This document shows positions 1-64,000 of a stretch of 64,000 nt of DNA, piece after piece. The stretch's first letter is position 1. The number at the start of each line of letters is the position of its first letter. The stretch comes from Tetrahymena thermophila SB210 (Eukaryota > Ciliophora > Oligohymenophorea > Hymenostomatida > Tetrahymenidae): the NCBI RefSeq assembly GCF_000189635.1, contig NW_002476361.1, positions 620,001-684,000 of the forward strand, written 5' to 3'. The translations under genes were made by a program, and so were the position numbers. Under the pieces are notes generated by a model that saw only the letters and a list, made by a program, of their open reading frames with translations, was not told the origin of the DNA and made no database searches.

Positions 1-14
1 TTTAATTTCATAGC

Positions 15-235
15 ATCATTTAAATATTTTACAGCAATTCTTAATAGAATGTTATTCTTTCTATTAGTTTTATATATTTAGAGATTTTAATTGGTTTTCC
101 ATTTCTCCTTACGATTTCTAAAAAATATCCTTTTCTACTTCAATAATACAGATCTGAATTTCTCTTTCAATAATAGTATTAATATAATGTTTAATGTATC
201 CAACATTTTAGTAAGAGAATACAGAAACAATAGGT
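15..235 (-). CDS. possible minus-strand exon of an unrecognised gene at the left edge
   Basis: Read on the minus strand with TAA/TAG as Gln, this stretch is open for about 72 codons to a TGA at plus positions 15-17. It contains a credible charged segment (…IKHYINTIIEREIQ…, …KSLNIQNQQKEQ…). An ATG in this frame lies at plus 100-102. A second minus frame near positions 1-60 also looks coding (ILLRIAVKYLNDAMK), so there may be a frame change or an intron I cannot place. No family is recognised. In such AT-rich DNA a 72-codon opening is only weak evidence. Confidence 0.25.
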
Positions 236-628
236 CAACATTTTCAAAAGGTATTTTTATTTTACATTTAAGATATTGATTGTGCCACAAATAAAGGTTT
301 GTTTGATAAGTAGATTGGGAGTATTGTTAAATATTTTTGTATGGTATATATAAAATTGACAGATTGTTTATGTGTGATGGTTTGAGTGTGTTCTTAAATT
401 GCTTTGACCTTAAATCTTAAACTTCCTTTTTGAAATGAGTTAGATATGATATTTAAAATTCCTATTTTTTTTCATAGTATAATTACTATTAATGTTTTTG
501 ATATTATAAGCAGTATGAACAAAATATTTTTTTACCATTTCCATCTTACTATACAAAAATAATGAGAATTACTGCTAAAAATCTTTTTATAATTCATAAA
601 CACTACTCTATTTCTATTAGAAAAATAA
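236..628. other. non-coding stretch, nothing recognised
   Basis: AT-rich sequence with no open frame of convincing composition on either strand and no RNA gene that I can recognise. Confidence 0.4.
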
Positions 629-1805
629 TCAATAAGACATTTAATAAATGAATTTTATTTTTTTATAATTAGAGGAATCTAATTTCTATTCATTATCACT
701 GTTAAATTCACTCGAATCTTCAGTCTCCTTTTTAAAATTAATTATGTATTTTTTATAATTTCATAATAACTTACTACTACTTATTTTTCCTTAGTTTTTG
801 TTTCCTTTTTAATTAAAGGAAGAAATTTAATTATGGATTTTTACATAGACAATCAAAATTTCTTTTAGCAAAAATAAATAATTTACATGATTTTTAAGAT
901 TAAAATAAAAAATATTTATTTCTTTAAATTGTTTGATGCTATTAAATTGTTCGTTCTACATTTATTTATTATACAACTCTACTTAAAAAAATCAATTAAC
1001 CTCAATATATTCTCCTCGCATATCAATTATTTTATCTGAAAGATAAAACTATGATATACTTTTACAAAGAGGACAGATCTTATTGCTACTCTAGGTAAAC
1101 GATGTATGCATGCATTAAGACTAGACTTTATTTTATCTTTTTATCAATGTAATTAAAATTTATATAATGATTTCTAATTTCAACTTTTTTTTTTTTTCAT
1201 TTATTAAACAATACTATTTTAAAGAAAGATTCATAAAACAAAGATTAGACATCATATAAGCTGAATTCTTTTTAGATTAAATTTTTTTTCAACGTTTTCG
1301 ATAGCAAATATCTTGACTAAAATCCTGCTGGCATCAAATCATTCCAATATTCTCTAGCTAAGTCCCTCTTTATGTACATCTGTTTACTCTACTCATTTTT
1401 ATGTTGTAAATAATCCTAATATTCTGTTTATCCAATATGGAGTTTAATCTTTTCATCATAAATCACAATTTTAAATTTTAATTTTTTTTATCCTTCTCTG
1501 TAAATCCTTTAGTCAAAAAATATATTTTATAGCAAGACTCTTTATTTTGAATTTAAAAATGGAATCTTAAGTTAATAAGACTGCCTAGAAAAAATAAGAC
1601 CTCAAAATTAAATAAGGTTTTTCTATTATGATTGCTAGATAACGTAGATCGATCTGATAAGACTTTTCTCTGTATTAATTTATTATTGTACTTCACAGAA
1701 AAATATTCATACTATTACTGGTAAAAAAAAGTATACCTAACCAAGGAGGAGAGTCAGTAATATTTTGATTTTATATTATGAAAATAGAGGTTTAAAACCT
1801 AAAAT
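629..1805 (-). CDS. candidate minus-strand gene or gene remnant, unrecognised; boundaries uncertain
   Basis: Several minus-strand stretches look coding with Gln-TAA/TAG. Going down from about 1805 there is a piece with DSPPWL, a possible 66-nt intron, then EKSLIRSIYVIQQSQQKN. After an in-frame TGA at 1602-1604 comes a 135-codon open frame to a TGA at 1197-1199 that includes KLHIGQTEYQDYLQHKN and RDLAREYWNDLMPAGFQ. Rare W, M, P and G residues in such AT-rich DNA argue that this is real coding sequence. Further on, near 1010-1100, is a CPLCK motif with a preceding CMH, like the last part of a RING finger. Near 629-735 an acidic Ser-rich tail (TEDSSEFNSDNEQ) ends in TGA. Whether these pieces form one spliced gene, two genes or a decayed copy cannot be settled; the internal TGA favours decay or an unplaced intron. 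Confidence 0.3.
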
Positions 1806-2490
1806 CTAGAAAATAAAATTATTTTTATAAAATTTAAGAAAAATAATTAATTAATTACTATATTTTTTTTAAAATATGACTACCTACCTATCACTAGTTC
1901 CTTCTATATTTTTAACTATACATTTTAAATAGAAATATTAAGATTAAATAATAAATGTTAGAATAACCTTTTTTGTGTTAGCTCTTCCTAAAAGCACATT
2001 TATAAATTCATATAGTTTATTTATTATTTTATCCACTTATAATTAATTAATTAAATTTCCATTTATTGCTATTCAATATTTTTAAAGAAAAAAAAAATTA
2101 ATGATATAACAGATTAAATATTACAAAAAATTACAAGACGTAATTGTAATTTATTTTATGAATATAGTTTGAACTTATTTTATTAATAAAAAAAGTTTTT
2201 AAACTCTTCACTCTATTCTCATTAAGTTGTCCATATTACTCTGGGGTATATTTGATTTATAAATATTTTTAATATTTTTTATTCTTTTAATTTTCAATTT
2301 TTTTAATATTATTTTCCTTTCTTTTTTATTATTCTTGCATTTTTTTTATATCTTTGTTAATTTAACTCATTTTTTTATTTTAAACTTTTGCATTTATAAT
2401 AAATTAATCTTATTATTTCATATTATTTCTTCATTTTTTCCTTCTAGCTAACTAATTAATTGTATATTTTTTTCTTCAATATTTAAAAAG
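1806..2490. other. AT-rich stretch leading into the LRR gene
   Basis: The right part (about 2250-2490) resembles the introns between the LRR exons downstream: T-rich tract, CTTCTAGCTAACTAATTAAT, then a short run ending AAAAAG. It is therefore probably the intron before the first recognised repeat exon. A donor-like GTATAT near 2248 could end an upstream exon, but I cannot define that exon. The rest holds nothing I recognise. Confidence 0.35.
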
Positions 2491-4567
2491 AGGAAATTAA
2501 ATTGGTTCAATAGGTGATTCAGGCTTAGGCTCAGCATTAGTAAACTGCACTAATCTCTTAAATTTGACACTTAGACTTAAGTAAAAGCAGTTATTTTTTC
2601 GAATTGCGATATCTTTAGTTATAAAAATGAATTTAAAACAAAACAACGCTTTTAACTTGTTTAGTAGATTTTTATTTGATTTAATTTTCTTTTTATTTTT
2701 TATAGTATTAGTGTTTCTTCTTCCTTTCTATCTTTATTAATTTAACTCATCTCTTTATTTTGAACTTTTGTTTTTATTATTAATGAATCCATTTCATATT
2801 TTTTCTTCATTTTTTCCTTCTAACTAACTAAATTTTTTTTCTTTAATAATATAAAAGTTACAATTAAATTAACAACGAAGGTGTTTCAGGCTTAGGCTAT
2901 GCATTAGCAAAATGCACTAACCTCTCAAATTTGATACTTGATCTTGGGTAAAAATAACTTATTTGTTTTGGATTATGACTTTTTTTTAAAAAAATTCATT
3001 TTGAATAAAATAACTCTTTTAATTTATCTATTAGCTTTTTATTTAATTTATTTTTCTTTTTGTTTTTTTAATTGTACCTGTGTGTTTTTTTTTCTTTCTA
3101 TCTTCTAAATTTAACTCATTTTTTTATTTTCAAAATTTTACTTTTATTATTAAATATTTCTTATTATTTCATATCTTCATTATTTCCTTCTAACTAAATA
3201 GTTATTTTAATATTTTTTCTTCAATAATATATAAATAGATACAATTAAATTGGTTAAAGTGGGGCATCAAGCTTAGGCTCTGCTTTAGCAATTTGCGTTA
3301 ATCTCTCAAATTTGAAACTTAGTCTATCGTAAAAACAGTTTATTTGTTTATTTTTGTTAACAGTATTTTTTAATTTAAAATGAAGATAAAAAATAAAAAT
3401 TTTAATTTGTTTATTCGCTTTTTATTTATTTTTATTACACTTATTTTTTTTTATTTCCTAATTTAATTCATTTTTATTTTTAACTTTTGCTTTTATTATT
3501 ACTTAATTCATTTCTTATAATTTTATATTTTTTCTTCTCCTTAAATAGTTGCAATGAAATTGATGCAGTTGGTGCATCAAGATTAGGTTCAGGTTTAGCA
3601 AATTGCACTAATCTCTCAAATTTGACACTTAATCTTGAGTAAAAATAGTTTATTTGTTTTTGATTAGGATGTTTTTTAATATAAAAATGAATTTAAAACA
3701 ATATGACTAACTCTTTTTTAAATTATTTATTATCTTTCTAACTAACTAATGATCTAATATTTTTTCTTGAATGCTTAAAAAGTTACAATTATATTGGCGA
3801 TGAGGGTGCATCAGGCTTAGGTTTAGCTTTAACAAAATACATTAATCTCTCAAATTTAACACTTAATCTTGAGTAAATACAAATTATTTGTTTTGAATTA
3901 TGACATAAAAATTTAAAACAATAAAGCTCTTTTAATTAGTTTATTAGTTTTGTATTTGATTTCTTTTTCTTTTTTTTGGACTTGAGTTTTTAATTCTTTC
4001 ATTCTCTCTTAATTTAAATCATTTTTTATTATCAATTTTTGCTTTTTTTATTAATTAATTCATATTCTTTCTTCATTTTTTCCTTCTAACTAACTAACTA
4101 ATTAATGAATTATTTTTCCTTTAATATTTAAAAAGGGGCAACTAAATTGGTGTAATTGGTGTATCAGGCTTAGTCTTTGGTTTAGAAAATTATACTAATC
4201 TCTCAAATTTTACACTTATTCTTAGGTATAATTAGTTTATTTGTTTGATTGTGATAATTTTTACATAAAATTTATTTTAAAAGAATATTGTTAACTCTTT
4301 TAATTTATTTATAAACTTTTTACTTGGTATATTTTTTTTTGCTTATTAATTTATTTTAATTTCAATTTTTACTTCTATTATGGATTAATTCATTTTTAAT
4401 TAACTCATATTTTTACTTTCCTTTTTACCTTTTAACTAACTAATTAATTATATAATTTTTCTTTAATATATATAAAGTGATAATTAAATTGGTGATGAAG
4501 GCACATTAAGGTTAGGTTCAGCTTTAGCAAATTGCACTAATCTCTAAAAGTTGACAATTATTATTGA
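2491..4567 (+). repeat. tandem exon-plus-intron repeat, seven units of 234-381 bp
   Basis: Units begin at 2491, 2858, 3239, 3549, 3783, 4136 and 4478. The introns as well as the LRR exons are related. They tend to begin GTAAAAACAGTTTATTTG, often carry ATAAAAATGAATTTAAAACAA, and end with a T-rich tract, CTTCTAACTAACTAA and TTTAAAAAG. Unit lengths differ mainly by deletions in the T-rich part. This is what unequal crossing-over of whole exon-intron units would leave. Confidence 0.8.
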
Positions 4568-5242
4568 GTAAAAACAGTTTATTCGTTTTGGATTAATATT
4601 TTTAGTTATAAAAATGAATTTAAAACAATATAAATTTTTTTTTATTTACATTTTATTTTATTTATTCTTTTTCATTATTTTTTTATTTATTACTTTAAAA
4701 TTTAATTTTTCATTTAAAATTTTATTAATTTTTTTTAGTAATTTATTCTAATTCATAATAAAAGTTAAAACAAAATCAATTAATAATAATAACAACTGAA
4801 AGTAAAAAGCAAGTGTCTTAAATCAAAAAGATTAGTTGTTTTTGAAATAAATTTCTAGTGATAAGTAAGTGGTGAAAAAAAAAAAAAAATTGAATAAATA
4901 TTAAATATTTGAATGTAAATTTCTATTATTATATAATGTTTGTTAATAAGATAATTTAACCTAAAATATCTTTAAATTTATTATTATTATATTTATGAAT
5001 ACGTCTAAAATTTAAAAGGTATTAAGAAAAAATCTACTGAGTTCATGGTATGGAAGTCTATTATATAAAGATATTTTAGGGTAATATCTATCTACAATAA
5101 GGATAATTATAATTAGGTAAAAGTAAAACTATTGGACAAGACATCAAAACAATTAATTACTTCTGATATCAGTGTATTAAGAATCGATACATAAAGAGTA
5201 TTACTATAAATTTAAATTATTTCTTTAATTGATACTTCCTGA
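2491..5242 (+). CDS. leucine-rich-repeat protein gene, one repeat per exon; 5' end not found
   Basis: Seven exons of exactly 90 bp are readable at 2491-2580, 2858-2947, 3239-3328, 3549-3638, 3783-3872, 4136-4225 and 4478-4567. Each starts after an AG and ends before GTAAAA or GTATAA. Each is phase 2 at both ends, so the exons join in frame and each adds one 30-residue LRR of the pattern YNQIGDEGASGLGSALANCT followed by NLSNLTLDL. This is the ribonuclease-inhibitor-like LRR type common in Tetrahymena, a solenoid that normally binds other proteins. A possible last exon at 4951-5242 (after an AG, phase-compatible, about 96 residues, TGA at 5240-5242) completes the gene; it is less certain (about 0.35). 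No start codon or upstream exon could be fixed. The frames are intact, but the gene could be a fragment. The partner is unknown. Confidence 0.65.
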
Positions 5243-5883
5243 GTTGATTACTTAAAAACTGTAGTTATTTATGCAATTTTTATTGAAAATAAGATCAATG
5301 ATATGATGAGTTACTATGATTAACGAAAAACTAAATTCAATTTATTTTTATCCGTTCTCCACCACCAAAAAGTAAAAATTTTAATTAAATCAAAGATCTT
5401 TTAATTTATTTTGTGCTTTTACGCTTAACTTTCTCATATTATTGAAATTTATGAAATAGTTGCTAAATGTTAAATAAATTAGAATGTTAACACCATCTGA
5501 AGATAAGATATATACATTTCTAACTTGTATTTTAAACAAAGGACTCAAATATTTGATGGATAAAACAATTTATTTTTGAGATTTTAGTAAAGCTTTTACT
5601 AAAAATAAAATATTCCATAAATGAAATTTTTAGTTAAAAATTCAGATTTATCTTTTTTTACCTTTTAAAAAAGATATTTGTTCTATTTATTGAAGCAAAA
5701 GATAGGGGAAAATACAATCGCAAAATCATTGAATTGTCCTGAAAATTAATATTTTAAATACTTTGTTTATTTATTTAATAGTAGTATTATATATTTTCAT
5801 GAAATAATATAAATTAGAAGAAAATTAAATAAATCAATAAATAAACGAATAAACTTAAAAGAAAAGAATTACCTAAATAAACA
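5243..5883. other. spacer upstream of the first PAS gene
   Basis: No open frame with coding-like composition was seen. Neither the 14-bp palindrome nor the 19-bp block found before the other six PAS genes is present here, so gene 0 appears to have a different promoter region. Confidence 0.5.
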
Positions 5884-8800
5884 ATGGAAACCTAAAAAAG
5901 AAAATCTAAAAAGTTAGCAGTTTATTTAAAATAATTTTATGCTCAAGATATTTACAGGTTAATCCATTGCTATCCTAGAAACAACTTATGTTTCACACCA
6001 TTGATACTTTTGAAATAAATTCAAATACTTTTTTTATCAGTACAAAAGCAAATGTCTTAGATAATCAATTCAGATAGCCATCTTTACTACTTTAATTAAT
6101 ACTAAGTCTTTGGATTTACATCAAACAACTATTTTTTAATTCAGGCCATTTATGCTTTAACTTTGGTAAATGTTATGGTACTGTTTTTTCTTTTAGGATA
6201 TTTAATATACTCTTTGATGAAATCATTTTAAATAAGCCATTCAACATAGAATTTAATAAATTTAAGTAAAATTTATCAGGTAAAGGAGGATCATAATGAA
6301 TAATAAAATTTCGTTAATCTTGCATTTTCGTTCTTTATCACAATTTACTAATATTTAATATTCGTTCCCTCAATCATTCTAGGCTTATATGCTGCAGAAG
6401 TAAGTTATATGGCTTATCTATTGGTACTTTTATCTATCATCCTAAGTATATTTTTGCTCTCTTTATTAATTATTTTTATAATAACCTATTAAAACATGTT
6501 TAAATGAATATTTTAATTAATATTACAAAATTAGATACTGTTATTTCAGACCTTGATTATAATTATGCAATACAATCTATAGACTATTTAGCAAGACCAT
6601 ATTCCAGGATTTAGTTTATATTTGCTTCAGTTATTCAGATCTCTCTTTTTATTTTAAAATCATAGATTTCAAAATGCTAGATATTGATAACATTCATTCA
6701 TTTTTTGTTAAGTCTTATTATTTAGTTGATTTTTTCGCCATATCATAATCAGATAGCTTAATTTATAAATTTATTTGGCCATTTAAGTATACTTTGTTCA
6801 ACTATTACATTATAGATTGCAGTCACTTTTAAGGTGCCTGATAAGTTGATTTGCTTTGTTTTAATGTGTCTCTTACCACTTAGTTTTAAAATAACTTAGT
6901 TATTGATGATAAATAGTTATGGAAAACTTTATGACGAATTATTGATGATATTATAACAGAAATCAAAACAATTTAATAATTTTGATTAAATAATTAGATT
7001 ATTTCTTATAATCAATTATGATAGTCAAAAAAAGAAAGAATAATTTGAGATGATGTAACTTAATTTAATTGTTAATGCAAAAGTAAATTTAAATGATGGA
7101 TTTAATTAAGGTGATTAATTTAATTAATCCTTTGAGCGAATGACACAAAATAATTTTAGACTAAATGCAGGACTTCTTTCTAATTCTGAGTAAAATTAAT
7201 TTTTTACAATGTATTTTTTCAGAATTTTTATTTGCTTAAAATAGACAAAAATTAATTAAGAAAAATATTTAAGATATTCTCAGAGAACAGTTTTAAAAGG
7301 CAATAGAGCTGAAGAGATTCCAGAAAAAATATTATTTAAATGATTTAATACATTTATTTGTCTTTTTTGTGGAGATTTCTGAATCATATAGAATGTATTT
7401 GCTTTAATAATTGCAAGTTTTTAAAGAAAGTCATTTGTCATTAAAAGAAGCTTAATAATTTTATTCTGTTTACCATATTTTCTTAAAAAGAAGGGCAACA
7501 ATTAGAAAAATGTTAGGTACTTAAAACCCATTTGACCATTCTTATTTAGAAATGATTACCTTTGAAGACAATATTGAGAAGACAGAAAATTTGCTTGTAT
7601 AAACTTTAAACGAAAAGCTAGAAATATTAGAAATTATGAAAAAAAAAGAGGTTCACGCAAAAGAGCTAGTTATTAAAATAGGAAATATGCTTAAAAACAA
7701 AAAACAAATAAAAAAATATTTAACTTCATTATATTAAATAAATGATAAAAATGCTCACCTTTTAAATCTGATTTATCTTTATTTAGAATGCTTGGCATTT
7801 TCTTCATCAGAAATAAACCTCAAGAGGATAAATAGGGAACAATAAAATGAGCAACTGAAGAAGAAAAATCGAAATGTAAGTAGTGATACATAAAGTATTT
7901 CTATTAATTTGAATAGATTTGATAATTAAAATTGTGTTGTTTTCGCATAGTACATTGATCCTATGAATTTAGTTATTAAAAATGTGTCATCAAATTTCAA
8001 AGATATTTTTAATTTGAATAATAATCAAGAGATAATAGGCAACAATATTCAAAAATTAATACCGAAAGTATTCTAATAAAATCATTGTGAGTATATAGAG
8101 AGGTATTTACTAGAAGATCTTTCTTTTAATTAAGATTAATTAACCTTTTTGACAGAAAGATAAGAATTTAAAAGTAAAAAAATTGATTATAATTTTGTTG
8201 AAACCAAGAGAAATTTAAAATTTAAATAATGTAGGATGAATTCTTAAATCATTTTTATTTAATTAAATTAAATACTCATAAAACCAGTAAGAATTGATGT
8301 AAGAACTAATTCCTTTTAAGAGGATTAACAATTTGGACTCACAGCTAAAATTTAATGTTTTAATAATTAAAAGGAATACATTCTTTTTAATGAAAATAGC
8401 CTTGAGTGTATAGGTTTAACAAAAAATGTGCACAATATTTTTTTTCCTGATTGTTAGTTGCTTTAATAAATAAACATCAAGAAAGTATTACCGTTTTTAG
8501 TTGAAGCTACCTAAACAATAAATGAGGAATCACAAAAATAATCAATAGAAAAATAAATAATTTTTTAAAATTTAAATGAAAAAATGAGATAAGTATTAAA
8601 CGAAAAATATAATAAAAAGAACAAAAAAAATAAAAATACTAAAATAAAATGTATTGTAATCTAAACAAACTAAGCTTTTTTCAATATAAGCTAATATCAA
8701 GGATCGACTAAGAACTAGAAAAGAAAAGAATTTTTTTAAAAAAGCACAACGTTTAGTTATTAAAAAAGTTAATTAAATTCTTACATGTTCTTTTAAATTG

Positions 8801-11800
8801 AGTTTAGCTTCCACAAAATAGCTTATAGAGATATTAAAAATATCAGTTATATCTAAATAGAAAAAATTAATTAAATTAATCCAGATGATTAAGCATGTGC
8901 ATTGTTTAATAAGCTTAAAAACCCCTAAATGTAACAAATTTACGAGCTTTTTTTCACTGACGCTTCTGAATTAAAAAAAATAATTTAAAACCTTGAAATT
9001 GTTGTAACAAATTAAAAAACTTATTTGAATAAATAATTTTCTTCTTTAAAAGCAACAAATGTTTCAAGTTAGATTTATCAACCTAAAATAGTTACAGCTT
9101 AATAAATTTCTGAAAAATCTTTAAAAAATGATACATCGCTTTATGAAAAGAATGAAAACATATTACTTAATGATCGTAATAATAAACTATACTCAGAATA
9201 AAATCAAAACGAGTGCCAGAGTACAAAAGATAAAAATGAAAATATTAATAATCAATTACTAGAAAGTATTTTTTAAGACAAAACAAATTAAAATCTAACT
9301 GAAAATAGTTGCAATAAAATTTAATAAAATGAATTTATATTATCTAATTAATCACCAAGCATAGCAAATAATCTTTATCCTCAAAGTAGATTAGAAATGA
9401 AATAAAATTAAGCTTAAATCACAGCTTAAACATAAATGCCTTTAAAGAACACTTTCATAAATAATGCTACTTAATTTAATAATTCGATAAGCTCCTATTC
9501 TTAAATAAAGAATCAAAGTATTTAGAGTTTTATAGAAACCAACGAAGAAAATGTATTTAATAAAAATGTTAACTAAGATCAAAAACCTAAATTTTAAACT
9601 TAAAATTATTAACCTTAGTCTTTTAGCAGTGCTTTAAAACTTTTCCAAAATAGCATCATTAATTATAGCAAAAATTAAATTAGCATCTAAGATTAAGAAC
9701 TTAACTACTATAGCTTTCCTACTAGTAGATAGGATTTTACAATAAAGAATTATGATATACCCACTTAAATTTATGAAAAAGAATCTGAAAGATTCAATGA
9801 ATCTTTAACTTTTCCTCAAAAAAATGTTTCAATTTTAGAAGAACATAAAAAATATAATTAAAAATTATAACATGATTAAGAATCTACAAATTCGTAATAG
9901 TCAGCTTATTTATCTTCAAAAAAATAAATTTTAAAATAAATGAGTGATTAATCTACTCTAAAATCAATAAAAGTTATCTATTTTATAGGCATTTTGTGCT
10001 CTGTTACAATTATTTTAATGACTTGGATATAATATATAATACTTAAGTAAAAAATTTAGGATTCCCATTTAGACTACTAAGTATTTGTTTGGCCTATAAC
10101 ATATATCTCTAAGTTAAGTTAGCTACTTAAATATCAAAACACAATTTATCTTGTTTAGTATTGCCAAGATTTACAATTCAGCAGTAACTTGTAAAAATAG
10201 CAATTCTAATAAGAATCACAAAATAATTTGAACCAAGTTTATAAGTCTTTAATTTAAATGGCTGGGTATATGGACAGAGCTAACTCAGATAGAAAAGTCT
10301 TTTAATTGCTATAGTAAAATTAAATAAACATGAAAATTGCTCAATATTATAACACTAGTTTGTTAAGTAACACCTCTTCAATACCATCTTTACCAATGTA
10401 TACCTAATATTTAACTACTCTGCAGCATGGAATGATTTTATAGTTTTAAAGCATATTTCGCATAGTGAATAATTAAGGTAACGGTAGATCCATATATTAC
10501 CTAATAGCTAACTAGCTCTAAGAAATTAATTTACTTTAAAATGTTTAAAACTAAATGCTTAAATACTAATAAAATTAGCAATAATAGATCGAAGATGAAT
10601 TGTCTATTTAAATGATTGTGATTATTGTAATAAATGCATTTTGCGTAGTAATAATAATTCCCCTTTATAATAGCATTTAAAAGCAAAGAGATAATATTTT
10701 AAAGCTTATTTCTACTTTTTCAGTTTAGAAAATTGATTAGCAGATAAAACAGATTGAAATTTCTTATCAAAATTACAAATGCTAAATTACTTAGACTGTC
10801 AAATAGAATATCAAAATGGTGAAAAAAATATCTTTAATATAAAAAACTTAAGTTGAAAATGAGCACATAAAAAAAAATAGACTTAGCAAAATCACTCTCT
10901 TACCCAAATATAATCTTAAAATAAATATCATTTTCATAGCTATCTATTTACTTATAATTTGTTTACCAATAATTAATAAGCAAATCATCTAAGGTTACTT
11001 AACGAATGCTACTTTAGATCTCCAAACCATGAGTAAAATTATTTTTAGTTCGCAATTAAATTTTTTGAAATAACTAAAAGTGATGTACTGAAAATTAATT
11101 GATTGCTATTTAAAATGTAAGGTTTCATTAAATTTTTAATCTTTAGAATTTTTGCAGTCATGAATGTCTCTAAATTATATTTATATTTAAATAACTCACT
11201 TTGCTATTAATATTTTAAAAAATTATAATTTTTAAATTTTCTCTTAGTATTGGATTTAAAAAACGATTAAATAAAATATTAAAGCAACATGAATGTCTCC
11301 AATTATATTTATATTTAAATAACTCACTTTGCTATTAATATTTTAAAAAATTATAATTTTTAAATTTTCTCTTAGAATTTGATTTAAAAAACGATTAAAT
11401 AAAATATTAAAGCAACTAAATATAATTTCATTACATCCATCCCTAATTTTTATTTTTTAAATTTTATAAATAATATTCTTTATTACATTTTGTAAAAGTA
11501 AAAATTAAAGTTTTTTTTTTTGTAATTTATAAGTGAAAGTCTATGAATTAAGGTCTTATTTATTAGATAACCTAGCTATAAATATAAGCATATTAGTTAT
11601 GATAGTCAATCCGTCTTTATTACCGATGCCTCCAAATATATACTTTGATTATGTTAATAGCTTAAATTTATAATAGCAAGAGAAGATGGAAAATATTTAA
11701 TGGGTAGTTAACTCTTAATATTAGAATAAAAGGTATAAATATATATATAAATAAATAAATAAGAAAATTAATTTTAAAAAAATGAATTAATCTAAAAAGG

Positions 11801-12367
11801 TTCAATTAAGATTTATATGATGACTTCTTTTTTGCTGCTTTTGAATAAAATTTGTGTGAAACGTTTTAAAAATATCCTTAATTTAATAACAATTCTACTC
11901 TATTTAACAATTCAATTTGTTCAAATAGCTATCAAGGATTTCTTTCTCAAGGTATTTAAATAGCATATTAAAAAGCTTTAGCAATATTTCCTGATTTATA
12001 TTACTTGTACACATTACCTAGTACTACTTAAAGATAATCTAAAATTAGATATTTCTTATCGAATTTTAATGTTTCTGATTACATAAGATATACAGAATTA
12101 TTAGATAGTACTATTATAAGTTTAAATTAATTCATAATAACCTAAAATAATGAATACTTTGACTAGATATTATTAATTTAAAGTATTCTAATATATTCCT
12201 AGACATTTATAACAGTCTTTGTCTTTCTAATAAGCTGGATGATATTTGGCTATAAACTAAATAAATCCTTAGAATAAACTAAAAAGTATCTATAAATAGT
12301 AAATATAGATACTCTCTTAGAGAATAATTATGTATTAATGTATATATAAAAAAATAAAACAATATGA
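5884..12367 (+). CDS. gene 0: diverged TmcB-like PAS membrane protein, five exons
   Basis: The model is join(5884..6445, 6535..7189, 7245..11032, 11534..11732, 11800..12367), 1,923 residues, TAA/TAG read as Gln, TGA stop at 12365-12367. The ATG precedes a conserved opening (YAQDIYRLIHCYPRNN) matching IYRLVHLFPRNN in its six neighbours. The PAS domain is near residues 636-705 (CVVFAQY, NVSSNFKDIF, IIGNNIQKLIP). A second PAS-like module follows (RIDVRTNSFQ, EYILFNEN, GLTKNVHNIFFP). A very Asn/Gln-rich linker precedes the C-terminal membrane block, which starts near residue 1317. Three introns sit at the same positions and phases as in the neighbours. A fourth, 55-bp intron (7190-7244) is unique to this gene and is needed to keep frame. 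Exon 4 (199 bp) is the same length in every complete paralogue. It is clearly the outlier of the array. Probable role: membrane-bound sensor. Confidence 0.8.
7190..7244 (+). other. 55-bp intron found only in gene 0
   Basis: It begins GTAAAATTAA and ends TTAAAATAG. Without removing it the frame hits TGA at about 7348. Removing it gives SEQKLIKKNIQDILREQF, which aligns with ELKLVEKNIMKLLKD in the paralogues. The other copies have no intron here. Confidence 0.7.
11033..11533 (+). other. enlarged intron of gene 0 (501 bp)
   Basis: This occupies the position of the 124-142-bp intron 2 of the neighbouring genes, phase 1, beginning GTAAAATTAT and ending TTTATAAG. The extra length comes largely from a direct duplication inside it. 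Confidence 0.75.
11159..11416 (+). repeat. direct tandem duplication, two units of about 129 bp, inside an intron
   Basis: Unit 1 is 11159-11287 and unit 2 is 11288-11416. Both begin CATGAATGTCTC and end AAATATTAAAGCAA. Only a few differences are visible (CTCTAAATT versus CTCCAATT; AGTATTGG versus AGAATTTG), so the duplication is recent. Confidence 0.9.
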
Positions 12368-12732
12368 AGTAAATTTAATTCAATTAATTTTATTTTCATC
12401 ATTTTTTATTTTTTGTGAATTAAATTTTAATTTTATATTGGCTTTTATATTCCTTATTTAAAGTATGATTTCCATACAAATATTATTAATTTCATCCGCT
12501 AATCCTCATTTCCTCACAAATGAGTTCTACTTCATATAATATTTTAAAGAAAATATTTTTGCTATGGCCAAAAGTCAGTTTTTTTGGAAAAATGTGATTA
12601 AAACTTGTAAGATAAAAAAATTAGAATAAATATTAAATAACTATTGAAATATAAAATAAATAAAAGAGATAGATGTAAGTCTTTTATTTTTTAGCGATAT
12701 TTAATAAAATAATGATATGATTCAAATCAATA

Positions 12733-12770
12733 TCTCTTCAGTAAAGAGATTATCATCAAATAATTTACTG
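12733..12770. repeat. nested inverted repeat
   Basis: TCTCTT (12733-12738) pairs with AAGAGA (12744-12749) around the loop CAGTA. That loop plus AA, CAGTAAA (12739-12745), is also complementary to TTTACTG (12764-12770), so two alternative hairpins are possible. Related copies lie at 21409-21454, 47537-47574 and 56898-56941. Confidence 0.6.
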
Positions 12771-13156
12771 GTTGCTAAAACAAATAAAATATGTGATAAT
12801 TTTTTAAACAAATCTACTGATTTTTTTTATCTTAAATTGAAATTTTGAAAATATATTTTTGCTGTGAAAGAAATGATTTTTATTTTTATAAAATGAATAG
12901 AGTTATAATGAAAAAATATTCAAATCTAATTTATTTATATTATTTAAATCATGCTACTTTTATAATTAATTAATTAGTCTATTAGAACTAACTAATAATT
13001 ATACTGTTCAAAAAATTTAAACTGAATCAAATTTAATAATTATATAGAAATTTGATAATTAATTACTGATATTATTTTTGATAAATAAGATTTTTTAAGG
13101 ACCATAATTAAAACCATTAAATAATTAATTTACATCCCAAACAAGCATCTATCGTA

Positions 13157-13175
13157 AAGGACTATTACTAAGATT
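13157..13175. promoter_or_regulatory. conserved 19-bp block AAGGACTATTACTAAGATT, 1,346 bp before gene 1
   Basis: Identical in five spacers and one base different in the sixth. It lies inside a wider conserved region that starts with AATTAAAACCATCAAATAAT about 50 bp to the left. Function is unknown. Confidence 0.5.
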
Positions 13176-14431
13176 TTAAATATGTAATTATATTTAAAAT
13201 TAAAAAGGATAGTATCCTTATAACTAAAGGTATGAATCAGCAAATGAAGTAATAATTTACCAAATATCAAAAGTTATTTGATAGTCAAAACGTTTATATT
13301 TTACTTCCCTAGATTTCTTAGAATCATTTATAATGAATATATCATCCATCAATTTTATAAATCTCAATAATTGAAATGATTTTTTAAAAATATCATAAAC
13401 CATTCATTTATATCTTTTATAGATTTATCTGTTATTAAAAAGAAAAATATTTATTATATATTTTTACTTAAAAGGGATTTTCATTTTTTCAAAATAAAAA
13501 GAAAGAATTAGTTCATAGTTTTTAAAATTTAAATTAAAAATTCATTTATTTGTTCATAATCATTTTTTATAGAACCAATTGTTAATTATTTATTTGAGTA
13601 AATATACTTTTATGATTCTAAATCCCATATTAATCTTATTCCTAAATTTAGTAACAGATTGGTAAAATTTTATTAAAAAAATAAATTTCTGGTTTAAAAT
13701 TCAATAAATATTGGTTTTAAGTAAGTTCTAAAGATAAATATCTAGTTTATGAAAATAATTAAATTACTAATTAAATAGAAAGCTTGAAAATATTAAATGT
13801 TATATTTAAATTTTGATTGGTTACATTTAATAGGTTCAGTTTTAAAGTAAACTTTTTAATGCTAGTCATTGTTATTTAAAATGTAAAATGGATATAATAA
13901 ATCATTTATTCTTGAATAAAAGTAAAATTTAGAAAAATATAACTTTTTTCGTTTGTTTTTTGTGATATTTTAAAGAAAACTTTAATGAAGGTTATTAATT
14001 TCAAATTTAAGATTACAATTAATATCGAAGCTAATTTTACTGAATAAATAACTTAAGACTTAATTAATAAATTATCCTTTGATTCAAGTAAATGATATTT
14101 TTTTAGTGTCATAAATGATATATACTTGTCCAAAATGTTTAAATACTAAAAAGGTCAAACAATTATATATTATTCAAACTATTTTTTTTATAAAATAAAT
14201 TTAAATTATGATAAAAAAAGTTATATATTTTATATTTAAACGAAGTGGGCAAAAATACTTTAATTTAATTAATTTTTGAGCTTTTACTAAATTTTTTTTT
14301 TATCTAAAAATCAAAATTTTAAAAATAAATATTGATTTAGTTTGAAGATGTTTAATATCTTAAATGATGTTTATCCGCAAACCTGATTTTTCAGTTAATA
14401 AATTACCTAAATAAAAAATTTTAAAGAAAAT

Positions 14432-14445
14432 ATATTTATAAATAT
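14432..14445. promoter_or_regulatory. 14-bp palindrome ATATTTATAAATAT, gene 1 promoter candidate
   Basis: A perfect palindrome ending 57 bp before the ATG of gene 1. A second palindrome, AAATTATAATTT, follows at 14463-14474. The spacing fits a core-promoter or initiation element, but no transcription start is known. Confidence 0.5.
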
Positions 14446-14502
14446 CAATTGATGATATGTGTAAATTATAATTTATTTATATTATATTAAAGTAATAAAT
14501 CA

Positions 14503-17500
14503 ATGAATAAATAAAGTAATAAATAATTTTAATTTGCGGAGTTACTAAAACTCTATTATACTGAGGAGATATATAGATTGGTTCACTTGTTTCCTAGAAA
14601 TAATCCAGCTTTTTAAACATTAATAGTTTTAAAGTACTTCCTATTATTTTAATTTTGTCTGTCAACTCAATTTTAAGAAACAACCGGTTACGATTTTAAA
14701 TTAAATTTCATAATACAGACTGGACTATTTAAGTATTTAAAAAATAATGCTAATAATCTCATTTACGCCTTACTATTTGTTAATGGAATGCTATTGATAT
14801 ACATAATATTTGCACTTTTTAGATTCATGCACTTGAAATTTAGGATGATGAAGAAAGTGAACAAGAATTATAATTAGGAAATTTAGATGAAATTAGAAGA
14901 GTCTATATATGAATAAAGCAGCTGCTTAGACTAATTATTTTCATTGATGATTACTTTATAACAGAATATTATTCATTTTCCAAGTGTTATTTTAGGTTTT
15001 AATAACTTAAATAATAATAGTGTCTCTTATGCTCTTTTGTCTATTGCAATCTTACTGAGTAACTTAATGATTAATTAATTTTCTGTATGAGTTATATGCT
15101 TTACTACTTAATTAAATAAATTCCAATTTAAGCAAAGAAAAATAAATAAATGTTTTACTTTTACTTTCGAAATTAATTTAACAAAATTTTTATTTATTCA
15201 TATAGATGTTATCACTAGTGACACAGACTATAACTATGAAATTAAACTTAAAGATTACTTAGCAAAACCTTTTAATATCTTAAATTTTTTATTTAAGATC
15301 TTAGTAGAAGTTTTTATTATAGCAGCTATAGTTTACACACCAGAAGGTTAAAACTCTATACTATCTTGCTATTTTCTTATAAATGGTTTGCTTTCTTATT
15401 TTTACTCTTACTATTATGACAATTTTTCATAACTAATAAACCTGTTTACTCATTTAGCCCTATTTTGTATGAGTACAACTCTCTAAATCTATATTTCAAA
15501 TAATATTCCTAGTTAATTGTTAAGTTACCTTTTTATGATTTACATTCCTTTAAGCTATAAAATAGCTTCTATAATAGTTGAAAGAGATTATTAGAATTAA
15601 TAAAATAGCTTTCAGGAAATATATTAAGAAATATAAAATAATGATAAAAACTTTGATAGAATTTTAAGATTAAATATTTTTCAAAATATTGAGAACTCAA
15701 AGCAAAATGAGAAAAAATACTTAAAATTTTTAAATTTAATTACTAATAATAATATATCAAAGCAAAAAAAGTTTATTAATTCATACAAAGAAACTTATGG
15801 ACTTGATTAAAAATTCTAAAAGAATGAATAAATTTTTGAAAGTAATCATACTCAAGTATCAACTTAGCTAAAAAGTCAATAAAATAGCTTGTAATCTTCA
15901 TTATTTGAAGATATTTCTGAATTAAAACTGGTAGAAAAAAATATAATGAAATTATTGAAAGATTACTTTTTGTAAATTTCAAACAACAAATTAAGAATCA
16001 AATAAAATGGAACTTAGATTCTTCAAAGTGTATTTATATTTTTGATAGAAGTAAGCGAGTCATATAGAATATATTTTCTTACTTATTTATAATTGATAAA
16101 AAGCAAGAATTTATCTCTAAAGTAGAAATAAATATTTAAATCTATACATAGTATATTTTTAAAGAAAAGAGCTTTAGTAAGAAAGAGAATGGGAAAGACA
16201 AATCCATTTGAGAGCTCTTACTTACAAGTCATAACTTTTGAAAAAAAACTGGAAAAATCCTATTCCTTATTTTGCTAGACTATTAACTTAAAATTATAAA
16301 TACTAAGCATGATGAAGCAAAAGCATATTGTTGCTACAAAGTTAATTTCAAAAATTGAAACTATGCAAAGTTAAATAACTTAATTGAAGGAGAATTTAAA
16401 TTATTTAATTTAATTAAATGATGATAGCTTAGATCTTTTAAATTTACAAGCCCTATTTCTGGAAAATTTGAGTTTTTCAGAAAAAGATATAAACTTACTA
16501 CAAGTCAATAAATACAAAAAAAAAAACAATAACTTAAAATATTTAAACAGGCAAAATGAAAATGGCGTATTAAGTAGTATGATTAACAGTGATAAATTTG
16601 ATGAAAAAACTTGTATAATTTTTGCAAGTTACAAAGATACTGAAACCTTAACAATAAATCAAGTTTCTTCTAATTTTTCTAATTTATTTTGCTTTACAAG
16701 TAGAGACCATATCTATGATAAAAATATAGAATCTATTATACCTCTTGCCTTTCATAGTGTACATAAATTTTATATAAAACAATATTTAGAAGATTCTATA
16801 ACCTGTGATATTTATTCAAATGATACAAATCAGCAATAAGAATAAAATGAATAAGATAATGAAAATGACGATAATTTACTAACTCCAATTAATTAGCGAT
16901 AAGGTTACTAATTTAATTAATCCAAATACTTATCAGAGAATTAAACTGGAATGAAAAATAAAAACTATTAATTATAAAACTGTAAAATGAATTAATAGAT
17001 AATATTTGCATCTCTAAACTAAATGTTTATTTTACCTATTAAAATAGATATTAAAACAAATGAATACAAAGAAAATGGAACATTTGGATTGGTAGCTAAA
17101 ATAAAACAAATAAATGAAGAATACTAATATATTCTATTCAATGAAACAGATCTAAGTGTTATTGGTCTCACTCAATAAATGCATGAAATATTCTTTCCTA
17201 ATTGTAATAGTCTCTAAAAAATTAATATGAGATCAATTTTCCCCTTTTTAATTGGTACTTAAAATAAAACAAAAATTGAAGATTCACATATTTAAAATAA
17301 CGAAATGATTTGCAATACTACTAATACAAAAAAATAGTTTCATGTGAATTTAACAGATGATATGTAGTATATCCTTAGAGGATAGTTAAAAAATAAATTA
17401 AAAATTAAAAACAAATTCTCATTTATAATTATATAGTAAGCAGATGTAACAAACAACGCTCTAAACACTACTTATAGAAGTGTAAATAGATTAAATAAAT

Positions 17501-20500
17501 CCAAACCATAATAAGAAATTTCATCATATAGTTTTAATTATGTAGAACTATCTGTTCGAAAAATAAAGTATCATAGAGTAAATAATATAAGTTATGTTGA
17601 AATAGTAAAAATAAAATAGCTTAATCCAGCTAGTTAAGCTCAAATAATCCTTCAAGAAATAACAAACATAAAAAAATAATATATTTATTCTTAATTTTTT
17701 GAGCATCCAAGCTAGCTTTAAAATATAATCTCAGATTTAGAATTAAATCAAAATGTTAATAGCAACTTATAATTTAATAGCTTTTACTCTTAGCTTCAAT
17801 ATAGCTGTAGAGATTTTAATTAAGGAAACTAGTTACTTCAAATAAAAGAAAATGATACTCCTATTGATTTTTATAAATAATAATAACTACTAAAAACTTT
17901 AGGTGATGAAAGTACTAATCTTGAATAAATTAAATTAGTGTCAAATAGAATAGAAAATGATGATTTTAATTGTTAATCAGATGAAACTAGTAGGTTTACC
18001 TTGAACTAATTCAGAGAATAAAAAGCATTATAAAACTTGAATGAAAAATTACAACTTAATTAGCTGTAATAGATATAGAGTAATATTGCTTAAGAACAAA
18101 CATTTATTTAGTCATTTTAGGAAAACTAAATAAGCAACAGCGATTTATAAATTAAAGAAGATTTTGCTAATAAAAATAATCATTAAAACCCTATAGAAGT
18201 TTAACTAAACAAAAGCAACACTAGTGCCTTACCTAGTCATTAAAAATCAAATAAAATAATAAACATAGAATTAACATCTCCAAATAATAGCTTCAATATG
18301 AATATTAATTCTAATCAGCAATCCTTAGCTCATCTATCAGATTAGAATTTAGATGTTTAATAAGTAAAATCTCATGAATTTATTTCAAATAAAATTAAAG
18401 AAAATATTTATTTAGATATAGAAGCCAGTAATGATGAAATTAGTAAAAAATACAATAATACAATCAATCCTTTAAAAATTAGTAAAAATCCAAACAAAAT
18501 TATTAAGTCAAATAGCTTCAGAAAAAGTTAAATTACCAATACATTAAATGATGCTCTAAATGATAGAGAGAAAAAAAAATTAATGAAAAACTCTTATTAG
18601 CATAATAATATTAATTATATATAAAAAGAAAAGAAAAAGGAGCAAGTTCAAGATATCATTTACGATATTGCTTCTAGCACCTCTCAAAATTCATATTATA
18701 CTCCAGTCAAGAGATAGCTAACACAAATTATGGAAGATTCATCAATCCTAAAAGTTATAAAACTAATAAAAATTATTGGAGTTATTTGTTTCGCTGTCAT
18801 GGTAGGAATCACTTGGTTACAATTCAACTCGATGTATCAGTATATGTCATCAGCAAATTAAGATTACGAAGATTTTGGCTGGCCTACAACTTATTCTTCT
18901 TCTCTAAGTGATATCCTTAAAAATAAAAATATTTAATTTCTTACTAATTATACAAGAATGAATTTTACAGATATTCACTAAAAGTAACTTTTTTATGATC
19001 AAATACAATAAAATATGGAGAATACTTTCTCAGATGTATTAAGATTGTTAGCTTTATTGGAAACTGCTAGCACAAATAGAGAAGTATTTAATAGAGTAAT
19101 AGGGAATAAAATGAATTTTTACTTTGGAAAATTGTATAACACATAATTGCTTAACTCAACTACATCTAATAGTATTGATTTAGTATTTTAAAATTATAGC
19201 AGTACCTTGCAATATAGCATAACTTTAAGTGTTTAAAATATCTTCCGTTATATCAATAACCTGGGTAATGGAAGGCCTGAGTTTTACTTAATATAAAATT
19301 AATTAGAGGCAATTTCTAAATTAGAATATTTACAATAGTAAATAAAAGAAGACCAATCAGAAAAATAGGAATATATTCAAGATGAACTATATATCATAAT
19401 CATGATTTTAGTTTTAATTAACACATTTTGTGTTATGATAATAATTCCATTATATTTTTACATTTAAAAAGAAAGAGATTCTATAATTTACCTATTTACT
19501 ACATTTCCAATTTAAAAGTTAGATAATTTGATCAAAAAAATATAAGATTCCTACTTTAGCATAAACACTAGCTCGATTTATTAGAATTAAAACAACTAAA
19601 TAATTTCTGATACACTTTTATAATTAGAAGGCATTGATAATGTAAATAATACAAGAAAACATACTATTAGCTCTATCACAAGTCTCCCTAGATACAATAA
19701 AAAATTATATTTTGCTTGTTTCCTTATTTATTCATTAATAATATGCTATCCAATAATTGTTAAAATCCTAAGTTCTGATTATTTAACAAAGTCTGCTCTA
19801 GATCTTTAAACACTATGTAATTTATTTATAAGCATTCTTTAATTTTATACATTCAGTTAAACAAATAATTTAAATTTTAAATATTTAAATAAAATAAAAA
19901 TCTATTATCTTTTATTATCAAAAAAATAAATAATATTTATTTATTATAATTTTAAAAGCGAAAGTCTACTAGCTAAGATCATATCTATTGTAGAATATTG
20001 CAATGCATTTTAATGTTTTATTAATGAAGGCAAGACCAAGATTCAAGCCTATGAAACCTGAAATTTATTATGATTATTTATAAACACTAATTGAATAGTA
20101 GGAAGATATAAGTAAGGATATCTAATGGATAATAAATACATAGTATTCAGATTAAAGGTATTTTATTTATTAAAATCTACAGATTAATTTCATTATAATT
20201 ATTAATTAATTAAATAATGGACATAAATTTTTATTTTTATTAATTAAATTTTAATTTTTTAGTTTTATTTAAATATTTATATATATAAATATATAAATAG
20301 ATTTAATTAAGACTTGTACGATAACTTCTTTTTTTCTGCTTTTAAAACAAATTTGTGTGAAGATTTTAAGAACTATCCTTAATTCAATACTAATCCTAAA
20401 AAAGTAAATGTTGATTTATGCACTTCACCACAATAAAAGTTCTTATAATAAGGTTTCTCAGTTGCTTATAAAAGTCTTTTTAGTATGTTTACTGAACTAT

Positions 20501-20871
20501 ACAACATATATATAATACCAGATGATAAAGTATCAAGATAATAAGTACTATAAGTATTAAAAAATCTTGATATTTAGGAATACACGGCTTTTACTGAGTT
20601 TTTAGATGAAACAATTATCAGTTTAAATTAATTTATTTTAACTTAAAATAATATTTTTTATCATTAGTTAGAATTATAATTGATAGGTTTGATAGCTTTT
20701 TAAATGGTATTAATGCTTTTAGTCTTCTTTTTTGGTTGGATCACTTTCAGTAATTATTTGAATTACTAGCTACACAAAACAAAAAAGTATCTATAAATTC
20801 TAGACATTAATACTTTAATTGAAAATCAATACATTTAAAATTATATTAAAAAAAATTTAGTTGCTTAATGA
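14503..20871 (+). CDS. gene 1: TmcB-like PAS membrane sensor protein, four exons
   Basis: The model is join(14503..15058, 15206..19816, 19959..20157, 20301..20871), 1,978 residues, ending TAA TGA at 20866-20871. The reading frame was followed through exon 2 without a TGA. An N-terminal membrane block (about residues 36-313) opens MNKQSNKQFQFAELLKLYYT. A helical TPR-like segment includes SESYRIYF and KRMGKTNPF. The PAS domain is near 650-720 (KTCIIFASY, VSSNFSNLFCFTSRD, NIESIIPLAF, YIKQYLED). The second PAS-like module has GTFGLVAKIKQINEEYQYIL. An Asn/Gln-rich linker leads to the last membrane segments. The first external loop (RMNFTDIHQKQLFYDQ) is most like that of gene 3. Expected role is sensing at a membrane with a cytosolic PAS signalling domain; ligand and output are unknown. 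Confidence 0.85.
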
Positions 20872-21408
20872 TAAATTTATTTTTTATAAGTTTTGCAATT
20901 AATATTTATTAAAACTTTTTTTATTTAATTTTAATATAAATTCAAATTTCTTAATTGATTGAACTAATATGCAAAAAATAAAATTATGGTTTTTTAGATG
21001 TATATTTGTTGATATTTATAATCTATTTATTTTCTATACGATGGATTTTTAACTTTTTTGTTTTGTATCCTTCATTAAGTTCGGTATTTCTATAAAAATA
21101 TATATTTTTATTCTTTTTTTCTTTTAATTAAAATGGTGATCCATTAATATCAATTTTATACATTATATAGAAAGGTGTAAATCGAAATACTAGACCCCCA
21201 ATAGATTTTAAAAAAATCAACTCAAGCCAAAAAAATAATAAATTATTGCAAAATTAAGTAAGTGAGTAAATTTTTAGAAAAAAATTTCATTAAAGTATTT
21301 AGCATCAAAATTAGAATAATTTTTAAATGACTATTAAGATTTTAAGAAGATAAAAGAAATAGTTGTAGCTCTTTTTTTAGCTATTTTTAAATAAATCAAT
21401 CATCAATA

Positions 21409-21454
21409 TCTCTTCAGTAATTCAGTAGAGAGCATATCATCAAATTATTTACTG
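21409..21454. repeat. nested inverted repeat, second copy
   Basis: TCTCT (21409-21413) pairs with AGAGA (21427-21431), and CAGTAA (21415-21420) with the TTACTG in TTTACTG (21448-21454). The loop is longer than in the first copy because of an extra TTCAGTA. Confidence 0.55.
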
Positions 21455-21892
21455 GTTGATTAAAATAAAGAAAATTTAGAAGGATATTGAAAATGAAGAG
21501 AGAGACAGCAAAGTTAAATGATAAAATCATTCATACATTCATACATAAAATTATTTGAGTTAAAAATATAAATTTATTATTAATTAAATAATTTTTATTT
21601 TTACAAAATGAATAGGAGTTTTAATGAAAAAATATACAAATCTAATTTATTTATATTACTTAGATTTTTCTATTTTTAATAATTAATTAAATTATACTTG
21701 CCATATAAAAATTCTAAAAGAGCTAATAGTTATACTGCTCAAAAAATCCTAACTAAATTAAATTTAAAAATAATACAGAAACTTTTAAATTAATGCTATT
21801 ATTTTTATTAAAAAGGTTTTTTAAAAGAACCATAATTAAAACCATCAAATAATTAATTTACATTCCAAAAAAGCATTCATCTATCTATCTTC

Positions 21893-21911
21893 AAGGACTA
21901 TTACTAAGATT
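21893..21911. promoter_or_regulatory. conserved 19-bp block, 1,415 bp before gene 2
   Basis: Exact copy of AAGGACTATTACTAAGATT, preceded by TC as in most copies. Confidence 0.5.
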
Positions 21912-23236
21912 TAAAAGTATGTAAGCACTTAAAAATAAAAAGCATCCTATTGTAATAATTAAAGGTATAAAGCAGCCAATGAAGTAATCATTTGCTAAGT
22001 ATTAAATGCTACTTAATAGCAGTAATGTTTGTTTACATGTTTCTTCTCTAAACTTTTCAAAATCTTTTGTAATTAATATAGACATTCATCAACTTTACAA
22101 AGCTTAAAAATTTATGGTTGTTTATAAAATATCATAAACAATTCATTCATTTATATATTTATTCATTATTATTAAAATCGAAAAAAAATATTTATTTGTA
22201 TTTAAAATAATTGATTTTCTAATTTTGAAAATAAAAATAAATATAAGTTTTTAAAATATAAATTAAAGATTCATTTATTGATTTATTTATTGATAACCAT
22301 TTTCTGTAGAGCCAATTAAATATAATTTTTTGATCCAAGTAAAATATCCTAAGTATATTGTTCCTAAATTTAGAATAAGTTTTGTAAAATTTTATTAAAA
22401 AAATAAATTCATGGTTTAAAAATCAATAAAAATATTAGTGTGTGCTTTAAGTTAAGTTCTAAAAATAAATATCTAATTATAAAAATAATTAAATTATTCA
22501 TAAAATAGAAAGTTTGAAAATAAATATTAAATGTTATATTTAAGTTTTAATTAGTTCTATTTAATAGGTCCTCTTTTTAAAAGTTTTTAAAGTAAGTAAA
22601 CTCTTTCACGTTAATCATTATTATTTAAAATGTAAAATGATTAAAATAAATAATCTACCATTGAAAAATAGATGGAAAATAATTATTTTTTTTTATAGAA
22701 CATTTTCTTTTCATTTTTGCGATTTAATAAAGAAAATTTTTATGATGCTTACTAATTAAAATTTTAAGATTACTATTAATAATGAATCTAATTTACTTTC
22801 AATTGATTGTATAATTTTACTGAATGAATAATTTAATATTTAATTTATTTTAGATTAGATACGCTTTACTTATTCAAGTAGTAAATAACTTTTATGATTT
22901 TAACTTGCCTAAAATGTCTAAATACTTAAAAATACAAGCAATTTATTATATATTATTTATACAATTTTTTTTATAAAATAAATTTAAATAATCATCAAAT
23001 AAGATATTTATTTTTTATTTAAATAAAGTAAGCTATTTTAGAAAAAATTTAACTAATTAATTTTTGAGTTTTTAATAACTTTGTTTTGATAATAGTTAGT
23101 GGTTAAAAACCCAAATTTTAATAATAAGGATATATTTAGTTTGAAGAAATTTAATATTTTAAATAACCTTTATCCACCAGCCAGATTTTTCAGATAATAG
23201 ATTACCTACCATAAATAAAATAGTCCCAAAGAAAAT

Positions 23237-23250
23237 ATATTTATAAATAT
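23237..23250. promoter_or_regulatory. 14-bp palindrome, gene 2 promoter candidate
   Basis: Exact ATATTTATAAATAT, 57 bp before the ATG. The following 12-bp palindrome has one mismatch here (CAATTATAATTT). Confidence 0.5.
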
Positions 23251-23307
23251 CAAATAATGATATGTGTCAATTATAATTTATTTATATCATAATAAAATCA
23301 AAAATCA

Positions 23308-26300
23308 ATGAATAGATAAAAAAGCTAATAATTTTAATTTACAGAGTTGCTAAAACTCTATTATACTGAGGAGATATATAGATTAGTTCATTTATTTCCT
23401 AGAAATAATCCTATCTTTTTAATATTAATAGTTTTAAACTACTTCATATTATTTCAATTTTCTCTGTCAACTCAACTTGAAGAAACAACAGGTTACGATT
23501 TTAAAATAAATTTCATAATACAAACTGGACTATTTAAGTATTTAAAAAAGAATATTAATAATATCATTTATTCCATGATATCTATTAATGGAATATTATT
23601 GATATACATGATATTTGCACTTTTTAGATTCATACACTTAAAATTTGAGATGACGAAGAAAGTGAACAAGAATTATAATTAGGAAATTTAGATGAAATTA
23701 GAAGAATTTGTATATGAATAAAGCAGCTGCTTCGACTAACTATTTTCATTAATGATTACTTTATAACAGAATATTATACATTTTCCTAGTATTATATTAG
23801 GTTTTAATAATTTAAATAACAATAGTGCTTCTTATGCTCTTTTGTCTATTGCAATCTTAATGAGTAAATTAATTATAATATGCTTTGCTTAATTAATTAT
23901 TTGCTTTACTAAATTAATTAATTCCGATTCTAATTTAAATAAAGAAAAAGAAACATATTTTTATTTTTACTTTCTAATTATTAATTAATATAATACATTT
24001 TTTATTTATTAATTTATATAGACGTTATTACTTGTGACACAGACTATAACTATGAAATTAAACTTAAAGACTACTTAGCAAAACCTTTTAATATCTTAAA
24101 TTTTTTATTTAAGATCTTAGTAGAAATTTTTATTATAGCAGCTATAGTTTACACACCAGAAGGTTAAAACTCTATACTATCTTGCTATTTTCTTATTAAT
24201 GGTTTGCTTTCTTATTTTTACTCTTACTATTATGATAACTTTTCTTAACTAATAAACCTATTTACTCATTTAGCATTATTTTGTATGAGTGCAACTCTAT
24301 AAATCTATATTTCATATGATATTCCTAGCTAATTGTTAAGTTTCCTTTTTATGATTTACATTCCTTTAAGCTATAAAATAGCTTCTATAATAGTTGAAAG
24401 TGATTATTAGAATTAATAAAATAGCTTTCAGGAAATATATTAAGAAATATAAAGTAATGATAAAAACTTTGATAGAATTTTAAGATTAAATATTTTTGAC
24501 AATATTGAGAACTAAAAGCAAAATGAGAAAAAATTCTTAAAATTTTTAAATTTAATTACTAATAATTATATGTCAAAGTAAAATTAATTTATTAATTCCT
24601 ACAAAGAAACTAATGGACTTGTTTAAAAATTCTAAAAAAATGAGTAAATTTTTGAAAGTAATCATACTCTAGCATCAACTTAACTAAAAAATTAATAAAT
24701 TAGCTAGTAAACTCGGTTGTTTGAAGACATTTCTGAATTAAAATTGATAGAAAAAAATGTCATGATATTATTGAAAGATCAATTTTTGAAAACTTCAAAC
24801 AGCAAACTAAGAAGTAAATAAAATGGAACAAAGATTCTTCAAAGCGTATTTATATTTTTGATAGAGATGAGTGAGTCATATAGAATATATTTCCTTACAT
24901 ATTTACAATTGATAAAAAGCAAGAATTTATCTCTAAAGTAGAAATAAATATTTAAATCTATACACAGTATATTTTTAAAGAAAAGAGCTTAAGTAAGAAA
25001 GATAATGGGAAAGACAAATCCATTTGATAGTTCTTACTTATAAGTGATTACTTTTGAAAAAAAACTGGAGAATTCCTATTCATTATTTCGCTAAACTGTT
25101 AAAATAAAATTATAAATACTAAGCATGATGAAACAAAAACATATAGTAGCTACAGATTTAATTTCTAAAATCGAAAGTATGCAAAATTAAATAGCTTAAT
25201 TAAAGGAGAATTTAAATTATTTAATTTAATTAAATGATGATAACTTGGATCTTTTAAATTTACAAGCTCTGTTTCTGGAAAATTTGAGCTTTTCAGAAAA
25301 AGATATAAACTTATTACAAGTCAATAAATACAAAAAAAAAAGCTATTACTAAAAATATTATTTAAACAGACAAAATGAAGATGACATGTTAAGTTCTATG
25401 AATAACAATGATAAATTTGATGAAAAAACTTGTATAATTTTTGCAAGTTACAGAGATACTGAAACCTTAACAATAAATCAAGTTTCATCTAATTTTTATA
25501 ATTTATTTGGCTTCACAAGCAGAGATAATATCTATAATCGAAATATTGAATCTATTATACCTCTTGCATTTTAGAGTGTACATAAAATGTATATAAAACA
25601 ATATTTAGAAGATTCAATAACATGCAATATTTCAAATGATACAAAAGAGTAATTAGAATAAAACGAATAAGATCATGAAAATGACGAAAATGAAGTAACT
25701 CCAATTAACTAGCGATAAGGTTACTTATTTAATTAACCAAAATTCTTATCAGAGAATTAAACTGGAACAAAAAATAAAAACTATTAATTATAAAACTGTA
25801 AAATGAATTAATAGATAATATTTGCATCTCTAAACTAAATGTTTATTTTACCTATTAAAATAGATATTAAAACAAATGAATATAATGAAAATGGAACATT
25901 TGGATTGGTAGCTAAAATAAAACAAATAAATGAAGAATATTAATATATTCTATTCAATGAAACAGATCTAAGTGTTATTGGTCTCACTCAATAAATACAC
26001 GAGATATTCTTTCCAAATTGTAACAATCTCTAAAAAATTAATTTGAGATAAATTTTCCCCTTTTTGATTGGAACTTAAAATAAAACAAAAATTGAAGATT
26101 CACATATTTAATTTAACGAAACGACTTGCAGCACTAATAATACAAAATAATAGTTTCATGTGAATTTAACAGATGACGTGCATTATATCTTTAGAGGTTA
26201 ATTAAAAGATAAATTAACTATTAAAAAGAAATTAGCATTTATAATTATATAGCAGGCAGATGAAATAAACAACACTGTAAACACTCTAAACACTCTTTAT

Positions 26301-29300
26301 AGAAGTACAAAGAGATTAAATAAAGCTAAATCATATAAAGAAATTTCATAATATAGTTTTAATTATGTAGAATTATTTGTTCGAAAAATAAAATATCATG
26401 GAGTAAATAATGTAAGTTATGTTGAAATAGTAAAAATAAAATAGCTTAATCCATCTAGTTAAGCTCAAATAATCCTTCAAGAAATAACTAATGTAAAAAA
26501 ATAATAGATTTATTCTTAATTATTTGAACATCCAAGCTAGCTTTAAAATATAATATCAGATTTAGAATAAAATCAAAATATTAATAGCTACTTATAATTT
26601 AATAGCTTTTACACTTAGCTTCAATATAGCTCTAGAAATTTGAATTAAGGTAATTAATTACTATAAATAAAATAAAATGATACTCCTATTGACTTTACAT
26701 AAGCTGATTTTTAAAAAGTATAATAATTACTTGGTGATGAAAGTACAAATATTGAATAAATTAAAATGGCCTCAAATAGAATAGAATACGATGATTTTAA
26801 TTGTTTATCAGATGCAACAAGTAGATTTACCTTAAACTAATTCAGAGAATAAAAAACATTATAAAACTTCAATGAAAAACTGCAACTTAATTAGTTGTCT
26901 TAGCTGCAAAGTAATATTGCATAAGGACAGGTATTTATTTAGTCATTTTAGGAAAACTAAGTAAGCAGCAGCGATTTATAAATGAAAGTGGATTTTGCTA
27001 ATAACAATTTGGATCATTAGAACCTTATAGAAGATTAACTAAACATAAGCAGCACTTGTGCCATACCTATTCCTTAAAAATCAAATAAAGTTATTAACAT
27101 AGAATTAGTTTCTCCAGATAACAGCTAATTCATGAAAAATTGTTCTAATCAATTATCATTAGCTCAATTATCAGATTAAAATTTAGATGCTCTACAAATA
27201 AAATCATATGAATTTATTTCAAATAAAATTAAAGAAAATGCTTATTTAGATGTAGAAAATAGTAATGAAGAAATTAATAAAAAATGTAATAATACAATCA
27301 TTCCTTTACAAATTAGCATAAACCCTAGCAAAATTTTTAAGTCAAATAGCTTCAGAAAAAATAAAATCACCAATACATTAAATGATGCTCTAAATGGCAA
27401 AGAGAAAAAAAAATTTATTAGAAACTCTTATTAGCATAATACTGTTAACTAGATATAAAAACAAAAAAAAAAGGAACAAGTTCAAGATATCATTTACGAT
27501 ATTGCTTCTAGCACCTCCCATAATTCATATTATACTCCAGTGAAGAGATAGCTAACACAAATTATGGAAGATTCTTCAACCCTAAAAGTTATAAAACTAA
27601 TAAAAGTTATTGGAGTTATTTGTTTCGCTGTCATGGTAGGCATCACTTGGTTATAATTTAACTCAATGGATAAGTTTCTATTAGAAGCTAATTAAGACTA
27701 CAAAGACTTTGGCTGGCCCACAACTTATTCTTGTTCTCTAAGCGATATCCTGAAATATAAAAATATTTAATTTCTTACTAATTATACAAGAGTAGTTTTC
27801 ACTGACAGTAACTAAAGGGAACTATTTTATAATCTGACACAATAAAATATGGAGAATACATTCTCAGATGTATTAAGATTGTTAGTTTAAATGGAAAATG
27901 CTAACTCATAAAGAGAAGTATTTAATAGAGTAATGGAAGATAAAATGACTTTTTACTTTGGGTAATTATACAATCCTGCATAGCTTAACTCAACTACATC
28001 TGACAGTACTGATTTAGTATTCTTAAATTATACTAGTACCTTAGAATATGGCGTAATTTTAAATGTTCAAAATATCTTCCGTTATATCAACAACATGGGT
28101 AATGGAAGGCCTGAGTATTACTTAATATAAAATTAATTAGAAGCAATTAATTAATTAAAAGATTTATAAGAGTATATAAAAGATAGCTAATCATAAAAAT
28201 AGGAATATATCCAAAATTAACTCTATATCATAATCATGATTTTAGTTTTAATTAACACATGTTGTGTTGCCATCATAATACCATTATATCTCTATATTTA
28301 AAAAGAAAGAGATTCTATAATTTACCTATTTACTACATTTCCAATTTAAAAGTTAGATAATTTGATCAAAAAAATATAAAATTCTTACTTTAGCACAAAT
28401 ACTAACTCAATTTATTAGAATTAAAACAACTAAGTAATTATTGATACACTTTTATAATTATAAGACATCGATAATGAAAAAAATATAAGAAAGCATAGTA
28501 TTAGCTCTATCACAAGTCTCCCTAGATATAATAAAAAATTATTTTTTGTTTGCTTCCTTATTTATTCATTGATAATATGCTATCCGATAATTGTTAAAAT
28601 CTTAAGTGCTGATTATTTAACAAAATCTGCTTTAGATCTTTAAACAATATGTAATTATAAACTTTTTTTAATTTTATATTTTCAATTAAAATGAATATGA
28701 AAAAAAAATTTTTACTTTTTTTATTTTTTATAAAAAAAATAATATTATTTATTTATTTATTATAATTTTAAAAGCGAAAGTCTACTAGCTAAGATCATAT
28801 CTATTGTAGAATATTGCGATGCATTTTAATGTTTTATTGATGAAGGCTAGACCAAGATTCAAGCCTATGAAGCCTAATATTTATTATGATTATTTATATG
28901 CCTTACTTTAATAATAGGATGAAATAAGTTAGGATATATAATGGATAATAAATTCATAGTATTCAGATTAAAGGTATTTTATTTTATTCAAATCTACACA
29001 TAAATTTCATTAAAATAAATGATCAATTTAACAAAAAACATAAATATTTATTTTTATTATTTTAATTTTTTAGCTTTATTTAAATATATATATAGATTTA
29101 ATTAAGACTTGTACGATAATTTCTTTTTTTCTGCCTTTAAAACAAATTTGTGCGAAGATTTTAAGAATTATCCTTAGTTCAATACTAATCCTAAAAAATT
29201 AAATGTTGAATAATGCGATTCAACACAATAAAAGTTCTTATAATAAGGTTTCTCAGTAGCTTATAAAAGTCTTTTTAGCATGTTTACTGAACTGTACAAT

Positions 29301-29666
29301 ATATATATAATACCAGATGACAGAGTATCAAGATAATAAGTAAGATAAATATTAAGAAATCTTGATATTTAGGAATACACTGCTTTTACTGAATTTTTAG
29401 ATGAAACAATTATCAGTTTAAATTAATTCATTTTAACTTAAAATAATATTTTTTATAGTTAAATAGAATTATAATTGATTGCTTTGATAGTTTTTTAAAT
29501 GGTATTAATGCTTTTAGTATTCTTTTTTGGTTGGATTACTTTCAGTAATTATTTGAATTACTAGCTACACAAAACAAAAAAGTATCTATAAATTCTAGAC
29601 ATTAATACTTTAATTGAAAATCAATACATTTAAAATTATATTAAAAAAAATTTAGTTGTTTAATGA
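23308..29666 (+). CDS. gene 2: TmcB-like PAS membrane sensor protein, four exons
   Basis: The model is join(23308..23863, 24022..28650, 28775..28973, 29096..29666), 1,984 residues, TGA at 29664-29666. Predicted membrane segments lie near residues 36-53, 86-106, about 145-186 (one or two), 210-229, 236-255, 262-283 and 291-313, then near 1374-1400, 1587-1612, 1692-1714 and 1922-1945. The PAS domain (about 650-720) reads CIIFASYRD, VSSNFYNLFGFTSRD and NIESIIPLAF. The second PAS-like module (about 780-870) contains GTFGLVAKIKQ, YILFNETDLSVIGLT and IHEIFFPNC. The two predicted external loops cover about 1400-1586 and 1715-1920. The ATG was chosen because it opens the conserved QFQFTELLKLYYTEE and lies 57 bp after the palindrome. 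Closest relative in the window: gene 5. Confidence 0.85.
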
Positions 29667-30864
29667 TAAATTAATTTTTTATTACTCTATTAGTTATGTA
29701 ATTTATTTATGTTTATTAAAGTAAGCTTTACATATTTAATTTTTAAAAATTAATATTAATATAAATTAAAATCCCTTAATTGTACAAACATATGCTAATT
29801 ATAATATAGCTCTTTAAATGTATATTTATATTGATAATCTATTTATTTTCTAATAATGTGATTGATTTTTAACTTTTGTTTTGCGAGTTTATTTTTTAAA
29901 TATAGTCCTATTTCATTAAGTTCGATAATTCAAAAAAATATTTTCTTAATGATGGGAAAATACTTCTTTCCTTGAAAAGAAATTAATTTTTCTATTAGCT
30001 ATAAGTTAGTAATTAATAAAGTTAATTTTAAATGGAAGTAACTGAATACAATTTATTTTACAATTGAGAAATAAGAAGATAGATTCTATTTATTAATAAA
30101 TAAATAAAGTATTATTTCACTTTAACAAATATTAATTAATTAGTATAATATTTTTTTGAATCCTTGCGATTGCTTTGGGTATGCTGCTCTTTATGTTAAT
30201 AATAGAAAAATTTTTTAGCTATTTCATCACAACTCCCCAAATAAAAATGCTTAATTAATAAGAATTGGTTAAAATAAAATTTACTGTAATTTAGATTAAC
30301 AAAAAAAAAAAACTTTCACTAAAAACAAAATCAAAAAAGGCGGAACAGGTAATAGTTGTCAAGTAGTGTAACAGGGTCTTCTTTGTATTGATGTATTATT
30401 ATTGTTGTGGTATGTGATCAAAATATAAATTTGATTCTTCAAATATTTGTGATAAATTGTAAAACAAATCTACTAATTTTTTTTATCTTAAATATAAATG
30501 TTAAAATAAAATTATTTGGATTGAAATTAAATATATATTTACTATTAATTAAATAATTTTTATTTTTATAAAATGAATTGAGTGAGTTATAATCAAAAAA
30601 ATACAAATCTAATTTATTTATATTACTTAAATCATTCTATTTATTTTTAGTAATTTACTAAATTATACGACATAAAAATATATTCTAATAGAACTAACTA
30701 CTCAAAAAATGTAAACTGAATCTAATTTAAAAATTAAATAGAAATTTGATAATTAATTACTGCTATAAATTTGATAAACAAGATTTTTTAATGCAATCAA
30801 AAGAACCATAATTAAAACCATCAAATCAATAATTTACATTCCAAGCAAGCATCCATCCATTGTC

Positions 30865-30883
30865 AAGGACTATTACTAAGATT
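30865..30883. promoter_or_regulatory. conserved 19-bp block, 1,396 bp before gene 3
   Basis: Exact copy of AAGGACTATTACTAAGATT, then AAAAGTATGTAATTG. Confidence 0.5.
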
Positions 30884-32189
30884 AAAAGTATGTAATTGTA
30901 TTTAAAATTAAAAAGGATCCTATCGTTATAACTAAAGGTACAATCAGCGAATGAAGTAATCATTTACTAAAATGAAAAATTATTTGACAGCAAAAATGTT
31001 TATATTTTTCTTCCCTCAATTTCTTACAATTATTTATAATGAATATATCATCCATCAACTTTATAAAGCTTAATAATTGTAATGATTGATTTTTAAAAAT
31101 ATCATAAGTCATTCATTTATTTCTTTTATAGATTTTTTTGTTAATAAAATGAAAAAAAAAAAAATAATTAATTTTTGCTTAAAATGGATTTTCTTCTTTT
31201 CAAAATAAAAAGAAAGAATCAGTTCATAGTTTTTAAAATTTAAATTAAAAATACCTTTATTTATTTATAATTATTTTCTATAGAACCAATTATTAGTTAT
31301 TTGTTTTGATTAAATAAAATTTTGTGATCCAACCAAATAAGATATCCTATTAATCTTGTTCCTAAATATAGTAACAGATTGTTAAAATTTTATTAAAAAA
31401 ATAAAATGTTTGTTTACAACTTAATAAATATATTAATGTTTTAAGTTAAGTTCTAAAAATATCTAGTTTATGAAAATAATTAAATTAATAATAAAATAGA
31501 AAGTTTGAAAATATTAAATGTTATATTTAAATTTTGATTGGTTACATTTAATAGGTTCAGTTTTAAAGTCAACTTTTTAATGCTAATCATTATTATTTAT
31601 AATGTAAAACGAATAAAATAAACCATTTATTATTGAATAAAATTAAATTTACAAAAATATAATTATTTTCATTTCTTTTTTGTGATTTTTTAAAGAAAAT
31701 TTTAATGATGATGATTAATTTAAAATTTAAGATTACATTAATTAATATCGAAGCTAATTTATTTTCAATTTAATATTTTATATTACTGAATGAATAATTT
31801 AATATTTAATAAACAAATGATCCTTTTAATTCAAGTAAATGATATTTTTTTAGTGTAATAAATGATATTTACTAGCCTAAAATGTTTAAATACTTAAAAA
31901 CTCAAGCAATTATATAAGATTTAGGCAATATTGTTCATAAAATAAATTTAAATAATGATTAAAAATGATCTATTTTTTTATTTAAACAAAATGAGCAAAA
32001 ATAGTATAATTTAATTGATTTTTGAGCTTTTAATAACTTTTTTTTTGATAATATTTAATGGTTAAAAATCAAAATTTTAATTATAAAGATTGATTTAATT
32101 TGAAGATGTTTAATATCTTAAATGATGTTTATCCGCAAACCTAATTTATCAGATAATAGATTACCAAAATAAAAAAATTTTAAGAAAAT

Positions 32190-32203
32190 ATATTTATAAA
32201 TAT
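32190..32203. promoter_or_regulatory. 14-bp palindrome, gene 3 promoter candidate
   Basis: Exact ATATTTATAAATAT, 57 bp before the ATG, followed by an intact AAATTATAATTT. Confidence 0.5.
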
Positions 32204-32260
32204 CAAGTAATGATATGAGTAAATTATAATTTATTTTTTTCATATTAAAATCATAAATCA

Positions 32261-35200
32261 ATGAATAAATAAAGTAACAAGTAATTTTAATTTGCAGGGT
32301 TGCTAAAACTCTATTATACTGAGGAGATATATAGATTGGTTCACTTGTTTCCTAGAAATAAACCAGCTTTTTAAATATTAATAGTTTTAAAGTACTTACT
32401 ATTATTTTAATTATCACTGTCAACTCAATTTTAAGAAACAATAGATTATGATTTTAAAATAAATTTCATAATACAGATTGGAGTATTTAAATATTTAAAA
32501 AATAATATTAATAATATCATTTACTCTTTGATATTTATTAATGGAATGCTATTGATATATATAATATTTGCACTTTTTAGATTCATGTATTTGAAATTTA
32601 GGATGATGATGAAAGTTAACAAGAATTATAATTAGGAAATTGAGATGTAATTAGAAGAGTTTATGTATGAATAAAGCAGCTGCTTAGACTAATTATTTTC
32701 ATTCATGATTACTATTTAACAGAATATTTTTCACTTTCCTAGTGTTATTTTAGGTTTTAATAATTTAAATAACAATAGTGTCTCTTATGCTCTTTTGTCT
32801 ACTTCAATCTTACTGAGTAAATTAATAATTATTCAATTAATTTTCTGTATGAATTATATGCTTTACTTAATTAATTTCAATTATAATTTAAGCAAAGAAA
32901 AAGAAACAAATTTTTAATTTTACTTTCGAATTATTAATTAATTTAACAAAATTTTTAAATATTTATTTATATAGATGTAATCACTTGTGACACAGACTAT
33001 AACTATGAAATTAAATTTAAAGATTACTTAGCAAAACCTTTTAATATCTTAAATTTTTTATTCAAGATCTTGGTAGAAGTTTTTATTTTAGCAGCAATAG
33101 TTTACTCACCAGAAGACTAAAATTCTATACTATCTTGCTATTTTCTTATAAATGGTTTGCTTTCTTATTTTTTCTCTTACTATTATGATAATTTTTCACA
33201 ATTAATAAACCTATTTACTCATTTAGCATTATTTTGTATGAGTGCAACTCTATAAATCTATATTTCATATAACATTCCTAGTTAATTGTTAAGTTACCTT
33301 TTTATGATTTATTTACCTTTAAGCTATAAAATAGCTTCTATAATAGTTGAAAGAGATTATTAGAATTAATAAAATAGCTTTCAGGAAATATATTAAGAAA
33401 TATAAAATAATGATAAAAAATTTGATAGAATTTTAAGATTAAATATTTTTGACAATATTGAGAACTCAAAGTAAAATGAGAAAAAATACTTAAAATTTTT
33501 TAATTTAATTACAAATAATACTATATCAAACTAAAATAAGTTTATTAATTCATACAAAGAAACTAATGGACTTGATTAAAAATTCTAAAAGAATGAGTAA
33601 ATTTTTGAAAATAATTATACTCAAGCATCAACTCAGCTAAAAAATCAATAAAATAGCTAGTAACCTCAGTTATTTGAAGATATTTCTGAATTAAAATTGG
33701 TAGAAAAAAATATAATGAAATTATTGAAAGATCAATTTTTGAAAACTTCAAACAACAAATTAAGAAGCAAATAAAATGGAATTTAGATTCTTCAAAGTGT
33801 ATTTATATTTTTGATAGAAGTAAGCGAGTCATATAGAATATATTTCCTTACATATTTATAATTGATAAAAAACAAGAATTTATCTCTAAAGTAGAAATAA
33901 ATATTTAAATCTATACATAGTATATTTTTAAAAAAAAGAGCTTTATTAAGAAAGAGAATGGGAAAGACAAATCCATTTGATAGTTCTTACTTACAAGTCA
34001 TAAATTTCGAAAACAAGATGGAGAAATCCTATTCCTTATTTCGTTAGACTATTAATTTAAAATTACAAATACTTAGCATGATGAAGCAAAAAAATATTGC
34101 AGCTATAGAGTTAATTTCAAAAATTGAAAGTTTGTAAAGTTAAATAACTTTATTGAAGGATAATTTAAATTATTTAATTTAATTAAATGATGATAGCTTT
34201 GATCTTTTAAATTTACAAGCACTATTTCTGGAAAATTTGAGTTTTTCAGAAAAAGATATAAATTTACTTTAAATCAACAAATACAGAAAAAAAGGCACTT
34301 TCTAAAAATATTTAAACAGATAAAATGAAGATGACATATTAAGTAGTATGATTAATAGCGATAAATTTGATGAAAAAACTTGTATAATATTTGCAAGTTA
34401 TAATGATACTGAAAATTTAACAATAAATTAAGTTTCTTCAAATTTTTATAATTTATTTTGCTTTACAAGTAGAGACCATATCTATGATAAAAATATTGAG
34501 TCTATTATACCTCTTGCATTTCAGAGTGTACATAAAATGTATATCAAATAATATTTAGAAGATTCAATAACCTGTGATATTTATTCAAATGATACAAATA
34601 AGCAATTAGAATAAAATGAATAAAATAATGAAATTGATGAGAATGAAGTAACTCCATTTAATTAGGGATAAATTTACTAATTTAATTAAACAAAATACTT
34701 ATCAGAGAAGTAAATTAAAAATAAAAGTTTAAACTTTGAATTATAAAATTGTAAAATGAATTAGAAGATAATATTTGCATCTCTAAACTAAATGTTCATT
34801 TTACCTATTAAAATTGATATTAGAACAAACGAATACAAAGAAAATGGAAAGTTTGGATTGGTAGCTAAAATAAAACAAATAAATGAAGAATACTAATATA
34901 TTTTATTCAATGAAACAGACCTAAATGTTATTGGTCTTACTCAATAAATGCATGAAATATTCTTTCCTAATTGTAACAATCTCTAAAAAATTAATTTGAG
35001 ATAAATTTTCCCCTTTTTGATTGGAACTTAAAATAAAACAAAAATTGAAGATTCACTTATTTAAAATAACGAAACGATTTGCAACACTACTAAGAAAAAA
35101 AAATAGTTTCATGTGAATTTAACAGATGATACGCAGTATATCCTTAGAGGATAATTAAAAGTTAAAAACAAATTCTCATTTATAATTATATAGTAGGCAG

Positions 35201-38200
35201 ATGAAACAAAAAATACTTTTAACACTCCTTATAGAAGTACAAAAAGATTAAATAAAGCTAAATCATATAAAGAAATTTCATCATATAGTTTTAATTATGT
35301 AGAATTATTTGTTCGAAAAATAAAATATCATGGAGTAAATAATGTAAGTTATGTTGAAGTAGTAAAAATGAGATAGCTAAATCCAGCTAGTTAAGCTCAA
35401 ATAATCCTTCAAGAAATAACAAATGTAAAAAAATAATAGATTTATTCTTAACTATTTGAGTATCCAAGTTAGCTTTAAAAAATAATCTCTGAATTAGAAT
35501 TAAATCAAAATATTAATAGCTACTTATAATTTAATAGCTTTTACACTTAGCTTCAATATAGCTCTAGAAATTTTAATTAAGGAAATTAATTAATTAAAAT
35601 AAAAGAAAATGATACTCCTATTGATTTTACATAAGTTGATTTTAATAAATAATAATAGCTACTTAAAACTTTAGGCGATGAAAGTACAAATCTTGAGTAA
35701 TTTAAAATATCGTCAAATAGAATAAGATACGATGATTTTAATTATTAATCAGAAGAAATGAGTAGGCTTACCTTAAATTAATTCAGAGAATAAAAAATAT
35801 TATAAAAGTTGAATGAAAAACTGCAACTTAATTAGCTCTATTAGATGCAAAGTAATATTGCTTAAGAACAAACATTTATTTAGTTGTTTTAGGAAAACTA
35901 AATAAGCAACAGCGATTTATAAATTAAAGTAGATTTTGCTAATAAAAATTTGAATCATTAAAACCCAAGAGAAGATTACTTAAACAAAAGCAGCACTTAT
36001 GACTTACCTAGTCCTTAAATAGCAAGTATGAATATTAATTCTAATCAACAATCATTAGCTCAGCTATCAGATTATAATTTAGATGCTTAATAAATAAAAT
36101 CACTTGAATTTATTTCAAATAAAGAAAATATTTATTTAGATGTAGAAACTAGTAATGATGAAATTAATAAAAAATATAATAATGCAATCATGCCTTTAAA
36201 AATGACTAAAAATCCTAACAAAATCTTTAAGTCAAATAGCTTCAGAAAAAATAAAATTAACAATACATTAAATGATGCTCTAAGTGACAAAGAGAAAAAA
36301 AAATTGATGAAAAACTCTTATTAGCATAATAATGTTAATTAGATATAAAAACACAAAAAAAAGTAGCAAGTTCAAGATATCATTTATGATATTGCTTCTA
36401 ACACCTCTCAAAATTCAAATTATACTCCAGTCAAGAGATAACTAACACAAATTATGGCAGATTAATCAACCTTAAAAGTAATAAATCTAATAAAAATTAT
36501 TGGAGTTATTTGCTTCAATGTAATGATATGCATCACTTGGTCACAATTTAACTCGATGTATGAATATCTGTCAGAAACAAATTAAGACTACGAAGATTTT
36601 GGCTGGCCTACAACTTATTCTTCTTCTCTAAGTGATATCCTTAAATATAAAAATATTTAATTTCTTACTAATTATACAAGAATGAATTTCACAGATATTC
36701 ACTAAAAGTAATTTTTTTATGATTAAATACAATAAAATATGGAGAATACTTTCTCAGATGTATTAAAATTGCTAGTTTAAATGGAAATAGCTAACTCATA
36801 AAGAGAAGTATTTAATAGAGTAATAGAAAATAAAATGACTTTTTACTTTGGATAATTGTACAACACAGCATTGCTTAACTCAACTACATCTAATAGTGCT
36901 GATTTAGTATAATACAATTATAGTAGTACCTTACAATATAGCATAATTTTAAATGTTTAAAATATCTTCCGTTATATCAGAAACCTGGGTAACGGAAAGC
37001 CTGAGTATTACTTAATATAAAATCAATTAGAAGCAATTTCTTAATTAAATAATTTATAAGTGTATATATAAGAAAATAAATCAGAAAAATAGGAATACAT
37101 TCAAGATTAACTCTAAATTATAATCATAATTTTAGTTATAATTAACACATGTTGTGTTATGATCATAATACCATTATATTTTTACATTTAAAAAGAAAGA
37201 GATTCTATAATTTATCTATTTACTACATTTCCAATTTAAAAGTTAGATAATTTAATCAAAAAAATATAAAATTCCTACTTTAGTACAAACACTAGCTCAG
37301 TTTATTAGAATTAAAACAACTAAATAATTATTGATACACTTTTATAATTATAAGGTATCGATAATGAAAAAAATATAAGAAAGCATAGTATTAGCTCTAT
37401 AACAAGTCTCCCTAGATACAATAAAAAATTATTTTTTGCTTGTTTCATTATTTATTCATTAATTATATGCTATCCTATAATTGTTAAAATCTTAAGTGCT
37501 GATTATTTAACAAAATCTGCTCTAGATCTTTAAACAATATGTAATTTATTATAAGCTTTCTTTAATTTTATACATTAAATTAAAACAAATAATTTAAATA
37601 TTAAATATTTTAATAAAATAATTAATCTATTATCTTTTATTATCAAGAAAATAATGTTATTTATTATAATTTTTAAAAGCTAAAGTCTACTAGCTAAGAT
37701 CATACCTATTATAGAATATTGCGATGCATTTTAATGTTTTATTAATGAAGGCAAAACCAAGATTCAAGCCTATGAAGCCCGAAATTTATTATGATTATTT
37801 ATAAACACTAATTTAATAGTAAGAAGATATAAGTAAGGATATCTAATGGATAATAAATTCATAGTATTCAGATTAAAGGTATTTTATTTTATTAAAATCT
37901 AGATATTAATTTCATTAAAATTATTAATTTAACAAAAAGCATAAACATTTTTATTATTTTAATTTTTTAGCTTTATTTAAATATATAAATAGATTTAATT
38001 AAGAATTGTACGATAACTTCTTTTTTTCTGCTATCAAAACTAATTTGTGCTAAGATTTTAAGAATTATCCTTAATTCAATACTAATCCTAAAAAAATAAA
38101 TGTTGATTTATGCGCTTCACCAGTTTAAAAGTTCTTATAAAAAGGTTTCTCAGTAGCTTATAAAAGTCTTTTTAGTACGTTTACTGAACTATACAATATA

Positions 38201-38563
38201 TATATAATACCAGATGATAAAATATCAAGATAGAAAGTAAGATTAATATTAAAAAATCTTGATATTTAGGAATTCACTGCTTTTACTGAGTTTTTAGATG
38301 AAACAACTATCAGTTTAAATTAATTCGTTTTAACTTAAAATAATACTTTTTATAATTAGTTAGAATTATAATTGATTGGTTTGATAGTTTTTTAAATGGT
38401 ATTAATGCTTTTAGTCTTCATTTTTGGTTGGATTACTTTCAGTAATTATTTGAATTACTAGCTACACAAAACAAAAAAGTATCTATAAATTCTAGACATT
38501 AATACTTTAATTGAAAATCAATACATTTAAAATTATATTTAAAAAAATTTAGTTGTTTAATGA
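32261..38563 (+). CDS. gene 3: TmcB-like PAS membrane sensor protein, four exons
   Basis: The model is join(32261..32816, 32975..37540, 37680..37878, 37993..38563), 1,963 residues, TGA at 38561-38563. It is the shortest of the five complete close paralogues because the Asn/Gln-rich linker has lost about 25 residues near 36000-36030, where the others carry a stretch with IELVSP or IELTSP. The PAS domain is intact (CIIFASYND, VSSNFYNLFCFTSRD, NIESIIPLAF). The N-terminus reads FQFAGLLKLYYTEEIYRLVH. The external loop carries RMNFTDIHQKQFFYD, almost the same as in gene 1. I followed the frame from the PAS domain to the end of exon 2 without meeting a TGA. Intron sites match genes 1, 2, 4 and 5. 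Confidence 0.85.
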
Positions 38564-39300
38564 TAAAATTATTATTTAAAACTCTTTAAATTGTGTAATT
38601 TATATTTATTAAAGATTTCTATATTTAATTTTAATATAAATTAAAATCTCTTTATTATACTAATATTTGTAAATTAAATAGATGTTTTTTTAGATGTATA
38701 TTTATTGATATTAATAATCTATTTATTTTCTATGTTATTGATTTTTAACTTTTATATTTTGCATTTTTCATTAAGTTCAATACTTTTATATAGATATATT
38801 ATTTATGATGGGAAAATATTTGCTTCCTTGCATTTATTTATTTTATATTTATTTACAACAAGAGATTATTACTACCCTACCTGCAAGTAAAAATTTTGTT
38901 TTTAAAACTCGTTTTTTTTAAATTTGTATGGCAACTTACTCTATATTAATTTTATAAATAAAAAAATAAATTATTTTACAATTTAAATTATTTAAAAAAG
39001 CATTAAATTTTGATTTAAAAACTTAAAAGAAAAAAATTTTTTATTAATTCATAATTTTATTAATTAGCAATATATTATTTAAATTATGTTATTTTCACTA
39101 ATAATTTCCTATTACGTACAATAGATTCTTATAGAACAAAAAAATAATACTGTTCAAAAAAAATAAACAGCGTCTAATTTTCAAATTTCTTAGAAATCAG
39201 ATAATTAATTACTGCTTTTGTTACTGTCAAATTAAAGATATTTAAATTATTACTTTAATTAAAACCATCAAATAATTTATTTACATTCTAAATAAAAATC

Positions 39301-39319
39301 AAGGACTATTACTAAGATT
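39301..39319. promoter_or_regulatory. conserved 19-bp block, 1,468 bp before gene 4
   Basis: Exact copy of AAGGACTATTACTAAGATT in the most diverged spacer, preceded by AAAATC. Confidence 0.55.
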
Positions 39320-40699
39320 TAAAAATAAAGTAATCACATTTGAAAATAGAAAATTCGTTAAATATCAAAAGTTATTTAATAGTAAGAACATTTATATTTT
39401 TTTTCTTATAGCTTCTATTAATCATTTTAGTGTTGTCTCAACTTTAAATCTTTAAGAAAATTAATTAATATGCTGATTTTTTAAAAAATCTCAAAAAAAA
39501 CTTATTTATTTTGTTGATTTAATTCTGCTTTTAAAAAGGAAAAAAAAAAAAAAAATTTGTATCTGTATTTGTATCTGAAATGGATTTTCCTCTTTAAAAT
39601 AATAAAGAATCTGATAGCATTTTTAAAAATTAAGTTATATTAATGATTTATTTTTCAATAAAATTAAGTCTCAATTATTCAATTATATTCAACATACTTT
39701 TGTTGTTCAAATAAGATATCTTATATATCTTGTTACTAAAATTAGTAACAACCAAATTGATAAATATTATTTAAAAATGAATTTCTGGTTTTAAATTATA
39801 AAAATATCAATTTTATGAAAACATTTGATTATTCATAAATTAGAAAGCTTAAAAAGTTAAATGTTATATTGAAAATGTAATATATTATATGTAATAGGTC
39901 CAGTTTTTAAAAGTAAACTTTTTCTTGTTAGATATAATTTAAAATATTTTAAAACATAAAAAATTTTTATTTAATATTATTTATTTATTTTTTTTTGAAT
40001 GAAAAAATATAATCTAAAATTTTATAAATCGTTTTCATTTACTTTATACTTCTGCAAGGAATTTAAACATTTATTTTTATGATGATTATTATTTCAAATT
40101 TAAGATTAAAATTTATTGATTGATTGGTTGACGCTAGTTTACATTCTATTTACTATGATATTTAATGAATTAATAATTTATCATATAATTTATTTTGATA
40201 AATTATGTATTTTCAAGTAAATGATCATTTTTTAGTGTAACAAAAGATATTTACCTAATTAAAATAAATATTTATGTACTTATTTTGATAATAAATTTAA
40301 ATTAATATAATTTTAAATAAGTTGAATTATCTCAAAATATTTTTTTTTTCTATTTTAAAAACCAATAAATTTCTTCAATTTAAATCAATCTTTACTAAAA
40401 TTTAAATAAAATTGATAGTTTGAATTCATATAATTTTTTAATGGTTAATTAATTAAGTGAAATCTTGAAAATTAGAACTTCTTATTGAATTAGTATTTTT
40501 AATTAAATTTCACACATCAATTTAATTTTTCAGGCTTTTAACCGCTAACCAAAATACCTTACTTGCTCTAATTAAGGTGCATAATGAAATCAGTTTTTAC
40601 CAAAAAATAATGCATCTTAATAAAAAATAAATTAAGATGTATTATGAGTGCATATTTCTATTCTATTAAAGCAGTTACGGTATTTATATCTCAAACCAA

Positions 40700-40713
40700 A
40701 TATTTATAAATAT
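40700..40713. promoter_or_regulatory. 14-bp palindrome, gene 4 promoter candidate
   Basis: Exact ATATTTATAAATAT, 55 bp between its end and the ATG. The GAAAAT that precedes it in most copies is replaced by CCAA. AAATTATAATTT follows. Confidence 0.5.
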
Positions 40714-40768
40714 CTAGTGAAGAATGACATAAATTATAATTTATTTAAATTAAATAAAAACATAAATA

Positions 40769-43700
40769 ATGAATAAAAAAAGAAACAAATAATTTAAAGT
40801 TGCAGAGTTGTTAAAACTCTATTATACTGAGGAGATATATAGATTGGTTCACTTGTTTCCTAGAAATAATCCTGCTTTTTAAATATTAATAATTTTAAAA
40901 TACTTTCTATTATTTTAATTTTCTCTGTCAACTCAATTTTAAGATACAATGGATTATGATTCTAAAATAAATTTCAAGGTTCACATTGGAGTATTTAAAT
41001 ATTTAAACAATGATAAATTCACAAATAATCTTATTTACTTCTTGCTATTTATAAATGGAATACTATTGACATATATGATATTAGGGCTTTTTAGATTCAT
41101 CTACTTGAAATTAAAGATGATAAACAAGTTGAACAATAATTTTCATTATGAAATTTAGATGTAATTAGAAGAGTCTCTAAATGAAAAAAGCAGCTGCTTA
41201 GACTAATTTTTTTCATTGATGATTACTTTTTAACAGTATATAATTCACTTTCCTAGTATTATTTTAGGCTTTAATAATTTAAATAACAATAGTGTCTCTT
41301 ATGCTCTTTTGTCTATTGCAATTTTACTGAGTAATTTAATAATCAATAAATTATTCTTAATTAATTATGTGCTTATTTTATTCAAATTCCAATTTTAGCA
41401 TAGAAAAATAATAAAATTTTTATATTTTACTTTCAAATTATTAATTAATTTAACATATTTTTTTAATTTACTAAGATATGGTCACCTCTGATACAGATTA
41501 TAATTATGAAATTAAACTTAAGGATTATTTAGCAAAACCTTTCACTCTCTTAAATTTTTTATTTAAGTTTTTAGTAGAAATTTGTATTATAGCAGCAATA
41601 GTCTATACACCAAAAGGCTAAAATTCTATACTATCTTGCTATTTTCTTATAAGTGGTTTATCTTCTTATTTTTTCTCTTACTTTTATGATAAGTTTTCGT
41701 AACTAATAAATCTGTTTACTCACTTCGCTTTATTTTGCATGAGCCTCACTCTATAAATCTATGTCTAATATAATTTTCATAGTTAATTGTTAACTTACCT
41801 TTTTATGGTTTACATACCTTTAAGTTATAAAATAGCTTCTTTAATAGTTGAAAGAGATTATTAGAATTACCAAAACAGCTTTCAATAACTGTATGAATAA
41901 ATATAAAATGATGAGAAAATTTTAGAGAGAATTCTAAGATTAAATATTTTTGACAATATTGATAACTCAAAACAAAATGAAAAAAAATATTTAAAATTTT
42001 TGAATTTAATTACTAATAATTATATATCAAAGCAAAATAAGTTTATTAATTCTATGACAGATACAAACAATCTGAACTAAAAATTCTAAAATAATTCTTA
42101 AATTTATGAAAGTGATCATTCTGAAGGATAAAATTAGCAAAAGCACCAAATAAATAGCTAATAAACTAATTTATTTGAAGATGTTAATAAATTAAAATAG
42201 ATTGAAAAAAATATAATGAAATTATTGAAAGATTAATTTTTGAAAATTTAAAATCGAAAATTAAGAAGCAAAGATAATGGAACAAAAATTCTTCAAAGTG
42301 TATTTATATTTTTAATAGAAATAAGTGAGTCATATAGAATATATTTCCTTGAATATTTATAATTGATAAAAAGTAACAATTTATCTTTAAAGTAGCAATA
42401 AATATTTAAATCTATACATAGTATATTTTTAAAGAAGAGAGCTGTAATACGAAAGAAAATGAGAAAAACAAATCCATTTGATAGTTCTTACTTACAAGTC
42501 ATAATTTTTGAAAACAAACTGGAAAAATCCTATTCATTATTGTGCTAAACTATTAATTTAAAATTATAAATACTAAGCATGATGAAACAAAAGCATATAG
42601 TAGCTACATAGTTAATTTCAAAAATCGAAAGTATGCAAAGTTAAATAAATTTATTGAAAGAAAATTTAAATTATTTAATTTAATTAAATGATGATAGCTT
42701 GGAACTTTTGAATCTGCAAGCTCTATTTTTGGAAAACTTGAGCTTTTCTGAAAAAGATATAAATTTACTTCAAATCAACAAATACAGAAAAAAAGGCTAT
42801 ATCTAAAAATATTTAAACAGGCAAAATGAGGATGACATATTAAGCAGTATGGTTAACAGCGATAAATTTGATGAAAAAACTTGTATAATTTTTGCAAGCT
42901 ACAATGATGCAAAAACCTTAACTATAAATCAAGTTTCTTCTAATTTTTCTAATTTATTTTGCTTTACAAGCAGAGACCATATCTATGATAAAAATATTGA
43001 ATCTATTATACCTCTTGCATTTCAGAGTGTACATAAAATGTATATAAAGTAATATTTAGAAGATTCAATAACATGTGATATTTCTTCAATTAATACAGAT
43101 CAGCAATTATAATAAAATGAACAAGATAATGAAAATGATTCGAATGAGGTAACACCAGATAACTAAGCTCAAAATTACTAATTTATACAATCAAAATATT
43201 TATCAGAGAAATAAACAGGAATAAAAAATTAAAACTATGAATTATAAAATTGTAAAATGAATTAGTAGATAATATTTGCATCTTTAAACTAAATGTTCAT
43301 CTTACCTATTAAAATAGACATTAGGACAAATGAATACAAAGAGAATGGAACGTTTGGATTAGTAGCTAAAATAAAAAAAATAAACGAAGAATACTAATAT
43401 GCTCTATTTAATTAGACAGATCTAAGTGTTATAGGCCTCACTAAATAAATGCATGAAATATTCTTTCCTAATTGTAACAATCTCTAAAAAATTAATTTGA
43501 GATAAATTTTCCCATTTTTGATTGGTACTTAAAATAAAACAAAAATTGAAGATTCACAAGTTTAAAATAACGAAACGATTTGCAACGCTACTAATATAAA
43601 AAATTAGTTTCATGCAAATCTATAACATGATATTATACTTAGAGGATAATTAAAAAATAAATTAAAAATTAAAAACAAATTATCGTTTATAGTTATATAG

Positions 43701-46700
43701 CACTCAGATGAAATAAACAACACATTAAACTCTTCATGTAACAATATAAAAAGATTAAATAAAGCTAAATTATAGAAAGAAATTCCATCATATAGTTTTA
43801 ATTATGTAGAATTATTTGTTCGAAAATTAAAATACAAAGGAGTAAACAATGTGAGCTATGTTGAAATAATAAAAATAAGATAACTTAATCCTGCTAAATA
43901 AGCTAATATAATCCTTAAAGAAATCACAAAAAAGAAAAAATAAAATATTTATTCTTAACTATTTGAGAATCCAAATGAGCTTTAAAATATCATTTCAGAT
44001 TTAGAATTAAATCAAAATACTAATAGCTACTTATAATTTAATAGTTTTTATACTTAACTTCAAAACAGTTGCATAAATTCTAATTAAAGTAATAAATTAC
44101 AACTAATAAAAGAAAATGATACTGCTATAGATTTTGCATAAGCTGATTTTTATAAATAATAATAACTACTAAATAAGTAGTAAACTTTAGGTGATGAAAG
44201 CACAAACCTTGAATAAATTAAAATGGTTTCAAATAGAATTGAATACGAAGATTTGAGTTATTAATCTGATGGAGGTAGTAGTTTGGCTTTAAACAAATTC
44301 AAAGAATAGAAAGGATTATAAAAGTTGAATAAAAAACTGCAACTTAACTAGTTGGATTAGCTGCAAAATAATATTGCATAAGAAAAAACACTTATTTAGT
44401 CAATTTAAGGAAACTTAGTCAGTAAAAGTGATTTGTAAATTAAAGTAGATTTTTTAAATAAAAACATGAATTTTTAGAATCTTTAAGAAGATTAATTTAA
44501 AACAAGTAGCTATTATGCCTTACCTAGTCCTGAAAAATTAAATAAAACAATAGACCTGGAGCTAAATTCTCTAAATAACAGCTATTACTTGAATATTAAT
44601 TCTAATCAACAATCATTAGATCTGCTTTCAGATTAGAATTTTAACATTCAACAAATGAAATAATATGAAATTATTTAAAATAAAACATAAGAAAATATTT
44701 ATTTAGATGTAGAAACTAGCAATCGTGAAATTAATAAAAAATAAAATACTGCAATCAGTCCTTTAAAAATTAGTAAAAATCCTAGTATTTTTAAGTCGAA
44801 CAGTTTTAGAAAAAAAAAAGTCAACAATACTTTGATTAATGCTTTGAGTAACAGAGAGAAAAAACAATTATTGAAAAACCCTTATCAAAATAATCATCAT
44901 AATAAGCTATATAAAAATAAAAATATTAAAAAGTAGCAAGTTCAAGATATCCTTTATGATATTGCTTCAAACAACTCTCAAAATTCATATTATACTCCAG
45001 TGAAGAGATAATTAGAGCATATTATGGAAGACTAATCAACTCAAAAAGTAATAAAACTAATAAAAATGATAGGTATTATTTGCTTCAGTATTATGATATG
45101 CATCACTCTAATACAATTTAACTCGATGCAATAGTATCTGTCATAAGCTAATTAAGAATATGAAGATTTCAGCTGGCCAACAACTTATTCTTCATATTTA
45201 AGTGACATCCTTAAATATAAAAATATTTAATTTCTTATAAGTTATGCAAACATAAATTTCCGAGACAGTAACTAAAAGCAACTTTTTTATAATAAAATGC
45301 AATAAAATATGGAGGATACTTTTTTAGATGTATTAAGATTGTTAGCTTAAATGGAATTGGCTTACTCAAAAAGAGAAATGTTTACTAGAATATTAGAAAA
45401 TAAAATTGTTTATTATTTTGGGTAATTGTATAATCCATAATTGCTTAACTCAATTACATCTGATACGCAGTTAATAAGCATAAATTATCCTACTAACTTA
45501 CAATATAGCATGCTTTTAAATGTTTAAAACATTTTCCGATATATTCATAACTTAAGTAATGGAAGGCCTGAATATTACTTAATATAAAATCAGTTAGAAT
45601 CAATTTCTTAATTAAAAAAATTATAACAAGATATATAAGAAAGCCATTCATAATAATAAGAATACATTCAATAGGAGCTATTAATTATAATCATAATTTT
45701 AGTTTTAATTAATACAGGTTGTATTGCGATCATAATACCATTATATTATCATATTCAAAAAGAAAGAGATTCTATAATTTACCTATTTACTACATTTCCA
45801 ATTTACAAGTTAGATAATTTGATCAAAAAAATTTAAAATTCCTACTTAAACACAAATACTTGCTCAATTTATTAGAATTAAGACAACTAAATCATTTTAG
45901 ATACAATTGTTTAATTATAAAGTATCGAAAATAAAAATAATATCAGGAAATAAAGTATTAGCTCTATAACAAAGTTGCCTAGATACAATAAAAAATTACT
46001 TTTTGCTTGTTTCTTTATTTATGCATTAATTATATGCTATCCGATAATTGTTAAAATCTTAACTACTGATTATTTAACAAAATCTGCCCTAGATCTTTAA
46101 ACAATAAGTAATTAATTATAAGCTTCTTTTAACTTTATACATACAATTCAAACAAATAATTTAAGTTTTAAATATTTAAACAAAAAAAATCTAATATCTT
46201 TTTTTTTAAATAATAATTTGATTTATTATAATATTAAAGCAAAAGTCTACTATTTAAGATCATACCTATTATAGAATATTGCGATGAATTTTAATATTAT
46301 CGTTATGAAGGTAAAACCAGGTTTCAAACCTATGTAGCCTGAAATTTATTATGATTATTTATAAACACTAATTTCATAATAGGAAGATATAAGTAAGGAT
46401 ATCTAATGGATAATAAACTCATAGTATTCAGATTAAAGGTATTTTAATTATTCAAATCTAGAGATTTATTTAATAAGAATCTTTCAATTTTGAAAAGATA
46501 AATAAATAAATATCTTAGTTATTTTAATTAATTTTGTAACTTTATTTAAATATATTAATAGATTTAACTAAAACTTATACGATAACTTCTTTTTTTCTGC
46601 TTTTAAAACAAATTTGTGCAAAAATTTTAAGAATTATCCTTAGTTCAACACAAATCCTAAAAAATTAAATATTGATTTCTGTGCTTCATCACAATAAAAT

Positions 46701-47129
46701 TTCTTATAAGAAGGCTTCTAAGTGGCTTACGAAAGTCTTTTTAACCTATTTTCTGATTTATACAACTCATATAAAATAACAGACAATATAAAATTAATTG
46801 AATAAATAAGAAAAATATTAGAAAATATTGATATTTAGGAATTTACTGCTTTTTCTGAGTTTTTAGATGAAACAGTTATTAGTTTAAATCAATTTGTTTT
46901 AACTTAAAACAATATTTTTTATAATCAGATAAAATTATTATTGATTATTTTGATAGCTTTTTAAATATTGTTGATGCTTTTAATTTTCTTTTTGGGTTAG
47001 ATTACTTTCAGTAATTATTTGAATCAATAGCTACACAAAACAAAAAGGTATCTAAAAATTATTGATGCTAATACTTTGATTGAAAATCAATATATATAAA
47101 ATTATATTAAAAAAAATATTGTTGTATGA
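40769..47129 (+). CDS. gene 4: TmcB-like PAS membrane sensor protein, four exons
   Basis: The model is join(40769..41330, 41476..46107, 46240..46438, 46562..47129), 1,986 residues, TGA at 47127-47129. Exon 1 is two codons longer than in genes 1-3 and 5 (NNDKFTNN between the first two membrane segments). The last codons differ: IVV then TGA, where the others end LVVQ or LVAQ. The frame was read from the helical segment to the end of exon 2 without a TGA. The PAS domain has CIIFASYND, VSSNFSNLFCFTSRD and NIESIIPLAF. Ahead of the C-terminal membrane block is KNKNIKKQQVQDI, like gene 6. The first external loop (NINFRDSNQKQLFYNK) is also nearer to gene 6 than to genes 1 or 2. Confidence 0.85.
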
Positions 47130-47536
47130 TTGATGATAAAATTATGTTGTTAATAATTGTGAAAAGCAATTTTTATAAAGTTGAAATTTTAATTTCTTAA
47201 TGTGACATATCTATGTTAACTATAATATTTTGTTTCTAAAATGTATATTTTATAAATAATTAATTTACTTAATTTCTATGAGATTGATTTTTTAACTTTT
47301 ATATTTTAGATATTTTTAAATATAGTCCAATTTCTCTAAGTTTTATACTTATGTATATCACACATTCTATATATGATGATATAAATTTTTAGTAAGCTTT
47401 TGGAAAAAATTTCATAAAAGTATTTAACATCAAAAATGAGAATAAATATTAAATTATTGTTAAGATATAAAAAAAATAAATGAGATAGTAGTAGCTCTTT
47501 TTATTTGGCTATATTTAAATAAAACAATCATCTATA

Positions 47537-47574
47537 TCTCTTCAGTAGAGAGCATATCATAAAATTATTTACTG
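47537..47574. repeat. nested inverted repeat, third copy
   Basis: TCTCT (47537-47541) pairs with AGAGA (47547-47551). CAGTA (47543-47547) is complementary to TACTG (47570-47574). Spacing is nearly that of the first copy. Confidence 0.55.
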
Positions 47575-48023
47575 GTTTATTAAAATAAAGAAAATTTGTG
47601 ATAATCTTCTGTAAAACAAATCTACTAATTTTATTTATCTTAAATTTAAATAATAAAATAATGCATAGATATATAAAATTTTTTGCGTTAAAAAATATAT
47701 TTGTTGGTAATTAAATGGTTTTTATTTTTACAAAATGAATAGAGTTATAATGAAAAAATATTCAAATTTAATTTATTTATATAACTAAGGTTATGCTATT
47801 TTTAATAATTTATTATTTAAATTATACTTGCCATAAAAAAAGATTCTAAGAGAGCTAATAATTATACTGTTCAAAAAATCTTAACTAAATCAAATTTAAA
47901 AATAATAGAAACTTTTTAATTACTGTTATTATTTTTGTTAAAAAAGGTTTTTTAAAAGAACCATAATTAAAACCATCAAATAATTAATTTACATTCCAAA
48001 AAAGCATTCATCTATCTATCTTC

Positions 48024-48042
48024 AAGGACTATTACTAAGATT
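48024..48042. promoter_or_regulatory. conserved 19-bp block, 1,444 bp before gene 5
   Basis: Exact copy of AAGGACTATTACTAAGATT. Flanks are nearly those of the copy before gene 2. Confidence 0.5.
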
Positions 48043-49396
48043 TAAAAATATGTAAGCACTTAAAAATAAAAAGCATCCTATTATAATAACTAAAGGTATG
48101 AAGCAACCAATGAAGAATCATTTACTAAGTATCAAAAGTTGCTTAATCGCAGTAATGTATGATTGCATGTTTCTTCCTTAAATTTTCTAAAATCCTTTGT
48201 AATGAATATGAACGTTCATCAACTTTACAAAGCTTAATAATTTATGGTTTTTTATAAAATATCATAAGCCATTCATTTATATCTTTTATTAATTAATTTA
48301 CTCTGCTATTAAAATCGAAAAAAATTATTTATTTTTATTTAAAATTGATTTTCTTCTTTTGAAAATAAAAAGAATCAATTAATTCATTCATAGTTTTTAA
48401 AATTAATATTAAAAATTCTTTTATTTATTTATTTAACCATTTTCTGTAGAACCAATTATCAATTATTTATTTTGATTAAATATAATTTTGTGATCCAAAT
48501 AAGATATCCTAAATATATATTGTTCCTAAATTTAGAAATAGATTAAATAGATTAGTAAAATTTTATTAAAAAAATATATTTCTGGTTTACACTCAATAAA
48601 AATATTCGTGCATGCTTAAAGTTAAGTTCTAAAAATAAATATCTGATTATGAAAAGAATTAAATTATTCATAAAATAGAATTATATTTAAATTTTAATTA
48701 ATTGCATTTAATAGGTCCCATTTTTAAAAGCTTTTAAAGTAAACTGTTTCATTTTTATCATAATTATTTAAAATGTAAAATGATTAAAATAAATAATTTA
48801 CTATTGAAAAAAAGTGGAATTAATAAAATGGAAAATTATTATTTTAATTTTAATAGAACATTTTTATTTCTTTTTTGTGATTTAATAAAGAAAATTTTTA
48901 TGATGCTTACTAATTAAAATTTTAAGATTACTATTAATAACGAAGCTAATTTACTTTCATTTGATTGTGTTATTTTACTGAATGAATAATTTAATATTTA
49001 ATTTATTTTAGATTAGATACACTTTAATTCGAGTAGTAAATAATTTTTATGATATATATTTGCCTAAAATTTCTAAATACTTAAAAGCTCAAGCAATTAT
49101 ATATTATTTAGACAGTTTTTTTCATAAAATAAATTTAAATAATCATCAAAAAGATATTTATTTTTTACTTAAATAAAATTAGCTAATACAGTAAAATTTA
49201 ACTAATTTATTTTTGAGTTTTTTATAACTTTGTTTTGATAATACTTAATGTTTAAAAATCTAAATTTTAATAATAAGGATTTATTTAGTTTGAAGAATTT
49301 AATATTTTAAATAAAGTTTATCCACCAACCTTATTTTTTCTGAATTTTTCAGATAATAGATTAGCTACCATAAATAAAAAAAATCCCAAAAATAAT

Positions 49397-49410
49397 ATAT
49401 TTATAAATAT
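49397..49410. promoter_or_regulatory. 14-bp palindrome, gene 5 promoter candidate
   Basis: Exact ATATTTATAAATAT, 57 bp before the ATG, then AAATTATAATTT. Confidence 0.5.
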
Positions 49411-49467
49411 CAAATCATGATATGTGTAAATTATAATTTATTTATAACATATTAAAATCAAAAGTCA

Positions 49468-52400
49468 ATGAATAATTAAAAAAACAAATAATTTTAATTT
49501 ACAGAGTTGCTAAAACTCTATTATACAGAGGAGATGTATAGATTGGTTCATTTGTTTCCTAGAAATAATCCTACCTTTTTAACATTAATAGTTTTAAAGT
49601 ACTTTCTATTATTTTAATTTTCTCTGTCAACTCAACTTTAAGAAACAACAGGTTATGATTTTAAAATAAATTTCATAATACAGACTGGACTATTTAAATA
49701 TTTAAAAAATAATATTAACAATATCATTTACTTCATGATATTTATCAATGGAATGCTATTGATATACATGATATTTGCACTTTTTAGATTCATGCACTTG
49801 TAATTTAGGATGATCAAGAAATTGAACAAGAATTATAATTAGGAAATTTAGATGAAATTAGAAGAGTCTATATATGAATAAAGCAGCTACTTAGACTAAT
49901 TATTTTCATTGATGATTACTTTATAATAGAATATTATACACTTCCCTAGTATTATATTAGCTTTTAATAATTTAAATAACAATAGTGCTTCTTATGCTCT
50001 TTTGTCTATTGCAATCTTACTGAGTACATTAATTGAATTAATTATTATATGCTTTGATTAATTAATTAATTCCAATTCTAATTTAAATCAAGAAAATGAA
50101 ACATATTTTTATTTTTAATTTCTAATTATTAATTAATATAATACATTTTTTATTTATTATTTTTAGATACAATCACTTGTGACACAGACTATAACTATGA
50201 AATTAAACTTAAAGACTACTTAGCAAAACCTTTTAATATCTTAAATTTTTTATTTAAGATCTTAGTCGAAGTTTTTATTATAGCAGCATTAGTCTATATG
50301 CCAGAAGGCTAAAATTCTTTACTGTCTTGCTATTTTCTTATAAATGGTTTGCTTTCTTATTTTTTCTCTTACTATTATGATAACTTTTCATAAATAATAA
50401 ACCTGTTTACTCATTTTGCCTTATTTTTTATGAGTATAACTCTATAAATCTATATTTCATATAGTATTCCTAGCTAATTGTTAAGTTTCCTTTTTATGAT
50501 TTACATACCTTTAAGCTATAAAATAGCTTCTATAATAGTTGAAAGAGATTATTAGAATTAATAAAATAGCTTTCAGGAACTGCATTAAGAAATGTAAAAT
50601 GATGATAAAAACTTTGATAGAATCTTAAGATTAAACATTTTTGACAATATCGAGAACTCAAAGCAAAATGAGAAAAAATATTTAAAATTTTTTAATTTAA
50701 TTACTAATAATTATATGTCAAAGTAAAATTAATTTATTAATTCATACAAAGAAACTAATGGACTTGATTAAAAATTATAAAATAATGAGTAAATCTTTGA
50801 AAGTAATCATACTCAAGCATCAACTTAACTTACAAATTAATAAATTAGCAAGTAAACTCGCTTGTTTGAAGATATTTCTGAATTAAAATTGATAGAAAAA
50901 AATGTCATAATATTATTGAAAGATTAATTTTTGAAATCTTCAAACAGCAAATTAAGAAGCAAATAAAATGGTACGAAGATTCTTCAAAGCGTATTTATAT
51001 TTTTGATAGAAATGAGTGAGTCATACAGAATATATTTCCTTATGTATTTACAATTAATTAAAAGCAAGAATTTATCTCTGAAGTAGAAATAAATATTTAA
51101 ATCTATACACAGTATATTTTTAAAAAAGAGAGCTGTCATAAGAAAGAGAATGGGAAAGACAAATCCATTTGATAGTTCTTACTTATAAGTCATAAATTTT
51201 GAAAATAAACTGGAGAAGTCCTATTCTTTATTTCGCTAAACTATTAAAATAAAATTATAAGTACTAAGCATGATGAAACAAAAACATATAGTAGCTACAG
51301 AGTTAACTTCTAAAATTGAAAGTATGCAAAGTTAAATAGCTTAATTAAAGGTGAATTTAAATTATTTAATATAATTAAATGATGATAGCTTGGATCTTTT
51401 AAATTTACAAGCTCTGTTTCTGGAAAATTTGAGCTTTTCAGAAAAAGATATAAATTTAATACAAACCAATAAATACAAAAAAAAAAGCTATAACTAAAAA
51501 TATTTAAACAGACAAAATGAAGATGAAATATTAAGTTCTATGATTAACAGTGATAAATTTGATGAAAAAACTTGTATAATTTTTGCAAGTTACAAAGATA
51601 CTGAAACTTTAACAATAAGTCAAGTTTCTTCTAATTTTTCTAATTTATTTTGCTTTACAAGCAGAGACCATATCTATGATAAAAATATTGAATCTATTAT
51701 ACCTCTTGCATTTCAGAGTGTACATAAAATGTATATAAAACAATATTTAGAAGATTCAATAACATGTGACATTTCAAATAATACAGATCAGCAATTAGAA
51801 TAAAGTAAATAAGACCATGAAAATGACGAAAATGTAGTAACTACAATTAATTTGAGATAAGGTTACTAATTTAATTAACCTAAATACTTATCAGAAAATT
51901 AAAGTGGAACAAAAAATTAAAACTATGAATTATAAAATTGTAAAATGAATTAATAGATAATATTTGCTTCTCTCAACTAAATGTTCATCTTACCTATTAA
52001 AATAGATATTAGAACAAACGAATACAAAGAAAATGGAACATTTGGATTGGTAGCTAAAATAAAACAAATAAATGAAGAATACTAATATATTCTATTCAAT
52101 GAGACAGATTTAAGTGTTATTGGTCTCACTCAATAAATGCACGAAATATTCTTTCCTAATTGTAACAATCTCTAAAAAATTAATTTGAGATAAATTTTCC
52201 CCTTTTTGATTGGAACTTAAAATAAAACAAAAATTGAAGATTCACATATTTAATATAAAGAAACGACTTGCAACAATAATAATACAAAAAAATAGTTACA
52301 TGTAAATTTAACAGATGATATGCAGTATATCCTTAAAGGATAGTTATAAAATAAATTAAAAATTAAAAACAAATTCTCATTTATAATTATAAAGTAGGCA

Positions 52401-55400
52401 GATGAAACAAACAACGCTCTAAACACTCCTTATAGAAGTACTAAAATATTAAATAAAGCTAAATCATATAAAGATATTTTATCATATAGTTTTAATTATG
52501 TAGAATTATTTGTTCGAAAAATAAAATATCATGGAGTAAATAATGTAAGTTATGTTGAAATAGTAAAAATAAAATAGCTTAATCCATCTAGTTAAGCTCA
52601 AATCATCCTTCAAGAAATAACTAATGTAAAAAAATAATAGATTTATTCTTAATTATTTGAACATCCAAGCTAGCTTTAAAATATAATATCAGATTTAGAA
52701 TTAAATCAAAATATTAATAGCTACTTATAATTTAATAGCTTTTACACTTAGCTTCAATATAGCTCTAGAAATTTGAATTAAGGTAATTAATTACTATAAA
52801 TAAAATAAAATGATACTCCTATTGACTTTACATAAGCTGATTTTTAAAAAGTATAATAACTACTTGGTGATGAAAGTACAAATATTGAATAAATTAAAAT
52901 GGCCTCAAATAGAATAGAATACAATGATTTTAATTGTTTATCAGATGCAACTAGTAGATTTACCTTAAACTAATTCAGAGAATAAAAAGCATTATAAAAC
53001 TTGAATGAAAAACTGCAACTTAATTAGTTGTCTTAGCTGCAAAGTAATATTGCATAAGAACAAGTATTTATTTAGTCATTTTAGGAAAACTAAATAAGCA
53101 GCAGCGATTTATAAATGAAAGTGGATTTTGCTAATAAATAATTGGATCATTAGAACCTTACAGAAGATTAACTAAACAAAAGCAGCACTTGTACCATACC
53201 TATTCCTTAAAAATCAAATAAAGCAATTAACATAGAATTAGTCTCTCCAAATAACAGTTTCTACATGAAAAATTGTTCTAATCAATAATCATTAGCTCAA
53301 CTATCAGATTAGAATTTAGATGCTCTACAAATAAAATCACATGAATTTATTTTAAATAAAATTAAAGAAAATGCTTATTTAGATGTAGAAAACAGTAATG
53401 AAGAAATTAATAAAAAATGTAATAATGCAATCATTCCTTTAAAAATTAGCATAAACCCTAGCAAAATTTTTAAGTCAAATAGCTTTAGAAAAAATAAAAT
53501 CAACAATACATTAAATGATGATTTAAATGACAAAGAGAAAAAAAAATTGATGAGAAACTCTTATTAGTACAATAATATTAACTAGATATAAAAACAAAAA
53601 AAAAAGGAGTAAGTTCAAGATATGATTTACGATATTGCTTCTAGTACCTCCCAAAATTCATATTATACTCCAGTCAAGAGATAACTAACACAAATTATGG
53701 AAGATTCATCAACCCTAAAAGTTATAAAACTAATAAAAATTATTGGAATCATTTGTTTAGCTGTCATGGTAGGCATCACTTGGTTACAATTTAACTCAAT
53801 GAATGAGTTTCTGTTGGAAGCTAATTAAGACTACAAAGATTTTGGTTGGCCAACAACTTATTCTTGTTCTCTAAGTGATATCCTTAAATATAAAAATATT
53901 TAATTTCTTACAAATTATACAAGAGTAGTTTTCACTGACAGTAACTAAAAGGAATTATTTTATAATCAGACACAATAAAATATGGAGAATACTTTCTCAA
54001 ATGTATTAAGATTGTTAGTTTAAATGGAAAATGCTAACTCAAATAGAGAAGTATTTAATAGAGTAATAGAAAATAAAATGAATTTTTACTTTGGGTAATT
54101 ATACAATCCTGCATAGCTTAACTCAACTACATCTGACAGTACTGATTTAGTATATTAAAATTATACTAGTACCTTAGAATATAGCGTAATTTTAAATGTT
54201 CAAAATATCTTCCGTTATATCAACAACATGGGTAATGGAAGGCCTGAGTATTACTTAATATAAAATTAATTAGAAGCAATTTCTTAATTAAAAGATTTAT
54301 AAGAGCATATAAAAGAAAGCCAATCATAAAAATAGGAATATATTCAAGATTAACTCTATATCATAATCATGATTTTAGTTTTAATTAACACATGTTGCGT
54401 TGCCATCATAATACCATTATATCTTTATATTTAAAAAGAAAGAGACTCTATAATTTACCTATTTACTACATTTCCAATTTAAAAGTTAGATAATTTGATC
54501 AAAAAAATATAAAATTCCTACTTTAGCACAAACACTAGCTCAATTTATTAGAATTAAAACAACTAAATAATTATAGATACACTTTTATAATTATAAGACA
54601 TCGATAATGAAAAAAATATAAGAAAGCATAGTATTAGCTCAATCACAAGTCTCCCTAGATATAATAAAAAATTATATTTTGCTTGTTTCCTTATTTATTC
54701 ATTAATAATATGCTATCCAATAATTGTTCAAATCTTAAGTGCTGATTATTTAACAAAATCTGCTTTAGATCTTTAAACAATATGTAATTAACTAATTAAT
54801 TATAAACTTTTTAAAATTTTTTTCATTCAATTAAAACAAATATGTAAATAGAAATTTAAAATATATTTATTTTTTATAAAAAAATAATATTATTTATTTA
54901 ATAATTTTAAAAGCTAAAGTCTACTAGCTAAGATCATACCTATTGTAGAATATTGCGATGCATTTTAATGTTTTATTAATGAAGGCAAGACCAAGATTCA
55001 AGCCTATGAAGCCTGAAATTTATTATGATTATTTATATACACTACTTTAATAATAGGAAGATATAAGTTAGGATATATAATGGATAATAAACTCATAGTA
55101 TTCAGATTAAAGGTATTTTATTTTATTCAAACCTACAGATTAGTTTCATTAAAATAAATGATCAATTTAACAAAAAACATAAATATTTATTTTTATTATT
55201 TTTAATTTTTTAGCTTTATTTAAATTAAAAAATAGATTTAACTAAGACTTATACGATAACTTCTTTTTTTCTGCGTTTAAAACAAATTTGTGCGAAGATT
55301 TTAAAAATTACCCTTAGTTCAATACTAATCCTAAAAAATTAAATGTTGATATATGTGATTCAACCCAATAAAAGTTCTTATAATAAGGTTTCTCAGTAGC

Positions 55401-55806
55401 TTATAAAAGTCTTTTTAGCATGTTTACTGAACTGTACAATATATATATAATACCAGACGACAAATTATCAAGATAATAAGTAAGATAAATATTAAGAAAT
55501 CTTGATATTTAGGAATACACTGCTTTTATTGAGTTTTTAGATGAAACAATTATCAGTTTAAATTAATTCGTTTTAACTTAAAATAATACTTTTTATAGTT
55601 AAATATAATTATAATTGATTGGTTTGATAGTTTTTTAAATGGTATTAATGCTTTTAGTATTCTTTTTTGGTTGGATTACTTTCAGTAATTATTTGAATTG
55701 CTAGCTACACAAAACAAAAAAGTATCTATAAATACTAGACATTAATACTTTAATTGAAAATCAATACATTTAAAATTATATTAAAAAAAATTTAGTTGCT
55801 TAATGA
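49468..55806 (+). CDS. gene 5: TmcB-like PAS membrane sensor protein, four exons
   Basis: The model is join(49468..50023, 50167..54783, 54914..55112, 55236..55806), 1,980 residues, TGA at 55804-55806. Exon lengths sum to a multiple of three, and the parts I translated are open. It is the near twin of gene 2. Shared residues include the linker IDFTQADFQKVQQLLGDEST, the external loop RVVFTDSNQ followed by ELFYNQTQQNMENTF, and NTCCVAIIIPLYLYIQ in the membrane segment after it. The PAS domain (CIIFASYKD, TISQVSSNFSNLFCFTSRD) is closer to genes 1 and 4, which suggests local gene conversion. The last 571-bp exon begins RFNQDLYDNFFFSAFKTNLC, almost as in gene 2. Confidence 0.85.
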
Positions 55807-56897
55807 TAAATTTATTTTTTATGACTCTTTAAGTTATGTAATAAATTTATTTATGTTTATTAAAGTAAGCTTTAATACATATTTAATTTTTAAAAATTAA
55901 TATTAATATAAATTAAAATCCCTTAATTCTTAATTGTACAAAAATTGTTTAATTATTATATAGTTTTTTAAATGTATATTTATATTGATAATATATTTAT
56001 TTTCTTATGATGTGATTGATTTTTCACTTTTGTTTTGCGTGTTTATTTTTTAAATATAGTCCTATTAAAGTTATTTTTAAATGGAAGTAAGTATAATTTA
56101 TTTTATAATTGAGAAATAAGTAGATAGATTTTATTTTTTAATAAATAAATAAAGTATTATTCACTTTAACAAATATGAATTAACTAGATAAAATCTTTTT
56201 TGGAATCCTTGCACTTGAATTGGGTATTCTGCTGTTTATGTTAATAATAGAGAAATTTATTAGGTATTTCATTACAACTCCCAAATAAAAATGTTTAATT
56301 AATAAGAATTGGTTAAAATAAAATTTAATGTATTTTTGATTAACCTTTAAGCTAAACTTAATTATATATATATAATACCCTAGAGTATTCTTAAATCAAT
56401 TTTTTGTCTTAAAATAATTTTTTTTTTTTTTAATTCCTTATTTATTACATAAGATATTTATATATTTTTTTTGAAAATTTAAAATTTTTAAATTCCTGAA
56501 ATTCATTAAGAAAGAAATTGAAATATAATTAATGGATTGATAATTTCAGGATTTAATCTTTTTGGTTTTGAATCTTATTTATTTCATTTTGATTGCTAAT
56601 TTATTTATCAATTCCCTTCACAATATCAGAGTGTAAATTTATTTCCAAAATCTAAGTTTATTATTATGATTAACATTATTTTTAGTTTAGGTTTTCATAG
56701 ATTTAAATTTTTAGAATTTTTTAGATACTTAATTTTCTTATTTTTCATGCACAGAATATGTTTTTGTATTTGCTAAAAATTTGTAATATCAATAATTGGA
56801 ATAGATATTAAAAAAAGCTATCTAAGATGTAAAATAAATTATTTATCCTAACTTTTTTTCTGTAATATTTGTATAAATATAGTGATTAAAATCAATA

Positions 56898-56941
56898 TCT
56901 CTTCAGTAAAAGTAAAGAGCTTATCATAAAATTTTTTACTG
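56898..56941. repeat. nested inverted repeat, fourth copy
   Basis: CTCTT (56899-56903) pairs with AAGAG (56915-56919). CAGTAAA (56904-56910) pairs with TTTACTG (56935-56941). The second pairing is perfect although the inner loop is longer. Confidence 0.55.
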
Positions 56942-57431
56942 GCTCTTAAATCAATCGAACAAAATGCGATAATTTTTTTAAAAAAATTGATCCTCTAATT
57001 TTTATTTTTATTTAAAATTAAAATAAGAAAAATGAAACATAAAATAATTTTAAAAAATGAATATATTTATTTATATAGAAAAAAGAAAAATTTACAATTT
57101 ATTAATTAAATGAATGACTTTTATTTTTATTTTTATTTTTACAAAGTTAATAAAGTTTTAATGAAAAGATGTACCGATAATTTATTTATTTTACTTAGAT
57201 CATACTATTTACTTTCACTGATTGATTAAATTATTATTAGCTATAAATTCTTAGAACTAAATAACAAACAAACAATTATACTGTTCAAAAAAACTAAATT
57301 GAGTGAAATTTAATGATAATTTAGAAATTTGATAATTAATATCTTACCGCATTTATTTTTGTCAACTTAGATTATTTAAAGCTATAGAAAGGATTGCATT
57401 AATTAAAACAAGCAAATTTAAAATACACATC

Positions 57432-57450
57432 AAGGACTATTACAAAGATT
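57432..57450. promoter_or_regulatory. conserved 19-bp block, one mismatch, 1,534 bp before gene 6
   Basis: AAGGACTATTACAAAGATT: the T after TTAC is A here. TTAAAAATATGTAA follows as in the other copies. Confidence 0.5.
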
Positions 57451-58895
57451 TAAAAATATGTAATCTCATTTAAAAGCTAAAAATAAACTACCTATCTTGA
57501 TAACTGAAGGGATGAAGCTGAGAAAGATGAAATTATTTGCTAAATATCAAAAGTCATTTAATTGAAATCAATACCTACCTGTTTCTTCATTTAATTTCTT
57601 AAAATAATTTTATACATTATATAACTTCTTAATATTACTGATATTCAAAAAAATATTAAACAAGCAATTTATATATTTCATTTATTCATTCAATTCATTT
57701 TCACTATTTAGAAACTTATACTTTTTATTTAAAATAGATTTTCTTCTTTTCAAAATAATAAATAAAGAATCATTTCATAGATATAAAATAAAGCAAATTT
57801 AATTGAATAATTTTTTTTTATAATTATTTTCAATAGAACTAATTATCAATTATTTATATTGGTTCAATATACATTTATAATCTAAATCAGAATATAATTT
57901 TTAAATATATCCTAAAATTAGTAAAAAATAATTGGTAATATTTAATAAAAAAAACTTCTGGCTTGCATCGCTCAAAACATTTGCTTGTTTTAAGCTAAAT
58001 CTTATAAATATCTAATTAGGTTACTCATACAAAATTAATCAAATAAAAAAATTGATTTTATATTAAAAACTTAATAAGTAACATCTTTTTGGTTTTCTGT
58101 TTTTATGGAAGCTATTCCTTACTAATTGTTATTCAAATGATTTTCAAATATTAAATTTTCTAGCTAGAAATCATTTACTTTATTATAAAAAATTAAATAA
58201 ATAAAATTGAAAAATTTAATTCTATTTTACATTTTGTTTTCAGGTATTTTTTTTATCTGCCAAGAGTAAAGGTAATTATTTTTCATGGTGATTATATTAA
58301 GCCAATTTATTTTAAATTAATCTGGGTGTTTTACTGAATGAATAATTTAACAATAAATCAATCTTTAGATCAATTATACTTTATTGGAAGTAAATGATTT
58401 TTTTTTTATTATGTAACATAAAAGCAAATTAACTTAAAATGATTAAAACACTAACTTTCAAGCGAATAAACACTTATATTAATGAAATGCTCAAAAAAGA
58501 TAAATTACCTATCTATTTACTATTGCATTATTTTACTTATTATAATTCATAAACTATCAATTCAATAAAATAGGAATTATCAGTGATTTAATAAAATAAT
58601 TCCTAATTTTACACACTCAAATTTATTAATCATAAAAAAAAACTCTTTGCGCATAAACTTTCTTATTTAAATAAAGTGAAAAAATTTTTCTAATTTAATA
58701 AAATGCTCAATTATTAATAAATAACATTGTTTTTCCAATATTTATTTATTGGTTAAAAATTTAATTTTTGAAAAATAAAGATTGATTTAGTTAAAAGATA
58801 TTTATTAATCTATTTTTATAATACTTATCCAGTAACCTTATTGTTCAGATTATTCAAGTATATATTACCAGCAGAAGTTTAATTTCAAAGAAAAT

Positions 58896-58909
58896 ATATT
58901 TATAAATAT
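58896..58909. promoter_or_regulatory. 14-bp palindrome, gene 6 promoter candidate
   Basis: Exact ATATTTATAAATAT, 56 bp between its end and the ATG. The sequence just after it is changed (AGAAAAAAAGTT), so the palindrome is better kept than its right flank. Confidence 0.5.
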
Positions 58910-58965
58910 AGAAAAAAAGTTAAGGTAAATTGTAATTTATTTATATTAGATAAAAGCATAATTCT

Positions 58966-61900
58966 ATGAATCAATAAAAAAATAAATAATTCTAATTTAC
59001 TGAGATGTTAAAACTCTATTATACGGAGGAGATATATAGATTGGTTCACTTGTTTCCTAGAAATAATCCTGTCTTTTTGGTTTTAATATTTTTAAAATAT
59101 ATGCTCTTATTTTAATTTTCTCTGTCAACTCAATTTTAAGAAACCAAAGATAATGATTTTAAAACCAATTTAATGATACATATTGGAATATTTAAATATT
59201 TAAAGAATAATATTAATAATCTCATTTACTCCTTGCTATTTATTAATGGAATGCTATTGGTATATTTGATATTTGCGCTTTTTAGATTCATGCACTTGAA
59301 ATTTAGGATGATGAGTAAAATGAATAAGAATTACAATTAGGAAATGAAGATGCAATTAGAAGAATCTATTTATTAATAAAGCAGTTGCTTGGACTAATTT
59401 TTTTCATTGATGATTACAATTTAACAGAACATTTTTCACTTTCCTAGTCTTATTTTAGGTTTTAATAATTTAAATAACAATAGTGTCTCCTATGCTCTTT
59501 TGTCTGTTTCAATCATTATGAGTAAATTAATAATTAATTGATTTTCTGTATTAATTATGCGCTTTACTTAATTAATTCAATTCTAATTTCAAAAAAGAAA
59601 AAGAACAAATTTCTTACTTTTTACTTTCAAATTATTAGTAAGTTAGTTATTTTAACAAAATTTTTTTAATTTACAAAGATATCATTATTTCAGATACAGA
59701 CTATAATTATGAAATTAAACTTAAAGACTACTTAGCAAAACCATTTAATATCTTAAATTTTTTATTTAAGATCTTAGTAGAAGTTTTTATAATAGCAGCA
59801 ATAGTTTATACACCAACAGGCTATAATTCTATACTCTCTTGCTATTTTATTACAAGTGGTTTATCTTCTTACTTTTTCTCTTATTATTATGACAATTTTT
59901 CATAACTAATAAACCTTTTTACTCATTTAGCCTTATTTTGTATGAGTATAACTCTGTAAGTCTATATTTCGTTTAACGTTCCTAGTTAATTGTTAAGCTA
60001 CCTTTTTATGATTTACATACCTTTAAGCTATAAAATAGCTTCTTTAATAGTTGAAAGAGATTATTAGGATTTGTAAAATAGCTTTCAAGAATTGTGTTAA
60101 GAAAAATAAAATAATGATAAAAACTTAGATAAAATTTTAAGATTAAATATTTTTGACAATATTGAAAACTCAAGGCAAAATGAGAAAAAATATTTTAAAC
60201 TATTAAATTTAATTATTAATAACTATATATCAAACCAAAATAAATTAAATAATTCATACATAGAAACTAGTAATTATGGAGAATAAAATAAGCTAAATGA
60301 TCAAATAAATAGCTAATAAACTCAATTATTTGGAGATGTTTCAAAACTAAAGTTAATAGAAAAAAATATTATTTAATTTCTGAAAGATTAATTTTTGAAA
60401 TCTTAAGACAAAAAATTCAGAAGTAAAAATAATGGAACACAGTTTCTTCGAAGCATATTTATATTTTTGATAGAAATAAGTGAGTCATATAGAATATATT
60501 TCCTTATGTACCTATAATTGATAAAACGTAAGAACTTATCTCTAAAGTAGAAATAAATATTTAAATCTATACATAGTATATTTTTAAAGAAGAGAGCTGT
60601 AGTAAGAAAGAGAATGGGAAAGGCAAATCCATTTGATAGTTCTTACTTGCAAGTCATAACTTTTGAAAACAAACTTGAAAAGTCTTATTAATTATTGCAT
60701 GAAACTATCAATTTAAAGTTATAAATATTATGCATGATGAAACAAAAGCATATAATTGCTAAATAGTTAATTACAAAAATTGAGAGTATGTAAAGTTAAA
60801 TAAATTTATTGAAAGAAAATTTGAATTATTTAATTTTACTAAATGGAGATAGTTTGGATCTTTTGAATCTGCAAGCTCTGTTTCTGGAAAATTTGAGCTT
60901 TTCTGAAAAAGATATCAATTTACTACAAGTCAACAAATATAAAAAAAAAATTTACAATTCAAAATATTTAAACAGACAAAATGAAGATGAAATGTTAAGT
61001 AGTATGATTAACAGCGATAAATTTGATGAAAAAACTTGTATAATTTTTGCAAGTTACAAAGATACTGAAACCTTAACAATAAATCAAGTTTCTTCTAATT
61101 TTTCTAATTTATTTTGCTATACAAGTAGAGACCATATCTATGATCGAAATATTGAATCTTTCATACCTCTCGCGTTTCAAAGTGTACATAAAATGTATAT
61201 AAAACAATATTTAGAAGATTCAATAACTTGTGATATTTATTCAAATAATACAGATCAGCAATTAGAATAAAATGAATAAGATAATGAAAATGTCGAAAAC
61301 GAAGTAACTCCAATTAATAAGGGATAAGGTTACTAATTTAATAAATCAAAAAACTTATCAGAGAAGTAAACTGTAACAAAAGCTTAAAACTATGAATTAT
61401 AAAATTGTAAAATGAATTAGTAGATAATATTTGCATCTCTAAACTAAATGTTCATCTTACCAATTAAAATAGATATTAGAACAAATGAATACAAAGAAAA
61501 TGGAACATTTGGATTGGTAGCTAAAATAAAACAAATAAATGAAGAATACTAATATATTCTATTTAATGAGACAGATTTAAGTGTTATTGGTCTAACTCAA
61601 TAAACGTAAGAAATATTCTTTCCTAATTGTAACAATCTCTAAAAAGTTAATTTGAGATAAGCTTTCCCCTTTTTGGTTGGTACTTAAAATAAAACAAAAA
61701 TTGAAGATTGCTAAATCTAAAATAATGAAACACCTTACAATAATACTAATACAAAAAAATAGTTTCATGTGAATATTACTGATGATGCTCAGTATATTCT
61801 TAGAGATTAATCAAAAAATCATTTAAAAATGAAAAATAAATTTTCATTTATAGTTATATAACACTCAGATGAAATAAACGATACATTAAACACTTCATAT

Positions 61901-64000
61901 AAAAGTACAAAAAGATTAAATAAAGCTAAATCATATAAAGAAATTTCATCCTATAGTTTTAATTATGTAGAATTATTTGTTAGAAAATTAAAGTACAAAG
62001 GAGTAAACAAAATAAGCTATATTGAAATAGTAAAAATAAAATAGCTTAATCCTGCCATTTAAGCTCAAATAATCCTTAAAGAAATCACAAACATAAAAAA
62101 ATAATTCTTATATACTTAACTATTTGAGAATCCAAGTTAACTTTAAAATATAATCTAAGATTTAGAATAAAATCAAAATATTAATAGCTACTTATAATTT
62201 AATAGTTTTTACTCTTAGTTTCAATATAGCTGTAGAAATTTTAATTAAGGTAATTAATTACTACAAATAAAAGAAAATGATACTCCTATTGATTTTACAT
62301 AAGCTGATTTTTAAAAAGTATAATAATTACTTGGTGATGAAAGTACAAATGTTGATTAAACTAAAATGATGCCTAATAGAATTGAATATGAAGATTAGAA
62401 TTGCTAATCAGATGAAAGTAATAGGCTGACCTTAAACTAACTCAGAGAATAAAATTCATTATAAAAGTTGAATGAAAAACTGCAACTTAATTATCTGTTT
62501 TAGCTTCAAAGAAATATTGTATAAGAGCAAGCACTTAATTAGTCAATTTAGGAAAACTAAATAAGCTACAACGATTTATAAATTGTAAATTATGGTAATT
62601 TTAATTTGAGTCTTTAAAATTTTTAAGATGATTAGATAAACAAAAACAGCGATTGTGCCTAAAGATCAAATAGAGCAATAAATATAGAATTAATTTCTCC
62701 AAATAATAGCTTCTGCATGAATATTAATTCTAATCAAATATCTTTAGCTCAGTTATCTGATTAGAATTTCAACATATAACAAATAAATTCACATCAATTT
62801 ATTGGAAATTAAACTAAAGAAAATATTAGTTTAGATGTAGAAACTAATAATTGTGAAATAAATAAAAAATGTAATAATACTATCCTTCCTTTAAAAATGA
62901 ACATAAACCCTAGCAAAATCGCTAAATCTAGTAGTTTTAGAAAAAGTAAAATCAACAATACATTAACTAATGCACTAAATGATAGAGAAAGAAAATAATT
63001 AATTAAAAACTCATATTAACATAATCATGCTAATTAGCTTTATAAAGATAAAAATATTAAAAAGTAGTAAGTTCAAGATATTATTTATGATATTGCTTCA
63101 AGCAACTCTCAAAATTCATATTATACTCCAGTCAAGAGACAATTATAAGATGTTATGGCAGACCAATCAACCTTATAAGTAATAAAATTAATAAAAATTA
63201 TTGGAGTTATTTGCTTCACTGTCATGGTATCGATCACTTGGTTATAATTTAGCTCAATGTATCAGTATCTGTCAGAAGCTAATTAAGACTACCAAGATTT
63301 TGGTTGGCCCACTGATTATTCTTCTTCTCTAAGTGATATCCTTAAATATAAAAATATTTAATATCTTACAAATTATAGAAACTTAAATTTCACAGACAAC
63401 AGCTAGTAGCAACTTTTTAAAAATAAAATACAATAAGATATGGAGGATACTTTCTCAGACGTATAAAGTTTATTAAATTAAGTAGATTTAGCCAACACAA
63501 AAAGAGATATATTTAACAGAGTAATAGACTATAAAATTACTTTTTACTTTGGGTAATTGTATGATACAACAATGCTTAGCTCAACTGCGTCTGACAATTC
63601 TGATTTAATCACTTTAAATTATAGTTCTACCTTACATTATAGTTTTCTTTTAAATGTTCAAGTTATCTACCGTTATATTAAGAACTTAGGTAATGGAAGG
63701 CCTGAGTATTACTTAATATAAAATTAATTAGAATCAGTTTCTTAATTAAAAAAATTACAAGACGATATAAAAGAAAACCAATCAGGATAATAGCAATACA
63801 TTCAAGATTAGCTCTAAATTATAATCATAATTTTAGTTTTAATTAACACATGTTGTGTTATGATCATAATACCATTATATTTTTATATTTAAAAAGAAAG
63901 AGACTCTATAATTTACCTATTTACTACATTTCCGATTTAAAAGTTAGATATTTTGATCTAAAAAATATAAAATTCCTACTTTAGCACAAACACTAGCTCA
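58966..64000 (+). CDS. gene 6: TmcB-like PAS membrane sensor protein, cut by the window edge
   Basis: The model is join(58966..59521, 59679..>64000). Exon 2 is open to the last base, about 1,625 residues. It starts MNQQKNKQFQFTEMLKLYYT. It has the longest stretch free of in-frame TAA/TAG around its PAS domain (60809-61270, LILLNGDSLDLLNLQALF to TDQQLE). That domain reads CIIFASYKD, VSSNFSNLFCYTSRD and NIESFIPLAF. Exon 2 lacks about 40 residues of the Asn/Gln-rich segment just before the PAS domain (near 60290) that genes 1-5 carry. Linker and first external loop (NLNFTDNSQQQLF) are nearest to gene 4. By comparison about 100 residues of exon 2 and two further exons should lie beyond 64000. Confidence 0.85.

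Follow-up and report, generated by a model that had tools for sequence, protein, structure and literature searches.

A fourteen-gene tandem array of putative sensor-like PAS membrane proteins in Tetrahymena thermophila

Introduction

The closest solved structures, by sequence, to the PAS profiles of the protein family described here are those of FixL and DosP (EcDOS). Both are bacterial proteins, with a kinase or a phosphodiesterase as output, and a His in their PAS domains presumably ligates heme. A His at this position is found as well in PAS domains that are not known to bind heme. PMC4263535 names Met95 and the PAS heme fold, and one of its references has His77 in the title.

Within the genome of Tetrahymena thermophila the closest known type is that of the TmcB proteins. 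These have a membrane block, a helical region, a PAS domain and further membrane segments in the same order as the proteins described below. Tandem clusters are also familiar in the genus: species-specific tandem clusters of LRR genes, a different protein family, are the subject of PMC6564038, in whose main text the whole word "PAS" is absent. Among the literature matches listed, a coverage that leaves most subscription papers outside, none describes the present family.

The region analyzed (the window) is a stretch of 64,000 nucleotides from T. thermophila SB210, bases 620001-684000 of contig NW_002476361.1 (C176, 838 kb); the genome searched comprises 101 Mb in 445 contigs. In line with this species, a telomerase gene of the genome has two stretches, totaling about 237 residues, that are identical to PDB chain 6d6v, the T. 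thermophila enzyme; the translated query runs through introns between and around them. The window takes in the middle half of a tandem array of 14 genes. On balance we favor the view that these genes encode sensor-like PAS membrane proteins, about 1,920-1,990 residues in length, which form a sizable and divergent branch related to TmcB.

Results

Gene models in the window

The GC content of the window is 17-25% (2-kb bins). Blocks of 300 nt recur six to seven times within it, mostly at 80-97% identity to the reference copy and far above chance. They correspond to seven direct gene copies, head to tail with starts 8.5-9.5 kb apart (Table 1), as the initial annotation had observed. With the standard code no frame of at least 250 amino acids is open in the window. 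With ciliate table 6, in which TAA and TAG encode Gln, each copy has one long frame of 1,315-1,720 amino acids, including 1,493 for copy 7, where the frame is stopped by the window end.

Starts, donors, and acceptors were set by aligning the copies, which were then spliced. Copies 2-6 each have four exons, separated by GT-AG introns of 114-158 nt with phases in common. Copy 1 has five exons. Its introns are 89, 55, 501, and 67 nt long; the 55-nt intron is the extra one, and a tandem duplication of 128 bp lies inside the 501-nt intron. Copy 1 is not a broken gene, as the extra intron and the 501-nt intron restore an open frame. The six complete copies were spliced to exactly the intact lengths first reported for them, 1,923-1,986 codons excluding the stop.

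Table 1. Coordinates of the array genes and of selected parts within the window (position 1 is the first nucleotide of the window)
Feature	Position	Strand	Exons	Remarks
Copy 1	5884..12367	+	5884-6445, 6535-7189, 7245-11032, 11534-11732, 11800-12367	1923 codons; divergent
Copy 2	14503..20871	+	14503-15058, 15206-19816, 19959-20157, 20301-20871	1978 codons
Copy 3	23308..29666	+	23308-23863, 24022-28650, 28775-28973, 29096-29666	1984 codons
Copy 4	32261..38563	+	32261-32816, 32975-37540, 37680-37878, 37993-38563	1963 codons
Copy 5	40769..47129	+	40769-41330, 41476-46107, 46240-46438, 46562-47129	1986 codons
Copy 6	49468..55806	+	49468-50023, 50167-54783, 54914-55112, 55236-55806	1980 codons
Copy 7	58966..64000	+	58966-59521, exon 2 from 59679	Truncated by window end; last exon beyond the window at C176:684671-685234
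Copy 2, part of membrane block	15208..15657	+		Residues 187-336; compared with TmcB membrane block
Copy 2, C-terminal part of exon 2	18667..19812	+		TM, loop 1 (about 185 aa), TM, short linker, TM; from hydropathy
Copy 2, last exon	20302..20868	+		End of loop 2, last TM, tail; query for counting the family
PAS module, copy 1	7918..8526	+		Invariant His codon 8083-8085
PAS + PAS-like module, copy 2	16597..17277	+		Residues 650-876; invariant His 705, codon 16762-16764
PAS module, copy 3	25416..26021	+		Invariant His codon 25581-25583
PAS module, copy 4	34366..34974	+		Invariant His codon 34531-34533
PAS module, copy 5	42867..43547	+		Invariant His codon 43032-43034
PAS module, copy 6	51558..52163	+		Invariant His codon 51723-51725
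PAS module, copy 7	61022..61702	+		Invariant His codon 61187-61189

The intergenic gaps in the window measure 2.1-3.2 kb and have a GC content of 16-17%. Open frames starting with ATG occur in them, the longest of 327 amino acids. Such frames are likely to arise by chance with a single stop codon in AT-rich DNA, and a Pfam search with two of the longest returned nothing over cut-off.

The array and the family across the genome

The initial annotation had counted seven genes. Both the array and the family reach well outside the window. On C176 the array spans about 593.5-728 kb and has 14 genes: two upstream of the window, seven within, and five downstream. Exon 2 is open in all four of the copies checked directly downstream. 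The genes of the window were also said to follow one another without interruption. This may hold there, where two of the longest frames in the gaps match no Pfam family above cut-off. The array as a whole is split by about 18 kb with LRR-type repeats between its second and third genes. In the roughly 16 kb of this gap that was covered we found 12 LRR-type motifs outside the window and three in the first 5.9 kb of the window. The LRR label rests on the motif, as two frames of the gap gave no LRR match in Pfam. LRR-type repeats flanking and splitting the present array recall the tandem LRR clusters of the genus (PMC6564038, main text).

A search of the genome with exon 2 of copy 2 gave at least 35 matches (30 of 116 candidates scored). 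By this search the array occupies 593.5 to 727 kb of C176, and among the matches listed relatives are also encoded on C276, C318, C383, C254, C10, C400, and C209. For counting, the last exon of copy 2 was used. It has 93 matches at E <= 0.001 with all 101 candidates scored; these are places of which only some were shown to be full genes, and some may be assembly duplicates, for instance at the ends of C254 and C383. Many sit in other tandem clusters. Counted by eye, C176 has 14 full matches and one fragment, C178 has ten, C327 has six, and smaller clusters are found elsewhere. A TGA is present in five of the ten on C178 and in none of the 14 full matches on C176.

Protein layout

Hydropathy places a membrane block in residues 1-310, followed by some 1,050 soluble residues and by later segments near 1378, 1590, 1695, and 1925, in agreement with the multi-pass plan proposed initially. 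The loops between these later segments are about 185 (loop 1) and 205 (loop 2) residues long. Flanking charges at three of the last four segments fit loops on the outside and the fourth is neutral; copies 2-6 have seven conserved N-glycosylation motifs, and neither loop contains any of them. The topology is accordingly given as a prediction, in which the chain would pass the membrane many times with the PAS module in the cytosol and the two loops on the opposite side.

For loop 1 a profile search of the PDB returned nothing credible (best E 0.12) and matched no PAS either. An AlphaFold2 model of the segment has a mean pLDDT of 37.4, probably from the scarcity of diverse sequences. No fold emerges for loop 1 and the loops hold no conserved N-glycosylation motif; the receptor role put forward by the initial annotation is treated here as putative. 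Pfam searches with exon 2 of all seven copies and exons 1, 3, and 4 of copy 2 recognized no kinase, phosphodiesterase, or other catalytic output domain.

A PAS module is detected by family profiles

The module had been described as a PAS domain plus a PAS-like domain. Copies searched one at a time do not reveal it. Exon 2 of each of the seven copies (for copy 1, the long second-exon frame) gave nothing over the Pfam cut-off and no PAS match, nor did exons 1, 3, and 4 of copy 2 exceed the cut-off. NCBIfam with copies 2 and 3 and the PDB with copy 2 gave no credible match. On these searches alone, the refuting condition attached to the initial annotation, a lack of PAS or TmcB-like hits, would have applied. 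Instead there are Pfam matches below cut-off to unrelated families, for example 3-HAO (E 0.0021) across the PAS stretch of copy 2. When 15 members were compared singly to the Pfam PAS models, PAS_9 matched two (best E 0.0055) and PAS_4 one (E 0.088). Divergent relatives matched Pfam weakly, such as one with PAS_9 at E 0.17.

Profiles of the family do find PAS. A PAS profile built from 15 family sequences alone retrieved 14 PDB sequences at E <= 10. Thirteen of these belong to DosP or FixL, the best at E 0.0024, and the other is Bye1 (E 1.3). Because the 13 represent a small number of proteins in different versions, they state the kind of domain and are not independent observations. A profile of five divergent members matched 11 PDB sequences, of which FixL accounts for seven (best E 9e-4), yddU (DosP) for one, and unrelated proteins for three. 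These E values are modest and the matches span 34-77 profile positions. By family profile, then, the module is homologous to PAS domains at the level of sequence. An AlphaFold2 model of the PAS segment, from an alignment of seven sequences, has a mean pLDDT of 36.5, again probably low for want of diverse sequences.

A single His in the module is invariant. It is present in copies 1-7, in all 17 rows of the family alignment, and in 21 of 21 with six TmcB-type proteins included. It aligns with the His of RHDSYI in FixL and of AHPEYI in DosP, which we take to be the heme ligand there. At the position that we assume to be that of the FixL distal Arg (FixL numbering) the array copies have Gln and the divergent members Lys, as judged by eye. 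Also by eye, the array proteins carry an insertion of about 55-60 residues where the F-G loop of FixL and DosP would be. In copy 2 the invariant His is followed by a long Q/N-rich insertion.

Kinship to TmcB-type proteins

The initial annotation had proposed a TmcB-like family with TPR-like helices. The kinship found support in the PAS module and probably in the membrane block; the TPR identity was not supported. The TPR_TmcB profile (PF25474) has 21 matches in the genome, 20 of them over cut-off (24 of 24 candidates scored), and none of the 21 is on C176. The only two PAS_9 matches in the genome lie in TPR_TmcB genes. By HHalign, the 17-sequence family alignment of the PAS module scored 57.8 against the PAS domains of six TmcB proteins of the genome (P 1.2e-7), compared to 21.2 for the best of 200 column permutations; with the seven window copies only, P is 1.2e-4. 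The PAS domains of the TmcB genes in turn resemble the same structures. The first of two exons encoding a TmcB PAS matched FixL at E 1.2e-10, and all 11 of its PDB matches are FixL or DosP-type. The second matched FixL at E 1.8e-12, with 14 matches comprising seven FixL, four DosP-type, BvgS, and two designed proteins.

The membrane block of the family scored 29.0 against that of TmcB (P 3.5e-4, probability 37, 77 columns), above the reversed control (14.3) and the best of 100 permutations (18.1). At the sequence level the PAS domain links the family to TmcB proteins and the membrane block probably does so as well. The helical region scored 16.8 against five TPR segments of the TmcB genes of the genome, under the best of 200 column permutations (26.8). 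Neither this nor the lack of a TPR_TmcB match on C176 supports a TPR identity for the region.

The array proteins share with the TmcB type the order of their parts and the invariant His, present in six of six TmcB rows. Unlike the TmcB type, they have neither a TPR_TmcB match nor significant similarity in the helical region, and the long insertion in the PAS module belongs to the array. No last-exon match was seen, by eye, within 60 kb downstream of any TPR_TmcB match.

Selection and duplication history

Ratios of dN to dS were calculated by the method of Nei and Gojobori with table 6. All 15 comparisons among copies 2-7 gave 0.285-0.366, and these copies are under purifying selection, as had been expected of them. 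Eight more pairs, chosen by hand and including copy 1 and copies from beyond the window, gave 0.24-0.42; four of them have dS above 1, which makes their values rough. The stretch with the helical region and the PAS module (alignment columns 500-899) is among the most constrained, at 0.16-0.28, and window 200-299 of the alignment falls in the same range. The most relaxed parts are loop 1 and the Q/N-rich stretch that precedes the second set of membrane segments (0.43-0.55; windows 1100-1299 and 1400-1599). The highest value of any 100-column window is 0.55 and none reaches 1. In the windows that hold loop 2, identity is 81-87%.

Identity reaches 90% between copies 3 and 6, and over exon 2 copy 1 shares about 34% with the others. 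In a tree, numbered from the first copy of the window, the sister pairs 3 and 6 and 5 and 9 are not adjacent in the array and the pair 10 and 11 is. This mix of adjacent and non-adjacent sisters fits duplication events of single genes or of several together.

Discussion

We favor the reading of the array as a branch of TmcB-related proteins in which a sensor role is likely. In such proteins the PAS module would detect a diffusible signal; in the simplest case a heme held by the invariant His would register oxygen, NO, CO, or redox state. A change in shape would then be passed on to the membrane segments, and the long Q/N-rich insertion after the His may be part of that path. The output would probably be a channel, a transport step, or the docking of a partner, as no catalytic output domain was recognized. 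The copies may have arisen by unequal exchange, at times of several genes together, with selection keeping their frames.

Heme is the more doubtful part of this scheme. The alignment of an invariant His with the presumed ligand of FixL and DosP makes heme binding by the module a tentative suggestion, and a rather unlikely one given that the distal Arg is not kept, that a long insertion occupies the F-G position, and that the His is not unique to heme PAS domains. Instead the module could be a plain interaction or dimerization PAS without cofactor, in proteins that resemble scaffolds or channels and are not sensors. We regard this as possible, if on the unlikely side. The module lies far from the Pfam PAS models, the distal Arg of FixL is missing, and in the array the insertion adjoins what would be the pocket. 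Against it, the one invariant His of the module is, we presume, the heme ligand of the nearest solved relatives, and the family profiles match no PAS structures other than heme PAS domains.

Two further accounts can be considered. A tandem array with many paralogs, in which loop 1 and the Q/N-rich stretch evolve faster than the rest, could encode surface antigens that vary, or receptors for mating or self-recognition. The two outer loops would then be the functional part and the PAS module a relic. We consider this improbable, as no 100-column window of the alignment reaches the ratio of 1 and loop 2 is well conserved. Still less probable, to the point of being hardly credible, is that the copies are decaying duplicates maintained by recent amplification and not by function. 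The near identity of copies 3 and 6 does point to a recent duplication, and a TGA interrupts some last exons elsewhere in the genome. However, every frame in the window is open, the ratio is about 0.3 in all 15 pairs, and even copy 1, the most divergent, is still open.

Under the sensor reading that we favor, a bolder proposal can be framed. The array and its relatives in the genome might be an amplified family of eukaryotic heme-PAS sensors of gas or redox state, each forming part of a giant membrane protein with many passes. The distal residue and the F-G loop would have been remodeled between branches. We put this forward as speculation that is as yet doubtful. If true, one cell would have many tuned versions of a FixL-like sensor.

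About ninety last-exon places are found in a model ciliate, in tandem arrays of up to fourteen, and no Pfam model recognizes the copies in the window. A link to heme PAS sensors would provide the first testable function for this large uncharacterized gene family, and it bears on whether sensing by FixL-like PAS domains is widely used in unicellular eukaryotes. Copies at 34 to 90% identity offer material with which changes near the sensor pocket may be related to function.

Array family members elsewhere in the genome

Genome-wide matches to the array's last exon point to further tandem clusters of the family on C178, C327, C38, C198, C276, C157 and C167. C327 has six of these matches; C178 has 10, five of which contain a single TGA each and may be broken or misread. 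The matches on C254 and C383 score equally and each stops five bases short of its contig end, which suggests an assembly overlap left unmerged. Directly downstream of the final array gene lies a short match that is perhaps the leftover of one more copy.

Sequences flanking and within the array

Motifs of the LRR type (LGSALANCTNL and similar) flank and split the array. They are similar to the Tetrahymena LRR genes described in PMC6564038; a Pfam search of two frames from the motif regions gave no LRR match. A tandem repeat upstream of the array overlaps one such motif; a tandem duplication lies within an intron of copy 1, the first array gene in the window.

Features in and around the array on C176
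Feature	Position	Strand	Number	Basis
LRR-type motifs	window 2892-4544	+	3	motif pattern
LRR-type motifs (L033)	C176:608693-618692	both	12	motif pattern
LRR-type motif (L034)	C176:728388-734387		1	motif pattern
367-bp tandem repeat	window 2340-3349		2.7 copies	
128-bp tandem duplication	window 11159-11416			96% matching
Last-exon match	C176:727965-728051		1	69% identical

Heme PAS candidates among TmcB genes

The related TmcB genes (L001, L002, L035-L039) lie elsewhere in the genome. For the two of their PAS exons searched against the PDB, the closest relatives were FixL, the bacterial heme PAS oxygen sensor (E 1.2e-10 and 1.8e-12). The TmcB genes of this genome are likewise candidates for encoding heme PAS proteins.
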